Shown: in pieces, positions 1 through 64,000 of the stretch | Layout: each line of letters starts with the position of its first letter | Position numbering within the stretch: the first letter of the stretch is position 1 | Source: an uncultured Bacteroidales bacterium | GTDB lineage: Bacteria > Bacteroidota > Bacteroidia > Bacteroidales > P3 | Length of the DNA stretch: 64,000 bases | NCBI GenBank assembly: GCA_905234665.1 | Contig: CAJOIV010000022.1 | Location: forward strand, 1-64,000 | Direction: 5' to 3' | Notes under the pieces: generated by a model | Seen by the model: the letters and a program-made list of their open reading frames with translations, nothing else | What the model was told of the DNA's origin: nothing | The model's database searches: none | Made by a program: the position numbers and the translations under genes

Positions 1-126
1 CTTGACGCTGCCTTTCACGTCGGCGCTCAGGGCGACGACATTCTCGTTCTTGCGGCCAGCCTCTACCAGGCCTTCGCCCATGCCGGCGCGCAACTCTTTG
101 CTTGATTGTTTTTCGTAGTGGGTCAT
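1..126 (-). CDS. Transketolase C-terminal subunit (partial, 5' end only)
   Basis: Reading the minus strand from 126 gives an open frame of 42 codons that runs off the window. It begins MTHYEKQSSKELRAGMGEGL and continues with a stretch matching the start of the pyrimidine-binding domain of transketolase (AGRKNENVVALSADVKGS). In split transketolases this subunit pairs with an N-terminal ThDP-binding subunit, here at 4758-5606. Its ATG overlaps the stop of the upstream membrane-protein gene as ATGA (123-126), which suggests translational coupling. Identity is clear from the short stretch visible; the remainder is outside the window. Confidence 0.8.
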   Translation of the reverse strand, partial: MTHYEKQSSKELRAGMGEGLVEAGRKNENVVALSADVKGSVK

Positions 127-731
127 TGTTGTATGGATATTATTTGTTGTTCAATACTGTCGTTTTCATCTTGCCTGTACGGCTTTCCTGTGCTCATGTC
201 GTAGTAGCAGGTGGTGTGCCAACTGTCATTGGGCGTCGTCCAGTCTGCTTCTTCTTGTATTATGCCAAGCTCTTGATGGAAGATGTAGTCTATGCTGTCG
301 GGGTCGGAGAACCCGCTGCCCAACGCGAAGCAACGCTCCTCAACTATGCCGTCCCGCTTGTACATGACAAATCTCCCTGGGTCTATCAAGTAATTGCTTT
401 CGTGATATACGGCATACTGGCCGTTGTCCCATACCTTAGAGTCGGAGTCAAGCAGGCCGGCAAAGGATAGCACTACCGCCACATATAAGAGGAGGGAGAC
501 GGTGCTAAGGATGACCAGAAGTTTCAAGACCCAATGCACTTTCTTCACCGCATAGATAATCCAGATAAGTACATATACCACAAGCAGGATGCCGCCGACA
601 TGGCGCATCTTTACATCCGCCTGGAATGCAAGGTGGTCCTCGCTGCCGAGAAGAATACGGCATAGTATCGCCGTCACGCACAGTGTCAATGCCGTGATGC
701 CGATTATCCTGCGGATGGTAGCTGTCTTCAT
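123..731 (-). CDS. Small membrane protein of unknown function
   Basis: A 202-residue protein. I chose the ATG at 731 because it lies 2 nt after the stop of the VWA gene and is followed at once by a hydrophobic segment (residues 7-27). Two more hydrophobic segments (about 40-58 and 65-87) suggest three membrane spans, then a soluble C-terminal half rich in Asp and Tyr. The frame is open further upstream, but that part overlaps the VWA gene and is proline/arginine-rich shadow. It overlaps the transketolase C subunit by ATGA. I do not recognise the family. Confidence 0.7.
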   Translation of the reverse strand: MKTATIRRIIGITALTLCVTAILCRILLGSEDHLAFQADVKMRHVGGILLVVYVLIWIIYAVKKVHWVLKLLVILSTVSLLLYVAVVLSFAGLLDSDSKVWDNGQYAVYHESNYLIDPGRFVMYKRDGIVEERCFALGSGFSDPDSIDYIFHQELGIIQEEADWTTPNDSWHTTCYYDMSTGKPYRQDENDSIEQQIISIQQ

Positions 732-733
732 GA

Positions 734-2080
734 TTATTCTATTGTCACGCCGGTTTGTTGGGCGGAAGTGATGGTGAACTTGGCGGTGAGGGGGGTGAGG
801 GTGTCGGGGGAGGGAAGGACCACTTGGTAGTCGCCAGGCATGAGAACGAGGCGGTCGGTGGGGGAGGATGGGTCGAGGTTGCAGACCCATGTCCGTTCCT
901 TTTTCCCGACGAGGAAGAGGGCTCCCGCCGTGGCTTCTTTGGGCTTGGTGAGGGCCAGTTGACCGGGGACGGCAATCTGCAGGTCGGTGGGGATGCCCGA
1001 GAAGACCTGCACCCCCTCGATGCGCGTGGGCGGCGTGGTCAGCACCTCTATGTCGTAGTGGCCTGCCGTCAGGGTGGTCTGCTCGCCGAGGCGGAGAACG
1101 GCAACAGTCTCGCGCTCACCCTGCTTCCGCACCAGCACGGGGAGACCCGTGGGTGCCCACGACACACGGGTGTCGGGTATGGCGACGGAGAGCCGTCCCA
1201 GGCCTCCCTCAGCCGCCACATGGCGGTGTTGTCCGGCTTTGAGGAGTATGCTCTTCACCTCCACGGGCGGACAGGTGTAGAAGACGATGTCGTACATCAT
1301 CAATGGGTCGACCTCCAAAGTGTCTGGCTCCTCGTCGGGGTCGTAGGTGTAAAGGGTCGAGTACATGGGAGCGTGGCTCAGGTGGTCGAACAGCACCACA
1401 GGTACCTCGTCGGGGCAGGGTTTCCCGTTCTCGTCCACAAGGCCGAGGGTGAGGCGTGCCTTGCGGTCGGTCATGCGGAACATGCCCATCAGTGTCTCGG
1501 CCAGGTGTTCCTCGTTGCACAGGTGGGTCACCATGCCGCCGCACTCGTCCATCCCTGCCGACCCGTCGGGGTCGATACAGAGGATGAAGGTCTTGAGGAT
1601 ATTGCCGCTCATCTGCATCTGACCCGCCAGGGAGCAGAGGTCCTTGTCCCGCTGCTGCCCGTCCGTGACAAGGAGGATGATGTTGCGGGCCTCCTTGTCG
1701 TCGGGGAAGTCGTTGCGGCATTTCGAGAGGGCCGTGGAGGCCTTGCCCTGTCCGCCGGGGACGAGGGTCCGCAGCTTGCGTTGCATCTGTTGGCGGCTGT
1801 CAATGCCGAAAGGCACCTCCAGTCGGGTGCCGTCGGGGGTCTTCAGCTGGTTGCCGTACACGCGCATGGCCAACTCCACGTCGTCTAGACTGTCGAGCAG
1901 GTAGGTCAGCACCTGCTGAGTCACACGCAGTTTGGTGTCGCTCTGCCACCGTTGCCCCATACTCTGGGTGCAATCCAACACCAGCAGCACCCGTGTCTCC
2001 GGGGACTGCTGGTGCGCACGGACGGGCGCCCAGCAGAGGCTGGGAACCATTAACAGCAATACTATGAGCAGTCTGCGCAT
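734..2080 (-). CDS. Exported von Willebrand factor A domain protein
   Basis: 448 residues. A signal peptide (MRRLLIVLLLMVPSLCWAPV) is followed by a VWA domain from about residue 30. The metal-ion-dependent adhesion site is DCTQS (D36, T38, S40; the usual DxSxS with Thr for the first Ser), with the later Thr (STALSK) and Asp (LLVTDG) also present. The C-terminal half has beta-rich segments like carboxypeptidase-regulatory or Ig-like modules. The start at 2080 was preferred over an in-frame ATG at 2128 because the signal peptide begins there and the promoter at 2106-2135 lies in the longer version. Role unknown; probably protein binding in the periplasm or on the surface. Confidence 0.8.
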   Translation of the reverse strand: MRRLLIVLLLMVPSLCWAPVRAHQQSPETRVLLVLDCTQSMGQRWQSDTKLRVTQQVLTYLLDSLDDVELAMRVYGNQLKTPDGTRLEVPFGIDSRQQMQRKLRTLVPGGQGKASTALSKCRNDFPDDKEARNIILLVTDGQQRDKDLCSLAGQMQMSGNILKTFILCIDPDGSAGMDECGGMVTHLCNEEHLAETLMGMFRMTDRKARLTLGLVDENGKPCPDEVPVVLFDHLSHAPMYSTLYTYDPDEEPDTLEVDPLMMYDIVFYTCPPVEVKSILLKAGQHRHVAAEGGLGRLSVAIPDTRVSWAPTGLPVLVRKQGERETVAVLRLGEQTTLTAGHYDIEVLTTPPTRIEGVQVFSGIPTDLQIAVPGQLALTKPKEATAGALFLVGKKERTWVCNLDPSSPTDRLVLMPGDYQVVLPSPDTLTPLTAKFTITSAQQTGVTIE

Positions 2081-2105
2081 ATGGGCATTTCGATGTTTAC
2101 GGCTG

Positions 2106-2135
2106 CAAAGATACGAAAAAACGTCCACACGGCAA
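2106..2135 (-). promoter_or_regulatory. Bacteroidota promoter for the VWA gene
   Basis: On the minus strand the sequence reads TTG (2133-2135), 19 nt, TATCTTTG (2106-2113), an exact match to the Bacteroidota sigma-ABfr consensus. It sits 26 nt upstream of the ATG at 2080 and supports that start. Confidence 0.85.
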
Positions 2136-2203
2136 AATATATTCTTCTTTTGTGCAATAAAAAAGGGCTTTCTGCGTTGTGTTCAACAGAATAGGAATCC
2201 CCC

Positions 2204-4756
2204 ATGCTGAGACGGCTGCTCATATACTTCTCCTTCATTCTCGCCGCATTTCCCCTGCGGGCGCAGGTAAACATCCCCACCCTGGAGGGAACGGACTTCT
2301 GGCTGGCCTTCTTGAGGAATATGTCTTCCTATGCCAGATGCTCGGTGATTATCGCTTCCGAACATGACTGCACTGCCCACATCTCCAACCCACAGAGCGG
2401 ATGGGACACCCTGGTGACGCTCAGCAACGGCATGTGCCGTGTAATGGTCCCCGACAATCAGAGACAACTGCCTGCGGGATACACCCAGACCAATGACGGG
2501 TGGCATGTCGAGACTTCCGCTCCAGCGGTTGTGTACGCCTCCAACTTCATTAATGCCAGCCACGACATGACTTCGGTCATGCCTACCCCCACGTTGCGCA
2601 GTGACTATATGACCCAGACCTACGGAGACAATTTCACGGGGCAGCAGGTCGCCATCGTGGCCCTGCACGACAGTACGCTGCTGCATGTCAATTTCGCCGA
2701 GGGTGTGCTGAATTCCAGCCATGCCATGCTCTATTCGGCAGGCGACTCGATGGATGTCGTGTTGATGCGCGGGCAGGTGTGCCGCTTCTGTACCGATACA
2801 GTCTATCAGGGCTGTAAGGTGGGCTTTACCGGCACTCGCTTCCATTCCTCAAGGCCCGTGGCTGTCTTCCAAGGGCACCGGGGCACCTATGTGCCAGACG
2901 ATTTCCAATGCATGGCGGCCGACCACCTCTATGAGCAGTGTATCCCTTCCGTGTATCAGGGACGGCATTTCCTGGTGATGCCCGCGGTGGGGCGTGTTCC
3001 CGCTTTCCAGGACTCTCTGCAGGTGGGAAGCCGTGTGGGCGACATGGTCAAGGTGACGGCTCTCGGGGATTCGTGTGTGGTGACCGTCGAGGGGCGTGAG
3101 ACAGCGACCCTTTCCGCTGGCGAGTCCTACTCTTTCTACGTGGGCAGCCAACCGCCCGACCTTCTCCCGTCGATGACACTGCCCGAAGGTCTCGACTTCT
3201 ATCGTTCCGACGCGCTTTCTGTCGTGACCTCCTCTCCCGTCCAGGTATGCCAGTATATCACAGGCATCTACTTCGGAGGATCACCGGGCGACCCCTCCGT
3301 GGTTGTCGTGCCGCCGCTCGAATGGAGCATTAACCGCTCCGTCACTGCCATCTTCAACTCCAACTATCTCTCAAACCATTACATCAACATCGTTTCCCCG
3401 ACCAGCGACACCTCTCTGGTGACGCTCGACGGGCAGAGTATCGCGGCCGATTTCACGCCAATTCCCGGTGGCTATAGCTTTGCCCGCCTCACCATCCCTG
3501 CGGGTATCCACGTCCTCGATGCCGACACGGGCCGACTTCTCGCCACCTTCTATGGTCTGGGGCCCGACGAGAGCTATGCCTACGTTGCAGGTATGGCGCT
3601 CCACAAGATAAACTACGACCTCCATATCGACAACTACAGCCACTGCCAGGGCGATACGTTGACCGCCGTTGCCGACAGGGGCGATAGCCTTGGCGTCGAA
3701 TGGTACCTCGACGGGCGGCATGTGGCTTCCGGCCTTGACACTTTGCGCATACCTCTTGTCGATGTCGGTATTCACCATGTCGCTGCGGTCTTCACACCGT
3801 TGGGGGCCATGCTGGTTGAACCAGTCCTCGTCAATCCTGGCTACACGATTCTCCAGACCGACTACATCTGTCCCGGCGACACCTTTCTGTGGCATGGGAG
3901 GGAGTTCACGCAAGGAGGTACATATTCCGATACTTTCAGCAGCGTCGAAGGGTGCGACTCGCTTGTCAGCCTGCGACTCATACCTCTCGACACGGCACCC
4001 GTCCCCTCCTTCACCGTCATCCGCGATTGCCGCAACATGAACTATCTCATCCGCGCCAGGGTTCCTGTCGCCTCTGACAATGTGGAGGCTTGGTGGCGTT
4101 CTACGCCGGCCGACAGCACGCTGGCTTCCCAGCGGTGGGACAGCCTGGTTGTCACCCCCGTGGACACCGCCTTTTATGCCATTCATATTGAAGGTTGTCG
4201 TGTCTATGACACTGTCTTCACCCTCTTGCCGCTGGTCCCCGTTGTGGCTCAGATGGAGGTCGACCGGGATCATCTGGATGCCGACCATCCCTCCTTCACC
4301 GCCCGCGACAGCAGCCTTCGGGCTACTGGGCGCAATTGGTGGGTCGACCGTGTCTGGGCGGGAGACGGTCCGCTGCTTCAGTACACCTCTGAGTTGGCTT
4401 CTGATAGTCTGAAGTTGACCCTTGCGGCCTACAACGAGACCTGCGCCGACACCCTCACGCGTGTCATCCTTATCGATGCCTTCTCCGTATGGGTGCCCAA
4501 TGTCTTCACTCCGGGAGAGGAAGAGAACCGCCTCTTTGCGCCGGTACTCAACGGGGCGCATGCCGAGGAACTCGTCATCTACGACCGGCGGGGCATGCTC
4601 ATCGTCCGTCTCGAAGGGCCGGAGCCCGCATGGGACGGCACACATGATAACATCCCCTGCCGACAGGGGGTCTATGCATACGAATTGCGTTACCGCGCCA
4701 GCAACGACCCCGCCCACCTCTTGAAAAAGCAGGGTCTGGTGACGTTGCTGAGGTAG
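2204..4756 (+). CDS. IgGFc-binding-like secreted protein, T9SS type B sorting domain
   Basis: 850 residues with a signal peptide (residues 1-20, ending FPLRAQ). The N-terminal half starts GTDFWLAFLRN and follows the pattern of the bacterial IgGFc-binding-protein N-terminal domain. Around residues 550-590 there is one copy of a repeat (CPGDTFLWHGREF ... GCDSLVSL) also found in the type B protein at 50310-53462. The last 85 residues (VPNVFTPGEEEN, YDRRGMLI, WDGTHDN, KKQGLVTLLR) are the T9SS type B / gliding-motility C-terminal domain, so it should cross the outer membrane through T9SS. Its stop is 1 nt from the stop of the convergent transketolase subunit. Family calls are from recognised motifs; the ligand is unknown. 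Confidence 0.85.
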   Translation: MLRRLLIYFSFILAAFPLRAQVNIPTLEGTDFWLAFLRNMSSYARCSVIIASEHDCTAHISNPQSGWDTLVTLSNGMCRVMVPDNQRQLPAGYTQTNDGWHVETSAPAVVYASNFINASHDMTSVMPTPTLRSDYMTQTYGDNFTGQQVAIVALHDSTLLHVNFAEGVLNSSHAMLYSAGDSMDVVLMRGQVCRFCTDTVYQGCKVGFTGTRFHSSRPVAVFQGHRGTYVPDDFQCMAADHLYEQCIPSVYQGRHFLVMPAVGRVPAFQDSLQVGSRVGDMVKVTALGDSCVVTVEGRETATLSAGESYSFYVGSQPPDLLPSMTLPEGLDFYRSDALSVVTSSPVQVCQYITGIYFGGSPGDPSVVVVPPLEWSINRSVTAIFNSNYLSNHYINIVSPTSDTSLVTLDGQSIAADFTPIPGGYSFARLTIPAGIHVLDADTGRLLATFYGLGPDESYAYVAGMALHKINYDLHIDNYSHCQGDTLTAVADRGDSLGVEWYLDGRHVASGLDTLRIPLVDVGIHHVAAVFTPLGAMLVEPVLVNPGYTILQTDYICPGDTFLWHGREFTQGGTYSDTFSSVEGCDSLVSLRLIPLDTAPVPSFTVIRDCRNMNYLIRARVPVASDNVEAWWRSTPADSTLASQRWDSLVVTPVDTAFYAIHIEGCRVYDTVFTLLPLVPVVAQMEVDRDHLDADHPSFTARDSSLRATGRNWWVDRVWAGDGPLLQYTSELASDSLKLTLAAYNETCADTLTRVILIDAFSVWVPNVFTPGEEENRLFAPVLNGAHAEELVIYDRRGMLIVRLEGPEPAWDGTHDNIPCRQGVYAYELRYRASNDPAHLLKKQGLVTLLR

Positions 4757-4757
4757 G

Positions 4758-5606
4758 TCAGAAGTCGCCGAGGGTCTCCTTCAATTGTCCGAGGGCTTTG
4801 GGCAAGTCGTCGGCGCTGAGGACGGAGCCGTGGTACTTGTTGGTGTCCTGCATGAAGTCGACGCCGTATCCCATCTTGGTGATGAGGATGACGCACACGG
4901 GACGGCCCTGTCCGCTCATGGCTTTGGCTTTGGCCATGCCGTCGAGCACCTGCTGCATGTCGTTGCCGTTCTCGATGACGACCACCTTCCACATGAAGCT
5001 CTCGAACTTGGCTTTCAGGTCGCCGAGGTCCATCACCTGCTCTGTGGTGCCGTCAATCTGCTGGTTGTTGTAGTCGATGGTGCTGATGAGGTTGTCCACC
5101 CCTTTGGCACCTGCGAACATCACGGCCTCCCAGATTTGGCCTTCTTCCAGCTCGCCGTCACCGTGCATGGTATAGACCATGTGCTTGTCGCCGGTCATCT
5201 TCTTGCCGAGGGCGGCGCCGATGCCGACGCTCAAGCCCTGTCCCAGTGAGCCGCTGGCCATGCGGATGCCCGGTAGGCCGTGTTCCGTCGAGGGGTGCCC
5301 CTGCAGACGGGTGCCGAACACGCGGAAGGTCTTCAGCTCCTCCACGGGGAAGTAGCCACGGCGGGCCATGGTGCTATAAATGACGGGGGTGATGTGACCC
5401 TGCGACACGAAGAGCATGTCTTCGCCTTCGCCGCTCATGGTGAACTTCTGTGGGTCGAAGTCCATGATGTTGAAGTTCATGGCCACAAACCAGTCGGCCG
5501 TGCCGAGCGAGCCGCCCGGGTGGCCGCTCTTGGCGGCGGTGGTCATACGGAGGATGTCGCGGCGCACCTGCGTCGCAATGGATTGGAGTTCTTGTAGCGA
5601 TTTCAT
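4758..5606 (-). CDS. Transketolase N-terminal subunit
   Basis: 282 residues, the usual length for the N-terminal half of a two-subunit transketolase of the non-oxidative pentose phosphate pathway. Visible family features are SGHPGGSLGTADW near residue 27, QGHITPVIYS, the glycine-rich LGQGLSVGIGAALGKK, and the thiamine-diphosphate/magnesium motif beginning GDGELEEGQIWEA and ending in the IDYNNQQIDG segment. The partner half is the partial gene at 1-126; three other genes lie between them, which is unusual because the halves are normally adjacent. It has its own promoter -7 box at 5651-5658. Confidence 0.92.
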   Translation of the reverse strand: MKSLQELQSIATQVRRDILRMTTAAKSGHPGGSLGTADWFVAMNFNIMDFDPQKFTMSGEGEDMLFVSQGHITPVIYSTMARRGYFPVEELKTFRVFGTRLQGHPSTEHGLPGIRMASGSLGQGLSVGIGAALGKKMTGDKHMVYTMHGDGELEEGQIWEAVMFAGAKGVDNLISTIDYNNQQIDGTTEQVMDLGDLKAKFESFMWKVVVIENGNDMQQVLDGMAKAKAMSGQGRPVCVILITKMGYGVDFMQDTNKYHGSVLSADDLPKALGQLKETLGDF

Positions 5607-5650
5607 TATCTTGGATGTTATGTTATACTATAAGGTGAGTATCGAGACTG

Positions 5651-5658
5651 CAAAGATA
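5651..5658 (-). promoter_or_regulatory. Promoter -7 box for transketolase N subunit
   Basis: Minus-strand TATCTTTG 45 nt upstream of the ATG at 5606. No clear TTG lies at the usual distance, so only the -7 element is assigned. Confidence 0.6.
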
Positions 5659-5699
5659 CGAAAATGTTTTGACTTTTCTCGTGGTTCCGGAAAAAATCG

Positions 5700-5707
5700 T
5701 ATCTTTG
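5700..5707 (+). promoter_or_regulatory. Promoter -7 box for the UpxY-like gene
   Basis: TATCTTTG 26 nt before the ATG at 5734. It forms a divergent pair with the minus-strand box at 5651-5658. The -33 element is weak. Confidence 0.65.
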
Positions 5708-5733
5708 CAAATCATTTTTAACACTCTCGAACC

Positions 5734-6279
5734 ATGCTATCCGATGAACCCCAGTGGGTTGCTGTCTATACGTCCTCCCGTGCCGAAAAGAAGGTTTCCG
5801 ACCGTCTCACCGAGGCTGGTATTGAGAATTACCTTCCCCTGCGCCGCGTGAAGCGTCGCTGGTCCGACCGCGTCAAGATTGTCGAGGAACCCCTCATCAA
5901 ATCCTATACTTTCGCCCGCATTACATTGAAGCAGGAGACCCCGTTGCGCGGCATCGATGGCGTGGTTTGGATTGTCGCCTTCAGGGGCAAGGTCGCCACT
6001 ATCCCCGACGCTGAGATAGAGGCCATGCGCCAGTTCGTCGATTCGGAGAAAACCGTGGCCGTCTACGAGACCTCCAGATTGAAGTTCGGCGCCGCCGTCG
6101 AAGTCACCGATGGACCTTTCGCGGGTCGCCGTGGCGAGATTGTATCCGACTGTGTGGACGGCAATTTCGCCATCCGCATCGATGCCCTCAGTTTCTCTCT
6201 GGTGGTCGACATCGATCAGAACATCCTGCGTCCCGTCAAAACCGAAAAGAAGACCAAAGGACTTTTCTACAAAGATTGA
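5734..6279 (+). CDS. UpxY-family NusG paralogue (transcription antiterminator)
   Basis: 181 residues. The N-terminal NGN domain starts WVAVYTSSRAEKKVSDRL and continues LPLRRVKRRWSDR, as in UpxY proteins and RfaH/NusG paralogues. A KOW-like segment follows at about 118-150 (VTDGPFAGRRGEIV). UpxY proteins are known in Bacteroides to allow transcription through the untranslated leaders of capsule loci; this one instead heads a run of an AsnB-like protein, a propeller protein and DsbD, and no glycosyltransferases are in sight. It could act in trans on a distant locus. Family call is firm; target unknown. Confidence 0.85.
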   Translation: MLSDEPQWVAVYTSSRAEKKVSDRLTEAGIENYLPLRRVKRRWSDRVKIVEEPLIKSYTFARITLKQETPLRGIDGVVWIVAFRGKVATIPDAEIEAMRQFVDSEKTVAVYETSRLKFGAAVEVTDGPFAGRRGEIVSDCVDGNFAIRIDALSFSLVVDIDQNILRPVKTEKKTKGLFYKD

Positions 6280-6343
6280 CCACGGCATGTTTTTTGTACC
6301 CGCAATACAATATTCCGTGCTGTAGGCCGTTATTGGATTACTG

Positions 6344-7612
6344 ATGAAAAGGGTTCTGCTCATAACACTGTTCCTGCTGGCGGCCTGTCTGCCGGCGCGC
6401 GCCACCTATCTGCTTGTCCCGATGGACGAGGTGCAGAAGAACCACCTCAAAGCCTACGGCATAGCCTATTGGGCCTTGGAGCGCGACGTGGAGGTGACGT
6501 GGCTGCTCAACTACCGCGGCGGAAGCTTTATGATGAAGTATGCCGACGCGCTGGAGAAGGAATGCCGCCTGCGGGGCGTCACTGCCGAGGCCATCGCCGA
6601 CGGGCAGTCGAGCGCCATCCTCTCGCACATTGCCGAGCCGTCGGTCAACATGGACGCCGTGAAGCTGCAGAAAGCCCCCAAGATTGCCGTCTATTCGCCT
6701 AAGAACAAACTCCCCTGGGACGACGCTGTGACCCTCGTGCTCACCTACGCCGAGATACCCTACGACGTGGTCTACGACGAGGAGGTCATGGCGGGCATCC
6801 TGCCCAAATACGACTGGCTCCACCTGCACCACGAGGACTTCACCGGCCAGTACGGCAAGTTCTGGGGCAACTACCGCAATACGCAGTGGTATATCGAAGA
6901 TGTGCGTGCCCAGGAGGCCACGGCGCAGAAACTGGGCTTCAGCAAAGTGAGTCAGCTGAAATTGGCCGTGGTGCACAAAATCCGCGACTTCGTGATGGGT
7001 GGAGGATTCCTCTTTGCCATGTGCTCGGCGCCTGACAGCTATGACGTGGCCCTCGCCGCCGAGAATGTCGACATCTGCGACGTGATGTTCGACGGCGACC
7101 CCATGCAGCCCGACGCCCAGGCGCAGCTGGACTTCAGCAACACCTTTGCCTTTAAGGATTTCCACATAAGCACCAACCCTCGCGAATACGAGATCTCCAC
7201 CATCGACATCGATGACCGCGCCCGCCAGCGTCAGGTGAACGAGAAGAACGACTTCTTCACCCTTTTCGACTTCTCCGCAAAGTGGGACTGGGTGCCTACC
7301 ATGCTGACGCAGAACCACACACGCATCATCCACGGCTTCATGGGCCAGACCACCGCCTTCCGCCGCGAGACTGTCAAGTCGTCCTGCGTCATTCTGGCCG
7401 AGAACAAAGCCCTCGGCGAGGTGCGCTACCTGCATGGCGAATACGGCAAAGGCACCTGGACATTCCTCGGAGGCCACGACCCCGAAGACTACCGCCACTA
7501 TGTCGGCGACCCGCCCACGGACCTCTCCCTCTTCCCCAACTCGCCTGGCTACCGTCTCATCCTGAACAATATCCTCTTCCCCGCCGCCAAGAAAGAGAAA
7601 CACAAAACTTAA
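6344..7612 (+). CDS. Exported protein of the Bacteroidota 'asparagine synthetase B-like' family
   Basis: 422 residues with a signal peptide (residues 1-20, cleavage near ARA). From memory it matches a Bacteroidota family commonly labelled asparagine synthetase B: a start like YLLVPMDEVQKNHLKAYG and a WLLNYRGGSFMM segment. That label is not supported by what is seen: there is no N-terminal catalytic Cys and no SGGxDS pyrophosphate loop, and the protein appears exported. A block near residue 220 (GGGFLFAMCSAPDSYDVALA) is typical of the family. The gene lies 64 nt after the UpxY gene and 15 nt before the propeller gene. Function unknown. Confidence 0.75.
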   Translation: MKRVLLITLFLLAACLPARATYLLVPMDEVQKNHLKAYGIAYWALERDVEVTWLLNYRGGSFMMKYADALEKECRLRGVTAEAIADGQSSAILSHIAEPSVNMDAVKLQKAPKIAVYSPKNKLPWDDAVTLVLTYAEIPYDVVYDEEVMAGILPKYDWLHLHHEDFTGQYGKFWGNYRNTQWYIEDVRAQEATAQKLGFSKVSQLKLAVVHKIRDFVMGGGFLFAMCSAPDSYDVALAAENVDICDVMFDGDPMQPDAQAQLDFSNTFAFKDFHISTNPREYEISTIDIDDRARQRQVNEKNDFFTLFDFSAKWDWVPTMLTQNHTRIIHGFMGQTTAFRRETVKSSCVILAENKALGEVRYLHGEYGKGTWTFLGGHDPEDYRHYVGDPPTDLSLFPNSPGYRLILNNILFPAAKKEKHKT

Positions 7613-7627
7613 CCCTCCATTAACGCC

Positions 7628-8962
7628 ATGAAAAGGTTGCTTCTCCTCATAGTTCTTAGTTCTTACTTTTTACTTTCCCCCGTCTCTGCCCAGACGTGGA
7701 GGTCGTTCAACACTCATAACTCGCAGATTCTGGACGACAACATCCTCTCCATCACCATCGACCGCCGGGGCGCCCTCTGGGTGGGAACCACGCAGGGACT
7801 CTGCGGAATGAAGGACAACGTCTGGACCGACTATACCGCTGAGAACCAAAAGCTCCGCAATCAGTTTGTCAATTGTGTGGTGACCGAGGGCCGTCGCCTC
7901 TGGATAGGCACGGACGACTATGGCATCATCGAGCTCAACAACGGCCGCTGGACAGAACACGACGAAGAAACCCGCCGCCTCAATATGAAGTATATCCGCG
8001 ACATCGCCGTCGACCATCAGGGAGTGAAATGGATAGGTGTGACGCTCAGCGGACTGGTCCAGTTCGACGGTGTCAACTGGACCAAGTACACCAGCGACGA
8101 CAGCGGCCTCCTGAGTGATTTCATCCTCTGCGTCGTGGTGGACCGTCGCGACCGCAAATGGATAGGCACCAACGACGGCCTCTGTGTTTTCGATGGAAGC
8201 CGTTGGACCTCCTACACTACCAAGAACTCACGCCTGCCTCACGATATCTGCCTCTCCATCGCCATCGACAACGACAACGTCAAGTGGGTGGGCACTCTCG
8301 AAGGCCTCTGTCGCATCGAGGGCGAGAAATGGACTGTTTACACCTCTGACAACAGCCCCCTGCCTGGCGATCAGGTCAACGGGCTGGCGTTCGACGAGGA
8401 GGGCCTCCTCTGGATGGCCACTGATGGCGGCGTGGCGGTCTTCGACTGCAAGGACCGCTGGGATGTCTTCCCCGCCGACGGCAAGGTGCTGCCCCGTTGT
8501 ATGTTCCAGGAGGTGTGCATCGGCAAGGACGGTGAGCGTTGGTTTGGCACCGACGAGAAAGGCCTCTTCCGCCTCACCGGCTACAAGGGCTTCCCTGAGG
8601 AGAATCCTGCTGGCGCAGACGAAAGCCAGGTGGCCGAGGCGGCCGGCCAGGCCGAGTCTGCCACACCTGACAAGCCCGCCAAACCTGGCAAGAAAGAGGC
8701 TTCCGGGAGCAGCCCCGACGGGAACGAGGGCAACGAACGCGTCAAGCTCACCCCCTTCTTGGCCGACGGCTATATCACCATCAGCATGGGCAGTCCCGTG
8801 GCCGAGCTCACCTTCTACGACGCCGCAGGCGAGGAGGTGCGCAAAGTGCCCAAATACAAGAGCGGGGGCCGTCTGCCCATCGCCAAGATGAAGAAAGGCA
8901 CCTACACCGTCAAAGTCAAGACGGCCAAAGGCACCCGCACCGTCAAGTTCACCCTGAAATAG
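7628..8962 (+). CDS. Exported beta-propeller protein (two-component-regulator propeller repeats)
   Basis: 444 residues. After a signal peptide (1-22, ending SPVSAQ) there are about seven repeats of roughly 40 residues with the pattern W..GT..GL....W..Y, the regulator-propeller repeat otherwise found in the sensor part of hybrid two-component systems. No kinase or HTH follows. Residues 325-365 are a low-complexity Ala/Pro/Lys/Gly linker. The last 70 residues (SPVAELTFYDAAGEEV, KKGTYTVKVKTAKGTRTVKF) look like a divergent T9SS type A sorting domain, which would place the protein on the cell surface. The sorting-domain part is inference. Confidence 0.75.
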   Translation: MKRLLLLIVLSSYFLLSPVSAQTWRSFNTHNSQILDDNILSITIDRRGALWVGTTQGLCGMKDNVWTDYTAENQKLRNQFVNCVVTEGRRLWIGTDDYGIIELNNGRWTEHDEETRRLNMKYIRDIAVDHQGVKWIGVTLSGLVQFDGVNWTKYTSDDSGLLSDFILCVVVDRRDRKWIGTNDGLCVFDGSRWTSYTTKNSRLPHDICLSIAIDNDNVKWVGTLEGLCRIEGEKWTVYTSDNSPLPGDQVNGLAFDEEGLLWMATDGGVAVFDCKDRWDVFPADGKVLPRCMFQEVCIGKDGERWFGTDEKGLFRLTGYKGFPEENPAGADESQVAEAAGQAESATPDKPAKPGKKEASGSSPDGNEGNERVKLTPFLADGYITISMGSPVAELTFYDAAGEEVRKVPKYKSGGRLPIAKMKKGTYTVKVKTAKGTRTVKFTLK

Positions 8963-8997
8963 AGTCTTTAACCACCAAGCTATAATTGTTTATCCCC

Positions 8998-11052
8998 ATG
9001 AAGAAATTCTTTACCCTGATGCTGATGCTCGGCGTGGCCTGGATGGCTTCGGCCCAGATGCTGGACCCCGCCAAGTGGACCTACAAAGTCACCTATCCCA
9101 ATGAGACCGAGGCAGAACTGGTGTTCACCGCCCAGCTCGACGAAGGCTGGCATCTCTACTCCCAGCGCACCGACCCCAACGGTCCTATCGGAATCTCCTT
9201 CGAGTTCAACAAGACCGGCGACTACGAACTGGTCGGCGGCGTCCGCGAGCCCAACCCCCACGAGGAGTTCGACAAAGACTTCAATTGCACCGTGCGCTCC
9301 TTCAGCGGCAAGGTGGTCTTCCGCCAGAAGGTGAAACGGCTTGCGGAGAAGAACTTCACTGTCACAGGCACTTTCAGCTACCAGCTATGCAACGACGGCA
9401 GCTGCATCGCCCCCGACGACCGCGACTTCTCCTTCAAGGTGAACGGGGCTGCCGGTGCTGAGCCTGTCGCCGCCACAGGGGACGGGAACAATGACACGGC
9501 TGTGGCTTCTGATGTTGCTCCCGCACAGACCGATACGGCTGTTGTGGCAGCGGATGAGCCCACAACCTCAGCCGAGCCCGAAGGCAAAGAGGGCAAGTCA
9601 CTCCTGGCGCTCTTTTTCGGCGCCCTGCTGGCAGGCATCATCACCATGTTTACCCCCTGTGTCTTCCCGATGATTCCCATGACGGTCAACTTCTTCATGC
9701 ACAGCAGCGACGACAAGGGCAAGAACCGTCGCCAAGCCCTCTTCTTCGGCGGTTCCATCGTCTTCATGTTCGCCGTCCTGGGCGCCATCCTGACGCTCTT
9801 CCTCGGCCCCGAGTCGCTCAACCTCATCGCCACCCACGGTATTCCTAACCTCATCTTCTTCATTATCTTCTTTGTCTTCGCCCTCTCCTTCTTCGGTCTC
9901 TTCGAAATCAAGATGCCCGAGAAGTGGGTCAACGCCAGCGACGCGCAGGCCGACAAGGGCGGCCTTATGGCACCCTTCTTCATCGCCCTCACCACCGTGC
10001 TGGTCTCCTTCTCCTGCACGGGTCCCATCATCAGCGCCGCCCTCGTCGAGCTCGCCACCTCCACCACCAACCGCTGGGTCAACCTGGTCTCCATGCTGGG
10101 CTTCGGCATCGGCTTTGCCCTGCCGTTCACCCTGTTGGCCTTCTTCCCCGCCGTGCTCAAGAACATGAAGTCCGGCGGCTGGCTCAATTCCGTCAAGATT
10201 GTCTTCGCCTTCCTCGAGCTGGCCTTCGGCCTCAAGTTCCTCCAGATGGCCGACCTCTACTGGAGCTGGCGTCTCCTCGACCGCGAGGTCTATCTGGCGC
10301 TCTGGATTGTCATCTTCGGCCTCATGGGCTTCTACCTGCTCGGCAAACTCAAGTTCAAGGGCGACGAGGAGGTGAAGCAGATTGGCGTCCTGCGCCTCTT
10401 CTTCGCCATCGCCTCGCTCTCCTTCACGGTCTACATGATTCCCGGCCTCTTCGGTGCCCCCCTCAACGGCATCAGCGGCTTCCTGCCCCCGATGCACACG
10501 CAGGACTTCAACATCGAGAAAATCGTTGTCCAGAACAGGGGCGCAGCCACCTCCACGGTAAGCTACGACGGCATCCCGGCCGACCGCAAGTATGCCGACA
10601 AGTTCCATGAACCGCTGGGCTACCAAGGCTTCTTCGACATCGAGGAGGCCAAAGCCTACGCCCGCCAGACCGGCAAGCCCGTCTTCATCGACTTCACCGG
10701 CATCAACTGCAACAACTGCCGCCTCATGGAGCAGTATGTCCTCTCCAACCAGGAGGTCAAGGACTTCATGAACGAACATTACGTCTTCTGCGAGCTCTAC
10801 TGCGACATGAACGCCATCGACCTGCCCGAGGAGGAATGGGTGAAGGACGGCGACCGTGTCATCAAAACCCTGGGACGCCGCAACCTCTTCTATCAGCGCA
10901 CCCATTACAACATGAACGCCCAGCCCTACTATGTCATCATCGATGTCGACGGCAAGCAGCTGACCAAGGAGAATTACGCCTACAATCCCGACCCCGCCAA
11001 GTTCCTCGACTTCCTCAAAGAGGGAGTGGAATGCTACGAGGCACGCCGGTAG
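8998..11052 (+). CDS. dsbD: Thiol:disulfide interchange protein DsbD
   Basis: 684 residues. It carries reducing power from cytoplasmic thioredoxin across the inner membrane to periplasmic substrates. Visible parts: signal peptide (1-19); DsbD alpha domain with C131 and C136 (QLCNDGSCIAP); a linker of about 45 residues; a membrane domain with the two reactive Cys in TPCVFPMIP (C221) and SFSCTGPII (C340); and a C-terminal thioredoxin domain with C571-N-N-C574. The start at 8998 was chosen over an in-frame ATG at 8986 because the signal peptide begins there. The final gene of the run starting at 5734, followed by a terminator. Secreted thioredoxin-like proteins at 26043 and 27984 are possible clients (inference). 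Confidence 0.93.
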   Translation: MKKFFTLMLMLGVAWMASAQMLDPAKWTYKVTYPNETEAELVFTAQLDEGWHLYSQRTDPNGPIGISFEFNKTGDYELVGGVREPNPHEEFDKDFNCTVRSFSGKVVFRQKVKRLAEKNFTVTGTFSYQLCNDGSCIAPDDRDFSFKVNGAAGAEPVAATGDGNNDTAVASDVAPAQTDTAVVAADEPTTSAEPEGKEGKSLLALFFGALLAGIITMFTPCVFPMIPMTVNFFMHSSDDKGKNRRQALFFGGSIVFMFAVLGAILTLFLGPESLNLIATHGIPNLIFFIIFFVFALSFFGLFEIKMPEKWVNASDAQADKGGLMAPFFIALTTVLVSFSCTGPIISAALVELATSTTNRWVNLVSMLGFGIGFALPFTLLAFFPAVLKNMKSGGWLNSVKIVFAFLELAFGLKFLQMADLYWSWRLLDREVYLALWIVIFGLMGFYLLGKLKFKGDEEVKQIGVLRLFFAIASLSFTVYMIPGLFGAPLNGISGFLPPMHTQDFNIEKIVVQNRGAATSTVSYDGIPADRKYADKFHEPLGYQGFFDIEEAKAYARQTGKPVFIDFTGINCNNCRLMEQYVLSNQEVKDFMNEHYVFCELYCDMNAIDLPEEEWVKDGDRVIKTLGRRNLFYQRTHYNMNAQPYYVIIDVDGKQLTKENYAYNPDPAKFLDFLKEGVECYEARR

Positions 11053-11095
11053 GGGCGTACTCCCGTGTACGTCCGCGTACCCCCAAAATGCCAGG

Positions 11096-11139
11096 AAGCC
11101 GTCCCCGCAAGGCCTGTTTTCCCTGCGGAGACGGCTTTT
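11096..11139 (+). terminator. Rho-independent terminator after dsbD
   Basis: A GC-rich hairpin with arms of about 14 nt (AAGCCGTC... / ...GACGGCTT) and a loop of about 14 nt, ending in TTTT, 44 nt after the dsbD stop. Confidence 0.65.
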
Positions 11140-11219
11140 CCTATATGTTAAACGGTGGATGTAAGCGACTGATTATGATGTCGAGGATTGTTAAAACGCC
11201 TGCCGAGGAGGGGAAATAT

Positions 11220-11250
11220 TTGGCCGGTTCGGAAAAAAGTAGTACTTTTG
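11220..11250 (+). promoter_or_regulatory. Promoter of the initiator tRNA
   Basis: TTG (11220-11222), 20 nt, TACTTTTG (11243-11250), a full match to the Bacteroidota consensus, 30 nt before the tRNA. Confidence 0.8.
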
Positions 11251-11279
11251 CAGCCGATTTCCGCAAGGGAATAAGAGAG

Positions 11280-11353
<74 letters not shown>

Positions 11354-11354
<1 letters not shown>

Positions 11355-11479
11355 AATCAGACAGGCAGGTTGCGATAGCAACCTGTTTTTTTGTGTTGTC
11401 TGCCCTTGCAAGCTTGCTTGCGGAAGGGCAGGCAACACAAAAAACAAGACCCGCTTACAGCGGATTGCCTGTCTGATTT
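11354..11479. repeat. Nested inverted repeats 3' of the initiator tRNA
   Basis: The 14 bases AAATCAGACAGGCA at 11354-11367 recur exactly as the reverse complement at 11466-11479. Inside lie the tRNA terminator and a second hairpin whose arms (TTGTGTTGTCTGCCCTT near 11390 and AAGGGCAGGCAACACAAA near 11432) also pair. The gene-free stretch 11355-11736 therefore holds mostly palindromes; no open frame in it looks real. Confidence 0.7.
11366..11392 (+). terminator. Terminator of the initiator tRNA transcript
   Basis: Hairpin CAGGTTGC-GATA-GCAACCTG followed by seven T, starting 12 nt after the CCA end. Confidence 0.85.
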
Positions 11480-11675
11480 TGGTAAAGCCCTTCCTTAGGG
11501 ATCGCGGGCTTTATGCCCGCAATTCGCCCCCTCCCAACCCTGCGAAAGCTTGCTTTCAGCTGGGTAGGGGCACGAAAAAGCGAACTGCGCAGCAGTGCTC
11601 TCTTTTGATTCGAGCAAAGCCCTCTTCCTGGAACGCGACCGAATGGGAGCAATTTGCCCCCGCTAACAACTCAAA

Positions 11676-11711
11676 AAAACAAGGGCGACTTATTACGGTC
11701 GCCCTTGTTTT
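11676..11711. terminator. Bidirectional terminator hairpin
   Basis: Arms AAAACAAGGGCGAC and GTCGCCCTTGTTTT around an 8-nt loop. The A-rich left flank and T-rich right flank allow termination on both strands. It lies 26 nt past the stop of the minus-strand leucine-rich-repeat gene. Confidence 0.8.
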
Positions 11712-11736
11712 GCAAATATATGCCCTTTTGGTTGTG

Positions 11737-14133
11737 CTATCTCATTACGACAACCTTTTGTGCTGTCGAAAGGCCAATCTTGACCATATACACGCCCGAC
11801 GGCAGGGAGCGGTTCTGCACCATGCGCCCCGTGATGTCGTACACCCGCACCTTTTCTTCTGCCACACCCTCGACATGGATATGTCCGTCAATCACGCTGA
11901 TATGGATGTCGTCTTCCCCGACTTCATCGATGCCCTGTGTACCACCGCCTTCCAGGACGAAATAGCCTATGATGGTTGTGTCGCTGGTGACAGTCAGTGT
12001 ATAGGGATTGTCGGTGCTGCCAGTGCTCCAGTGGTCGAAACGGTAGCCGTCGGCTGGTACAGCATACAGCACGGCGTTGGGGTTGGAGCAGGACGGCACA
12101 GTAAGCACCTGTACTGTACCCATGCTTTCGTCATTCGACGCAGCGGAGAATTCATACAGTTGTTCTATATAGTTGGTAAAGTATGGAATTTGGGATGCAT
12201 AATACGCCAGCCTGCCACAAGGGATATACACAGGAATATCTGACGGTACACTAGAGAAGAGATAATTTCCGATGATTTGAGGCGGTGTAGAACCCAAGAA
12301 TGTTATTGAGGTGAGTCCGCTGCAACCGCTGAACGCATCATTCCCGATGCTGGTGACGGAGTTCCCGATGGTGAGGGAGGTGAGTCCGCTGCAACCATAG
12401 AATGCATAACTGTATATTGCGGTGACAGTATTCGGTATCGATGCCGAGGTAACTTCTGCATTATTGATATATAGGTGATGTGCATACGCTAATGGATTTG
12501 AACTATAATTGCCAAAAGTGATTCCGCACCACTGGCCTATCGTTCCATTGTAATGTACTGCTGTCAGTCCGCTGCAACCGCTGAACGCAGATTGCCCGAT
12601 GCGGGTGACGGAGTTTCTGATGGTGACGGAGGTGAGTCCGCTGCAAACATAGAACGCATAATTCCCAATGCCGGTGACGGAGTTTCCGATGGTGACGGAG
12701 GTGAGTCTGCTGCAATTGCTGAACGCATATCCCCCGATGCTGGTGACGGAGTTTGGGATGGTGACAGAGGTGAGTCCGCTGCAACCGGAGAACGCATAAT
12801 CCCCGATGCTGGTGACGGAGTTTCCGATGGTCACAGATGTGAGTCCGCCGCAATCTTTGAACGCATAATCCCCGATGCTGGTGACGGAGTTTCCGATGGT
12901 CACAGATGTGAGTCCGCTGCAATTGTAGAACGCCCACTCACCGATGCTGGTGACGGAGTTTCCGATGGTCTTGTAGAACGCCCACTCACCGATGCTGGTG
13001 ACGGAGTTTCCGATGGTCACAGATGTGAGTCCGCTGCAATTGTAGAACGCATAATTCCCGATGCTGGTGACGGAATTGGGGATGGTGACGGAGGTGAGAC
13101 CTATGCAATTGTAGAACGCCCCAACACCGATGCTGGTGACGGAGTCTCCGATGGTGACGGAGGTGAGTCCGTAGCAATTGTAGAATGCTAAATTCCCGAT
13201 ACTTGTGACAGAGTTGGGGATAGTGACGGAGGTCAGACCAGAAAGGCCATAGCATAGATATGCAGGAATAGCCTTGACATTGTTACCAAAGGTGAAACTG
13301 GTGATGTGTGAACAGCCCCTAAATGCAACATGGTAGTCGGAGTTATTGTAGGAACCAGCATATGTGCAGCTATCCGCGTTGAATGTGACGGAGGTAAGTC
13401 CGCTGCAGCCGTAGAACGCATCATCCCCGATGTTGGTAATTGAGTTTCCGATGGTGACAGAAGTGAGCCCACTGCAATAATAGAATGCCCTTTGTCCGAT
13501 GCTGGTGACAGAGTTTCCGATGTTGACAGAGGTAAGTCCGCTGCATTGGCTGAATGCATAATCCCCAATGCTGGTGACGGAGTTTGGGATGGTGACGGAG
13601 GTGACTTCTGCATTATTGATATATAGATGATGAGCATACCATAATGGATTTGAAATGTACCCGCCAAAAGTGATTCCACACCATTGGCCTATGGTTCCAG
13701 TATAATGGACTGCTGTCAGTCCGCTGCAATTAAGGAACGCATCATTCCCGATGCTGGTGACGGAGTTGGGGATGGTGACGGAGGTGAGTCCGCTGCAACC
13801 TCTGAACGCATAATCCCCGATGCTGGTGACGGAGTTGGGGATGGTGACGGAGGTGAGTCCGCTGCAACCGCTGAACGCAGAATTCCCAATACTTGTGACT
13901 TGGTAGGTCGTTCCAGAGTAGGTTACACTATCGGGAATAACGAGAGCGCCTGTGGGTTTAATATAATCATTCCATGGTCTTGAAGAAGTGCCAGGGTATG
14001 TTACAGATACACTGCTTCCACTGATTCCATAATACAAGAGCTGCCCCGAAGGTGCAACGGCGGAAAAGTCGTATGCGAAAGCCGCCTGACTGAACAATAA
14101 TACGGCGAATAAAAATAATACTTGCTTTTTCAT
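11737..14133 (-). CDS. BspA-like leucine-rich-repeat surface protein with T9SS type A sorting domain
   Basis: 798 residues. A signal peptide (1-19) is followed by about 20 repeats of 23 residues on the pattern (I/V)PNSVTSIGxxAFxxCSGLTSVT, the LRR_5/BspA type, coded by 69-bp DNA repeats. Two longer inserts (HYTGTIGQWCGITF ... LYINNAEVT) interrupt the array. After it comes a divergent InlB-type domain (YAVPADGYRFDHWSTG) and a C-terminal sorting domain (VRVYDITGRMV ... QKVVVMR). BspA-type proteins are known adhesins. One repeat is shortened to 16 residues by an exact 48-bp tandem duplication (12923-13018). It is the second gene after 14156-14494, 22 nt apart. Binding partner unknown. Confidence 0.9.
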   Translation of the reverse strand: MKKQVLFLFAVLLFSQAAFAYDFSAVAPSGQLLYYGISGSSVSVTYPGTSSRPWNDYIKPTGALVIPDSVTYSGTTYQVTSIGNSAFSGCSGLTSVTIPNSVTSIGDYAFRGCSGLTSVTIPNSVTSIGNDAFLNCSGLTAVHYTGTIGQWCGITFGGYISNPLWYAHHLYINNAEVTSVTIPNSVTSIGDYAFSQCSGLTSVNIGNSVTSIGQRAFYYCSGLTSVTIGNSITNIGDDAFYGCSGLTSVTFNADSCTYAGSYNNSDYHVAFRGCSHITSFTFGNNVKAIPAYLCYGLSGLTSVTIPNSVTSIGNLAFYNCYGLTSVTIGDSVTSIGVGAFYNCIGLTSVTIPNSVTSIGNYAFYNCSGLTSVTIGNSVTSIGEWAFYKTIGNSVTSIGEWAFYNCSGLTSVTIGNSVTSIGDYAFKDCGGLTSVTIGNSVTSIGDYAFSGCSGLTSVTIPNSVTSIGGYAFSNCSRLTSVTIGNSVTGIGNYAFYVCSGLTSVTIRNSVTRIGQSAFSGCSGLTAVHYNGTIGQWCGITFGNYSSNPLAYAHHLYINNAEVTSASIPNTVTAIYSYAFYGCSGLTSLTIGNSVTSIGNDAFSGCSGLTSITFLGSTPPQIIGNYLFSSVPSDIPVYIPCGRLAYYASQIPYFTNYIEQLYEFSAASNDESMGTVQVLTVPSCSNPNAVLYAVPADGYRFDHWSTGSTDNPYTLTVTSDTTIIGYFVLEGGGTQGIDEVGEDDIHISVIDGHIHVEGVAEEKVRVYDITGRMVQNRSLPSGVYMVKIGLSTAQKVVVMR
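12923..13018. repeat. Exact 48-bp tandem duplication inside the LRR gene
   Basis: Copies at 12923-12970 and 12971-13018 are identical base for base. The unit is 16 codons, shorter than the 69-bp LRR period, so the duplication keeps the frame but breaks the repeat register. Confidence 0.95.
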
Positions 14134-14155
14134 GGCAATTTATTATTAATGTTTT

Positions 14156-14494
14156 CTATTTTTGTTGCTTGATCCATTCTGTCACTTCGGCGAAGATGTC
14201 ATCCAGCAATCCTTTCTGCTCTTCGGGGTGTTCTTCGAGGTATTTTTTTTGCAATTCCCCATAGAAACGTAGTATCAGGTCTTTCCCATTCTTGCATCTT
14301 GACATTCTCTTCACCATTTCATCATCAATCGCTATCCTATCCAGCGATAGGATTACGGACGAATGCTTATCCAAAAGCATTGATGTGTCGTCGGTTACTT
14401 GGCCTCGCAAGTTTTTCAGTAGATTTGCATCCACCTTGCCATTTTCTACCGCATCTTGAGCGATTCTCAACATTGCATCCCAGTCGTTCTTCAT
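14156..14494 (-). CDS. Small hypothetical cytoplasmic protein
   Basis: 112 residues starting MKNDWDAMLRIAQDAVENGK. It is charged, probably helical, with no signal peptide or membrane span; the C-terminal third (FYGELQKKYLEEHPEEQKGL) looks like an amphipathic helix. The ATG at 14494 fits better than the upstream one at 14560, which would add a low-complexity N-terminus. It is the first gene of a two-gene unit with the LRR protein and has a leader of about 280 nt from the promoter at 14782-14814. Not recognised. Confidence 0.65.
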   Translation of the reverse strand: MKNDWDAMLRIAQDAVENGKVDANLLKNLRGQVTDDTSMLLDKHSSVILSLDRIAIDDEMVKRMSRCKNGKDLILRFYGELQKKYLEEHPEEQKGLLDDIFAEVTEWIKQQK

Positions 14495-14781
14495 GTTATT
14501 GTTTTGTTGTCCTCGGCTCGGAGGGGAATTAAACATAACGAAGAAAGTGGAGCCATCCAATTACGCCCTATCCTTTTTGTGTGAGGGCTTCGACTCCCTA
14601 TAATGTAAAGTATTCGGTGCAATGAACCGCCCCACGTAGGATATATAGATACACTATAATCCATGGAACATTCATCTTCCCTTATTCCAAACATTATTTG
14701 GTGAGTTGTCGAAGTTCACACAATCGGAATAAAGCGAAAATGCGCTTTCTAACGGCAAACCGAACTGCTGGTTTGCGACTG
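14495..14781 (-). other. Gene-free leader with small hairpins
   Basis: Between promoter and gene there are two clear hairpins at the 5' end of the expected RNA: GCAAACC/GGTTTGC (14755-14776) and AAAGCG/CGCTTT (14731-14748). The remainder shows no convincing gene or tRNA. It could be a structured leader; nothing known is recognised. Confidence 0.4.
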
Positions 14782-14814
14782 CAAAGATACGTAAATTATT
14801 TGGATTAAAAACAA
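14782..14814 (-). promoter_or_regulatory. Promoter for 14494/LRR unit
   Basis: Minus-strand TATCTTTG (14782-14789) with a TTG at 14812-14814; the 22-nt spacing is slightly long. Confidence 0.6.
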
Positions 14815-14874
14815 AATATTTTTCAAAGGTTGATGTGCCCTTTGAAAAACCCAGTAGATACAACATTTCCGTTT

Positions 14875-16044
14875 TTAGACGCTTACTATTTTCGCCTGTC
14901 CGTTGAAGGCGCAGAGTTCGGCGGCGATGGCGTTCAGATTGTGGAACTGGCTGTAGTCGGTATCTGCCGGCACACCTGCCACGGGTTCCATCTTTTCGAC
15001 GCCCCAAGGTGCGAGGATGAGCAGATTGCCGTTGGCACAGGCCTCAAATCGTTGCCGTTCGGGCTTCCAGAAGGGTCCTATGGCCTCTTTCTGCAGGTGG
15101 ATGAGAGGGTAGCCTCGTTCGAGGCATTCGTTCTTCATCAGCAGTTCGCCGCGCGAGATGCCGGGGGTGACGATGACCGTCTGTCCGCCAAGGATGGCTG
15201 ACAGCCATTGGGCGTGGTCGCGGGCGTAGTCGGGGGTTGTCTCGTAGGGCTGGCCTGTGACGGGATGACGGCGGTGGCACTGCACTTGCAGCTTGTTGGC
15301 CCAGCGCAGGAGGAAGAGGTTGCCGAAAGCGCCATAGCTGCGGCTGCCTATCTGCAGATGGAGGCTGCGCTGCAGGACATCCGGCAGGGTGCGTCGCAGG
15401 ATGGCCCTGCGGGGGTTGTCCTGCACATAGGCTATCATGGCATCGCGGTGGCGGCTGTCGAGGCACACCGTGTCGTCGTAGTTCTCGTCGAAGAGGGGCT
15501 GTTGACACCTGCCTACAAGGGTGTAGTATTCGCGCCGTTGCTTGTGGGAGAGGCTGCGGACAAGGGCGCCTTCGGTGGGTTGGGCGGCGGTCGTTTCCAT
15601 TAGGGCGGTGGCCTTTTCCCTGAGCCAGGCGGGGGCATCCGGCCCGGTGCAATCGACCGATATCGGTCGATTGCTGGAAGAGTCCAGCCCCTCCAGGGCT
15701 TGCCAAGCCCGCGTGCAGGTGGCCTTGAAGGCTTGGATGATGTCGCCCAGGCTCCATGCCATAGGCTCCTGCACCTCTATCACGCCGTGGAAATGCTCGG
15801 GCATACAGACACAGGCATGCACTGCCACATGGTTGCCGTGGGCCTGCTGCCGGGCGGGTATCTGCTGCCACGCCTCCTGCACCCGCAGCCCCAAGGGCGT
15901 GAGGGCCACGGATGGGTGGCCTACGTCGCGGCCCAGCGTCCCCAGCAGCGGCTTCCGTCCGCTCACCACCAGGGTGACAAGATAAATGCCACGACTGTGA
16001 TAGTCGTGGCCAGGGTTGCGTGGACGGTAAGCGGCATTCATCAT
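14875..16044 (-). CDS. REP-associated (Y1/HUH) transposase-like protein fused to a Rossmann-like C-terminal domain
   Basis: 389 residues. The N-terminal 215 residues follow the single-tyrosine HUH pattern of RAYT/TnpA_REP proteins: an early beta strand (GIYLVTLVVSGRKPL), the HUH motif as H84-F85-H86 in CMPEHFHGVIEV, and the expected tyrosine Y206 in AYVQDNPRRA, corresponding to the family's YxxxNPxxA. Residues 236-350 form a second domain with GGQTVIVTPGISRGELL, GYPLIHLQKEA, FWKPERQRFEAC and GNLLILAPW, resembling a DprA/SLOG nucleotide-binding Rossmann fold. The gene starts 26 nt after the 3' end of tRNA-Leu. Palindromic elements elsewhere in the window may be its substrates (inference). The C-terminal assignment is tentative. 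Confidence 0.75.
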   Translation of the reverse strand: MMNAAYRPRNPGHDYHSRGIYLVTLVVSGRKPLLGTLGRDVGHPSVALTPLGLRVQEAWQQIPARQQAHGNHVAVHACVCMPEHFHGVIEVQEPMAWSLGDIIQAFKATCTRAWQALEGLDSSSNRPISVDCTGPDAPAWLREKATALMETTAAQPTEGALVRSLSHKQRREYYTLVGRCQQPLFDENYDDTVCLDSRHRDAMIAYVQDNPRRAILRRTLPDVLQRSLHLQIGSRSYGAFGNLFLLRWANKLQVQCHRRHPVTGQPYETTPDYARDHAQWLSAILGGQTVIVTPGISRGELLMKNECLERGYPLIHLQKEAIGPFWKPERQRFEACANGNLLILAPWGVEKMEPVAGVPADTDYSQFHNLNAIAAELCAFNGQAKIVSV

Positions 16045-16069
16045 GCTGAAAGCTTTGAGTCTCTCTTTG

Positions 16070-16151
16070 TGCGGATAGGGGGACTCGAACCCCCACTCCG
16101 GTAGGAATTAGATCCTAAGTCTAACGCGGCTACCAATTACGCCATATCCGC
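16070..16151 (-). tRNA. tRNA-Leu (anticodon TAG)
   Basis: A minus-strand cloverleaf with acceptor arms GCGGATA/TATCCGC, anticodon loop CTTAGGA (anticodon TAG at 16115-16117) and the long variable arm typical of Leu. Discriminator A is at 16070; CCA is not encoded. Promoter -7 box at 16199-16206. Confidence 0.93.
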
Positions 16152-16198
16152 TTGTGGGTGATGCTTTTCCATTCCTCTGCGGAGCGGGAAAGCGGATG

Positions 16199-16206
16199 CA
16201 AAGATA
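16199..16206 (-). promoter_or_regulatory. Promoter -7 box for tRNA-Leu
   Basis: Minus-strand TATCTTTG 47 nt upstream of the tRNA; no obvious TTG at the expected distance. Confidence 0.55.
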
Positions 16207-16291
16207 CAACTTTTTCTCGACATGAAAAGTTTTCAACATCATTTGGGGATAAAATAGCCCCGCGCGAGGGCGCTATGTGCGGTTTATTGTG

Positions 16292-16299
16292 TAATTTTG
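16292..16299 (+). promoter_or_regulatory. Promoter -7 box for parE
   Basis: TAATTTTG 20 nt before the ATG at 16320. No good -33 element is seen. Confidence 0.5.
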
Positions 16300-16319
16300 C
16301 ACCCGAAATTATTGACTCT

Positions 16320-18242
16320 ATGGAAGACATCTTCAATCAGCCCCCCGATCCTGCCAACTACAACGACGACAGCATCATCCACCTTGAGGATATGGAACAT
16401 ATCCGCCTCCGCCCGGGCATGTACATAGGCAAGCTGGGCGACGGCTCCTCCCACGACGACGGCATCTATGTCCTCATCAAGGAGGTCATCGACAACGCCA
16501 TCGACGAGTTCTCCTCGGGCTTCGGCAAACGCATCGACATGCACATCAACTTTGCCGAGCGGCGCGTGAGCATCCGCGACTACGGCCGCGGCATCCCCCT
16601 CGGCAAGATGGTCGAGGCCGTCAGCAAGCTCAACACCGGCGCCAAGTACGACAGCAAGGTCTTCCAGAAGTCCGTCGGCCTCAACGGCGTCGGCACCAAG
16701 GCCGTCAACGCCCTGGCCTCGTGGTTCAAGGTGCAGTCCATCCGCGACGGAAAGACCCGCATCGCCGAGTTCTCCGAAGGTAAGCTGACCTCCGACAGCG
16801 GCATTGTCGACCTGGATGCGTCGTCCGCTGCCGCAGGGACCGACAGCGGCACCCTCGTCGAGTTCGTCCCCGACACCAAGCTCTTCGGCAACTACCACTT
16901 CATCAACGAGTACGTCGAGCGGCGCGTCTGGAACTACTGCTACCTCAACCGCGGCCTCACCTTCTACTACAACGACAAGCGCTACTACTCCAAGAACGGC
17001 CTCCTCGACCTGCTGGAGAACAACATGGAGAGCACGCCCCTCTACCCCGTCATCCATATCAAGGACGAGGACTTCGAGGCCGCCTTTACCCATGTCAACG
17101 GGCAGAACAGCGACTACTACTACAGCTTCGTCAACGGCCAGCACACCACCGAGGGCGGCACCCACCAGAGCGCCTTCCGCGAGGGCTACGCCCGTGTGGT
17201 GAAGGAGTTCTACGGCAAGAAGGAATTCGCCCCCGAAGACGTGCGTCAGGGCCTCGTGTGCGCCCTCTGCGTCCGCATCCAGGAGCCCGTCTTCGAGGCC
17301 CAGACCAAGACCAAGCTCGGCTCCACCCACCTCGCCCCCAACAACCAGGACGGCACCAACGACAGCCCCTTCCTCAAGTCCTACATCTTCGACATCCTCA
17401 AGCGCCACCTCGACAACTACCTCCACATGAACGCCGAGACCGCCGACATCCTCCTCGAGAAGATACAGAGCAACGAGAAGGAGCGCAAGGCCATCTCGGG
17501 CATCAAGAAACTGGCCAAGGAGAGTAGCAAGAAGGCCAGCCTCAACAACTCCAAGCTGCGCGACTGCCACGTGCACTACAACTCCAACCATCCCCGCCGC
17601 CTCGAAAGCACCATCTTCATCACCGAGGGCCTCTCGGCCTCCGGCTCCATCACCAAGAGCCGCGACGTCGAGACCCAGGCCGTCTTCTCCCTCCGCGGCA
17701 AGCCCCTCAACACCGTCTCGGCGGGCAAGGCCGACGTCTACAAGAACGAGGAACTCAACCTCCTCCACAACGCCCTCAATATCGACGACGACCTTGAGAA
17801 CCTCCGCTACAACAACGTCGTCATCGCCACCGATGCCGATGTCGACGGCATGCACATCCGCCTGCTCCTCCTCACCTTCTTCCTGCGCTTCTATCCCGAC
17901 CTCGTGCGCCAGGGCCATGTCTATATCCTCCAGACCCCCCTCTTCCGCGTCCGCAACAAGCAGAAGACCACCTACTGCTACTCCGACGACGAGCGTGTCG
18001 CCGCCATCAACAGCACCCCCAACGCCGAAATCACCCGCTTCAAGGGCCTCGGCGAAATCTCCCCCGACGAATTCAAAGGCTTCATCGACCAGGACATGCG
18101 CCTCGACCCCGTGCTGCTCCACAAAGACTTCGACACCCCCGGCGTGCTGCGCTTCTACATGGGACAGAACACCGCCGAGCGGCGCGATTTCATCATGCGC
18201 AACCTGCGTGTCGAGGACGACGAGAGCATCGTCGTGGCCTGA
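16320..18242 (+). CDS. parE: DNA topoisomerase IV subunit B
   Basis: 640 residues, the ATPase/TOPRIM subunit that works with ParC to unlink daughter chromosomes. GHKL ATPase motifs: [22 protein letters not shown] and [20 protein letters not shown] motifs: [12 protein letters not shown] and [14 protein letters not shown]. The late [13 protein letters not shown] block is also present. The ATG at 16320 follows the -7 box; the frame is open further upstream but overlaps the promoter region. GyrB is normally longer in this phylum and this protein lacks GyrB-type inserts, which favours ParE. ParC is not in the window. Confidence 0.9.
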
Positions 18243-18270
18243 GGTTGATAACTTTTTTTCGGCAAAACAC

Positions 18271-18300
18271 TTGTTGTATCAAAATAACTTCTTATACTTG
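18271..18300 (+). promoter_or_regulatory. Promoter downstream of parE
   Basis: TTG (18271-18273), 19 nt, TATACTTG (18293-18300), 17 nt before the ATG at 18318; one mismatch in the -7 box. Confidence 0.55.
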
Positions 18301-18317
18301 CACAAAATTTCCATCCC

Positions 18318-19037
18318 ATGAGCTCGCACCACTTACACAAAAAGAACTTGATTGTCAGCTATAAGAACCTCTCCGAGGAACTCCAGGAAACTTTCAAAGA
18401 ACAGTATCCCGAAGGGTACAGGGACTATTTGCAGCGTTTTGAGAAGCCCAACGGCGATACAATATTCGTCGTCCCCATGGAGACGGCCGACACCATGTAC
18501 ATGATCAAGTTCGACGTCGTCATCGACTCGGCCTACGAGGAGGACGACGGCGGCAAGGACTACTTCGACGAGGAGGCCGAGAAGGCCGGCATCGAGTTCG
18601 CCCCCTTGCAGGAGGCCATCGACAAGGAGGAGGAGTCCGGCCGTCAGCGCGCCAGCAGCGACCTGCAGCACGGCTCGCTCGAAGAGTCGCAACTCAACGA
18701 CAAGGACCGTCTGAAGGCCCACAAGCTTGAAATCACCGCCGAAGAGATACAGGCAGCCTTCCCCGACGAACCCGAAGACGAGGAAGAATACGACAGCTAC
18801 ACCGACGAACACGCCCCCAAACCCGGCGACGACGACTACGAGCCCACCGACGAGGAACTCATGGACATCGACAGCGAGATATTCGCCAATGCCGACATCC
18901 CCCCCGAGGAGTTGGGCCGCATGGTCGACGAGGACCTCTCCCGCAGCGTCTCCGAGGCTGCCCGTGCCGTCCAGAAGGCCACCGCCGCCAAGGAAAAGGC
19001 CGCCAAGACCACAAAGGCAAAAGGCTCCAAAACCTGA
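18318..19037 (+). CDS. Acidic hypothetical protein
   Basis: 239 residues. The N-terminal 75 residues look folded (LIVSYKNLSEELQETFKEQY, then IFVVPMETADTMYMIKFDVV). Residues 76-200 are very acidic with many Asp/Glu runs, and the last 40 are Ala/Lys-rich (AARAVQKATAAKEKAAKTTK). The low complexity and charge split suggest a disordered tail that could bind nucleic acid or protein. It follows parE by 75 nt. I do not recognise a named family. Confidence 0.75.
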   Translation: MSSHHLHKKNLIVSYKNLSEELQETFKEQYPEGYRDYLQRFEKPNGDTIFVVPMETADTMYMIKFDVVIDSAYEEDDGGKDYFDEEAEKAGIEFAPLQEAIDKEEESGRQRASSDLQHGSLEESQLNDKDRLKAHKLEITAEEIQAAFPDEPEDEEEYDSYTDEHAPKPGDDDYEPTDEELMDIDSEIFANADIPPEELGRMVDEDLSRSVSEAARAVQKATAAKEKAAKTTKAKGSKT

Positions 19038-19111
19038 TGCTCAAACCTGCCCCCGACCCCTTCTGAAGGGCTCAAAACGGGGTTTTACGCATAAAAAATG
19101 TTAAATCTTAC

Positions 19112-19138
19112 CAGGGAGGTGATAATTTTTCGCCTCTC
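19112..19138. promoter_or_regulatory. Inverted repeat upstream of the sigma-like gene
   Basis: CCAGGGAGG and CCTCTCTGG pair around a 9-13-nt A/T-rich loop about 20 nt before the ATG. It could hide the ribosome-binding region or be an operator. Confidence 0.35.
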
Positions 19139-19156
19139 TGGTGTCATTATAGGCGA

Positions 19157-19702
19157 ATGGGAAAAAATGTGGACATATCAAGCTTCACCGAATTCCTCCG
19201 TAGGAACGAGAAGACCGTCGACAAGGTGGCCGCTCATTTCTATGTCTGTGGCTCCTATTCCTACCAGGCCCTCGTCGCCCAGCTGGTCGAACATCTCTGG
19301 CTGGCATTCAACGCCCTCCCCGAGGGGACAGTGATCCACAATGAAGAACATTGGGTGGGACTTCTGTTGTTCCGTAAGGCCCTCAATGTCTTCCGTGACG
19401 ACCGCCGATACAAAATGAATATCGATATCGACCCCTCTGTCGACCTTGACGGGCTGCCCTCGCCCGATGATGAAAACCCCTATATCCGTCGCCTCTACCG
19501 CCTCATCAGCCGGCTCGACGCTACCGACAGGGATTTCCTCTACCTCTACCTTGACGAAGTCCCGTTCAGCGAGATTGCGCTGAGGATGGACATCACCTAC
19601 CTCTCGGCCCTCAGGCGTTTCCACAGGATCGAGCGTATCCTCAGAGCGCTCAACGACACCATGGATGATGACGATGATGAAGAATACACAATAAACCCCT
19701 AA
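19157..19702 (+). CDS. Divergent ECF-like RNA polymerase sigma factor
   Basis: 181 residues. The N-terminal half (VAQLVEHLWLAFNALPEGT ... HWVGLLLFRKALNVFRDDRR) sits where sigma region 2 would be but is weakly conserved. Residues 110-165 (IRRLYRLISRLDATDRDFLY, FSEIALRMDITYLSALRRFH) fit a region 4 helix-turn-helix. The tail is acidic. It heads an operon with a one-span membrane protein and an exported protein, the layout expected for sigma plus membrane regulator. A hairpin at 19112-19138 lies just upstream. The sigma call is moderate. Confidence 0.65.
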   Translation: MGKNVDISSFTEFLRRNEKTVDKVAAHFYVCGSYSYQALVAQLVEHLWLAFNALPEGTVIHNEEHWVGLLLFRKALNVFRDDRRYKMNIDIDPSVDLDGLPSPDDENPYIRRLYRLISRLDATDRDFLYLYLDEVPFSEIALRMDITYLSALRRFHRIERILRALNDTMDDDDDEEYTINP

Positions 19703-19714
19703 TACCGTAATGAT

Positions 19715-20056
19715 ATGAAAGCAGGAAAACACCCATTGTACGAAATTCGGGCAGCGTGGAGAGACGATGCCCGTGCTGCCGACAGGCTGCAGGCCCTGCC
19801 CGATGCCGAGGTCGAGCGGCTCTGCCGACAGGCGCCTCCCGGGTCCCGGGAGATTGCCCTCCCCAGGGACTACGCTTCCCGGAGGCTGCCGGCGCTAATG
19901 CGGCATGCCGCCTCCCTGGCTCTCATTGCCATCTTCAATGTCATCCTCTGGTTCAGTACGCCCGATGTCGCCATCGTCGCCATCGACAGCCCCTCCAGTG
20001 CGCACAGAGATATAGTCTGTCATTCTTTGGAAACGATGATCAAGAACAATGCGTAA
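19715..20056 (+). CDS. Single-span membrane protein, possible anti-sigma
   Basis: 113 residues. A charged, Arg-rich cytoplasmic N-terminus of about 60 residues is followed by one membrane span (ASLALIAIFNVILWF, about 68-82) and a short external tail. It lies 12 nt after the sigma-like gene and overlaps the next gene by 8 nt. Position and topology suggest an anti-sigma role; no known anti-sigma motif is seen, so this is inference from context. Confidence 0.65.
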   Translation: MKAGKHPLYEIRAAWRDDARAADRLQALPDAEVERLCRQAPPGSREIALPRDYASRRLPALMRHAASLALIAIFNVILWFSTPDVAIVAIDSPSSAHRDIVCHSLETMIKNNA

Positions 20057-20528
20057 CATCAGAATATATATCCTCGTTGCAGTCCTACTGCTGTCGTCGG
20101 CCATCACCCTGGCGGTGAAATACTGGCCGCACACCCTGCGTGACGAGGAGTGCAGCATCCTCTACCAACGTTATGCCGACGACCCGGGTGTCGAGGCCTC
20201 CTTCGTCAAAGGCCTCCAGGTCAGCGACAGCCTTGTCATCGACGCCACACTCCTCCGTGCCAGAGACTCCGCCGCCTGGGAGCGGCTGAGAGAGGATTTC
20301 GAAGTCTCCCCTCGAGACAAAAAACCCCCTTTTTCATCAAAAAGGAATAGCATCACAGTACGCCTGGCGAAAAAAGGAGAGACAAAACAAGTGACAGATA
20401 CCAATCTTCTCAACAATGACTACATCGCCTTCTCCGGAAGCGAGAAATGCATTGCCATATACCACATCACCGACAGTGCCCAATGGCACGCCTGCCTCGA
20501 TTATTTTTGTAGCACAATTAATAATTAA
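20049..20528 (+). CDS. Membrane-anchored exported protein of the sigma operon
   Basis: 159 residues with an N-terminal signal anchor (IYILVAVLLLSSAITLAV) and an extracytoplasmic domain of about 135 residues. The start overlaps the previous stop (AATGCGTAA). No family recognised. It could be the extracytoplasmic partner of the preceding membrane protein. The T9SS cargo gene at 20548 follows after only 19 nt, so the four genes may form one transcript. Confidence 0.65.
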   Translation: MRNIRIYILVAVLLLSSAITLAVKYWPHTLRDEECSILYQRYADDPGVEASFVKGLQVSDSLVIDATLLRARDSAAWERLREDFEVSPRDKKPPFSSKRNSITVRLAKKGETKQVTDTNLLNNDYIAFSGSEKCIAIYHITDSAQWHACLDYFCSTINN

Positions 20529-20547
20529 TATCAAAACATTCAACACC

Positions 20548-21978
20548 ATGAAAAAGTTATTCTTATCCATCCTGGCGTGCCTGCCCCTGCTGGCATCGGC
20601 ACAGACCTACGACACGATATACAACAGGGCAGAGAATTGTTACTATACAAGTTGGTACGACACCTGCGAATGCTTCCTGAAGGGCCAGAGATTCCAGTCT
20701 CTGAATGTGGTAACGGTTTCAGCCGACCCCAATTCATTCGCTGTCTATCCTGCCTTCACACCAACCCCGATGGAGGTGAAAGGGGTGATGCTGTTTGTTC
20801 TGAAGGATATCCCTCGGTCACGTTATTACTACGACTACCGGCTGCCGGAATATGCGCTACTGTACCAGTACGATGCCGTCAACGACAGCATGATATTCAT
20901 CGATTCGGCGCGCTGGGACACCGTCACCCCGAAAATCATGAAGTGGCCACAAGGGGCCGACACCGCCTTAAGGGGGTTTTACTACTGCTACGCCTACGAG
21001 GCATATTTCGACAAACCCATCATGGTAGACTCGACTTTCTATGTCGGTGGGACACAACACAGCAACACTGGATTCCACGAAAGCGGCCAATACCTTTACA
21101 AATATGTTGAATACGAGAGAATGATTACTCGGCCACCCTGCGGATGCGAAGGCGTTGACGGAATGGTGTGGGCCCCAGGTTACGGATGGGACACCAGCTC
21201 GTATACTCACTGGATACCCTACGACGGCTCCTTCGGAGGATTTCTTCCCATTGTGGACAAATACCGCCTTGACGTAGAGGCCAACAATCCCCACGACGGG
21301 ACTGTGGAAGGATCGGGGCTGTTCCCCAATCTCTCATACCAAACCATCACCGCCGTACCCCTCGGGAACAACAGGTTTCTGCATTGGGACGACGGCGACA
21401 CCACAAATCCCCGTACCGTCCAACTGACACAGGACACCTTGTTCACCGCCTATTTCTCGAGCAACGAACAGCACACCGTGCGTGCCATCGCCAACGACAA
21501 CTGGCGGGGCCGTGTGGATGGCGGCGGCATCTATTACCTCGGCGAGGTGGCGGAACTGTCCGCCACGCCCTACGAGCCTTACTTCTTCGCCCGTTGGGAT
21601 GACGGCGACACTGCCAACCCGCGCCAAATTGTGGTTGCGGGCGACACCGTCCTGACAGCCCTCTTCCTAGATGCCACCGACACCACCGGCATCACCCCCG
21701 TGGAGGCCGACGCCGCCTCCTTCTTCACCCTCACCCCCAACCCCACCACAGGCAAGGTGACGGTGACAGTGGGAATTCTCAATTGTCAATTGTCAATTCT
21801 CAATTCCCCCATGACCCTCACCCTCCGCGACGCCGCGGGCCACGAAGTCCTCCGCAAGGCGCTGCCAGCAGGCACCGACAGCGTTGACCTCGACCTCTCG
21901 CACCTCCCCGCCGGAGCCTACTTCGTCACCCTCGCCACCCCCGCCTCCTCCGCCACCCAACGGCTGGTGGTGAAATAA
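20548..21978 (+). CDS. T9SS type A cargo protein with two InlB-like repeats
   Basis: 476 residues. Signal peptide (1-19, ending LLASAQ); a domain with AYFDKPIMVDSTFYVG shared with the products of 23425 and 57824; two divergent InlB B-repeat units (FLHWDDGDTTNP and FARWDDGDTANP); and a C-terminal sorting domain (FFTLTPNPTTGKVTV ... LPAGAYFVTL ... ATQRLVVK). The sorting domain is interrupted by GILNCQLSILNSPM, coded by the heptanucleotide array at 21774-21805. The ATG at 20548 precedes the signal peptide; the longer frame from 20416 overlaps the preceding gene. Confidence 0.85.
   Translation: MKKLFLSILACLPLLASAQTYDTIYNRAENCYYTSWYDTCECFLKGQRFQSLNVVTVSADPNSFAVYPAFTPTPMEVKGVMLFVLKDIPRSRYYYDYRLPEYALLYQYDAVNDSMIFIDSARWDTVTPKIMKWPQGADTALRGFYYCYAYEAYFDKPIMVDSTFYVGGTQHSNTGFHESGQYLYKYVEYERMITRPPCGCEGVDGMVWAPGYGWDTSSYTHWIPYDGSFGGFLPIVDKYRLDVEANNPHDGTVEGSGLFPNLSYQTITAVPLGNNRFLHWDDGDTTNPRTVQLTQDTLFTAYFSSNEQHTVRAIANDNWRGRVDGGGIYYLGEVAELSATPYEPYFFARWDDGDTANPRQIVVAGDTVLTALFLDATDTTGITPVEADAASFFTLTPNPTTGKVTVTVGILNCQLSILNSPMTLTLRDAAGHEVLRKALPAGTDSVDLDLSHLPAGAYFVTLATPASSATQRLVVK
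21774..21805 (+). repeat. Heptanucleotide array AATT(CTCAATT)4, copy 1
   Basis: Four 7-nt units plus AATT, with two units reading GTCAATT, inside the sorting-domain coding region. Read on the coding strand as ILNxQxSILNS without a stop. Confidence 0.85.
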
Positions 21979-22002
21979 AAAGACCATGAAATGCCCAAAC
22001 AT

Positions 22003-22033
22003 TTGGACATTTCGGAAAAAGTTAGTACCTTTG
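22003..22033 (+). promoter_or_regulatory. Promoter for 22061
   Basis: TTG (22003-22005), 20 nt, TACCTTTG (22026-22033), 27 nt before the ATG. Confidence 0.8.
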
Positions 22034-22060
22034 CAAGATAAACAATAAAACCTCATTCCT

Positions 22061-23416
22061 ATGAAACACGTGAATAAAATACTGTTAATCACATTGGTAT
22101 CGATGATGATACAATGTGGGTCATCCATGGCACAACCGTCCTACAATAGTGCGCTGGCCAGAATAACCTCTACCCCTACTGCCGGAATTGTGAGAGCCTA
22201 TTCCCCCAATTTTACGGTTACATGTTATTATGACATTCTATCAACACCCAATTCTTATTGCTTAATCATGAATAATGTTGTGTCCTCGGCATCAAGCCAA
22301 ATCATACAATTAAAAAACATGGAGATAGTTACAGACATGAGAATATTTAACGGATACGTGTATTTTTGTGGAGCGGATAGAAATCACAACGCCTGTTACG
22401 GATTCGTTGACATCAATGATTTTCGATGGGCACCACCCATTCCTTCAACCACCAATGTAGAATATAGAGAATTGGGGGTGCCGGCCAATCGTTCCCGCCT
22501 AACCAAAATGCAGGTGTATTTTGACGGGGCAGAACGATTGGTCGCCATAGGGACAGAATACATTACCCCGGCAGGTTCTTCTTCCCTGATTCCCGCTACA
22601 ACCACTAATTCTTATACGATTCCCACGGACTATGAATATTTTTTAGTGGAGTGTACCAACCCCAGAAACCCAAGTCCTGTCATGAATTACCTGTTGGTGA
22701 ATTGGGACAACAACGATGAACGCCCGACAGATATGGTGCTGACCAATTCATATCACGAAAAAAACTATTCGCCGGTCTATATCCATAGATGTCAGAAGAA
22801 CGATGTTATAAACACCTTTGATAACAGATATAGATATGCCATACAAGCTTGTACATCAAATCCGGGGCCTGCATGTTGCGACATGGATCCTGATGTAATT
22901 GCCATCGCCAACCTGACTTGCGATCCCACTGTTTATTATAATGGAATAACCACTCATGTGGTTAAGTTGCAGAGCATGACGAACACAAGCCATCAGGAAT
23001 TCAAGACTTCCGACAAGACTGACTTGTACGACGTCATGCTTTCCCACTTTATATTCCTGCCAACATCAACTCTTGATGATTATGTATTCCTGAGAATGAA
23101 ACCTTATCTATCCGTACCGTACATGGCGATAGGAGTTGTGGAATACTCCAGAATATTAGAATACAGGTCGATTGACAAACTCGGGACTAACTTTTTTGTA
23201 GCAACGAATGGTGATTATGGTTTTGTGAAACATGCCCTTGCCGAGAGCACTCCGCCAAGCTGTTACAAGATTGATAAATGGCCGATACGGGTAAACGATC
23301 CAGTCACAATTATCCCGGACACGCCTGTCTACGACAAGGATATTATGCCAGTCAACAGGCGTCTACAATCAGAGCTAAACAACAACAGAACCATAAATAT
23401 AGATTGCATCCACTGA
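22061..23416 (+). CDS. Exported protein, paralogue of 59232-60710
   Basis: 451 residues with a signal peptide ending SSMAQ. It shares features with the product of 59232-60710: an early block like VRAYSPNFTVTCYYDILS, a YFCGADRN/FICGQYAP type motif near residue 110, a cluster of paired Cys near residue 265 (CTSNPGPACCDMD), and a similar length. No T9SS sorting domain is visible. The gene is noticeably more A+T-rich than its neighbours, as is its paralogue. It is followed within 9 nt by a T9SS cargo gene, and the paralogue has the same arrangement. Function unknown. Confidence 0.75.
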   Translation: MKHVNKILLITLVSMMIQCGSSMAQPSYNSALARITSTPTAGIVRAYSPNFTVTCYYDILSTPNSYCLIMNNVVSSASSQIIQLKNMEIVTDMRIFNGYVYFCGADRNHNACYGFVDINDFRWAPPIPSTTNVEYRELGVPANRSRLTKMQVYFDGAERLVAIGTEYITPAGSSSLIPATTTNSYTIPTDYEYFLVECTNPRNPSPVMNYLLVNWDNNDERPTDMVLTNSYHEKNYSPVYIHRCQKNDVINTFDNRYRYAIQACTSNPGPACCDMDPDVIAIANLTCDPTVYYNGITTHVVKLQSMTNTSHQEFKTSDKTDLYDVMLSHFIFLPTSTLDDYVFLRMKPYLSVPYMAIGVVEYSRILEYRSIDKLGTNFFVATNGDYGFVKHALAESTPPSCYKIDKWPIRVNDPVTIIPDTPVYDKDIMPVNRRLQSELNNNRTINIDCIH

Positions 23417-23424
23417 TTAAGGTT

Positions 23425-24709
23425 ATGAATATGAAAAGACAGCTGTTATTAATCCTGTCCTTAGTGCTGATAGCATCTGAGGGGATAGCGCAGGACACAA
23501 TCTTCCCATGGGACTGTCCGAGGTATCTTACGATAGGGCGTCCTCCGATAGAGGGACGGTGGGGCAACAATATGTTCGGGCATTCATCAAATGGGGCTTT
23601 ACCCGGTCCTCAAATTATCGGTCATTCATTTTATGCGCCAGGAGCTACTGTGTATGGCTTGGCGGTATCCATTGAACATACGGGCTGGGCTTGTTATACC
23701 GATAACGACCAAAGGCATCATGTAGCATATTTGGGCTCGCTGGCAAAAGCATCAAGAACAGACAGCCTTCAGGTATGGATGATGCTGATGGAGAAAAGTG
23801 GGGATACCATTCGGCGTTTGGATTCTGTCCATTGGCATTACCGCAGCCGCCCCGATATAGTGTGGGTATTGCCCAGGGGATACGACAGTATATACCCTTA
23901 TGCGTATGAGTTTTATTTCGACCATCCCATACAGATGTCAGATACCTTTTGGGCATGTATTCGCGCAGGGGAATACTCAAATGATGATTACTGCACGGGT
24001 CTATTCTCCTCCGATTTGAGCTGTTATGCCCTAATCTGGCCCTCTACCTCTATGGAGGGGGAGGGTACCAGTTATTATATCAATTGGGCCGGCGAGAATG
24101 GAGAAGGGGCCTTTTTTTTCTATCCCAATAGAATCTATTTTGCCTTTACCCCCATTCTCGCGCCTCCGGACACAGACCATGTGGGATGCAGGGCCCCGCG
24201 GCTTCGCTTCATGAGGGCATCGTCGGGAAGGCCCTATTTCGAATGGACTGCATACACCGACGAGGAGACATTGCAGTATGAGGTGCAATATGCCCAACTG
24301 GGGAGCAACGAGTGGCGGACAACATACCCGACCTCATCCCCATTCAGGAGATTATCGACAATTTCGACGCCACCAAATACTACACGGCACGCATCCGTAT
24401 GCAACACCGGCACGGCTGCCCAATACACGACACCGTCTATTGGAGCCCGTGGAGCGACACAGTCCTCTTCTACACTGGCTCGACGGCCCCCGACACCACG
24501 ACATCCATCACCCCCGTGGAGGGCAGCCCCGACGGCCTCTTCACCCTCAGCCCCAACCCCGCCAGTGGCAAGGTGACCGTGACACTGGGACACACTCCTC
24601 AGTCTTTGACACACTCCTCCGCCCTTGCGGGCACCTCCCCGCCGGAGCCTACTTCGTCACCCTCTCCACCCCCGCCTCCTCCGCCACCCAACGCCTCGTG
24701 GTGAAATAG
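23425..24709 (+). pseudogene. Frameshifted T9SS type A cargo gene
   Basis: The protein starts MNMKRQLLLILSLVLIASEG and keeps frame to about 24315 (YEVQYAQLGSNEWRTT). Homology with the product of 57824-59212 then continues in a second frame (IDNFDATKYYTARIRMQHRH, CPIHDTVYWSPW, LSPNPASGKVTV) to about 24590. The end of the sorting domain (HLPAGAYFVTLSTPASSATQ, RLVVK) is in a third frame up to the TAG at 24707-24709. So two frame changes are needed. The second one coincides with two left-end pieces of the palindromic interspersed element (24589-24600, 24608-24640). Either a decayed gene or, less likely, two sequencing errors. Confidence 0.8.
24589..24640 (+). repeat. Truncated copies of the palindromic element inside the pseudogene
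   Basis: GACACACTCCTC occurs at 24589-24600 and again at 24608, where it continues through CGCCCTTGCGGGCACCTCCCC to 24640 before joining the gene's own CGCCGGAGCC. The right half of the element is missing; the join falls at the CACCTCCCC shared by the element and the normal gene (compare 21903-21911). Confidence 0.75.
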
Positions 24710-24723
24710 GGTGGCAATTCGTG

Positions 24724-25302
24724 TTACTTCTCGTAGAAGTGCATCTCGGTGAGGTACTGCCAGACGGGTTCGGTGAGGAGGTAGCGCACGTCGTTTCCCT
24801 GCCGTATCTGCTCGCGGATGTAGGTGGAGGAGATGTCCATCATCGGCACGTCGACCATCGTCACGTGCGGGTGTGATGCCAGGCGGCAGTCGGTGCTTCC
24901 CGGCCTGGGGTAGACATAGAGTTGGTAGTGGTCGAGGATATACTCCCAGTTGCGCCAGCGGTCGAAGGTGGCCAGGTTGTCGGACCCCATGATGAGGCAG
25001 AACTCCTTGTCGCGGTACTGCTCGCCGAGGTGGGCGAGGGTCAGCACGGTGTAGGAGGGTTTGGGGAGGTGGAACTCGGCGTCGCAGGCCCGGAGGCGGT
25101 AGTTGTCGTGCACGGCGAGGCGCACCATCTCGAGGCGTTGCTGGTCGGCCAGGAGGGTGCGGCGTTCCTTCAGCGGGTTCTGTGGCGATACCACCAGCCA
25201 GACCTCCCGCAGGTCGCTATGCTGCAGCATGCTGTTGGCAATGATGAGATGCCCCACATGGATGGGGTTGAACGAGCCGAAGAAGAGGCCAATCTTGCGC
25301 AT
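24724..25302 (-). CDS. nadD: Nicotinate-nucleotide adenylyltransferase
   Basis: 192 residues. It makes nicotinate adenine dinucleotide from nicotinate mononucleotide and ATP in NAD synthesis. The nucleotidyltransferase signature is at the start (GLFFGSFNPIHVGHLIIA), the middle has LIMGSDNLATFDRWRNW, and the ISSTYIREQI motif is near the end. Normal length. It is the last gene of a minus-strand run with 25424 and 26043; palindromic element A lies in the gap upstream. Confidence 0.93.
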   Translation of the reverse strand: MRKIGLFFGSFNPIHVGHLIIANSMLQHSDLREVWLVVSPQNPLKERRTLLADQQRLEMVRLAVHDNYRLRACDAEFHLPKPSYTVLTLAHLGEQYRDKEFCLIMGSDNLATFDRWRNWEYILDHYQLYVYPRPGSTDCRLASHPHVTMVDVPMMDISSTYIREQIRQGNDVRYLLTEPVWQYLTEMHFYEK

Positions 25303-25323
25303 AAGTAATCGGTTATGGGTTTT

Positions 25324-25388
25324 GACACACTCCTCCGCCCCTTTGGGGCACCTCCCCTAACTTAGGGGAGGAGTGGTGGCGCGGTCAA
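25324..25388 (+). repeat. Palindromic interspersed element, copy A
   Basis: 65 bp. Left end TTGACACACTCCTCC (from 25322), an inner hairpin GCCCC-TTT-GGGGC, a second one CCTCCCCTAA-C-TTAGGGGAGG, then GAGTG and right end GCGCGGTCAA; the ends TTGAC/GTCAA are inverted. The right flank to 25423 is a degenerate AATAACCA-type simple repeat. It lies in the intergenic gap between nadD and 25424. Confidence 0.85.
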
Positions 25389-25423
25389 TAACCACTAAAC
25401 AATAACCAATAAACACTAATGGT

Positions 25424-26026
25424 TTAATAGTATTTGTAGCCGCTGATGATCTGGATGTGGCGCAGCTTGTTGCCCTTGAAGGTGTATATCTCGCCCACCT
25501 CGGAGGTGCCGGCGATGACTTTCAGGGCGTTGATGTCGGCGGTGTAGGACTTGGGGTAGCTCTTGAAGATGACCTTGAAGACCTCCTCCTTGCTCATGCC
25601 CACGTGGATGCCGTTGTCGAGCACCACCTCGCTGTCGGTGATTTTGGCGGCCACCATCTCGAGTTTGTTGGTCCAGATGCTGCGGTAGACGTTGATGTTG
25701 GTGCCGTCGAGGCGTTTGAGGGTGTTGACGGCCACGGTCATGGTGTCGAAGAAGGTCTTGTAGCCGTACTCGCGGTACCATTGCAGCTGGTTGTTGGTGA
25801 TGTAGTCCTCGACGGTCTTCCATTTGCCCAGGGGGTAGATGGGGTAGTCGGAGAGGCAGAAGACGGTCATGGTGTCGGCGTAGACTTTGACGTCTTTCAC
25901 CTGGTATTCGGGACGGGCGTAGGCGAGCATGCGGACGGCCTTGGCGCGGGAGCTCACCTGCGAGCGCTGTGCCCCGGCGCTGAAGGCCAGGACCAGGAGG
26001 GCGGTTGCTATGAGTGCTTTTTTCAT
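25424..26026 (-). CDS. Exported hypothetical protein
   Basis: 200 residues with a signal peptide (1-19, ending FSAGAQ). The central region has many Tyr and Trp (LQWYREYGYKTFFDTM), and the C-terminal 70 residues (VVLDNGIHVGMSKEEVFKVI ... YTFKGNKLRHIQI) resemble the small two-layer domain often seen in Bacteroidota periplasmic proteins with a GMSKxEV motif. The ATG at 26026 begins the signal peptide. It lies 16 nt after the Omp28-like gene. Function unknown. Confidence 0.75.
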   Translation of the reverse strand: MKKALIATALLVLAFSAGAQRSQVSSRAKAVRMLAYARPEYQVKDVKVYADTMTVFCLSDYPIYPLGKWKTVEDYITNNQLQWYREYGYKTFFDTMTVAVNTLKRLDGTNINVYRSIWTNKLEMVAAKITDSEVVLDNGIHVGMSKEEVFKVIFKSYPKSYTADINALKVIAGTSEVGEIYTFKGNKLRHIQIISGYKYY

Positions 26027-26042
26027 GGGGGAGGAAGTGATG

Positions 26043-27119
26043 CTATTTGACAATACTGAGTTTGCGTGATGCGTTGCCGCGGGCGGTGCTGATGTACACC
26101 ATGTAGATGCCGCGGGCGAGGTTTCGGGTGTCGACAGCCACCTGACGGCGGCCACCGGCGGGCTGGTCGTAGACTTTCTGTCCCAGGCTGTTGACGATAC
26201 TGACGGCATCGATGGCCTCGTCCGATTCCAGCACCACGCGGTTCTCGGCGGGGTTGGGGAAGAGACGCATGGCACAGCCCTGGTCGGCCTCGGCGATGCC
26301 CAGCGACTTGTCGAGGTAGTCGCTCTGTTTGGCGTTGAGCACGGGGCGGTTGTTGATGTCGGTCGGGTCGTATTGGTACATGAATGCGACCACCTTGCAA
26401 TGGCGGTAGTTGTAGTTTTCGGGCAGGGTGTAGGAGAAGCTGTAGGAGAAGGTCCGGTCGGAGGGGTCCACGTTTGCCTCAATGGGGTCGCCCCACATGT
26501 TGGTGATGGCTGCGCGCACCGTCCCCATGTGGATGTAGTTGGACCAGTTGCCGTGGTCGGTGTAGTCGTGCTGTTCGCCGACGATGCTGTCCTCGATGAG
26601 GTAGATGGTCAGCCGGGTGTTCTCGTCCCAGGCGTTGTCCTCGCCGAAACGGCCGCTCACGCTGCCGGTGAGGAGACGGGAACTGGCGTTGAAGCTTATC
26701 TCGGGGGCGTACACCTTGCAGTAGGAGTCCACCTGGCGCGCGCGCACTATGAGTCCGCGGATGGCGGCCGTCTGTCCTACGCTGGTGACGGGGCCGTCAT
26801 CCTCGCTGTTGAAACGGGTGCGGTCCACCATCATGGCGGGGGCGAAGGTGCTGCCGCCGTAGAAGACTGTCATGGCGGTGTGGATGTCGTTGGTGAGGAA
26901 GTCGGTGCCGAAACCGGCGTGGTGCTTGATCCAGATGACGTAGTTCAGCGAGCTGATGGCCTCGGTGATGCGGTCGGCTCCCGGGGGACACCAGCCGCAG
27001 TTGACGGTGGTGAATTGCTCCAGCAAGACGTTGCGAGTGAAGGTCTGTTGCGTCTCTTGCTGGGCGCAGAGAGTGCAGGCCGTAAGGGTTAGAAACAGGG
27101 CTAACGATGTTCTTTTCAT
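26043..27119 (-). CDS. Omp28-related secreted protein with T9SS type A sorting domain
   Basis: 358 residues. Signal peptide (1-19); then LLEQFTTVNCGWCPPG with a thioredoxin-like C41-G-W-C44, as in the Omp28 family. The C-terminal 75 residues (MRLFPNPAENRVVLES ... LARGIYMVYI ... ASRKLSIVK) are a type A sorting domain. The CxxC pair may need reduction in the periplasm, which DsbD could supply (inference). First gene of the minus-strand unit 27119-24724; -7 box TACATTTG at 27168-27175. The ATG at 27119 precedes the signal peptide. Confidence 0.85.
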   Translation of the reverse strand: MKRTSLALFLTLTACTLCAQQETQQTFTRNVLLEQFTTVNCGWCPPGADRITEAISSLNYVIWIKHHAGFGTDFLTNDIHTAMTVFYGGSTFAPAMMVDRTRFNSEDDGPVTSVGQTAAIRGLIVRARQVDSYCKVYAPEISFNASSRLLTGSVSGRFGEDNAWDENTRLTIYLIEDSIVGEQHDYTDHGNWSNYIHMGTVRAAITNMWGDPIEANVDPSDRTFSYSFSYTLPENYNYRHCKVVAFMYQYDPTDINNRPVLNAKQSDYLDKSLGIAEADQGCAMRLFPNPAENRVVLESDEAIDAVSIVNSLGQKVYDQPAGGRRQVAVDTRNLARGIYMVYISTARGNASRKLSIVK

Positions 27120-27167
27120 GTGTTTGCGCGCTTTTTCGTTACGGAGGAAACGATAGTTTTCCGTCTG

Positions 27168-27175
27168 CAAATGTA
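27168..27175 (-). promoter_or_regulatory. Promoter -7 box for the Omp28-like gene
   Basis: Minus-strand TACATTTG 49 nt upstream of the ATG at 27119; the -33 element is not clear. Confidence 0.55.
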
Positions 27176-27280
27176 CACAAAATAATTGATATAACACGTA
27201 TGCGCGAAAATATTTTTCGTGCAGGGCTTCCGAGTGCCGGTTGTGAGGACGGGGAGGGGAGTGGGACGGGAGGGATGTGG

Positions 27281-27410
27281 AAAAGAAAAAAGGGACCCCG
27301 TCATGCAGCCGGAAGAATGAAAGGTCTATGTTTGGGGAAACAGAACCGGCCGCTGTCAAATAACCCTTGGGGATGAAAACCCCGATCGACGTGGGTCCCT
27401 TTTGTTTTTC
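27281..27410 (-). ncRNA. Probable structured small RNA, 6S-like shape
   Basis: A consensus promoter (27417-27447) drives minus-strand transcription into about 130 nt with no open frame. The RNA closes on itself: AAAAGGGACCC pairs with GGGTCCCTTTT (11 bp), extended by CGTC/GACG past one bulged A. Next is an open region with a small 5'-side hairpin (GGGG-TTTTCAT-CCCC), then an 8-bp inner stem (GCGGCCGG/CCGGCTGC, one G-U) and an apical loop of about 33 nt. It ends in a T-rich tail near 27281. Long hairpin plus central bubble is the shape of 6S RNA, but the identity is inference from shape only. The downstream Omp28-like gene has its own promoter box. Confidence 0.55.
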
Positions 27411-27416
27411 TGTTTG

Positions 27417-27447
27417 CAAAAGTACACCATTTTTGCACATTGGGCAA
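27417..27447 (-). promoter_or_regulatory. Promoter of the probable small RNA
   Basis: Minus strand: TTG (27445-27447), 20 nt, TACTTTTG (27417-27424), a full consensus match with no coding gene directly downstream. Confidence 0.8.
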
Positions 27448-27586
27448 CCCCGAGTTTTCAACATTCAGCGCGGGCCCTCGCACGGGGGGTGTCGGTAATC
27501 CCATGTCTTCAAAACGCTTATTGCGCCTTTTTGCTGTTGAAATATGGGGTACGGGAGCCGTTTTGTTTAACGTAATTTTAACGTAT

Positions 27587-27610
27587 GGGCCGTGACACGA
27601 CGGCCCTTTT
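27587..27610 (+). terminator. Terminator-like hairpin in the gene-free region
   Basis: GGGCCGT and ACGGCCC pair around a short loop, followed by TTTT. No plus-strand gene precedes it, so what it would terminate is unclear. Confidence 0.4.
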
Positions 27611-27689
27611 CCCTTGTATTATCCTCTTTTTTCGCCATTCTGGCTTCCCTCCGTGCAATGTTGCGCCCCCTTGTCCGCAGTGTTGCCGC

Positions 27690-27822
27690 TCCCTCGCCGC
27701 GGGTTTCCCTCTTCGCTGTTTGTTCTTCGATTGTTCTTCGATTGTATTCCGTTTTCAAAACGAAGAAGAATCGAAGAAGAAACGAAGAACAAACAGCGAA
27801 GGCAAGGGCGCGGCGAAGGGGC
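27690..27822. repeat. Large imperfect palindrome in the gene-free region
   Basis: The left arm (27691-27755: CCCTCGCCGCGGG..., then CTTCGCTGTTTGTTCTTCG) and right arm (27760-27822: ...CGAAGAACAAACAGCGAAGG, then GCGCGGCGAAGGGG) pair over about 60 nt each with mismatches. The inner 19 bases CTTCGCTGTTTGTTCTTCG recur exactly inverted. The gene-free stretch 27448-27983 otherwise shows only the terminator-like hairpin and the promoter of 27984. Confidence 0.75.
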
Positions 27823-27901
27823 AGGCCGACGGCGACGGAGAATTATATAATGTAATCGGAAGGAAGAGTGAGGGAAATAACATTTTTTTGGAAGAAAAAA
27901 C

Positions 27902-27931
27902 TTGCCATGTCGGAAAATATATGTATCTTTG
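27902..27931 (+). promoter_or_regulatory. Promoter for 27984
   Basis: TTG (27902-27904), 19 nt, TATCTTTG (27924-27931), a perfect consensus promoter 52 nt before the ATG. Confidence 0.85.
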
Positions 27932-27983
27932 CACATTGATAGAAACGCAATCAACACATTAATAAACCAAAAAACTTATTGAA

Positions 27984-30335
27984 ATGAAACGAGTTGTATT
28001 AACTTTAGTGGCAGCCCTGCTGAGCATTGCTGCAATGGCTCAGACCTGCCCGTTCAACACCAATGGTCTCGTTGCCCAGGCCTCCGCCGCCAAGGGCGCT
28101 ACCAAGGATGCTCCCGCATGGAGCCTGATCCACACCCCCTTCTCGACCACCGACATCAACGGCGATCCCGTGAGTGTGGCCGACACCCTCGCCGCTGGCA
28201 AGGCCATTGTCATCGACTACTCCGCCACCTGGTGCGGCCCCTGCTACCGCTTCCACCAGTCCAAGAACCTTGAGGCCATCCACAATCAGCTGGGTTCACA
28301 GGTCTGCGTCCTCTGGGTCGAGGCCGACAACAGCACCACGCTGGCCGACATTCAGGGCACGGGTTCCAACACCCAGGGCAACTGGACGCAGTACAGCGAC
28401 GGCACCCCGGTCTCCTATCGCATCATCGACTGCGCCTCCTGCGAGAGCATGATTGACCCCACCGGCTATGTGCCCGCTGTCTATTTCATCGCCCCCAACG
28501 GCTACTACTGCCACATCTACGGCGAGTCCTGGGGTCTCACCATTGCCATGACCAACGCCCAGGCCGTCTCCAACATCCAGTCGCTGCTCGCCTCCTATCC
28601 CCGCGCGGGCCAGAATCCCCAGGTCACCATCAGTGGCCAGAGCGTGGCTTTCGCCGGCAGCCCTGTCCAGTTCTCCGCCAATATCGTCAGTGTCGACGAT
28701 GTGACCGGCATCAACTGGACCTTCACCGGTGCTGACAACCCCACCGGCACGGGTGCCACCCCCTCTCCTGTCACCTGGAGCACCGCAGGTACCTATGATG
28801 TGATTTGCGAGGTTTCCAACACCACCGGCACGACCTCCGACACCCTCAGCATCACCATCCGTGACGGCTGGGACTTCGGCGACGAGATGGACTACACCGA
28901 CGGCGGTTCTTATGTAAGCGCCATCGGCCTCTCCTCCGGCAACGTGTTCGAATGGGGTGTCCTCTATCCCGCCGAGCTGATGTCTGGCCGCAACTATGCC
29001 ACCAAAGTCAGCGCCTACATCAATGAAGGCGTCACCGGCACCTACACCGTCCGCATCTATCAGGGCGGCACCACGGCTCCCAACTCGCTCCTCTTCGAAT
29101 GCCCCTACAACGTCACCCAGAGCGGCCAGTGGGTCGACTTCACCCTCCCCGGCGGTGTCACCCTCGATCCTACCCAGAGCATGTGGGTCACCCTTGCCAC
29201 CTCCGGCTATGCCGCTTCCTACACCACCTACAACCAGGATCCCAACAGCAGCCTGCTCACGCTGAACGGCGAATGGTACACCCTCATGGATGCCACCAGC
29301 GGCTCCTACGAAGGCACCTGGATGATTAAGACCACCACCAGCGCCGTCGCACCCCCGTTCGACTTCCTCCTCTCCGGCCCCACCTCTGGCAACACCGGCG
29401 ATGCCCTCACCTTCAATGTCGCCGGTCCTGCCGACGGCACCTACAGCTGGACGCTTGACGGCGCCACTCCCGCCACCGCCACCGGCATGACCGCCACGGC
29501 CACCTGGGCCGCCGGCGGCAACTACACCATCACCGTGAACGGCACCAGCGCAACCGGCGCCACCACCAGCCACTCCCTGCAGGTGAGCATCACCAGCTGC
29601 GAAATTACTTCGCTTCCTTACACGGAAGGCTTCGAGAACGGTCTCGGCTGCTGGCAGACTCTTGACGGCGATGGCGACGGCTATACCTGGGCGGATAACG
29701 GCTTCAGTGGCCATTCCGGCAACTGCATTGGTTCGGCCTCCTACATCAACAACATCGGTGCCCTCACTCCCGACAACTGGCTCATCAGCCCCACTTTCAC
29801 CGTGCCTAACGGTGGCGCTACCATCGAGTGGTGGGAGTATGGTGTCGACCAGAACGACTATGCCGACCACTACAGTGTGTATGTCTCCACCAACGGCGGC
29901 GCTCAGCCTTCCGACTTCACCAATGGTGGCCTTCTCTTCAGCGGTGCTCCTACAGCCCCCAAGACATGGGTGAAGCACAGCCGCAACATCGCCAGCGGCC
30001 TTGCCGGTCGTTCCGTCCGCGTGGCTTTCCGTCACCACGATATCACCAACATGTACTGGCTGCTCATCGATGACCTGAAGATCACCGCCGGCACCACCTC
30101 CTCCATCGACGATCTCAACACCGCCAAGGTTGACTTCTACCCCAACCCCGTCAACGACAAGCTGTACATCAGCGAGGAGGTCCTCGAGGTCAGCGTGGTT
30201 GATGCAAGCGGCCGCACCGTCGCCAACGAGAAGAACACCCGCGTGGTCGACATGAGCGAGTTCTCCAACGGCGTCTACTTTGTCCGCGTCATCACTGACA
30301 ACGGCACCGCCACCAAGAAGATTGTCAAGAAGTAA
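27984..30335 (+). CDS. Large secreted thioredoxin-like/PKD/cleaved-adhesin protein, T9SS type A
   Basis: 783 residues. Signal peptide (1-19); thioredoxin-like domain at about 45-205 with C84-G-P-C87 (IVIDYSATWCGPCYRF); PKD-like domains at about 210-290 and 455-535; a jelly-roll segment between them; then a cleaved-adhesin type domain (LPYTEGFENGLGCWQTLDGD, LTPDNWLISPTF) at about 545-700; and a C-terminal sorting domain (DFYPNPVNDKLYI ... FSNGVYFVRVI ... TKKIVKK). Strong promoter, strong G/C bias at third codon positions and a clean terminator suggest high expression. Role is probably surface or extracellular; the CGPC site implies redox activity, inferred. Confidence 0.88.
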   Translation: MKRVVLTLVAALLSIAAMAQTCPFNTNGLVAQASAAKGATKDAPAWSLIHTPFSTTDINGDPVSVADTLAAGKAIVIDYSATWCGPCYRFHQSKNLEAIHNQLGSQVCVLWVEADNSTTLADIQGTGSNTQGNWTQYSDGTPVSYRIIDCASCESMIDPTGYVPAVYFIAPNGYYCHIYGESWGLTIAMTNAQAVSNIQSLLASYPRAGQNPQVTISGQSVAFAGSPVQFSANIVSVDDVTGINWTFTGADNPTGTGATPSPVTWSTAGTYDVICEVSNTTGTTSDTLSITIRDGWDFGDEMDYTDGGSYVSAIGLSSGNVFEWGVLYPAELMSGRNYATKVSAYINEGVTGTYTVRIYQGGTTAPNSLLFECPYNVTQSGQWVDFTLPGGVTLDPTQSMWVTLATSGYAASYTTYNQDPNSSLLTLNGEWYTLMDATSGSYEGTWMIKTTTSAVAPPFDFLLSGPTSGNTGDALTFNVAGPADGTYSWTLDGATPATATGMTATATWAAGGNYTITVNGTSATGATTSHSLQVSITSCEITSLPYTEGFENGLGCWQTLDGDGDGYTWADNGFSGHSGNCIGSASYINNIGALTPDNWLISPTFTVPNGGATIEWWEYGVDQNDYADHYSVYVSTNGGAQPSDFTNGGLLFSGAPTAPKTWVKHSRNIASGLAGRSVRVAFRHHDITNMYWLLIDDLKITAGTTSSIDDLNTAKVDFYPNPVNDKLYISEEVLEVSVVDASGRTVANEKNTRVVDMSEFSNGVYFVRVITDNGTATKKIVKK

Positions 30336-30357
30336 CCCTTCTTCATAATTCAACCAC

Positions 30358-30386
30358 AGAGCCCGCCCTGCGGCGGGCTCTTTTTT
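30358..30386 (+). terminator. Terminator after 27984-30335
   Basis: AGAGCCCGCC-CTGC-GGCGGGCTCT followed by a T run, 22 nt after the stop and just before tex. Confidence 0.9.
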
Positions 30387-30396
30387 CTGAGATAAT

Positions 30397-32532
30397 ATGC
30401 AATACTCTACCATCATCGCACAGCAACTCAACCTCGGCGCACGCCAGGTGGAGAAGACCATTGAGCTCCTCGAACAGGGCGCCACGGTGCCCTTCATCGC
30501 ACGCTACCGCAAGGAGGCCACCGGCAGCCTCGACGAGGTGCAGATTACCGCCATCCGCGACCTTCTGCTGCGCCTCAAGGAACTCGACAAGCGCCGCGAG
30601 GCCGTCCTCGCCTCCATCGCCGAGCAAGGCAAACTGACCCCCGAGTTGGAGTCCCAAATCGGCGCCGCCGCCACCATGACGGAGTTGGAGGACCTCTACC
30701 TTCCCTTCCGCCCCAAACGGCGCACCCGCGCCACCATGGCCGTAGAACGCGGACTGGAGCCTCTGGCCAACGAGCTGCTGAAGCAGTACCCATGCGATGT
30801 GGAGAGACTGGCAGCCCCTTATGTCAATGCCGACAAGGGGGTGAACAGCGTTGAGGAAGCCCTTGCCGGGGCGCGCGACATCATTGCCGAGCGCGTCAGC
30901 GAGAACGTCCAGGCGCGCAACCGCGTGCGCACCCTTTTCCGCCGCTCGGCACAGCTCACCTCCAAAGTGGTCAAGGGCAAGGAGGAGGACGGAGGCAAGT
31001 TCGAGTCGTGGTTCGATTGGAAGGAGTATGCCATGCGCGCCCCGTCGCACCGCATCCTTGCCCTCTTCCGCGGTGAGGAGGAGGGAGTGTTGCGCGTGCA
31101 TGTCCTCCCGCCCGATGACGAGCCCGCCTATGAGATGCTGGAACGCCAGTTTGTGCGGGGCTCGTCCGAGGCCTCGGAGCAGGTGCGCCTGGCCGTGCGC
31201 GACGGCTACAAACGCCTTCTGCAGCCCAGCATCGAGACCGAGTATTGGAATCTTCTGAAAGAGAAGGCCGACAAGGAGGCCATCCGCGTCTTCGCCGAGA
31301 ACCTGCGCCAGCTGCTGCTGGCCTCGCCCCTGGGCCAGAAACGCATCCTGGCCATCGACCCGGGATTCCGCACGGGCTGCAAGACCGTCTGCCTCGACGC
31401 CCAGGGACAGCTGCTGCACAACGAGACCATCTATCCCTTCACCTCGGTGCGCGAGGAGCGCGCCGCCATCGCCAAGCTCGAAGCCCTCGTCGAGGCTTTC
31501 CACATCGAGGCCATCGCCATCGGCAACGGCACCGCAGGCCGCGAGACCGAGGAGGTGGTCAAGCGCTGCCGCTTCAAGAACAAGCTCATCGCCGTGATGG
31601 TCAGCGAGAGCGGCGCCTCCGTCTACAGCGCCAGCGACGTGGCGCGGCGCGAGTTCCCCGACTACGACGTCACCGTGCGCGGCGCCGTGAGCATCGGCCG
31701 CCGCCTCATGGACCCCCTCAGCGAGCTGGTCAAGATAGACCCCAAGAGCATCGGCGTGGGACAGTACCAGCACGATGTCAACCAGACCCTCCTGCAGGAG
31801 AGCCTGCAGGACGTGGTGGTGAGCTGCGTCAACAGCGTGGGCGTGGAACTCAACACCGCCAGCCGCGAGCTGCTGAGCTATGTGAGCGGCATCGGCCCCG
31901 CCCTGGCCGACAAGATTGTGGACTACCGCAACCACGAGGGACCCTTCGAGAGCCGCCGTCAGCTCCTCAAGGTGGAACGCCTGGGCGAGAAGGCTTTCGA
32001 GCAGTGCGCAGGATTCCTGCGAGTGCGCGAGAGCGCGAATCCCCTCGACCGCAGCGCCGTCCACCCCGAGCGCTACGCCCTCGTGGAACGCATGGCCGGA
32101 GATACCGGCGCCACCGTCGAACAGCTGATGGCCGACAAGGCCCTGCGCGAGAAAATCGACATCCGCCAGTATGTCACGGCCGACTGCGGCCTGCCCACCC
32201 TGCAGGACATCATGAAGGAACTCGACAAGCCCGGCCTCGACCCCAGGGCCAAGTTTGAAGTCTTCGAGTTCGACAAGAACGTCACGCGCATCGAGGACCT
32301 CAGAGAGGGCATGGTGCTCCCCGGCATCGTGACCAATATCACGGCCTTCGGCGCCTTCGTCGACGTGGGGGTGCACCAGGACGGCCTGGTGCATGTCAGC
32401 CAGATGGCCAACCGCCGCGTCAACGACCCCTCCGAAATAGTACACCTCCACCAGCATGTGCAGGTGAAGGTGTTGGAAGTCGACCTCCGGAGGAGGCGGA
32501 TAAGCCTTAGCATGAAGGGGTTGAATGCGTAG
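30397..32532 (+). CDS. tex: Tex family RNA-binding transcription accessory protein
   Basis: 711 residues. It starts with the Tex N-terminal helices (LNLGARQVEKTIELLEQGAT, VPFIARYRKEATGSLDEVQI). Next come the YqgF-like domain (ILAIDPGFRTGCKT, IAIGNGTAGRETEEVVK), a helix-hairpin-helix region (LLSYVSGIGPALADKIVDYR) and a C-terminal S1 domain from about residue 640 (GMVLPGIVTNITAFGAFVDV ... GLVHVSQMANR). Length is near the family's usual 720-780. Tex binds RNA and is thought to act in transcription. The ATG at 30397 lies 11 nt past the preceding terminator. Confidence 0.93.
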   Translation: MQYSTIIAQQLNLGARQVEKTIELLEQGATVPFIARYRKEATGSLDEVQITAIRDLLLRLKELDKRREAVLASIAEQGKLTPELESQIGAAATMTELEDLYLPFRPKRRTRATMAVERGLEPLANELLKQYPCDVERLAAPYVNADKGVNSVEEALAGARDIIAERVSENVQARNRVRTLFRRSAQLTSKVVKGKEEDGGKFESWFDWKEYAMRAPSHRILALFRGEEEGVLRVHVLPPDDEPAYEMLERQFVRGSSEASEQVRLAVRDGYKRLLQPSIETEYWNLLKEKADKEAIRVFAENLRQLLLASPLGQKRILAIDPGFRTGCKTVCLDAQGQLLHNETIYPFTSVREERAAIAKLEALVEAFHIEAIAIGNGTAGRETEEVVKRCRFKNKLIAVMVSESGASVYSASDVARREFPDYDVTVRGAVSIGRRLMDPLSELVKIDPKSIGVGQYQHDVNQTLLQESLQDVVVSCVNSVGVELNTASRELLSYVSGIGPALADKIVDYRNHEGPFESRRQLLKVERLGEKAFEQCAGFLRVRESANPLDRSAVHPERYALVERMAGDTGATVEQLMADKALREKIDIRQYVTADCGLPTLQDIMKELDKPGLDPRAKFEVFEFDKNVTRIEDLREGMVLPGIVTNITAFGAFVDVGVHQDGLVHVSQMANRRVNDPSEIVHLHQHVQVKVLEVDLRRRRISLSMKGLNA

Positions 32533-32575
32533 GTGTGAATGTGTAGGTGTGAATGTGTAATACACATTCATACAT

Positions 32576-34384
32576 TCACCGTAGCACCACACGTTCCGTG
32601 GCGGTGCCGCCAGCGGTCTCGGCGGTCAGCAGGTATATGCCTCGCGGCCAGCGGCGGATGTCTATTTCGTGGCGGGTGCCGAGGGGCTGCGTGAGGCTGT
32701 AGACCTCCTGCCCGAGGGCGTTCACAACGCGCAGGGCGGTCATCGCCTCTGTCGACTCGACGGTCAGCATGTCGCTGGCGGGGTTGGGGAAAATTGAGAA
32801 TTGAGAATTGAGAATTGAGAATTGGCGGATGCCCACGGTGTCGGGGAGGGTGGCGAAGGCCAGAATGCGCGGGACGCTTTGGCGACTGCTGTCGCAGACC
32901 GTGGCGACGGAGAGGATGTAGGCCGTCCCCGGCATGAGGGTGTCGACGCTGAAGAGGGTATCGCGCGTGTCGATGGTGGCGAGCGTCTCGTCGCCGCTCA
33001 TCAGGACCACGTGGAACAGAGCGGCGCTGTCGCTGCTGTCGACGGCTGGGAAGCTCCAATGGATGGTGGCAAAAGAGAGTCCGAGCGTGTCGATGACAAG
33101 GCTGTCGACGGCGGGACATTCGATGACGGGGAGGGTGTCGGTGGTGAAGGTGACGGGCGAGGACCATTCAGTATAGACCGTGTCGCGGCAGATGGCGCGG
33201 ACGTAGGCCTGGTAGGTGGTGCCGTAGTCGAGGCCCTCGAGGGTGGCAGCCGTCTGAAGTGTGGAGAGGGTTGTGCCAGTGCCGAGGGTGAAGCCCTCCA
33301 TGCCGTATTCCACTTCGTAGGCGGAGTTGTTGGTGCCGGCGGTCCAGCTGAGGGCTGCGGTGTTGACAAAGACCTGTGCGGCGAGGCCGGAGACGGTGTC
33401 GCACGGGGGCTCGGGTCCTACGAGGGTGACGGTGTAGTCGCGTGTGGTGACGGTGTCCTCAGCCACGACGTGGAGGACAAACCGGCGGGTATGGCTGTCG
33501 AGCCAAAGGGTGTCGACCGTGACGGTAGCGTCGGCGGCTTGGGTGGAGAATTGGATGGTCGAGGAGCAGAGGAGGTCGTAGGTGGGAAGGGTGTCAGCAT
33601 AGTCGAGGATGCCGCGCTGGAAGGTGGGGATAGAGTCCCAATTGATGGAGATATTGTCGAGCCAGGCGCTGTAGATGAACTCGATGTCGTCGATGGAGAG
33701 GGAGTCGTTGGCAGCACCGCCCCCGGGGGTGGTGTTGGTGCTTATGGACATAAGGATGTAGTTGACAGAAGAGAATCCGTCGTAGACAAAGGGGACTTTC
33801 TTCTGCACCCATTGGCGCGACGAGGCGTTGGAGGTGGTGCGGGTGAAGGTAGAGATGGCCTTGCCGCAGTATTTGGAGGCGTCGCTCTCGTGGTTGGGCG
33901 AGCGGAAGTCGTTGTCTCCGTGGATATAGGCCTTGACCATACCCGTCGAACTGCTGCTGGCGGCGTAGAAGGAGACCCACACATACATCGAGTCGGGCGT
34001 GCCGCTGAAGGCGTGGCAGTAGTTGCTGCCGCGGTGGGTGTAGTTGTAGTTGTCGCTGCTGCTGGCGGAGGTGGAGCCGGCGTGTATCTGGCCGGTAGTC
34101 ATGTTGCCGTTGGCCTTGGTGTTGAGGACGCTGCGGGTGTAGATGGTGACGAAGGAGGAGCCAGAGGTGCCGGGGCGGCCGCCGTGGCGGTGATAGTGCT
34201 GGGCGGTGGAGGCGAAGGAGGCCCAGGTGCCGTCGGCCTGGGGGAAGGAGCTCCAGTTGGAGGGTTTGGCGGTAAGGGAAGTGCCTTCCCAAGACTCGAA
34301 ACCAGGGTTATAGAGCTGGTACTGTGCTTGTGCGATGCCGCCGCAGAGGAGGGCGGCACATAGAAGGATAAAGTGTTTCTTCAT
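32576..34384 (-). CDS. PCMD-like secreted protein with fibronectin type III domains, T9SS type A
   Basis: 602 residues. Signal peptide (1-20, ending AQA); an N-terminal domain beginning YNPGFESWEG with SNYCHAFSGTPDSMYVWVSF and NDSLSIDDIEFIYSAW, matching the putative carbohydrate metabolism domain; two fibronectin type III domains at about 325-415 and 420-515; then a sorting domain (FPNPASDMLTVES ... WPRGIYLLTAE ... ATERVVLR). The linker before the sorting domain reads RQFSILNSQFSI and is coded by a heptanucleotide array. It lies downstream of porX, separated by palindromic element B. Confidence 0.82.
   Translation of the reverse strand: MKKHFILLCAALLCGGIAQAQYQLYNPGFESWEGTSLTAKPSNWSSFPQADGTWASFASTAQHYHRHGGRPGTSGSSFVTIYTRSVLNTKANGNMTTGQIHAGSTSASSSDNYNYTHRGSNYCHAFSGTPDSMYVWVSFYAASSSSTGMVKAYIHGDNDFRSPNHESDASKYCGKAISTFTRTTSNASSRQWVQKKVPFVYDGFSSVNYILMSISTNTTPGGGAANDSLSIDDIEFIYSAWLDNISINWDSIPTFQRGILDYADTLPTYDLLCSSTIQFSTQAADATVTVDTLWLDSHTRRFVLHVVAEDTVTTRDYTVTLVGPEPPCDTVSGLAAQVFVNTAALSWTAGTNNSAYEVEYGMEGFTLGTGTTLSTLQTAATLEGLDYGTTYQAYVRAICRDTVYTEWSSPVTFTTDTLPVIECPAVDSLVIDTLGLSFATIHWSFPAVDSSDSAALFHVVLMSGDETLATIDTRDTLFSVDTLMPGTAYILSVATVCDSSRQSVPRILAFATLPDTVGIRQFSILNSQFSIFPNPASDMLTVESTEAMTALRVVNALGQEVYSLTQPLGTRHEIDIRRWPRGIYLLTAETAGGTATERVVLR
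32792..32824 (-). repeat. Heptanucleotide array AATT(CTCAATT)4, copy 2
   Basis: On the coding (minus) strand four CTCAATT units and a flanking AATT, read QFSILNSQFSI. It lies directly before the sorting domain. Confidence 0.9.
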
Positions 34385-34426
34385 AGAGGTATTGATTTGT
34401 TGATATGTTAATACGTTGATGGGTTG

Positions 34427-34493
34427 GACACACTCCTCCGCCCCTTCGGGGCACCTCCCCTAACTTAGGGGAGGAGTGGCTGGCGCGGTCAAT
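34427..34493 (+). repeat. Palindromic interspersed element, copy B
   Basis: Almost identical to copy A: GACACACTCCTCC, GCCCC-TTC-GGGGC, CCTCCCCTAA-C-TTAGGGGAGG, GAGTG, GCGCGGTCAAT. Its right end reaches the first base of the porX stop codon. The left flank (34393-34426) is a degenerate TTGATATGTT-type simple repeat. Confidence 0.88.
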
Positions 34494-36043
34494 TAGCGTG
34501 GGCTGAGGGTGATGAAGGGGATGAGGATTTCTTCCATGGAGATGCCTCCGTGCTGGAAGGTATTCATATAGTATTGGACGTACTGGTTGTAGTTGTTGGG
34601 ATAGGCGAAGAAGTCGTTCCCATGGGCGAAGATGTAGGGCGAGGTGACATGTCGGCGCGGGAGGGAGGCCTTGGCGGGGTCCTTGATTTCGAAGACCTCC
34701 TTGGGGTTGTAATCGAGGAGGCGGCCCTGCTTGTAGCGCAGGTTGACGGAGACGCTGGCATCGCCCTTGACGCGCACGGGGTGGTCGATGCGGACAGAGC
34801 CGTGGTCGGTGGTGATGATGACGTTGCAGTCGCGTCCGCCCAGTTCCTTGAACACCTCGGCCAGAGGGGAATGCTCGAACCACGAGAGGGTGACGGAGCG
34901 GTAGGCCTTCTCGTCGGCGGCCAGCTCGCGGACGATGTCGGAGTCGGTGCGGGCGTGGGAGAGCATGTCGACAAAGTTGTAGATGATGACATTCAGCGGG
35001 TTGTTCATCATCTGGGGGATGCTGTCGACCAGCTTGTGGCCGTATTGTGCGTTGAGCACCTTGTTGTAGGAGTGCTTGATATTGAAGCCGTGGCGGCGGA
35101 GGTTCTCGTCGAGGAGCTCGTTCTCGAACTGGTTCTTGAATCCGGGCTGGTCCTCGTTGACCCAGTACTTGGGGTACTTCTTCTCGATGTCGGCGGGCAT
35201 GAGGCCTCCGAACATGGCGTTTCGGGCGAACTGGGTGGTGGTGGGGATGATGCTGTAGTAGATGCTGTCGTCGCGGGTGCGGAGATACTGCTCGATGGCG
35301 GGCTGGAGGTACTTCCATTGGTCGTAGCGGAAGTTGTCGATGACGATGAGGAAGGTGGGGCGGCCCTCCTGCAGGAGTGGGAAGAGCTTCTCGCGCAGCA
35401 CAGTGGGGGAGAGAAGAGGTTTGTCGTCGGACTGAGCGAGCCAGTCGAGGTAGTTCTGCTCGAAGTAACGGCAGAAGAGGCGGTTGGCTTCGGCCTTCTG
35501 CGAGGCAAAGATGTCGTGGATGTTCTCGTCGTCGCTGCCGCTGAGTTCGAGGTCCCAGTAGACGAGCTTGCGGTACATGTCGATCCACTCGTTGTAGTCG
35601 AGGCGGTTGTCGAGTTCGAGGCCAATCATGCGGAACTGCTGCTGGTAGTCGAGGGTCTGTTTCTCGGTGACGAGGCGGCGGGCTTCGGTGTGCTTCTTGA
35701 TGGCGAGGAGAATCTGGTTGGGGTTGACGGGTTTGATGAGGTAGTCGCTTATCTTGCTTCCGAGGGCCTCGTCCATGATATGCTCCTCCTCGCTCTTGGT
35801 AATCATGATGACCGGGAGTTGCGGGTGGGAGGCCTTGATGCGCGAGAGCGTCTCGAGGCCGCTGATGCCGGGCATGTTCTCGTCGAGGAAGACGATGTCG
35901 ACCTGGCGGTCGCGGAGTTCGTCGAGGGCCTCGGTGCCGCTGGCCACGGGGATGACCTCGTAGCCGCGTTCCTGGAGGAAAAGGATATGGGGCTTGAGGA
36001 GTTCAATCTCGTCGTCGGCCCAGAGTATGGTGATGTTGTTCAT
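34493..36043 (-). CDS. porX: PorX, response regulator with PglZ phosphatase domain
   Basis: 516 residues, close to the known length of about 518. Receiver domain 1-120: acidic pocket WADDE (D10, D11), phosphoacceptor D54 in VDIVFLDENMPG, and lysine in ISDYLIKPVNP. A helical linker leads to a PglZ/alkaline-phosphatase-like domain from about residue 200, with VIDNFRYDQWKYL, FVDMLSHARTDSDIV, ITTDHGSVRIDHPV and SPYIFAHGNDFFAYP. In Porphyromonas PorX works with PorY and SigP to control T9SS genes; this fits the many T9SS cargo genes here. PorY and SigP are not in the window. An octamer repeat fills the spacer just upstream. Confidence 0.92.
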   Translation of the reverse strand: MNNITILWADDEIELLKPHILFLQERGYEVIPVASGTEALDELRDRQVDIVFLDENMPGISGLETLSRIKASHPQLPVIMITKSEEEHIMDEALGSKISDYLIKPVNPNQILLAIKKHTEARRLVTEKQTLDYQQQFRMIGLELDNRLDYNEWIDMYRKLVYWDLELSGSDDENIHDIFASQKAEANRLFCRYFEQNYLDWLAQSDDKPLLSPTVLREKLFPLLQEGRPTFLIVIDNFRYDQWKYLQPAIEQYLRTRDDSIYYSIIPTTTQFARNAMFGGLMPADIEKKYPKYWVNEDQPGFKNQFENELLDENLRRHGFNIKHSYNKVLNAQYGHKLVDSIPQMMNNPLNVIIYNFVDMLSHARTDSDIVRELAADEKAYRSVTLSWFEHSPLAEVFKELGGRDCNVIITTDHGSVRIDHPVRVKGDASVSVNLRYKQGRLLDYNPKEVFEIKDPAKASLPRRHVTSPYIFAHGNDFFAYPNNYNQYVQYYMNTFQHGGISMEEILIPFITLSPR

Positions 36044-36047
36044 ATTG

Positions 36048-36122
36048 GTGAATGTGAGAATGTGAGAATGTGTGAATGTGTGAGTGTGTGAATGTGTGAA
36101 TGTGTGAGTGTGTGAGTGAGTG
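36048..36122. repeat. Octamer simple-repeat tract upstream of porX
   Basis: About eight imperfect copies of GTGTGAAT fill the whole gap between the porX start and the stop of the dacB-like gene. A shorter tract of the same sequence is at 32532-32562. Confidence 0.85.
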
Positions 36123-37055
36123 TTAGAGCTTGGTAATCTCTTCGATGATGCCTTTAAGGACGAGGTTCATCTCCTCGCCAGAGCTGTCGTAGTTGTTGCT
36201 GATGACGGCGAAGCTGTAGAGTTTGCCGTCGGCGTTGGTGAAGTAGCCTGCATAGCCGCGCACGGAGGTCATGCAGCCGCCTTTCATGGCAAGGTGGCAA
36301 CGTTTGGCGACGCGGGGCAGTGCCTGGGTCTCGCCGGTCTGGGAGCTGAGGCCGAGAGAGCCGAGGAAGTCTTCAAAATAAGGCTGTCGCGCCACGGCGG
36401 AGAGGAACTGGCAGAGGAAGCGGCTGGTGACGTGGTTGTCGCGCGAGAGGCCGCTGCCGTCGACCATCTTGACCCCTTCAGGGTCGAGGCCCAATTCGCG
36501 GAAGTAGATGTCCATGAAGCGCTTGCCGTTGTCGTAGTTGCCCATGCCCTCCTGGTAGTAGCCGAGGTACTTGTAGATGGTCTCGGCGCAGAGGTTGTTG
36601 GAGGTGTAGTTGGTGAGGCGCGCGATGTCCTCGTAGCGGTAGGACTCGATGGTGTTGAGGTGGTTGACCTTCTTTGGGAGAGCCTTGACGGTGGCAGGGG
36701 TGCCAGCCACGGGGATGCCATGACTGTTAAGATAGCGGGTGAGCTGGTCGGCGAGGATGTAGGGGACCATGCGGTAGGAGTAGGACTTGACGATGCCGGG
36801 GACGATGAAAAGCAGGGTCCACAGGAAGAGGAAGAGCTTGGTCAGAAACATGGTGCCGACGCTGCGCCAGTAGGGGTGGAAGCCGCGCTTGAGCTCGCCC
36901 AGCTCCGCGGGCGCCTCGGCGTTGCGGAGGAAGAAGCTCTGGCAGCCGACCTCCAGCGGAGAGAACAGGAAGATCCGCACCAGGCCCGCCACCAGGGCGA
37001 CCACCAGCACGATGCCGCCGAGCACGAGGATCAGCGCGGTCATGGCCATTGCCAT
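36123..37055 (-). pseudogene. Chimeric frame: internal DUF975 fragment joined to the C-terminal half of PBP4
   Basis: 310 codons. Residues 1-100 are hydrophobic and read like the inside of a DUF975 membrane protein (FSPLEVGCQSFFLRN, GTMFLTKLFLFLWTLLFIVP, SYSYRMVPYILAD). From about residue 103 (36747) the sequence is the second half of a D-alanyl-D-alanine carboxypeptidase of the PBP4 type (LTRYLNSHGIPVAG, NHLNTIESYRYEDIARLTNY, MVDGSGLSRDNHVTSRFL, MKGGCMTSVRGYAGYF). Neither part has its natural beginning. The upstream half of PBP4 is the separate frame 37040-37558. A rearrangement or a mis-assembly. Confidence 0.75.
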
Positions 37056-37558
37056 GTGGGGTGGACGATCTCGTCGTCGTAGAGGGAGCCGTCGGTGTAG
37101 ATGTGGCCGTCGATGCGGCGGATGCCTTCGTTGCGGAGGTTCTCGGCGATTTGGAGGAAGAGGGTGTCGGGTGCGGTGCTCTTGAAACGTGCCGACCCGA
37201 GGAAGGGGTCGCCCTGTCCGATGATGTAGAGGTTGCCGTGGAGGACCCCCCGGTTGTCGATGGTGCCGCTGTAGACCATCTGGGTCTTGAAACGGAAGTC
37301 CTTGCCGAGGCGGCTGAATCCCGCCGCGGTGGTGAAGAGTTTGTTGAGGGCGGCGGGCAGGAGTGCGTGGTCGGCGTCGAGGGCGTAGAGGACGGTGTCG
37401 TCGGTGACATTGTAGACGCAGATGCTCAGAGAGGCGTGCGACATGAGGGGCTGGAGGCGTGCCCGACGCACGGAATAGTCAAGAAAATCGGTGTTCTGGC
37501 CCCATGTGGAGAGAGAGGCCAGGGTGAAAAGTACGGCGAGAAAGGATCGGATTCGCAT
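37040..37558 (-). pseudogene. dacB: N-terminal part of PBP4-type carboxypeptidase, truncated
   Basis: 172 residues: signal peptide (1-20, ending TWGQ), then LMSHASLSICVYNVTDDTVL and LLPAALNKLFTTAAGFSRLG. The second block is the SxxK region of PBP4, here with A-L-N-K where the family usually has SxxK, so the catalytic Ser itself appears replaced. It ends IVHPTWQWP and a TGA at 37040, where the DUF975-like sequence begins in another frame. Full PBP4 proteins are about 450-480 residues. It starts 3 nt after the engB stop. Probably non-functional as shown. Confidence 0.75.
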
Positions 37559-37561
37559 GTT

Positions 37562-38170
37562 CTAATGTTCAGTTTTCAGGTTCTCGTTGATGGTATCGAT
37601 AAAGTCCAGCACATGGTCGCGGCCGTAGCCAGTGGCGGACGATGTGAGGAACATCATGGGAGGTTCCTCCCAGGTCTTGGAGAGGATGGATTTGTAGTTG
37701 TTGACGATGGCGGCGATTTCGCGTTGCTTCTGTTTGTCGGTCTTGGTGAAGATGATGCTGAGCGGGATGCCGTTGGCACCGAGGAAGTTGATAAATTCGA
37801 GGTCGATGGCTTGCGGGGGGATGCGCGAGTCGACCAGCACGAAGACGTTGGTGAGCTGCTCGCGGTGGAGCATGTAGTTGGAAATCATCTTCTGCCAGGT
37901 TCCGCGGTTGGATTTGGAAGTGCGGGCGTAGCCGTAGCCGGGGAGGTCGACAAGGTGCCATTCATCATTGATGAGGAAATGGTTGATGAGTTGTGTCTTG
38001 CCGGGTTGGGAACTGGTCTTGGCAAGGCCTTTGACCCCCGTCAGCATGTTGATGAGTGAAGACTTGCCCACGTTGCTGCGTCCGATGAAGGCATACTCGG
38101 GGAGGCTCGAGTCGGGGCATTTGCGGTAGTCGCTGTTGCTGATGACAAAAGTGGCTTTCCTTATCTTCAT
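37562..38170 (-). CDS. engB: Ribosome biogenesis GTPase EngB/YsxC
   Basis: 202 residues. G1 [13 protein letters not shown]2 region [13 protein letters not shown]3 DLPGYGYA, G4 FTKTDKQ and G5-like TSSATGYG are all in order. It takes part in assembly of the large ribosomal subunit. The start overlaps the glsB stop by ATGA (38167-38170). Confidence 0.93.
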
Positions 38171-39282
38171 TCTTCTTCGGGCTTGTCGGTTTTGGATTTG
38201 TGTTTAGGAGTGAATCTCTTGTTGCGGCGCTTCATGTCGCGGAGGCTGTTCAGCTCGGCCATCTCATCCTCGTTGACGGTTTTCCACCAAGGGAGTCTCT
38301 TGGGGTTGATGCGGAAGAGGTTGATGCGGTCGAAGAGACGGTTGCGCTTCTCGTAGGTCCCGAAATAGCGGGAGTGCTTTTCGGGGTGTATGTCGCGTAC
38401 CTTGACGAGGATGCCGAGTTCGTAGGTGTTGCCGAAGTCGGCGTCGAAGATGGTGCCGAAGTAGCGCATGGAGGTGGAGAGGTTCATGTAGGCCGAGATG
38501 AGGGCGGGGACGTGGTGTCCCATCTCGCGCACGTTGCGTTGGAGGATTTGGAAGTCCTCCTTGTAGTTGCGGCCGGTGAAGAGGGTGTCGAGCCTGTTGA
38601 GGTCGGTCTGGATGGGAACAGGGTCGTGGGGCCACACCAGGCCATCGCGGTCGGGGAAGTGTTTGCGATAGAAGTAGCATATCATGTCGCGAGCCTCGAC
38701 GGGAAGGGTGGTGTAGGTGGTAATCTTGCCGAAGTAGTAGTGAGTCTCAGGAATTTCCACGGCGATGGCCGCGAGGCCGTCCCAGAGATTGTCGAGAGAG
38801 TACATCCCCTTGCGCAGGTTGTTGCTGGGTTGGTAGGCGGGCTGCACGAAGGCGCGACCCAGCTCAAGGGTGAAGGGCAGGATATTGTGGGTGAACATTT
38901 CGGAGTAGTCGTAGAACTCGGCCGAGGGGGTGTCGTAGCGGCCATCCACTGTGATGCGCATGTTGGAACCGTGGATGAAACGGTAGCCGCCGACAATCTC
39001 CTCCTCTTCGGGGTCCCAGACGAGGAGCTGTTTGAAGCAGTAGGGCTCGGGGAGGGTGTCGAAACGGTCGATGTCGACCTCCTTGCCGGTGCCGCCGCCT
39101 TCGAGGACATAGCTCAGTTCGCGCAGGCGCCCTATTTCGCGCATGACGTTGGGCGACTGGCGGGCGGTGGTGACGTATATCTCCTTGTTGCCAAAGTTGG
39201 TCTTGCGGAGGAAGTTCTTGCGTTTCAGCTCTTCTTTGATGAGGCCGCGGTTGACTGGCGGGATGATGTATGATGTGTCCAT
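38167..39282 (-). CDS. glsB: GNAT-type N-acyltransferase for glycine lipid synthesis (GlsB-like)
   Basis: 371 residues. The central part has the long-chain N-acyltransferase pattern ([60 protein letters not shown]), as in OlsB-type enzymes. In Bacteroides thetaiotaomicron the adjacent glsB and glsA genes make glycine lipids: GlsB N-acylates glycine with a 3-hydroxy fatty acid and GlsA adds the second acyl chain. The same pairing here (glsA upstream at 39354-40235) supports the call. The C-terminal tail is Lys-rich. The ATG at 39282 starts the conserved [15 protein letters not shown]; the longer frame is low complexity. Confidence 0.8.
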
Positions 39283-39353
39283 GTTGGATGGCGTTTGTAG
39301 TCGATAGAGTGGATAGATTTGATAGATGCGATAGGGTGGATAGAGAAGGGTTC
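39283..39353. repeat. GATAGA-type simple repeat between glsA and glsB
   Basis: The 71-bp gap is largely a degenerate repeat of GATAGA/GATAG units (GTCGATAGAGTGGATAGA, TTGATAGATGCGATAG, GTGGATAGAG). Confidence 0.6.
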
Positions 39354-40235
39354 TTAGCACGTAGTGCTTAAAAAGGTTTCGTCGGGGTTGTCCTTGAGCC
39401 GGTAGATGTAGTCCTTGACCAACTGGGTCCACTCCTTGGGGGTGTGGCGGTCGTCGAAGGTGGAGTAGGGGATGGGTTTGCCGATGATGAGCCGCAGGCG
39501 CTTTCCGCGCTGGCGGAACATCTCGTCGGGCAGGAGCGCCATCTCGAAGTTGAACTTGATGCCCAACCGTTCACGGAGACGGGCCAGATTGTAAAACCGG
39601 CGGCTGTTCTGTGCGTCGAAGAAGAAAGGCACCACGTCGCGGTGGTATTTGATGGCCTTCTTGATGAAGGTGGGTTTCCATTCCAGATCGCGTATGACGC
39701 CGCCTTTCTGTTTGCGCGAGCAGAGACCTGCAGGGAAGTAGAGGAGCATGTTCTGGGCGGCGAAGGCGGCCTCGATGCCCTGGGCGTTGGACGAGTTGCG
39801 GTGCACCTTGTCGATGGGTACAAAGAGGGGCTTCAGCTGTGGGATGTAGAGCAGGAAGTCGTTCACCGGGAAGAGAATGTCCTGGCGGTAGTGGCCAATG
39901 GCGCCCATGAGGGCCAGTCCGTCGGGGCCGCCGAGGGGGTGGTTGCCCGCCACGATGGGGAAGCCATCGGTGGGGATGTTGCCCTCGTTCACCACCTCGA
40001 TGTTGATGTTGAGGTCGTACTTGCCGTTCCCCTCCAAAAAGGCGTGAACGAAGTCCATTCCCATCTTGTCGCGATGGTTGTAAATGGTGCCGTTAATCTC
40101 GTCGATGTGCAAAATGCGCTCCATGAAATGCAGGACGAACTTGGGCAGCTTGACGTTCTTTTTGGCGAGAATACGTTCGAGGTCAACGTAGTTCTCGGTG
40201 ATATTGAGGGCTGTATTATTGTTGGTTTCTTTCAT
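39354..40235 (-). CDS. glsA: O-acyltransferase for glycine lipid synthesis (GlsA-like, PlsC family)
   Basis: 293 residues. The acyltransferase His/Asp motif is in AGNHPLGGPDGLALMG, followed by LKPLFVPIDKVHRN and a block around YFPAGLCSRKQKGGVIRDLE that fits motif III. C-terminal LRLIIGKPIPYSTFD corresponds to motif IV. First gene of a run glsA-glsB-engB-dacB-porX on the minus strand; -7 box at 40258-40265. The glycine-lipid role is taken from the paired glsB homologue. Confidence 0.8.
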   Translation of the reverse strand: MKETNNNTALNITENYVDLERILAKKNVKLPKFVLHFMERILHIDEINGTIYNHRDKMGMDFVHAFLEGNGKYDLNINIEVVNEGNIPTDGFPIVAGNHPLGGPDGLALMGAIGHYRQDILFPVNDFLLYIPQLKPLFVPIDKVHRNSSNAQGIEAAFAAQNMLLYFPAGLCSRKQKGGVIRDLEWKPTFIKKAIKYHRDVVPFFFDAQNSRRFYNLARLRERLGIKFNFEMALLPDEMFRQRGKRLRLIIGKPIPYSTFDDRHTPKEWTQLVKDYIYRLKDNPDETFLSTTC

Positions 40236-40257
40236 GTCCGCTATAGGTTAGAACGTG

Positions 40258-40265
40258 CAAAGATA
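40258..40265 (-). promoter_or_regulatory. Promoter -7 box for glsA
   Basis: Minus-strand TATCTTTG 23 nt upstream of the ATG at 40235. Confidence 0.65.
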
Positions 40266-40534
40266 CGAATAATTATTGAGATAAACGCATTCCGAGGGAA
40301 AATATTTTCTTCCTTTGCAGGAAAAAATCCTCCACCTGTCTCTCTCCTGCCCCAAAGGGGTGCTTCCCTTGCCGGAATTTGTCTCCTCGGGAGATGCTGA
40401 AATCGTGTTCTCCGGTCCCCGAAAAAGGCCTTTTTGCAGATGCAGAATGCCTTCGGACGATGATTGGGGGAATAAATATCAGATTGGGAAATAGTGAGTT
40501 GCGGCGTTGAAGAAAAAAAAAGAGGCGGGAAGCA
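40266..40534. other. Gene-free stretch before rpmG
   Basis: Apart from the two flanking promoters I see no credible gene, tRNA or strong hairpin here. Confidence 0.5.
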
Positions 40535-40564
40535 TTGTTATATCAAAAAAAAGTAGTACTTTTG
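40535..40564 (+). promoter_or_regulatory. Promoter of rpmG
   Basis: TTG (40535-40537), 19 nt, TACTTTTG (40557-40564), a full consensus match; leader of about 90 nt to the ATG. Confidence 0.85.
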
Positions 40565-40659
40565 CACCCGCTTTTGAGAGCCGGAATGTGGATTGTCGAT
40601 GCTCCTTCCGCACCCCGCACAAAGGCACAACAGGTAAACGAAAAAACAGAATAAACGAT

Positions 40660-40848
40660 ATGGCAAAGAAGAACAAAGACGCACGCGTGCAGGTTATCCT
40701 CGAATGCACCGAGCAGAAGAACAGCGGTGTTCCCGGCATGAGCCGTTACGTCACCACCAAGAACAAAAAGAACACCCCCGAGCGCCTCGAGCTCAAGAAG
40801 TACAACCCGTACTTGAAGAAAATGACCGTCCACAAAGAAATCAAATAA
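40660..40848 (+). CDS. rpmG: Ribosomal protein bL33
   Basis: 62 residues beginning [20 protein letters not shown], with [20 protein letters not shown] as expected for bL33. It lacks the four zinc-binding Cys. The ATG at 40660 is the family start; the frame is open upstream into the leader. rpmB (L28), often next to it in this phylum, is not present here. Confidence 0.95.
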
Positions 40849-40869
40849 CAGAATAGGAGACCTTGAACT

Positions 40870-41025
40870 ATGGCAAAGAAAGTTGTTGCAACCCTGAAAA
40901 CCTCCACGGGCAAGAGCTATGCAAAAGTGATTCGGATGGTTCGCTCTCCGAAGACCAACGCCTACACCTTTGAGGAGACCATCGTCGCCTCCGACAGCGT
41001 GCAGGAGTTCCTGAAGAAGAAATAA
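40870..41025 (+). CDS. DUF4295 small ribosome-associated-type protein
   Basis: 51 residues: MAKKVVATLKTSTGKSYAKV, then VRSPKTNAYTFEETIV and EFLKKK. DUF4295 proteins of this size directly follow rpmG across the Bacteroidota, as here (21-nt gap). Small and basic, probably ribosome-associated; function not established. Followed by a strong terminator. Confidence 0.9.
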   Translation: MAKKVVATLKTSTGKSYAKVIRMVRSPKTNAYTFEETIVASDSVQEFLKKK

Positions 41026-41070
41026 TCATCCCACAGGAAGAAATACTTTTTTTCATACGCTTTTGTTTTG

Positions 41071-41098
41071 CCTCCGTCGAAAGACGGAGGTTTTTTTC
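41071..41098 (+). terminator. Terminator of the rpmG-DUF4295 unit
   Basis: CCTCCGTC-GAAA-GACGGAGG followed by seven T. Its end touches the stop codon of the convergent gene at 41098-41736. Confidence 0.93.
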
Positions 41099-41736
41099 TA
41101 TTCCTTGTTGACCTTGCGCTTGAACCATTCGACGAATTCGGGGAGGTCGTCGAGGGGACGGAAGCCGGCCTTGAAGGGCTCCTTGGGCATGGGACAGATG
41201 TCGACATAGCCGATGAGAGTGGTGCAGTCGAACTCGCCGAGGAGGGCCTCCAGGGTGACGTAGACTCCCACGAGGAGGTCGTCGCCTTCGGGGTCGTCGG
41301 TCTTGGGAACGTAGCCCGCCGGCAGGTCGGGGAGGGCGACGCGGAGGCCGATGATGTCGGGTTCCTCGTCGCTTTCGAGCTGGAGGAAGGCCATCTTGGC
41401 AGTCTCGAAACGGTAGCGGTCGAAGACCACGCGCAGGTTTTTGCCTTTGGGCTGGCGGAAGGCGATGAACTCCCACCAGTCGATGTCGGGGGCGTTGTCG
41501 ACGAGCTCGACGACATAACGGAAGAGGTCGAAGTCGCCTTCGGCACTGATGGTGAGGGTGCGCCCGTTGGCGGTCTGCTCGCCTACCTCGCAGGTGAGGC
41601 CGTCGCAGTAGGCGGTGAGCTGTTGCTGCATCTCGTCGAGGAGGCTCTTGCGGGAGGCTTCGTCGAGGTCGTTGAGCATGGTGAGAGATTCACTGTGGGC
41701 CGTGAACCAGGACCAGAAAATATCGGGGGTATTCAT
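41098..41736 (-). CDS. Conserved hypothetical protein
   Basis: 212 residues starting MNTPDIFWSWFTAHSESLTM. Helical N-terminus, then alpha/beta segments with DWWEFIAFRQPKGKNLRVVF and LVGVYVTLEALLGEFD; no signal peptide or membrane span. The layout recalls conserved cytoplasmic Bacteroidota proteins of unknown role. It lies 11 nt after murB and probably shares its transcript. The ATG at 41736 was preferred over an Arg/Pro-rich extension. Confidence 0.75.
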   Translation of the reverse strand: MNTPDIFWSWFTAHSESLTMLNDLDEASRKSLLDEMQQQLTAYCDGLTCEVGEQTANGRTLTISAEGDFDLFRYVVELVDNAPDIDWWEFIAFRQPKGKNLRVVFDRYRFETAKMAFLQLESDEEPDIIGLRVALPDLPAGYVPKTDDPEGDDLLVGVYVTLEALLGEFDCTTLIGYVDICPMPKEPFKAGFRPLDDLPEFVEWFKRKVNKE

Positions 41737-41747
41737 AGATGGAAGAA

Positions 41748-42761
41748 TTAGATGATGATTGCTTCGGGGGTGAGGGTGACGCCGTATTTGGCGCGGACGT
41801 CGGCGATGATGGCGTCGGAGAGGGCGACGACTTCGTCGCCGCTGCAGCCGCCGCGGTTGACGAGGACGAGGGCCTGCTTCTCGTAGACGCCGGCACGGCC
41901 GAGACTGCGGCCTTTCCATCCGGCATGCTCGATGAGCCATCCGGCGGCCAGCTTATAGCCGTCGGCGACGGGGAAGGCGACGATGTCGGGGTGCTGGGCG
42001 CGGAGGGTCTCGTACTGTTCAGTGGTGACGACAGGGTTCTTGAAGAAGCTGCCGGCGCTTCCGGTCTCTTCGGGACGGGGCAGTTTGCTCCAGCGGAGGG
42101 CGGCGATGGTGTCGGCCAGCTGGACGGGAGTGGGGGAGGGCAGCCCCGCCGCCGTGAGGGCTTCGGCGATGGCGCGGTAGCCGAGGTTGGGGGCGAAGGT
42201 GCGGGAGAGGCGGAAGACGACGGAGGTCACAATAAACTGTCCTGCGGCCTCGTGCTTGAAGATGCTGTCGCGGTAGCCGAAGTGGCACTCGGCGTTGCTA
42301 AAGGTGTGCTCATGGCCTGTGGCGAGCTCGACGGTGTGGACCTCATGGATGATGTCCTTGGCCTCGATGCCGTAGGCTCCGACATTCTGCACGGGGGCGG
42401 CACCCACGGTGCCGGGGATGGCCACGAGGTTCTCGGCGCCATGCCAGCCCTGCGCGATGCAGTGACGGACGAAGTCGTCCCACACTTCGCCGGCGGCGGC
42501 CTCGACCAGCAGGTCGTCGCCGTGTTCTTTGACAAGACGGATGCCGCGGTTGGCCATGTGGAGGACAGTGCCGGGGAAGTGACGCGTGAAGACCATGTTG
42601 CTGCCTGCGCCGACTATTAGTAATTGAGAATTGAGAATTGAGAATTGAGAATTAAGGATGTCGTGAAGTTCATCGACATCGTGTATCTCGATGTAGCGGT
42701 CGGCGGTGGCTGGGAGGCCGAAGGTGTTGGGTACCCGGTGTCCGGGCTGACATTCTTTCAT
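41748..42761 (-). CDS. murB: UDP-N-acetylenolpyruvoylglucosamine reductase with repeat-coded insert
   Basis: 337 residues. It reduces UDP-GlcNAc-enolpyruvate to UDP-MurNAc in peptidoglycan synthesis. FAD-binding motif VGAGSNMVF; IPGTVGAAPVQNVGAYGIE; FGYRDSIFK; and the catalytic-serine segment GSAGSFFKNP. Residues 35-46 (ILNSQFSILNSQ) are an insert just before the VGAGSN strand, coded by the heptanucleotide array at 42621-42653. The start MKECQPGHR at 42761 is preferred over 42815, whose extra residues come from a spacer repeat. Palindromic element C lies upstream. Confidence 0.92.
   Translation of the reverse strand: MKECQPGHRVPNTFGLPATADRYIEIHDVDELHDILNSQFSILNSQLLIVGAGSNMVFTRHFPGTVLHMANRGIRLVKEHGDDLLVEAAAGEVWDDFVRHCIAQGWHGAENLVAIPGTVGAAPVQNVGAYGIEAKDIIHEVHTVELATGHEHTFSNAECHFGYRDSIFKHEAAGQFIVTSVVFRLSRTFAPNLGYRAIAEALTAAGLPSPTPVQLADTIAALRWSKLPRPEETGSAGSFFKNPVVTTEQYETLRAQHPDIVAFPVADGYKLAAGWLIEHAGWKGRSLGRAGVYEKQALVLVNRGGCSGDEVVALSDAIIADVRAKYGVTLTPEAIII
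42621..42653 (-). repeat. Heptanucleotide array AATT(CTCAATT)4, copy 3, in murB
   Basis: Coding-strand sequence AATT plus four CTCAATT units, read LNSQFSILNSQ. Same number of units as the copies at 21774 and 32792. Confidence 0.92.
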
Positions 42762-42786
42762 TTGAGGGTTTTGAGTTTTGGGCTTT

Positions 42787-42885
42787 GACACACTCCTCCG
42801 GTCCTTCTTTCGCACTAGGCTCTGCCCGAAATGCCACTGGCATTTCTCTTCCTAACTTAGGGGAGGAACTGACTGCCGCGGTCAG
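42787..42885 (+). repeat. Palindromic interspersed element, copy C (divergent)
   Basis: It shares the left end TTGACACACTCCTCCG, the right inner arm TAACTTAGGGGAGGA and the right end GCGGTCA with copies A and B, but the middle is replaced by a longer segment with its own hairpin (AAATGCC-ACT-GGCATTT). It lies between murB and the patatin-like gene, next to a TTTGAGGGTTTTGAG-type simple repeat (42761-42786). Confidence 0.75.
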
Positions 42886-42922
42886 TGGAGGAGAGGGGGT
42901 ACTGCCATTTTAGTTTTTAATT

Positions 42923-45328
42923 TTAGAAGTAATAGCCGACGTTGAGGAAGCCGCATAAGCGGTGAGTGAGGGTGCTCCAGGCGATATCGACCCAGATAGG
43001 GCCAAGGATGGAATTGTGGGCAAGGCGGAGACCCATGCCGAAGTGGGTCTCGTTTTTCCAGGAAGGTATTTCTGTGAAGACATCCAGCTCTTCGTTATAA
43101 TCATAATCGATGACCCTGTAGTAGGAGGTGAAAGTATTGGCCATTAAGGAGATGTAGTTCTTCTCCGACAGCTGGAAGCGTAGATCGGCACGCAGGACTC
43201 CTAGTGATCCATCCTCCAGCTCAGTCTGGTAGACATTATTGAAGCCGATAAAGGCAATATGGTGGTCGAAGTAGCGCCCGTTGAAAGTTCCACCGATTGT
43301 GTTGTGGTACCAGATATGGTTGGTATTGTCTATATAGTCGATTTGGTCGGAATAATTGTAGAGGATCCGCCCGGCGATTTGGGGGATGAGGGTGAATCTT
43401 TTGCCGAGGGGGATGTACATCTTCCATGTGAGGCGAGCGGCGGCAAAAGGCTCTTTCGACATGTCGAAGAATCCTTTGTTTCTCTTGTAGATGGTGCCGT
43501 TGACGTTGAAGTCCGTGCCTTTGTGGGCAAAGTATTTGTCGTCCATGTTGTCATAGCTGACTTCGGTAAAGAAGGCGAAGGCTTTCTCGCTGTCGAAGAT
43601 ATCGATATCGCCAACCACTTCTGGGTCTAAAATGCTTGACCCGATGCGGGAGTCGGCATCGATGAAAAAGTCCTGCAGGAAACCAGCCATGATGGTGAGG
43701 TGGTTGAAGGAACGGTTGGAATAGTAGAGACGGAACTGGTTGTTCCAATGGCTTTTCATGACGCTCTGGTTGATGACGCGGTAGGCCGATTTGCGGTAGT
43801 TGTAGTCGAAGTTGAAATCGCCTGCTCCGTTTTTGGACCATGCTATGCGGGTGTTGAGGCCGAAATTATAGGCGAGGTCGAGGTCGAGAAACACCTTGAA
43901 TCCTGCGGCGCGTTGCTCGTTCCATCCGAAGTGGAAGAGGACGGCGGCACTCTCCTCACTGTCGTAGCGGAATCCGAGTCCGAGGGTGTGCGGTTTGGCA
44001 GGGATGAGGTCGATGTCGATATCGTAGCGGTTGGAGAGAGAGTCGCCCACCCGATGCAGTTTGTAGTGAGCGTAGAGATATTTGCCCGAGCCGCGGAGCC
44101 GGCTGACGGCACGCTCAAGAGCGTTGATGTCAATGTGGGTGCCGGCAGTGATGTAGTGGCGGCTTATCAGTTGGCGGATCTCCTCTTGGGAGATGCCATG
44201 ATAGTTGACCTCGCCAATCTGGATCCAGTCGCCAGGCATGAGTTTCTCGGCGCGAGGCCCTTGGAGGGCCTTCTCGCACGAGCCGTATTTCTCCAGCTGG
44301 CGTTTTAGGGCAAGGAATTCGGCTTCGTGGAGTTTGGCTTGGCGGTAGCCTCGCTCGACGAGGGTGTCGATATTCTCAGTGCTGAAGCTGAGCATGTTGT
44401 ATCCTGTCACGTCGGGGGTGATGTAGATGCGGCAGAGTTTGCGGTTCTCGATGTTGTGGCCCTGTGTAGCGATGCTGAGGTACTGCATCACCTGCTGGGG
44501 GAGCGAGCGGAGGCTGTCGCTGTCGGTGATGGGCTGGGAACCCACCTCGACGCCGATGATGATTTCGGCACCCATGTCGCGACATACGTCCGTGGGGAAG
44601 TTGTTGACCATGCCGCCGTCGGCCAGCAGACGGTCGCCCCACTGGACAGGGGCGAAGACTCCCGGGATGGACATGCTGGAACGGATGGCCTTGCCGAACT
44701 CGCCGTGGTTGAGGATGACGGAGTCGCCCGAGAGCAGGTCGGTGGCGATGCAGGCGAAGGGGATTGGCAGGTCGGAGAACGACATGGAATCCTGATATCC
44801 AAGGCAGAGGCGGTTGAAGAGGTTGAGGAGGTTGCTGCTGTTGACGGCCCCGCTGGGGAGGGAGCCGATGAGGTCGTTGCGTTTTTCCCGCACGTCGCCG
44901 ATGCTGAAGGGGATGCTAAGTAATTCCGAACTCTTGCGCTCGCGCTGCTCGATGGAGAGGTTGTCGCGCTCGATTTTGTTGGACATATAGAAACTCCAGT
45001 CCATGTGGGCGATGAGGTAGGCCAGTTCGTCGGGGGGGTAGCCCAGGGCGTAGAGGCCGCCGATGATGGAGCCCATACTGGTGCCTGTCACATAACTGAT
45101 GGGAATGCCAATCTCCTCCATGTATTTGATGACGCCGATATGTGCGGCGCCTTTGGCGCCGCCGCCGCCAAGTACGAGGCCGACGCGGGGTGGGTGGACC
45201 CCTCCTGTCCAGGCGTGCGGGGTGTTACGTTCGGGAATGGTGTCGCCGTTGGTGAGAGTGTCGGGAACCTGTGCTGCGAGGGAACTGCAGACAAAAAGGA
45301 TGGCAAGGGTAGTGAACAGACGTTTCAT
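42923..45328 (-). CDS. Patatin-like phospholipase fused to outer-membrane barrel
   Basis: 801 residues. Signal peptide (1-19); patatin domain with oxyanion loop GGGGAKGAAHIG (54-65), nucleophile S84 in GTSMG and D237 in ADGGMVNNF, giving the complete Ser/Asp dyad. A POTRA-like segment follows at about 360-450 (IGEVNYHGISQEEIRQLI), then a C-terminal beta barrel ending in GYYF, as in Omp85-type or PlpD-type proteins. It should be an outer-membrane lipase with its catalytic domain exported or periplasmic. The ATG at 45328 begins the signal peptide. Confidence 0.88.
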   Translation of the reverse strand: MKRLFTTLAILFVCSSLAAQVPDTLTNGDTIPERNTPHAWTGGVHPPRVGLVLGGGGAKGAAHIGVIKYMEEIGIPISYVTGTSMGSIIGGLYALGYPPDELAYLIAHMDWSFYMSNKIERDNLSIEQRERKSSELLSIPFSIGDVREKRNDLIGSLPSGAVNSSNLLNLFNRLCLGYQDSMSFSDLPIPFACIATDLLSGDSVILNHGEFGKAIRSSMSIPGVFAPVQWGDRLLADGGMVNNFPTDVCRDMGAEIIIGVEVGSQPITDSDSLRSLPQQVMQYLSIATQGHNIENRKLCRIYITPDVTGYNMLSFSTENIDTLVERGYRQAKLHEAEFLALKRQLEKYGSCEKALQGPRAEKLMPGDWIQIGEVNYHGISQEEIRQLISRHYITAGTHIDINALERAVSRLRGSGKYLYAHYKLHRVGDSLSNRYDIDIDLIPAKPHTLGLGFRYDSEESAAVLFHFGWNEQRAAGFKVFLDLDLAYNFGLNTRIAWSKNGAGDFNFDYNYRKSAYRVINQSVMKSHWNNQFRLYYSNRSFNHLTIMAGFLQDFFIDADSRIGSSILDPEVVGDIDIFDSEKAFAFFTEVSYDNMDDKYFAHKGTDFNVNGTIYKRNKGFFDMSKEPFAAARLTWKMYIPLGKRFTLIPQIAGRILYNYSDQIDYIDNTNHIWYHNTIGGTFNGRYFDHHIAFIGFNNVYQTELEDGSLGVLRADLRFQLSEKNYISLMANTFTSYYRVIDYDYNEELDVFTEIPSWKNETHFGMGLRLAHNSILGPIWVDIAWSTLTHRLCGFLNVGYYF

Positions 45329-45330
45329 GG

Positions 45331-46509
45331 TTATGCGAAATGTATTGTATTGCTTCCGTATTTGCGGTTGATGCTGTCGGCGGTGGCCATGAGGCGGCGT
45401 CGACGGTCGTCGGCAGGCTCGCTGAAGAGATCCAGCTGACTGCCTTCGCAGGCCCGTATGCCGGTCAGAATCACGCCGGCCTGCTTGTAGGACATGCCTG
45501 GGCGGTAGACCTCGTCGAACAGACTCCCTACGGCCTTCATGATGAGTGAAGTGTCGGATGAGGGAATGGGCAGGTTGCGACTGTGGCCGTCGGCGAACTG
45601 CGGCAGGTCTTCGCGGTAGGGATTGGTAGAGATGAATATGCTGACTTGAGAGCAGAGGCTCTGCTGTTTGCGCAGGGTGAGGCAGCAACGCTCGGTAAAT
45701 CGCATCAGGTGGCTGCGGAGGATGACGGGGTCGCTGACCATGTGGCCAAAGGTGTGGCTCTGCATGATGCTCTTCTGTCTTTCCTTGTTCTGGAGGGTGA
45801 TGGCGGGGATGCCGCGCAGTTCCAAGTATGTGCGGAATGCTGGTGTGGAGAGGGTCTTCCGCATCTCCTCCTCGTCGCGCAAGGCCCAGTCGAGGGCGGT
45901 CTCGATGTCCATGCGTATGAGTCTTTTCCTCAGCTGTCTTCCTACGCCCCAGATGTCGGCGACCTTGACTTGTGCCAAAGCCGTCTCCCGTTTGTCGGGA
46001 GAGAGGACGCAGACCCCTTTGAAGACCGGGAAGTCTTTCGCAAAGCGTGTGGCGGTCTTGGCAAGAGTGTAGGTGGTTGAGCATCCGCAGCTCACGGGGA
46101 TGTCCGTGGTGGTGGTGATGTTCTCCTTGACCTTGCGGGCGTAATGAGCCATCTCGTCGGGGTCGTCGAGAGGCATGACGCCGAAGAACTCGTCGACGGA
46201 GTATTGTACAAAGTCGACCACGAGATCCTGTCGCCGTACAGCCTCCATGATTTGGCGTGAGATGCGGCTATACTTCCTGTGGTCGGCGGGGCGGATGACC
46301 ACATGGTCGCGTTCCAACTGCTGCCGCACTTTGAAGAGGGGTATGCCGCGTTTCAATCCCAGGGCCTTGGCCTCGGGCGTGAGGGCCAAGATGACGCCAC
46401 CCCCCACCTCGTTGTCGTTGGCCACGACCACGGGGCGCCCCTTGAGACTGGGGTCGGAGGCCACTTCGCAGGAGGCGAAGAATGTGTTGCAGTCGATGTG
46501 GAGGAACAT
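45331..46509 (-). CDS. Y-family DNA polymerase (UmuC/DinB type)
   Basis: 392 residues. Catalytic acids D6 (FLHIDCNTFFASCE) and D106/E107 (YSVDEFFG); little-finger and HhH regions follow (VADIWGVGRQLRKRLIRMDI). The C-terminal GSQLDLFSEP is a beta-clamp binding motif. Bacteroidota UmuC proteins usually sit next to umuD, but no umuD is nearby, so this may be a stand-alone translesion polymerase. Stop lies 2 nt before the patatin start. Confidence 0.88.
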   Translation of the reverse strand: MFLHIDCNTFFASCEVASDPSLKGRPVVVANDNEVGGGVILALTPEAKALGLKRGIPLFKVRQQLERDHVVIRPADHRKYSRISRQIMEAVRRQDLVVDFVQYSVDEFFGVMPLDDPDEMAHYARKVKENITTTTDIPVSCGCSTTYTLAKTATRFAKDFPVFKGVCVLSPDKRETALAQVKVADIWGVGRQLRKRLIRMDIETALDWALRDEEEMRKTLSTPAFRTYLELRGIPAITLQNKERQKSIMQSHTFGHMVSDPVILRSHLMRFTERCCLTLRKQQSLCSQVSIFISTNPYREDLPQFADGHSRNLPIPSSDTSLIMKAVGSLFDEVYRPGMSYKQAGVILTGIRACEGSQLDLFSEPADDRRRRLMATADSINRKYGSNTIHFA

Positions 46510-46531
46510 GGGCGGGGTCGAGGGTTGAGTA

Positions 46532-47935
46532 TTATTCTTTGGGACCGTGTTCTTTACGGGGTTTTCGTTCGGGGGCCACGTAGCCCGGGCGGAAGACTTT
46601 CAGCTGTGACCAGAGGAGGATGGCCGCCAGGACAGCTCCCAGTACGTCGCTCACCATGCAGGACGACCAGACTCCTGTCAAGCCTTTGCCGCCCAGATGG
46701 ATGACAATCATCGGCACGAGATAAATCATCGGGATGAGGAACACGACCTGTCGCGAGAGGCTGGTGGTGATGGCTATCCAGGGCTTGTCGATGCTCTGGA
46801 AGAACTGGGAGTTGGTGATGGTGAAACCGATGAGAGGCATCATGACATTGAGGTAGCGCATGGCGGGGATGCCGATGTCGATGAGGGCCATATCGTCGGT
46901 GAAGGCACGCAGGATGATGCCCGGTATGGCGAGGGCCAGCACGGCTCCTATGGTGCCTGTGAGGACAGAGACCTTCATGGTCAGTGTGAAGACTTCTTTC
47001 AGCCTCTGGCTGTGCCCTGCGCCGTAGTTGTATCCTGCGATGGGCTGCATTCCCTGGCAGAGGCCGAGGATGAACATCACGAGGAATGAGGCGTAGGTGT
47101 TGACAATGCCGTAGGCTCCCACGGCGAGGTCGCCGCCGTAGAGTATCAGCTGACGGTTGAGGAGCGCCACCACGAAAGAGGCGGCGAAATTCATCAGGAA
47201 GGGGCTCATGCCGATGAGCAGCACGTTGCGGAAGATATAGAGCTTGGGTGCCCATGCGTGACGCTGGAACCGGATGAACGACTTGGGGTTGACGAAGTGG
47301 AGTATTGCCACCACGGCGGTGGAAGCCATTGAGATAGTCGTTGCCCAGGCGGCACCGGCAATGCCCCATCGGAAGACGCTGATGAAGAGGGCGTCGAGCC
47401 CGATATTGAGGATGGCGCCGCCAGCCATGATCCACATGCTCTTGGTGGGATAGCCCGAGGCGCGTATCAAGCCTGTGAGGTTGAAAGTCATGGTGGTGAG
47501 GAACATGCCGGGGAGGACAATCTGCATGTACTCGCGGGCGTAGGAGATAGTGTCGTCCGAGGCCCCGAAGAGGTGCAGGATGTTGTCCATGAAGATGTAT
47601 CCCCCTGTCACAAAGAGAAATCCGAAGAAGAACGTCAGCAGCATGCTGTTGCCAAGAATCTTCTCGGCCCAGCGCACATCCTTGCGCCCCAGCACGATGC
47701 TCATGCGGCTGGAGGCACCCACGCCCACCAGTGAGCCGAGGGCATGGATGATGTTCATGATGGGCATGGTGATGGCCAGCCCGGCGATGGCCAAAGCGCC
47801 TACGTACTGTCCGAGGAAGACACGGTCGACGATGTTGTAGACCGAAGCGACCACCTGGGTGATGACCGCCGGCAGGGCGTAGGTCAGCAGCAGACTCCCT
47901 ATGGATTTGGTTTCAAGCTCGCGTATGTTGTCCAT
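46532..47935 (-). CDS. MATE family efflux transporter
   Basis: 467 residues with about 12 membrane spans. It begins LETKSIGSLLLTYALPAVIT and contains YNIVDRVFLGQYVGALAIAG near residue 34 and GLCQGMQPIAGYNYGAGHSQ near residue 285, both characteristic of MATE proteins, which export drugs or metabolites with Na+ or H+ coupling. The C-terminal tail is basic. Substrate unknown. Confidence 0.9.
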   Translation of the reverse strand: MDNIRELETKSIGSLLLTYALPAVITQVVASVYNIVDRVFLGQYVGALAIAGLAITMPIMNIIHALGSLVGVGASSRMSIVLGRKDVRWAEKILGNSMLLTFFFGFLFVTGGYIFMDNILHLFGASDDTISYAREYMQIVLPGMFLTTMTFNLTGLIRASGYPTKSMWIMAGGAILNIGLDALFISVFRWGIAGAAWATTISMASTAVVAILHFVNPKSFIRFQRHAWAPKLYIFRNVLLIGMSPFLMNFAASFVVALLNRQLILYGGDLAVGAYGIVNTYASFLVMFILGLCQGMQPIAGYNYGAGHSQRLKEVFTLTMKVSVLTGTIGAVLALAIPGIILRAFTDDMALIDIGIPAMRYLNVMMPLIGFTITNSQFFQSIDKPWIAITTSLSRQVVFLIPMIYLVPMIVIHLGGKGLTGVWSSCMVSDVLGAVLAAILLWSQLKVFRPGYVAPERKPRKEHGPKE

Positions 47936-47949
47936 GAGAATGAGAAAGG

Positions 47950-49086
47950 CTAAAAGTTAAACACTGCCATTGTCATGAACTTCCAGTCCTGCATCATGCC
48001 GCTGACATTCACTTTGTTGATGGTGGGGTCGTCCATTCCCATATCTGAGGCATCCATGTCCACGTCGCTGTGGAAATAATAGAAATTGTGACGGTACTGG
48101 ACGGAGAAGTACCATTGCCCTACATAGAATCCCATGGCGGCAAGGCCGAAAGCGTTGGGAGTCACCATGCTGGCGATATCGATGTTGTCGCCCTCCATTG
48201 GCTGGACGTAGATGTGGCTCGAATAGGTCAGCATGGGCATGATAGTGAGGTTGAGGGTGATATTGAAGAGACCTTCGTTCTTGGGACCTGTGGCGTCGTG
48301 GTGCTTCAGGACGAAGTTGTGCGAGTAGCCGGCACCGACGGAGTTGATAAAACATGAATACCCCTTGTATCCCGGGTTTGTGAGCAACGTGTCGCCCTCT
48401 TCGCACGCTACACCGTTGAGGACGAGAGCGGCGCATATCAAGGCCGACCCGTTGGAACGGCGCTGCACCATGTCGCATTTGTATGCCGAGGTGTAGGAAA
48501 AACGGCGCCTGTTGATAATCCAGTAGGCGTCGGCACCCATGCGTATCACCGTGCAGGGATTCTTCGACTGCCACTCATTGCGTGAATAGAGGTTGCTGCC
48601 CTCGGTGCCCACAGTCATAGAGCTGTTGGCGTAATGCTGGAATCCGTTGATGGTGGCATTGATGCCCCATTTGTTGCCCTGGTAGCCGAGATGGAAGTTG
48701 ATGCTGCTCTTCTTATAGGCCCTGGGCCATGAGACCACGCCGAAGCCGAGGCCGAGTTTGCCGTAGGCGAACCCGACACCGAGGCCTCCGTTGACGTTGT
48801 CGCTGAAACTGGTGGTGGATACCACAGGCACCTCTTCGTTGATTTCGTTTCCCTCCTCGTCGGTCGAGGGGAGTGTGGCGGTGAGGTCGGATTTCAGGTT
48901 GGAGCTGAAGAGTTGTGCGGAGGCGTCGATACTGACCTGGAAACCCCTGGGGCATTGGTAGATATAGGTGCTGTCGAACGAACTGCCCTCCTTGACCCAG
49001 ATGAGGAACTTGCTCCATAGGCTCTGTCCCTGCATAGAGACGGGTAGGGAAATGAAGAACAGGACGATGAGGGAGAACCGTTTCAT
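47950..49086 (-). CDS. DUF4421-type outer membrane protein
   Basis: 378 residues: signal peptide (1-20), then alternating strands rich in Tyr, Gly and Asn (GGLGVGFAYGKLGLGFGVVS, KSSINFHLGYQGNKWGINAT) and a C-terminal ...TMAVFNF, typical of a beta barrel. The layout and the GLGFGV...KSSINFHLGY block match the DUF4421 family from memory. Its stop is followed by MATE after 14 nt, and its ATG overlaps the M20 stop (ATGA at 49083-49086). Confidence 0.75.
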   Translation of the reverse strand: MKRFSLIVLFFISLPVSMQGQSLWSKFLIWVKEGSSFDSTYIYQCPRGFQVSIDASAQLFSSNLKSDLTATLPSTDEEGNEINEEVPVVSTTSFSDNVNGGLGVGFAYGKLGLGFGVVSWPRAYKKSSINFHLGYQGNKWGINATINGFQHYANSSMTVGTEGSNLYSRNEWQSKNPCTVIRMGADAYWIINRRRFSYTSAYKCDMVQRRSNGSALICAALVLNGVACEEGDTLLTNPGYKGYSCFINSVGAGYSHNFVLKHHDATGPKNEGLFNITLNLTIMPMLTYSSHIYVQPMEGDNIDIASMVTPNAFGLAAMGFYVGQWYFSVQYRHNFYYFHSDVDMDASDMGMDDPTINKVNVSGMMQDWKFMTMAVFNF

Positions 49087-50294
49087 TTCAGCCGATTGTT
49101 AAGGGCGGTTAGGGCGTTGTAGGCGATGAAGCCGTTGGCCAGCTCGATGCTGCGCTCGTCGACGATGAGGTTGGGTCGGTGGAGGTTGCTGAAGGGGGTG
49201 CCCGGCTCGTGGATGCCGATGCGGTAGTAGCAGGAGGGTATCTTCTGGCCGAAGAAGGCGAAATCCTCGGCGGTCATGCGCAGGTCGAGCCACTCGACGT
49301 TCTCCTCGCCGAGGAAGGCGCAGGCGTTGTCGTGCACCTGCTGGGTGCATTCGTCGTCGTTGATGACGGGCGGGTAGCCGTAGTCGATGAAGAGGTCGCA
49401 CTCGCCGCCCATGCTTTCGGCGATGCCGCTGCTGAGCTTGCGTATCTTCTCGTGACACTCGAGGCGCCATTCGGGGTCGAAGGTGCGGATGATGCCCTCC
49501 ATCTTCACCTCGTCGGGGGTGATGTTGGTGCGGCCGCCCACGTCGTTTATTTTCCCGACGGTCAGAACCGTGGGCATCATGGGGGCGGCGTTGCGCGAGA
49601 CGAGCTGCTGCAGGGCGACGACGATATGCGAGGCAATGAGGATGGGGTCGATGTTGCGGTGGGGCGTGGCGCCGTGGCCGCCGCAGCCTTTCACCGTCCA
49701 GTAGAGCTCGTCGGTCGAGGCCATGTAGCGCCCTTTGCGCATGCCCACCTTGCCGAAGTCCATCTCCGGCAGGCAGTGGAAGGAGTAGATCTCGTTGGGC
49801 ATCACCTCGTCGAAGAGGCCGTCGTCCATCATCATGCGGGCGCCGCCAGGGTATTTCTCCTCCGACGGCTCGAAGATGAGCATGATGTCGCCCTGCATCT
49901 GGTCGCGCAGCTGGCAGAGGATTTTGGTCGCGCCGAGGAGCGAGGTGGTGTGCATGTCGTGTCCGCAGGCGTGCATCACGCCCGGGTTTTCCGACGAGAA
50001 GGGCAGTCCCGTGCATTCTGTGATGGGCAGGGCGTCGAAGTCGGCGCGCAGGGCCACGCAGTAGGGCTTGTCGCCGTGGGCGTTGCCATGAATCATGGCC
50101 ATCACACCCGTCCCGCCGATTCCCGTGCGGGGTTCCAATCCGAGTCCCCGCAGCCGCTCGGCGATAAACTCCATGGTTTTGTATTCCTCCTGGCTCAGCT
50201 CGGGATGTTGGTGCATCCACCGCCGCCAGACGATGACCTCTTCGCGCTGCTCATGGGCAAGCCGCTTGATGATGTCGATAGTGTTGGATGTCAT
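49083..50294 (-). CDS. M20 family amidohydrolase (hippurate/N-acyl-amino-acid hydrolase type)
   Basis: 403 residues, no signal peptide. Metal-site motifs: HACGHDMHTTSLLG near residue 110 and FEPSEEKYPGGARMMMD near 150; dimerisation-domain block GHGATPHRNIDPILIASHIV. This matches the amidohydrolase subgroup that cleaves N-acyl amino acids. Exact substrate not deducible. Coupled by ATGA to the following DUF4421 gene. Confidence 0.9.
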   Translation of the reverse strand: MTSNTIDIIKRLAHEQREEVIVWRRWMHQHPELSQEEYKTMEFIAERLRGLGLEPRTGIGGTGVMAMIHGNAHGDKPYCVALRADFDALPITECTGLPFSSENPGVMHACGHDMHTTSLLGATKILCQLRDQMQGDIMLIFEPSEEKYPGGARMMMDDGLFDEVMPNEIYSFHCLPEMDFGKVGMRKGRYMASTDELYWTVKGCGGHGATPHRNIDPILIASHIVVALQQLVSRNAAPMMPTVLTVGKINDVGGRTNITPDEVKMEGIIRTFDPEWRLECHEKIRKLSSGIAESMGGECDLFIDYGYPPVINDDECTQQVHDNACAFLGEENVEWLDLRMTAEDFAFFGQKIPSCYYRIGIHEPGTPFSNLHRPNLIVDERSIELANGFIAYNALTALNNRLK

Positions 50295-50309
50295 ATTATT
50301 TTGTTTTCG

Positions 50310-53300
50310 TTAACGGAGAAGGGTAATAGTACCGGTCTTGATTTGGAATGCATCAGGCTGGTCGATGGAACGGTAGTGGAATTTCCAAACGTAGGTGCGT
50401 TGTGTACAGGGCTGCCCGTTGTAGGTGCCGTCCCAGGCTTGTGAAAAGTCATTGGTCTTGAAAATAAGAGTGCCGAAACGGTCGTATATGGATAACTCCC
50501 CCTTAATGATTCCCCAGGTGGTCAATTGGAAGGTATTGTTGCTTTCGAGCGAGGGAGTGAAAACGTTGGGTGCAACAATGCCTACCTGGCAGATGCGCAA
50601 AGTCTGTCTGACGGAGTCACGGCAGGCACCATTGCTCACCTTGAGGGTGACGGTGCAGCTGTCAAGACCAGTCTGTATTTCACCGTAAAGGACGGGGGCA
50701 GTCGTGTACTGCTGGATGTTATCGATATACCAGATGCGTTCGTCCGGTGCGGGGGATGTGATGTCTTTGGCAGTGAAATATGGATTGTCGAGATAAATGA
50801 TGGAGGGAGAGACTACCATCTGGGCAACGGGTATGACCACGGGGGCGATGGCTACGGATGTCGCAACGGGACAGAGCCCATGGGCATGATAGTCGGCCGT
50901 GTAGGTGTATACCGTCGTGCTTTGGGGACTGACGTGTATGGTGTCATGACTTTCCTGTCCCACCAAAAGGCTGTCATGAGGCCAGGATGACCAATGCCGA
51001 TACGGCAGGGAGCATGGTACAGAATCGGGGGCAAAAGGAGCGTAAGCTTCAGCGTTGAGAATGTATTCCAGGTTGGCACAGTCAGTGCCTATGTCAAGTG
51101 CTAACCGCGGCAGTGCCATCTTGGTAAGGTACATGACGAAAACAGAGTCACATTGGTGGACGGAGAGGAGGGTGTCGTGCAGGATGTAGTTTTGGGTGAG
51201 AAAAGTGTCGTTACTGGATATGGTGTTTTGATGCCAAGGGTAAATAATGTCATAGCATATTGTATCGTAGTCGGTTTGGAGGTAGGTAGGATGGACGGTA
51301 AGGTGGATGTCAGCGATGGAATCGCACCCGACTTGGGATTGCAAGGTGTCGTGGTAGTGTCCGGAGTGGGTGTGAGTGTAGTTACCGAAAGTGTAACTCT
51401 GATTGTCGCAAATACATGTGTCTATTGTTGACTTGTGAACGGGAAGGATGGTAATCCGTGCGGTGATTATACTGTCGAATCCACGGACAGTGCGGAGGGA
51501 ATCGACGCGGGTGAATGTCGTTGTGGATTGCACGATTGTGTCGTATAGAATTCCTTGCCATGAGAATGGCAGTTGGTCGTTACAGAGTGTTGTGTCGAGA
51601 TGCAGATGTACATTCCAGTAGACATGCAGAGTAAAGTATAATGTGCTGTCGCAAGCCTCTGCATTGGTGAAATGGATGGGATAGTAGGCGGTGTTGTGTT
51701 GGAATGTGCGGTCGAGAAAAATGTATGGGAGGTCGTTCTCAACAATGGTGTCGTAGAAGTAGGATATGGATCTGTGCCTCAGGGTGAGGTGGAGCGTGGT
51801 GGTGCTGTCGCATCCGTAAATGTTGAATCCAGTGGGTCGGGTAAAGACGGTGTCATTCCAGTAGCTGATGTTGAACCATGTGAAACTGTCGCAGGTGTCG
51901 ATATACAAGTCAGCGTTCTCTGTGAGTTGCGGATTGAGAATGAGTGTCCTCAGTGAGTCGCATCCTGTCGAAGATGTCAGCATGTAGGAGTATGTGCCGG
52001 GTTGGGTGAGTGTGTCGCCTTCAAAAATGAAATATTGGTAGCTGCACAACCCCGCCTTGACTGTGTCACGATAGGAAGGGAGGCTGTGCAGGGTATAACG
52101 GACGATACTATCCTGTCTGTGGATGGATTGAAGGGTGTCAATTGACGACCCAGGCTGTTGAAATGTGAATCCATGCCAAACAATCGGGAATTGATTATCG
52201 CATACGAATGTGTCTATCTCAATGAAATATCCCGGCAGTACATGAAGTGAGTAGTCGACGATGCTGTCGCATCCGTTTGCTCCAGTGAAGGGAAGAATGG
52301 CATGGAGAGTGTCGTAGGGAAAAACCGTGCCGGAAAAGGTCCAAGGCAATTGGTTCTCCCATATTGTGTCGGCAATGGGTGTGCGGGATGCTGGCAGGAG
52401 GTGGATACTGACGGTAGTGTCGCGGGTTCCGCAGGAACTGATGAGGGTGAATGTATAGTTGACTATGGTGTCGTGCGTGATGCTTTGGGGCCAGTGAATA
52501 AGGAAGGAGGAGTCGTTTACCCGTTGGGAGTAAGGACCTGTCAGGTTGCAGGCAAGGAGGGCGCAGGTGTCGGGAGGAATAAGGCTGGGATTGAGCGAAA
52601 GTTCCCAGTTAAATATATATCCGTTGTCGTTTGCCCAGCCGTCCATAACCTCAATATACCAGTTGCCGTTGAGTGGACAGCCGATAAGCGAGGCAAAACT
52701 CTGGTCGGGGTGGTAGAAGTTTGAGAGGGTGGACAGGTGAGTGGAGTCTATTCTCAGATTGTTGCGAGAACGGTAAATGATACCGTCACCAGAAGCATAG
52801 TTGTAGCCTGCTGTGGCTCTGTTGCTCCAGCAGTAGTTCCATCCGATGCCTGCTGGATTGACAGAGGAATCGCAAGGAGGACTACCTATTGTCCTATTGG
52901 GGTATCCGAGATCACTTCCAACACTAACGTTGTATCCGGGAAGCCAGCCGCGTGAGGCGGAGTCGATAGTACTGTTGCATAAGGAACTGCCTTGCCCACT
53001 ATATCTCAGGATATCGGCTTTTTGCCCATTGGGGCAGGTGATGTTGATGTAAAGGTCGCCTATAAAGGAGTGCTCAATGTTGATTTTTACGTAGTTGATA
53101 TCCTCGACAGAAGAAATAGTGTCGTTGTTCCCGAAGATGTTAAACGTGACAGGGGCATGGTAGGAGCATCCGTAATCCCCACAGGGTGTTCCGTCGGGCA
53201 GGAATGTCCTCTCATTGCGCCCCAGCGTGGAACTCTGGGAGAAAATGACTGCTGTGGAGGCAGGGGAGAATCCGACGGTGACGCTCAAATCCTCTGCTGG

Positions 53301-53462
53301 AATGCATAGCTCGGTGGGAAAGTTTATGTTAGTGATATGAAAAACCCTTGACTGTGCTGATGCGGAACCGGCGCAGAGAAGAACCACCAATAATATCTTG
53401 GTAACACAGTTCTTTATGTGCGGTGTACTTGTTTTGGCATGATATGTCGCGAACAGCAGCAT
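50310..53462 (-). CDS. Large secreted protein with P-domain, repeats and T9SS type B sorting domain
   Basis: 1050 residues. Signal peptide-like start with a late hydrophobic core (ILLVVLLCAGSASAQ, 24-38); a proprotein-convertase P-like domain at about 110-290 (VKINIEHSFIGDLYINITCP ... YIEVMDGWANDNGYIFNWEL); then about eight repeats of 50-80 residues with CDN(Q)...W and CDS..., as in the 2204-4756 product; and the type B sorting domain (VPNVFTPSLESNN, IYDRFGTLIF, WDGTYNGQPC, TGTITLLR). The gene is A+T-richer than its neighbours, which may mean recent transfer or relaxed codon use. Probably a large surface protein of unknown target. Confidence 0.82.
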   Translation of the reverse strand: MLLFATYHAKTSTPHIKNCVTKILLVVLLCAGSASAQSRVFHITNINFPTELCIPAEDLSVTVGFSPASTAVIFSQSSTLGRNERTFLPDGTPCGDYGCSYHAPVTFNIFGNNDTISSVEDINYVKINIEHSFIGDLYINITCPNGQKADILRYSGQGSSLCNSTIDSASRGWLPGYNVSVGSDLGYPNRTIGSPPCDSSVNPAGIGWNYCWSNRATAGYNYASGDGIIYRSRNNLRIDSTHLSTLSNFYHPDQSFASLIGCPLNGNWYIEVMDGWANDNGYIFNWELSLNPSLIPPDTCALLACNLTGPYSQRVNDSSFLIHWPQSITHDTIVNYTFTLISSCGTRDTTVSIHLLPASRTPIADTIWENQLPWTFSGTVFPYDTLHAILPFTGANGCDSIVDYSLHVLPGYFIEIDTFVCDNQFPIVWHGFTFQQPGSSIDTLQSIHRQDSIVRYTLHSLPSYRDTVKAGLCSYQYFIFEGDTLTQPGTYSYMLTSSTGCDSLRTLILNPQLTENADLYIDTCDSFTWFNISYWNDTVFTRPTGFNIYGCDSTTTLHLTLRHRSISYFYDTIVENDLPYIFLDRTFQHNTAYYPIHFTNAEACDSTLYFTLHVYWNVHLHLDTTLCNDQLPFSWQGILYDTIVQSTTTFTRVDSLRTVRGFDSIITARITILPVHKSTIDTCICDNQSYTFGNYTHTHSGHYHDTLQSQVGCDSIADIHLTVHPTYLQTDYDTICYDIIYPWHQNTISSNDTFLTQNYILHDTLLSVHQCDSVFVMYLTKMALPRLALDIGTDCANLEYILNAEAYAPFAPDSVPCSLPYRHWSSWPHDSLLVGQESHDTIHVSPQSTTVYTYTADYHAHGLCPVATSVAIAPVVIPVAQMVVSPSIIYLDNPYFTAKDITSPAPDERIWYIDNIQQYTTAPVLYGEIQTGLDSCTVTLKVSNGACRDSVRQTLRICQVGIVAPNVFTPSLESNNTFQLTTWGIIKGELSIYDRFGTLIFKTNDFSQAWDGTYNGQPCTQRTYVWKFHYRSIDQPDAFQIKTGTITLLR

Positions 53463-53490
53463 AATAAGGTGTTTGTCATCCTCGTTTCAG

Positions 53491-53883
53491 TTATGCAGTT
53501 ATTAGTTCTGTCACTTTGTCAAGGAAAGCGCGTGTTGGTTGGAGGACATCGTCGAGGTCGTCCTTGCTGAAGTCGAACATGTCGCTGTAGTCGCCCTTGG
53601 TGCGCCAGTTGAGGAGTTTGGAATAGACGCGGTACTCGTCGGCAGTCATCTCACCAGTGCGCACTACTGCTTCGGAAAACTTGGCAATCACACCGGCGTG
53701 TGACTTGGCACCAATGCCGCGTTTCAAAAGTAGAGCCGAGGCGGAGTAGAAACAGGCGTAGTACAGGCGGTTGATAGCCGAGTTCCACTGGGTCGCATCG
53801 TATAGTATCAACGCCGCATTATAGACTTCCTCCGCCTTGGTGAGGCGATAGGCTATGAATTCGTCTATTTCGTTTTCTTTCAT
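53491..53883 (-). CDS. HEPN domain protein (toxin half of MNT/HEPN pair)
   Basis: 130 residues, all helical. It contains the HEPN core NSAINRLYYACFYSASALLL and R55xxxxxxH62 (RGIGAKSH), matching the RX4-6H RNase motif. It lies 4 nt after the nucleotidyltransferase gene. MNT/HEPN pairs act as toxin-antitoxin modules in which the nucleotidyltransferase modifies the HEPN RNase; that role here is inferred from the pairing. Confidence 0.85.
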   Translation of the reverse strand: MKENEIDEFIAYRLTKAEEVYNAALILYDATQWNSAINRLYYACFYSASALLLKRGIGAKSHAGVIAKFSEAVVRTGEMTADEYRVYSKLLNWRTKGDYSDMFDFSKDDLDDVLQPTRAFLDKVTELITA

Positions 53884-53887
53884 ATCA

Positions 53888-54202
53888 CTATAGTCTTATA
53901 GCCTCGCGGCAGACGTTCTGGTAGAATGGCGTTATGCTATGGCGTCCGTGCCAGTCGCTCTTGCCATAGGCAAAAAGATGCACTACCTCGCCGGTCTCTA
54001 TCATTAGGTCGGTCATGTGGTCGATAAAGCGGCCTTCCTCGCGGACAGTGAGGGTGTCCTTGGGCGAGAGTACGAGCACATCCCAATCTGAATCCTCGTG
54101 GGATGTGCCACGCACACGCGACCCATAAAGCCATACCTCGGCTTGGGGGTCGGTCTCAAGGATATTATCCTTTATCCTTTTTTGCATCAAACGGTCGGTC
54201 AT
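53888..54202 (-). CDS. Minimal nucleotidyltransferase (antitoxin half of MNT/HEPN pair)
   Basis: 104 residues with the Pol-beta nucleotidyltransferase motif in LYGSRVRGTSHEDSDWDVLV (G27-S28 and D39/D41). Start ATG at 54202, just downstream of ileS on the same strand. Complete for this family. Confidence 0.88.
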   Translation of the reverse strand: MTDRLMQKRIKDNILETDPQAEVWLYGSRVRGTSHEDSDWDVLVLSPKDTLTVREEGRFIDHMTDLMIETGEVVHLFAYGKSDWHGRHSITPFYQNVCREAIRL

Positions 54203-54245
54203 AATATCTTCTGTTGTTTTGTGCTATAACGCGAAGAATCTGTTT

Positions 54246-57200
54246 TTATTGTGCTTTGGCTATCTTGATGCGGGTGGGTTGGCCGTCGAGGATTTCAATC
54301 TCGGTGCCGTCGGCAAGAATGTCGGCCCGGACACCGGGTTCGGGGACGAGGGTCAGGGAGGTGCAGAGAGTCTCGGCGCAGATGTAGTCGCGGTAGGCTT
54401 CCACGGCTGCATCCCACTCGCCGCTCTGGAGGGTGACGACGATGCGGTCGGTGACGTCGAAGCCTTCCTTGCGGATATTCTGGATGCGGTTGACCAGCTC
54501 GCGGGCGATGCCTTCGTTGCGGAGCTCGGGGGTGACGGTGATGTCGAGTGCGACGGTGAGACTGCCCTCGTTGGCGACGACCCAGCCGGGGATGTCCTGC
54601 GTGGCGATCTCCACGTCGGTGAGCAGCACCTCGGCCTCCTGGCCGTCGATGGTCAGCACACAGCGGCCTTCGGCCTCGAGGGCGTTGATCTGCTGCTGGC
54701 TGAAGGCCATGATGGCGTTGCCGAGGGCTTTCATGATCTTGCCGTAGCGGGGACCGAGGGTCTTGAAGTTGGGCTTGATTTTCTTGACGAGCATCTCGTT
54801 GTCGGGGCTGACGAACTCAATCTCCTTGATGTTGAGCTCGGAGCAGATGAGGTGCTTCACGCGCTCCACCTGCTGGCGGAACTCCTCTGTGGCAGCGGGA
54901 ATCATCAGCTTGGCCAGCGGCTGGCGCACGCGCAGGTTGCTCTTCTTGCGGAGCGAGAGGCCCATGGAGCAGATCTGCTGTGCCAGCTGCATGCGCTCCT
55001 CGAGGGCGCTGTCGCGCATCTCCTCGTGCACCTCGGGGAATGTGAGGTGGTGGATGCTCTCGACGTTGTGGCGGCGGGTGACGCCGTTGAGGTCGCGGAA
55101 GAGGCGCTCGCTGAAGAAGGGCGCGATGGGCGACATGAGGCGGGCGAGGGTCTCGAGGCAGGTGTAGAGAGTCTGGTAGGCGGAGAGCTTGTCGTCATTC
55201 ATCTCCCCACGCCAGAAGCGGCGGCGGCTGAGTCTCACGTACCAGTTGCTCAGATAGGCATCGACGAAGTCCTGGATGGCGCGGCCCGCGCGGGTGGGTT
55301 CGTAGTCGTCGAAGGCCTCGTCGACTTTCTTCACGAGGGTGTTGAGCTCGGAGAGAATCCAACGGTCGATTTCTGGGCGCTGGGCGTAGGGCAGGTCGGG
55401 CTGGCTGTAGTCGAAGCCGTCGATGTTGGCGTAGAGGGCGAAGAAGGCGTAGGTGTTGTAGAGGGTGCCAAAGAGCTTGCGGCGCACCTCGGTGACGCCG
55501 GCGGTGTCGAACTTGAGGTTGTCCCACGGCTGGCTGTTGGTAATCATGTACCAGCGGGTGGCGTCGGGGCCTTCGGCCTTGAGGGTCTCGAAGGGGTCGA
55601 CGGCGTTGCCGAGGCGTTTCGACATCTTGTTGCCGTTCTTGTCGAGCACGAGGCCGTTGCTGATGACGTTCTTGAAGGCCACGCTGTCGAAGCACATGGT
55701 GGCGATGGCGTGTAGGGTGTAGAACCATCCGCGCGTCTGGTCGACACCCTCGGCGATGAAGTCGGCGGGGAACTGCTCTTTCTTGAGTTCCTCACCCAGG
55801 TAGTGGATCTGGGCGTAGGGCATGGCGCCACTGTCGAACCACACGTCGATGAGGTCGGGCTCGCGGCGCATGGGCTTGCCGGAGGGCGAGACGAGGATGA
55901 CGTCGTCGATATAGGGCCTATGCAGGTCAAAGCCTTCCTTGGCGTAGGCGTTCTCTTTCATCACGCCCGCGGCGACGGCCTTGTCAATTTCCTTGCGGAG
56001 TTCGGCGATGCTGCCGATGCATATTTCCTCCTTGCCGTCCTCGGTGCGCCAGATGGGCAGCGGGGTGCCCCAGTAGCGGCTGCGGCTGAGGTTCCAGTCG
56101 ACGATATTCTCGAGCCAGTTGCCGAAGCGGCCTGTGCCGGTGGCTTCGGGCTTCCAGTTGATGGTCTTGTTGAGTTCAATCATGCGCTCCTTGAAGGCGG
56201 TGGTGCGGATGAACCAGCTGTCGAGCGGGTAGTAGAGCACGGGCTTGTCCGTGCGCCAGCAGTGGGGGTAGTTGTGGGTGTGTTTCTCACTCTTGAGCAG
56301 TTTGCCCTGCTCCTTGAGCATGATGACCAGCTCCACGTCGAGGCTCATGTCCTTCTCTGTCTTGGTGGGGTCGAAGGCGTTCTTGACGAACTTGCCGGCG
56401 TACTTGCCGTACTCCTCTGTGTCGACGTTCTCCTTGACCCATGAGGGGTCGAGGTCCTCGATAGGCACGAAGCGGCCGCGCTTGTCGACCATGGGCATCT
56501 GCTTGCCGTCGCGGTCGTACATGAGCAGGTCTCCGATGCCGGCCTTCTTGGCCACGCGGGCGTCGTCGGCGCCGAAGGTGGGGGCAATATGGACGATGCC
56601 GGTGCCGTCCTCAGTGGTGACGTAGTCGCCCAGGATGATGCGGAAAGCCTCGCCCTCGGCGGCGGGACGGTGGGTCTGGTTGGCCATGTCGACCACGGTG
56701 GGCTTCACCCAGGGGATGAGCTGCTCGTAGGCGATGCTTTCGAGGTCCTTGCCCTTGCAGCGGCCGAGAATTCGGCAGGGCGTCAGCTTGGACTTGGAGG
56801 TGGCAGGTTTTTCCGGATTATCCGGAGATTCCGGGCTTTCCGGCATCTCTGTGTAGAAGTCGCCCATGCGGGGCTCGGCCATGATGATGCAGCAGGGCTC
56901 GCCCGTGGTGGGGTGGGTGGTCTCGAGCAGCACATAGTCGATGCTGGGACCCACGCAGAGGGCGGTGTTGCTGGGCAGCGTCCACGGGGTGGTCGTCCAG
57001 GCAATGGCATAAGTGGGCAGGCCTTGTGCTTCAGGCAGCGCCTGGCGCACACGGAACATCGCCACGCAGGTGGTGTCCTTCACGTCGCGGTAGCAGCCGG
57101 GGAGGTTGAGCTCGTGGCTCGAGAGGCCCGTGCCGGCGGCGGGGCTGTAGGGCTGGATGGTGTAGCCCTTATAGAGGAGGCCCTTGTCGTAGAGCTTCTT

Positions 57201-57689
57201 GAGCAGGAACCAGAGGGTCTCGATATACTCGTTTTCGAAAGTGATGTAGGGATGCTTGAGGTCGACCCAGTAGCCCATCTGGCGGGTCAGCTCGTCCCAG
57301 AGGTCTTTGTACTTCAGCACCTCGGTGCGGCAGGCGCGGTTGTAGTCGTCGACGCTGATTTTCTTGCCGATATCCTCCTTGGTGATGCCGAGGTTCTTCT
57401 CCACGCCCAGTTCCACGGGCAGGCCGTGGGTGTCCCAGCCGGCCTTGCGGTCGACGAAGAATCCCTTCTGCGCCTTGTAGCGGCAGAATACATCCTTGAT
57501 GGTGCGGGCCATCACGTGGTGGATGCCGGGCTTGCCGTTGGCCGACGGGGGACCGTCGTAGAAGACATACGAGGGGTGTCCCTCGGAGAGTTTCTGTCCC
57601 TTCTCGAAAATTTCGTTCTCTTCCCAAAAACGGCGGATTTCCTCGCCCAATTGGGTCATGTCAAGCTGTTTATACTCGGTGTACTTCAT
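54246..57689 (-). CDS. ileS: Isoleucyl-tRNA synthetase
   Basis: 1147 residues, class I synthetase. The HIGH-type motif is in PPSANGKPGIHHVMA near residue 50; the editing-domain region has IAWTTTPWTLPSNTALCVG and YVTTEDGTGIVHIAPTFGAD; KMSKS is in LDKNGNKMSKRLGNAVDPFE. The length fits the long IleS form. Consensus promoter at 57769-57798; the leader of about 75 nt shows no T-box. Confidence 0.96.
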   Translation of the reverse strand: MKYTEYKQLDMTQLGEEIRRFWEENEIFEKGQKLSEGHPSYVFYDGPPSANGKPGIHHVMARTIKDVFCRYKAQKGFFVDRKAGWDTHGLPVELGVEKNLGITKEDIGKKISVDDYNRACRTEVLKYKDLWDELTRQMGYWVDLKHPYITFENEYIETLWFLLKKLYDKGLLYKGYTIQPYSPAAGTGLSSHELNLPGCYRDVKDTTCVAMFRVRQALPEAQGLPTYAIAWTTTPWTLPSNTALCVGPSIDYVLLETTHPTTGEPCCIIMAEPRMGDFYTEMPESPESPDNPEKPATSKSKLTPCRILGRCKGKDLESIAYEQLIPWVKPTVVDMANQTHRPAAEGEAFRIILGDYVTTEDGTGIVHIAPTFGADDARVAKKAGIGDLLMYDRDGKQMPMVDKRGRFVPIEDLDPSWVKENVDTEEYGKYAGKFVKNAFDPTKTEKDMSLDVELVIMLKEQGKLLKSEKHTHNYPHCWRTDKPVLYYPLDSWFIRTTAFKERMIELNKTINWKPEATGTGRFGNWLENIVDWNLSRSRYWGTPLPIWRTEDGKEEICIGSIAELRKEIDKAVAAGVMKENAYAKEGFDLHRPYIDDVILVSPSGKPMRREPDLIDVWFDSGAMPYAQIHYLGEELKKEQFPADFIAEGVDQTRGWFYTLHAIATMCFDSVAFKNVISNGLVLDKNGNKMSKRLGNAVDPFETLKAEGPDATRWYMITNSQPWDNLKFDTAGVTEVRRKLFGTLYNTYAFFALYANIDGFDYSQPDLPYAQRPEIDRWILSELNTLVKKVDEAFDDYEPTRAGRAIQDFVDAYLSNWYVRLSRRRFWRGEMNDDKLSAYQTLYTCLETLARLMSPIAPFFSERLFRDLNGVTRRHNVESIHHLTFPEVHEEMRDSALEERMQLAQQICSMGLSLRKKSNLRVRQPLAKLMIPAATEEFRQQVERVKHLICSELNIKEIEFVSPDNEMLVKKIKPNFKTLGPRYGKIMKALGNAIMAFSQQQINALEAEGRCVLTIDGQEAEVLLTDVEIATQDIPGWVVANEGSLTVALDITVTPELRNEGIARELVNRIQNIRKEGFDVTDRIVVTLQSGEWDAAVEAYRDYICAETLCTSLTLVPEPGVRADILADGTEIEILDGQPTRIKIAKAQ

Positions 57690-57768
57690 TAAGGTAGGTA
57701 TGTTGAGTGTTATTATAAATCATATAATCAATCACATGCATCGTGGCTGGCGACGCATGACCAAACTG

Positions 57769-57798
57769 CAAAGATACGAAAAAATCCGCTCTTTTCAA
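57769..57798 (-). promoter_or_regulatory. Promoter of ileS
   Basis: Minus strand: TTG (57796-57798), 19 nt, TATCTTTG (57769-57776), a perfect consensus match. Confidence 0.88.
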
Positions 57799-57823
57799 GA
57801 AAAAAGATGCAACACACCAACGT

Positions 57824-59212
57824 CTACTGCACCACCAGTCTTTTGACCATCTTCCCCGCAGCAGTCTGCACTACCACATGGTACGTCCCTTTCGCAAACC
57901 CTGCAAGATCAATCTTCACTGTCCGCTCATCCCCCCTCCGCTGCAGTAAACAATGCCCCGCAGCGTCAAACACCGCCACACTTTGCATCGGAAACGAAGA
58001 AAAGATGAAAGCCACGTCCGTGGCAGGATTAGGCATCAGATAAGTGAACTGCCCGGCCATCGGACCGATTCCCGTCGAGTCCACCACCGTCGTGTCCTCT
58101 CCCCCATGCGTCGTGTCTGGAGGTGTCAGGCCCGTATAAAACTGTATACCATGCCCCCACACTCCCCACATCATCGTGTCGTGCATTGGGCAGGAATGGT
58201 GCCGGTAGGCGCGGATACGTGCCTGGTAATATCTTCCCGTATCAAACATGGCAACAACCCTGACCGAACTATCCGCAGTCGACACTGTCTCCCACGCATC
58301 GCTACCCAATGGGGCATACTGCACCTCATAGAGGAGATCCTCCTCCTCGCTGCAGGAATCCCTGCCCGTATTCCACGCAAATGTCGGATACCCCACCCGG
58401 ATGTTCTCCAAACGGAAATTCTGCACAGTGTCATTTCTGATGTCCTCCAGTTCGTCATACGGCCTGACAATAGGGAAAAAACCGCCCCACACCAGCATAT
58501 TGTCATACCCTCGGGGTGCCAAAATTCCTGTATCCGACAAAAACAATAAGTTTTCCCGAATCGAGGGTGTATGATTCCCCAGAGCTCCATACAAGTAATC
58601 TATGGGTACCAAGCCAAGGTCGTTTGCAGCAATACCCACGTAAAAAGTGTCACCTATCTCAATCGGCCCGTCAAAATAAAATTCCACCAAAGGGCTGTAA
58701 AGAGAGGGCTTGACAACGATTGTATCAATATCGTTATATCCATAACCGTAATAAAAATACCTCGACGGCTTGAATATGTCATTCTCAGCGTGTTTGAAAT
58801 ACGGGCGCATCCTTCCCGAGGCTATCGTGACATACTGGCCGTTGCTGTCCTTGTATAGCAGTGTTCCCCGAATGGAGTCCGTAAAATACGGATTCTGATA
58901 TTCCGTATCGGATAAACTTATGCATGCCACTATCGTAGTCACCGCCACGCCATAGACAACCACAGGGCTCGCAGGGGAGTATCGCATTCCTGCGAACATG
59001 GTTCCCCAAGGAATTTGATGACCGCCAAGATTCCAATAGGGTGTTGGAATGTTCAGCGGTGCATTATACATAAATCCGTCATAGGTGCGGTCCAGCACTT
59101 CCGAACACGAGGCGTAGGGGGTCCTCCTCCCCTCGTAAGGGTCGTACTGGGCGTATACTCGGCCTGTCAGCATCCCACCCAATGCAATGCATAGAAATAA
59201 AATCTTTTTCAT
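57824..59212 (-). CDS. T9SS type A cargo protein, intact paralogue of the 23425 pseudogene
   Basis: 462 residues. Signal peptide (1-21, ending GRVYAQ); a conserved domain with LVEFYFDGPIEIGDTFYVGI near residue 175; a fibronectin-like segment (LLYEVQYAPLGSDAWETVST ... YYQARIRAYRHHSCPMHDTM) that aligns with the first and second frames of the pseudogene; and a sorting domain (YLMPNPATDVAFIF ... FAKGTYHVVVQT ... VKRLVVQ). Directly downstream (19 nt) of the 59232-60710 paralogue, matching the order at 22061-24709. Confidence 0.85.
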   Translation of the reverse strand: MKKILFLCIALGGMLTGRVYAQYDPYEGRRTPYASCSEVLDRTYDGFMYNAPLNIPTPYWNLGGHQIPWGTMFAGMRYSPASPVVVYGVAVTTIVACISLSDTEYQNPYFTDSIRGTLLYKDSNGQYVTIASGRMRPYFKHAENDIFKPSRYFYYGYGYNDIDTIVVKPSLYSPLVEFYFDGPIEIGDTFYVGIAANDLGLVPIDYLYGALGNHTPSIRENLLFLSDTGILAPRGYDNMLVWGGFFPIVRPYDELEDIRNDTVQNFRLENIRVGYPTFAWNTGRDSCSEEEDLLYEVQYAPLGSDAWETVSTADSSVRVVAMFDTGRYYQARIRAYRHHSCPMHDTMMWGVWGHGIQFYTGLTPPDTTHGGEDTTVVDSTGIGPMAGQFTYLMPNPATDVAFIFSSFPMQSVAVFDAAGHCLLQRRGDERTVKIDLAGFAKGTYHVVVQTAAGKMVKRLVVQ

Positions 59213-59231
59213 TATTCCTGCGTGTTTATAA

Positions 59232-60710
59232 TTATTTACATAGCAGATTATAGTTGGAACTTAGCACAGGAGTTGGTATGTCGGTTATCAGAAAACTTTC
59301 GGTTCCCGCTCCCTTGTTGATAGAATATGTATTCATTGACAAGTCGGCAATCTTGTGTATATCCACATAGTCTGTGATATAGCAAGGAGGAGAAGGCGGT
59401 TGGGTGGTCAAGTTCTTCAGTATCCAGTAATCACCCCCCGAGGCCAAAAAACAATCCAGTGGCTCAATCCAATCGATAGAGCTGAATGAAAGTCCGTACA
59501 CCTGCTCATAGATTCCCTTGGCCATATAAGGCGCGGGGTTAGGAGGCGTCGGCCCAACTATAACAGTCCCCACAGGAGAAAAAGTATTGTATGGCTCAAC
59601 AAACAGAAACGTATAATTGTTCACACTCCCGTTTGTTGGGAAAATCATATCTTGTAACAGAACCAAGGTGTGCTTGTCAGGCACATACACCATGTCTATC
59701 GGGTCGGACATGTAATTGTTCAGGCTGAAAGCCTGCGACCCCGTCATTGTCATAGAGTAGAGGTCAATTGTTCGTATTCGAATGTCATAAGGAACCCCGC
59801 TCCCCAAAATATACTCCCCACGGGTTGCCAGTGCTATCGTGTCTCCCATCATGGAACAGCAAACGTATTTTGAATGACCTTCATCAGGAATATAACACCA
59901 ATTGATATTAAAAGGATAAGTGTTTACCACATCATTTTTGTCACATAACCTGATGGCAAGTATTGGTGTTGAGAAGCTGGACACTCGGCTTATCAACGCA
60001 ACGAAATTATCGGTCACAACAATATCATCAATCCGTTCATCCGCAGACCTATCATTAACAGGAATAAAATCATACGCGGTGGTATTCCAATAGTTCTGTG
60101 GGTTGACAAACTCAAACAGAAGATTTTGCGTACAGGAACTTGATGCGCATGGGTCGAAGAGTGTAGTATAGGATATGCCCCCCGACTTATAGTTATTGTT
60201 TACAAGTATTGACGGGTAGTTATTGTTTGCATAATATTCATCACCCAAAGCCACCACCCTTAAGTTATGGTTGTCATCTGGATAAACCACCATTTTGTAT
60301 AGCACAGATGCATTGTTGGACACTTGGTATCTCACATTTGCGGACCCGCCAGAAGCAATATCGGGAATAGGTATACTGGCCAGAAATGCCGACCCTGTAG
60401 GGGCGTATTGTCCGCAAATGAAGAGGTCGTCCCCCCATGACTGCATGTCATACACCTCGTACCCATAGTCAAGTTCAATATAATTTCTGTTACCGGAAAT
60501 GTCCGTCAAACTAATAACTCCCAAAGAAGTTGCAGCATCTACATGATATATTATCCATTGGTCGGGAGAATAGTCTCTGATTATTGACGTTTGCGTTTGT
60601 GGAGTAATTCCGTAAAGGATGTAGTCGGGGTACGTCTGAGCGTTCAGATTGAATGTTTGCAATAAGGAAAAAACTATCCAATTGCATGATAAACAGATTA
60701 CTTTTTTCAT
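59232..60710 (-). CDS. Exported protein, paralogue of 22061-23416
   Basis: 492 residues with a signal peptide (1-24, ending NLNAQ). Shared features with 22061-23416 include an early RDYSPDQWIIYHVDA block, DLFICGQYAPTGSAFLASIP near 105 (the other has YFCGADRNHNACYGFVDI), a late MTGSQAFSLNN/MVYVPDKHT region and similar length. No sorting domain is visible. A+T-rich compared with neighbours. It has its own consensus promoter and precedes a T9SS cargo gene. Function unknown; constant pairing with the cargo gene suggests they act together. Confidence 0.75.
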   Translation of the reverse strand: MKKVICLSCNWIVFSLLQTFNLNAQTYPDYILYGITPQTQTSIIRDYSPDQWIIYHVDAATSLGVISLTDISGNRNYIELDYGYEVYDMQSWGDDLFICGQYAPTGSAFLASIPIPDIASGGSANVRYQVSNNASVLYKMVVYPDDNHNLRVVALGDEYYANNNYPSILVNNNYKSGGISYTTLFDPCASSSCTQNLLFEFVNPQNYWNTTAYDFIPVNDRSADERIDDIVVTDNFVALISRVSSFSTPILAIRLCDKNDVVNTYPFNINWCYIPDEGHSKYVCCSMMGDTIALATRGEYILGSGVPYDIRIRTIDLYSMTMTGSQAFSLNNYMSDPIDMVYVPDKHTLVLLQDMIFPTNGSVNNYTFLFVEPYNTFSPVGTVIVGPTPPNPAPYMAKGIYEQVYGLSFSSIDWIEPLDCFLASGGDYWILKNLTTQPPSPPCYITDYVDIHKIADLSMNTYSINKGAGTESFLITDIPTPVLSSNYNLLCK

Positions 60711-60744
60711 GGTTGTAAGGATGATAGGTGTTAATTAATATCTG

Positions 60745-60774
60745 CAAAGGTACAAATAATTTTTCTTTTTACAA
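60745..60774 (-). promoter_or_regulatory. Promoter of 59232-60710
   Basis: Minus strand: TTG (60772-60774), 19 nt, TACCTTTG (60745-60752), 34 nt before the ATG. Confidence 0.85.
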
Positions 60775-60902
60775 GAAAATATTGCACATGCGCGCTGCAC
60801 GGTGCGCGCGAGGTTGGTTCCGGGCGGTAAATATGCCTGTTTCCGGGGTGTTCCGGCGTATTTTTCTGTGGGTGGGCTGCGGGGGTGGGGAGCGTAGGTG
60901 GA

Positions 60903-61493
60903 TTAGCCGCGGTGGGCGAGGGTGAGGGCGTATCGGCGGGGACGGTCGACGGAGGTGTCGAGCCGTATGTCTGGCGGTATGTCGGCGAGGATGTCGCGCA
61001 GGGTGTCGCGGATGCCGGTGCCGTAGTATTTGAAGAGGGCTTCCTTGCGGGTCCAAAGTCGGGCGAAGGCCTCGTCGGGATGCTCGGCGGCCTCCACCTC
61101 CTGCACCTCGCTGTCGTTCATGGTGTAGCGCAGCAGGGAGGGTTTGGGCTCGATGAAGCGTTCCACGTCGATGCCCACGGGGCTGTCGTCAACGGCCACG
61201 GCGATGGCATGGGGGCAGTGGCTGAGGTTGAAGTGGATATGCGGGTAGTCGTGGAGGGAGGGTTTCCCGTGCTCGCCGATGTCGAGACGGAAGTCCTCGT
61301 CGAGGGCGATGCCGTAGTGCTCATGTAGCAGCTGGTGCAGCATCTCGTAGCTCTTCAGGCAGTTGTACTTCCCGCTGAGGTGCCTGAACTTCAGCGCCTC
61401 CTCCCGCCGCGCGGGCGATGCCGCTTCCAGCAGCCTCCGCACCTCCTCCTCGGAGCATTGCCCCATATCGGTAAATACCAGCGTGTGTGTCAT
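60903..61493 (-). CDS. 4'-phosphopantetheinyl transferase superfamily protein
   Basis: 196 residues, Sfp-like. It transfers phosphopantetheine from CoA to carrier proteins. Motifs: HFNLSHCPHAIAVAV, PVGIDVERF and FARLWTRKEALFKYYGTGI with the W-xx-K-E-A core. No polyketide or non-ribosomal peptide genes are nearby, so it may serve acyl carrier protein or a distant pathway. 2 nt before the following toxin-like gene in the minus direction. Confidence 0.88.
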   Translation of the reverse strand: MTHTLVFTDMGQCSEEEVRRLLEAASPARREEALKFRHLSGKYNCLKSYEMLHQLLHEHYGIALDEDFRLDIGEHGKPSLHDYPHIHFNLSHCPHAIAVAVDDSPVGIDVERFIEPKPSLLRYTMNDSEVQEVEAAEHPDEAFARLWTRKEALFKYYGTGIRDTLRDILADIPPDIRLDTSVDRPRRYALTLAHRG

Positions 61494-61495
61494 TC

Positions 61496-61810
61496 CTAGT
61501 GGTACAGCAAACTATGGACAGCGTCGTGGATGACAATTACTGTTTCTCCGCGTACATCAACCGTTATCTCGTAGGCAAAGTGAAAATCCTCACAGATAAA
61601 TTCTTGCCATCCTTTTTCTATCCATTCTGGCTTAAGTCTGGCTAGAGGAAAGATGGGTGCATAGTTGGCAAGCGATTCCAATCCGTCATAGAGACGGTTT
61701 TTCTTGCGTTCTACGGTCTCATAACTCAGCGTGTGCCAATGACTCAAAATGGCGGCATCATAGAAAGAATCTATGGCCTGGTCTACACGTTCTTCAACTA
61801 TCAGCTTCAT
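61496..61810 (-). CDS. RelE/ParE-like toxin candidate
   Basis: 104 residues. The pattern of a helical N-terminus (AIDSFYDAAILSHWHTLSYE), a basic segment (ERKKNRLYDGLESLANYA) and a beta-rich C-terminus (FAYEITVDVRGETVIVIHDA) fits the RelE/ParE fold. It overlaps the small upstream gene by ATGA (61807-61810), the usual antitoxin-toxin arrangement. Similarity is by pattern only. Confidence 0.65.
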   Translation of the reverse strand: MKLIVEERVDQAIDSFYDAAILSHWHTLSYETVERKKNRLYDGLESLANYAPIFPLARLKPEWIEKGWQEFICEDFHFAYEITVDVRGETVIVIHDAVHSLLYH

Positions 61811-61998
61811 GCTTCAGGATGATAGAACCTGTATATTTTTTCGGTCAGTCTCCTCCGGGATTCTTCAAGAGGAATACACCGTGCAATTTCCTCGTCGGAA
61901 ATTACCCGACAAGCCCTTTTTGCGACAGTTCCGAATTTCATTTCAGGTTCGCCAACCATCTGAGTATCTTCATCTTCCATTGAATACGTATGTGCCAT
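61807..61998 (-). CDS. Small antitoxin candidate
   Basis: 63 residues, acidic N-terminus and a basic C-terminal helix (LEESRRRLTEKIYRFYH). No DNA-binding motif is obvious. Called from size, promoter (62019-62026) and overlap with the RelE-like gene. Confidence 0.55.
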   Translation of the reverse strand: MAHTYSMEDEDTQMVGEPEMKFGTVAKRACRVISDEEIARCIPLEESRRRLTEKIYRFYHPEA

Positions 61999-62018
61999 TG
62001 CCTGATTGTTTTACTATG

Positions 62019-62026
62019 CAAAGATA
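62019..62026 (-). promoter_or_regulatory. Promoter -7 box for the toxin-antitoxin pair
   Basis: Minus-strand TATCTTTG 21 nt before the ATG at 61998. Confidence 0.65.
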
Positions 62027-62053
62027 CGAAAAAAAAACGACATACACGCACTT

Positions 62054-62119
62054 GGGGGAAATAAGTTTCCCCCCTTTTTAATGACGAGAATTATGCTTTT
62101 TCTTAATTCCCGTCATTAA
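62054..62119. repeat. Two adjacent hairpins upstream of the toxin-antitoxin unit
   Basis: GGGGGAAA-TAAG-TTTCCCCC followed by CTTTTT (62055-62079), then a second inverted repeat TTAATGACG/CGTCATTAA extended by GAATTA/TAATTC (62078-62119). The first resembles a plus-strand terminator, although no plus gene precedes it. Confidence 0.5.
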
Positions 62120-62182
62120 GGACATCCTCGACGCCTATATCAATAGCGTCCAGCAGCTGAATGTTTTTGTTGTTTTGGATGA

Positions 62183-62521
62183 TTAATTATAGAGGAATGT
62201 CAAATGGAGTAGGGCGTTGATACCACAGATTCCAGCCGGAATCCAGAAGAATTGGCCTGCATATTGTATGGCGTTTCCTATACGATTGTCTAACAGGTCT
62301 ATTTCGCTCATGGTCCAGAACCATCGTGGAGGGACCTCTTCAGCCCATCCAGTGAATCCCACAATCAAACCTACAATGGCGCAGATTCCACCATAAACTA
62401 TTGTTTTTGTGATACTCATGCCACCACTGATTTCTCCCATCATTTTACCTCCCCAGTAGGCGAGTGCTGCAAGCCCAATGATTGGGAAGATAACTCTCCA
62501 TATCCAAAGAAATAATTTCAT
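62183..62521 (-). CDS. Small integral membrane protein
   Basis: 112 residues with about four hydrophobic segments (WIWRVIFPIIGLAALAYWGG; ITKTIVYGGICAIVGLIVGF; a loop; then YAGQFFWIPAGICGINALLH). Probably co-transcribed with the DUF4230 genes (15-nt gap). Not recognised. Confidence 0.65.
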   Translation of the reverse strand: MKLFLWIWRVIFPIIGLAALAYWGGKMMGEISGGMSITKTIVYGGICAIVGLIVGFTGWAEEVPPRWFWTMSEIDLLDNRIGNAIQYAGQFFWIPAGICGINALLHLTFLYN

Positions 62522-62536
62522 AGCGTTGTTCCGAGG

Positions 62537-63238
62537 TTATTTGCCATTTCGGTCGTCGGCTTTTGTTATTGTAAGATTGACTTGATTAAACCCGAAAGCG
62601 GTAAAAACAGCTTTTAGTTGGGTAAGGCCGTTCTCTTCAGCTTTGACCAGGATGCCGTTCTCGATAGCGTTCTGTTCAAGTATTATTTTTGCATGCTCTT
62701 TGAGAGGCTTGGTTAATTCATGGCTCCATGTGCCTTTTTCGTATTCGGTAGTGAAATCAGATGGATTCATGATGATGTCGAACACTTCAGCAGGGGGCAG
62801 CGTGATGTCCAGGGTGTCACCATAGACGCGAATGTCGCTTTCCCGTATTTTCCCGAGGTCGAAGCCTGCGCGGACATGGCCTTTCCCAATGAGAACAATC
62901 TCGTTTTTGCTGTTGGTAACGGCTGCGGATATCTTGTCGGCTTTGCGCGATAGGTTGCCTAGACCAATTTTCTTGAGAGCCTTACCCGCCAGTTTGTCGG
63001 CATTGCGACCCAATAATTGTGCGGTGTCGTTGTAACTATCCTGTAGAGCCAATTCTTCATAATAACAGGCAGTGGTGAACTCTCCGATTTTCTTTATTTC
63101 CTCCACAATATTGGCGGTCTTGTCAATGGAAAGTGGTTCACGTTTAAGGAAGTCGAGCATGTGGCTGTACTTGTAGGCTGCGAAGAAACCTGCAGCCAGC
63201 GTCGCGGCAATCAGTATGATGGTAATTATTTTCTTCAT
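62537..63238 (-). CDS. DUF4230 protein, membrane-anchored
   Basis: 233 residues with an N-terminal signal anchor (IITIILIAATLAAGFFAAY) and a soluble domain with IKKIGEFTTACYYEELALQD, IVLIGKGHVRAGFDLGKIRE and VYGDTLDITLPPAEVFDIIM, the pattern of DUF4230. The next gene upstream (63242) codes for a second protein of this family, 3 nt away. Function unknown. Confidence 0.8.
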   Translation of the reverse strand: MKKIITIILIAATLAAGFFAAYKYSHMLDFLKREPLSIDKTANIVEEIKKIGEFTTACYYEELALQDSYNDTAQLLGRNADKLAGKALKKIGLGNLSRKADKISAAVTNSKNEIVLIGKGHVRAGFDLGKIRESDIRVYGDTLDITLPPAEVFDIIMNPSDFTTEYEKGTWSHELTKPLKEHAKIILEQNAIENGILVKAEENGLTQLKAVFTAFGFNQVNLTITKADDRNGK

Positions 63239-63241
63239 GGC

Positions 63242-63796
63242 TTATTTCTCCTTGAATTTGATGTTAATGTTCTGGAATCCCATCTGTGACAGAAGAGCGA
63301 CAAAGATGTCCTTTGTGTTCTGCTCGGCATCGTGCAGTATACCCAGGTTAGGAACGTCATCACGGATGTCCTTTTCACCAAGTTGCAGAATTTCGTTCTG
63401 TTCTTCGGCATTGAAACGGTTGCGGAAGAATCCATAGCTTTCGAAAACTGTCTGTGTTTCTTCTGCCGGCATGTTGAAAGAAAGCAATTCTGCATGTGGC
63501 AAGGTGACAGTGATGTCTTTTCCGTTAATAACGATGTTTTCGTTGGAGAAGTTGTCGAGTTTTACACCGGCTTTTAGATATGCGGTGCTGCTGAAGAGGA
63601 TCTGACGTTCACCGATTGTATACTTTTGATTGTCTTTACACTTAACAATCTTCTTCACGGTATACTCTACTGTGCCCAATTCGGCGGCTTGCCTCATTGT
63701 TTGCTGCCATTGTACTTGTTTGCTGTCCTGTTTGTCGCAAGCAGAGAATAGGACTATCAGGGCAACAAGAATTGATAGTGTTGTTGTTCTTTTCAT
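63242..63796 (-). CDS. DUF4230-like lipoprotein
   Basis: 184 residues. Lipoprotein signal (ALIVLFSAC, lipobox Cys at 19). The soluble domain has AELGTVEYTVKKIVK, ITVTLPHAELLSFNMPAEET and a C-terminal FVALLSQMGFQNINIKFKEK parallel to the end of the neighbouring DUF4230 protein (FTAFGFNQVNLTI). ATG overlaps the preceding stop by one base (TAATG). Confidence 0.75.
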   Translation of the reverse strand: MKRTTTLSILVALIVLFSACDKQDSKQVQWQQTMRQAAELGTVEYTVKKIVKCKDNQKYTIGERQILFSSTAYLKAGVKLDNFSNENIVINGKDITVTLPHAELLSFNMPAEETQTVFESYGFFRNRFNAEEQNEILQLGEKDIRDDVPNLGILHDAEQNTKDIFVALLSQMGFQNINIKFKEK

Positions 63797-64000
63797 TACT
63801 TGATGCGTTTACATTTTTTATCGAATACTTTAATGGTTTTGCTGCGGGTCAAGATGGAAAATTGGTCGCCGCCGACACCAGAGAACTGCTCTGTCTTAGG
63901 GTCGTAGCATTTCATGCTGCTGCAGATGACTTTCCCGCGAGCGTCGACGGTACGGATGACCCCGTCTTTATCGAAAACTGCGAAGTCGTTTCCCCAGCCG
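63796..64000 (-). CDS. C-terminal end of an unidentified protein (partial)
   Basis: The last 67 codons of a gene entering from the right edge. It reads GWGNDFAVFDKDGVIRTVDA, then SSMKCYDPKTEQFSGVGGDQ and a repeat-like ending TIKVFDKKCKRIK. The FDKDG/FDKKC repetition suggests a short-repeat beta structure. It shares the TAATG junction with the lipoprotein gene. Too little is visible to name it. Confidence 0.7.
   Translation of the reverse strand, partial: GWGNDFAVFDKDGVIRTVDARGKVICSSMKCYDPKTEQFSGVGGDQFSILTRSKTIKVFDKKCKRIK

Follow-up and report, generated by a model that had tools for sequence, protein, structure and literature searches.

Do the heptanucleotide arrays found inside three coding genes of one Bacteroidales contig represent a fixed-size unit that is moved or selected as such, or a more general kind of repeat? 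The first of these was the proposal of a sequence-only reading of the window, that is, the whole 64,000-nucleotide stretch of DNA analysed here (contig CAJOIV010000022.1, positions 1 to 64,000). The window belongs to a MAG of 2.67 Mb in 65 contigs (G000; 90.5% complete, 5.6% contamination). The host is a gut or rumen bacterium; the closest named MurB records were from Bacteroidales MAGs, many of them from ruminants or horse and including "bacterium P3". The features concerned are as follows.

20548..21978, + strand, T9SS cargo gene with the first array (Flg_new_2 and Por_Secre_tail domains)
21774..21805, + strand, first heptamer array: five AATT separated by CTC, GTC, GTC and CTC
32576..34384, − strand, T9SS cargo gene with the second array (fn3 and Por_Secre_tail domains)
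32792..32823, − strand, second heptamer array: four CTC spacers, immediately before the Por_Secre_tail domain
41748..42761, − strand, murB (FAD_binding_4 and MurB_C domains)
42622..42653, − strand, third heptamer array: four CTC spacers, residues 55-65 (NSQFSILNSQL) of the MurB protein P0001
42734..42751, − strand, variant of the REP-like hairpin (GTCAGCCCGGACACCGGG) at the murB start, translated as CQPGH in the N-terminal extension MKECQPGHR

The three arrays were confirmed as 32-bp AATT(NTCAATT)4 tracts, all of them in frame and in coding orientation within genes that domain searches showed to be real, murB included. The exact word AATTCTCAATTCTCAATT had no match in 100 shuffles. The reading had assigned four CTCAATT units to each array, which is correct for the second and third, both pure AATT(CTCAATT)4 of 32 bp, but not for the first, whose mixed spacers give the peptide ILNCQLSILNS. 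The gene carrying the first array was rightly named as a T9SS cargo, as the Por_Secre_tail sorting domain is present; its open frame extends from 20416, and a start at 20548 (MKKLFLSILA...) was judged the more plausible one. The "PCMD-like protein" said to carry the second array showed no PCMD domain at E <= 0.001, and fn3 and Por_Secre_tail were found instead. The murB open frame starts with GTG at 42815, while the relatives P0004 and P0005 start at the residue encoded at 42761.

The orientation of the arrays was explained by their stop codons. On the sense strand, AATTCTC meets no stop in any frame, and whichever frame is read, the cyclic peptide is NSQFSIL. The antisense strand carries TGA in every frame from three units up; with two units, one frame stays open, so the earlier stop-codon argument holds for arrays of at least three units and fails for two. 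In a set of 68 arrays from loci selected for two adjacent S-type units, 31 lay within the top-scoring sense-strand ORF, with all three frames used, and none lay within a top-scoring opposite-strand ORF; three two-unit arrays were spanned by a second-ranked antisense ORF. The coding-strand bias is therefore attributed to the TGA present in all opposite-strand frames of arrays with at least three units, and the deduction of a function from this bias was rejected since the stop codon suffices.

The repeat was found to be a dispersed family, as had been suspected, with tandem 7-nt units at many sites of G000. The word AATTBTCAATT matched 411 times against 2 for the reversed word, and AATTSTCAATTSTCAATT gave 99 overlapping matches, corresponding to 57 arrays, against none reversed; this control is a clean null in G000 only, as elsewhere reversed words match real-looking families. 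Exact tandem runs were counted in 43 pieces totalling 363 kb and enriched for array loci, with 23 runs of period 7, 13 of period 14 and 0 to 4 of any other period from 4 to 15; no such run arose in Markov simulations based on 20 of these pieces. In this enriched set, 21 of the 23 period-7 runs were AATTCTC, AATTTTC or AATTGTC. Eight 20-kb stretches chosen irrespective of arrays contained four runs of period 7 and six of period 11, so that 7 is not the sole enriched period. An assembly artefact was rejected because independent contigs (P0004, P0005 and P0244) share the MurB and UbiE arrays. Across the genus, AATTSTC matched in 61 of 120 genomes and had no match in the remaining 59.

The claim of a fixed four units was true of the three window copies only. 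On contigs C1-C8, where every listed AATTBTCAATT place was read with one mismatch tolerated per added unit, the complete set of 39 arrays comprised 5 of one unit, 5 of two, 9 of three, 17 of four, 2 of five and 1 of six. The 68-array set showed the same preference (5 of two units, 10 of three, 45 of four, 5 of five and 3 of six). Exact counts of arrays with at least three units gave 24 of three, 27 of four and 3 of six in the selected G000 set, while the mode was three in two relatives, G100 (27 of three, 12 of four, 1 of seven) and G130 (36 of three, 6 of four, 2 of five, 1 of eight). Copy number thus ranges from 1 to 6 in G000 and reaches 7 or 8 in relatives, and this spread indicates a modal rather than a fixed or constant number. 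Four-unit arrays made up 24 of the 31 coding-interior members of the 68-array set and 21 of the 37 others (Fisher p 0.12). Selection on the reading frame is not the whole reason for four units and was rejected as their sole cause.

As claimed, the array unit also lies in frame within housekeeping genes. Eight in-gene arrays, judged by eye, resemble signal-peptide cores (C2:55362, C4:59069, C8:48165, C14:39974, C17:1490, C20:10625, C30:41011 and C45:6004), and the array peptide may act as a hydrophobic core in these putative signal peptides. Other in-gene sites were sorting-domain turns, MurB, UbiE/MenG, a SpoU methylase and PrmC; two further array-bearing genes, named from their Pfam families, are presumably IspE-like and YggS-like. 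The stop of an opposite-strand gene was contained in 16 of the 68 arrays. A smaller sample of 32 segments, which lacks most S-type arrays and in which genes make up about 76% of the sequence by a rough caller, gave 18 at one end of a gene on the opposite strand, 10 between genes, 4 within a gene in sense and 0 in antisense. This placement is consistent with arrays arriving at random and then passing through purifying selection.

In murB, "inserted" proved to be the wrong word. Among 29 loops read from 30 loci fetched, the array-bearing loop was mostly one residue longer than in other members of the genus, some of which were shorter still, and the alignment to the solved MurB 4jay has one gap at the array position. 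The tract thus substitutes a variable loop of near-equal length (net about +1 residue), and a simple insertion was rejected since the loops of relatives are almost as long. In an AlphaFold2 model (mean pLDDT 84.9), residues 55-65 complete a helix (47-56), pass through a second, short one (58-62) and begin a strand (65-68). In the closest MurB relatives among 120 proteins listed, which share 84-97% identity, the same loop held differing repeat-like peptides. P0004 and P0005 (97%) have NSQFSILNSQL, the same array peptide as P0001. P0006 (89%) has NSKLKTQNSKL and P0010 (86%) NSKPKTQNSKL, which, at the protein level, are the peptides expected from an (AAAACTC)n tract. The P0007 loop, NNCQPDTGQFSILNSQL, matches a hairpin reading plus heptamer, and the SGLDPE or GELVEP peptides in P0008, P0009 and P0011 are taken by us to be repeat-like. 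No evidence for a function of the MurB array was found in this analysis, and none is needed to account for its presence.

A similar exchange of words was observed in two other enzymes. In the SpoU methylase loop, P0128 has NSKLKTQNSKL and P0129 has NSQFSTIVSRTPANSQF; in the UbiE loop, P0250 has NSQFSINVSRTPANFQL, and P0247 and P0254 are without the segment. At the DNA level, UbiE was matched in 59 of 120 genus genomes, and 28 loops were read from 30 loci fetched: 6 carried clear period-7 arrays of five different heptamers, 2 weak ones and 20 none. The clear arrays were AATTCTC (G000), AACTRTC (G110), AAAATTC/ATAATTC (G107), GGARAGT (G123 and G104) and AAAGGTK (G124); the weak ones were GGARAGT-like (G137) and AATTTTC/AACTTTC (G004). 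The loop has 41 residues in G000 and G107, 39 in G110 and G004, and 31-34 in most others, including G123 and G104, and some relatives are 7-9 residues shorter. These differing lengths indicate that arrays in UbiE both lengthen and replace.

The word in the UbiE loop was also the commonest in its genome among the three motifs searched, in all five genomes where the comparison could be made; these five are the genomes with a UbiE motif among the three, and they share descent and are therefore not independent. Whole-genome matches to AATTSTC, GGARAGT and AAAGGTK, counted as overlapping matches to patterns of unequal length (16 or 18 bases), were 99, 0 and 0 in G000; 5, 86 and 0 in G123; 7, 23 and 0 in G137; 0, 7 and 0 in G104, where three of the seven are its own UbiE array; and 16, 12 and 46 in G124. 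G102 has 32 GGARAGT matches, yet its UbiE loop is array-free. Tracts of the same family as its UbiE array occur elsewhere in G107 (L275). In 100-kb samples of G110 and G004 the respective UbiE motif was not seen a second time, and no period-7 array in samples of G143 and G119 (80 kb each) or G104 (40 kb).

The hairpin GTCAGCCGGACACCGGCC had nine listed copies in G000, under a search pattern that misses any copy whose 21st downstream base is G. In all nine, heptamer-like units come directly after it, in one orientation (seven exact AATTNTC, two degenerate), and in five of the nine a unit stands to the left as well. The hairpin either lands in heptamer tracts or moves together with them, and the junction may point to a mobile composite. 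The heptamer alone is not palindromic, and the hairpin adjoins some arrays only. The hairpin reading at the MurB N terminus is absent in more distant relatives such as P0010-P0013. G000 has two Y1_Tnp genes. Over the 120 genomes of the genus, Y1_Tnp count showed no correlation with AATTSTC count (rho 0.02, p 0.84; AATTSTC only), and a link to the transposase is considered unlikely. Two transposase neighbourhoods (L287 and L288) were scanned of six fetched. The "mobile unit" of the sequence-only reading was not borne out, as the analysis turned up no mobile element that had defined ends or an enzyme.

It is considered probable that the arrays are dispersed heptanucleotide simple-sequence repeats, AATTNTC with N mostly C, T or G, which spread by slippage together with template switching or inter-locus copying and are then subject to selection. 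Its members occur throughout G000 and are short (mode four), with one motif dominating. In-gene copies are stop-free and in frame, there is net replacement in MurB, and one loop, that of UbiE, is occupied by different words in relatives. On this model, tracts would arise and spread through replication slippage combined with template switches, or with copying from one dispersed tract to another, at micro-homology such as AATT, a few units overwriting a short stretch of target DNA. Selection would retain the stop-free orientation and frame-compatible copies, and those in tolerant places such as signal-peptide cores, loops, sorting-domain turns and gene ends. A more speculative version, which we regard as rather unlikely, gives every genome of the lineage a "writer". 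It would place whatever heptanucleotide word the genome currently uses at many dispersed sites, also within coding loops, in tracts of some four units or roughly three helical turns; after a change of word the old tracts would be overwritten and the arrays would evolve in concert. A repair pathway that switches templates, or a polymerase with an RNA template, might act as the writer, and if it existed, permissive protein loops would be a readable record of it.

Movement of a true element, a heptamer cassette of about 28-32 bp with or without the hairpin, by for instance a REP-associated Y1 transposase, would account for the sharp size mode, for the hairpin-heptamer junction in all nine listed copies and for the presence of two Y1_Tnp genes. 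It is nevertheless considered unlikely, because neither constant ends nor a target duplication was seen, MurB shows replacement rather than addition, different heptamers occupy the same UbiE loop, and Y1_Tnp counts do not follow the AATTSTC count; moreover, with nine listed copies, the hairpin is absent from the majority of arrays. Purely local slippage, in which every array was extended on the spot from a seed present by chance and a shared mutational bias made the loci alike, was judged similarly doubtful. Single- and two-unit tracts do occur (10 of 39 on C1-C8), the G094 UbiE loop has the seed-like AACTTTCAATTA where G110 is 21 nt longer, and other genomes have several different period-7 motifs. 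However, independent seeds would not be expected to give the single motif family that dominates the period-7 runs of G000 at scores of loci, and the agreement between the UbiE-loop motif and the top motif of the genome, in all five genomes compared, also speaks against it. Least likely is that the arrays work at the DNA or RNA level, in protein binding, the processing of 3' ends or the control of translation, and are selected at gene ends, with the coding copies as by-products. The 16 arrays containing an opposite-strand stop suit this idea, as does the regulatory role proposed for heptamers in Beggiatoaceae (PMC4679880), but 59 genus genomes are without an AATTSTC match, the motif at one site differs between species, and arrays arriving at random would likewise be left at gene ends by purifying selection.

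The arrays are thus no fixed-size cassette; they form a genuine and unusual family of heptamer repeats, which settles in protein loops, among them flexible ones of essential proteins, and overwrites them. They provide a natural experiment in the spread and homogenisation of short repeats and in which protein segments tolerate rewriting. No earlier description in Bacteroidales was found in the open-licence PMC literature. Rickettsia palindromic elements also place repeat DNA in frame within protein-coding genes, but these are longer palindromes, whereas the present arrays are 28-32 bp of tandem heptamers without a palindrome; the full-length addition relative to an empty allele that would be expected of such an element was not seen in MurB (net about +1 residue).

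Among heptamer repeats, the TAACTGA units of Beggiatoaceae, some Cyanobacteria and five Bacteroidetes are, according to PMC4679880, one word across phyla and mostly upstream of start codons; here there are many words, differing between sister species and present also in coding loops. The long simple sequence repeats of Mrazek et al. 2007, as summarised in PMC4679880, are most abundant as heptanucleotides and were proposed to arise by slippage. The favoured unit length of 7 is shared; the present arrays differ in being short, in having one dominant motif in G000 and in replacing protein loops. Closest in form are the Xanthomonas and Nostoc heptamers GGGAATC and GGGGA(C/T)T, described in PMC4692102 as dispersed 7-nt units, heterogeneous at fixed positions, often near gene ends and with a four-unit preference, which the authors linked to G-quadruplexes. 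In the accounts given by PMC4692102 and PMC4679880, heptamer repeats are mostly non-coding or upstream of genes, while those described here lie in the loops of core enzymes. Unlike the G-rich units, AATTNTC is free of G-runs on both strands and does not qualify for a quadruplex, so a different cause of its four-unit preference is to be sought; the preference without G-runs weakens the quadruplex explanation published for the other heptamers.

Tandem repeats other than the heptamer arrays were also present in the window, at the following positions.

11737-14133, an ORF with several 69-bp repeat arrays, which we take to be possibly a leucine-rich BspA-like surface protein
27720-27794, period-11 tracts TTGTTCTTCGA and AAACGAAGAAG
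32522-32559, TGAATGTGTAGGTG, repeated 2.7 times immediately past the 3' end of the T9SS cargo gene that carries the second heptamer array
36048-36115, a period-8 tract GTGAATGT in 8.5 copies

Period-11 runs were also found in samples of three other genomes of the genus, at 8 (G124), 12 (G137) and 5 (G004) per 100 kb.

In the source genome, an in-frame palindromic element read as SSPKLGEV...GGVC was observed within several ORFs, at loci L032 (contig C14), L035 (C16), L005 (C3) and L031 (C13), and its hosts include an O-antigen-ligase-like and a glycosyltransferase-like ORF, both named by eye. The end of this element, GGAGGAGTGTGTC, often adjoins heptamer arrays. Two separate heptamer arrays were located in a single IspE-like gene with the domains GHMP_kinases_N and GHMP_kinases_C (locus L055, contig C46, positions 688 and 807). 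The extra N terminus of the window's MurB, MKECQPGHR (42734-42761), was traced to a REP-like hairpin variant, and protein comparison placed the start of MurB in more distant relatives at MIPNTFG.
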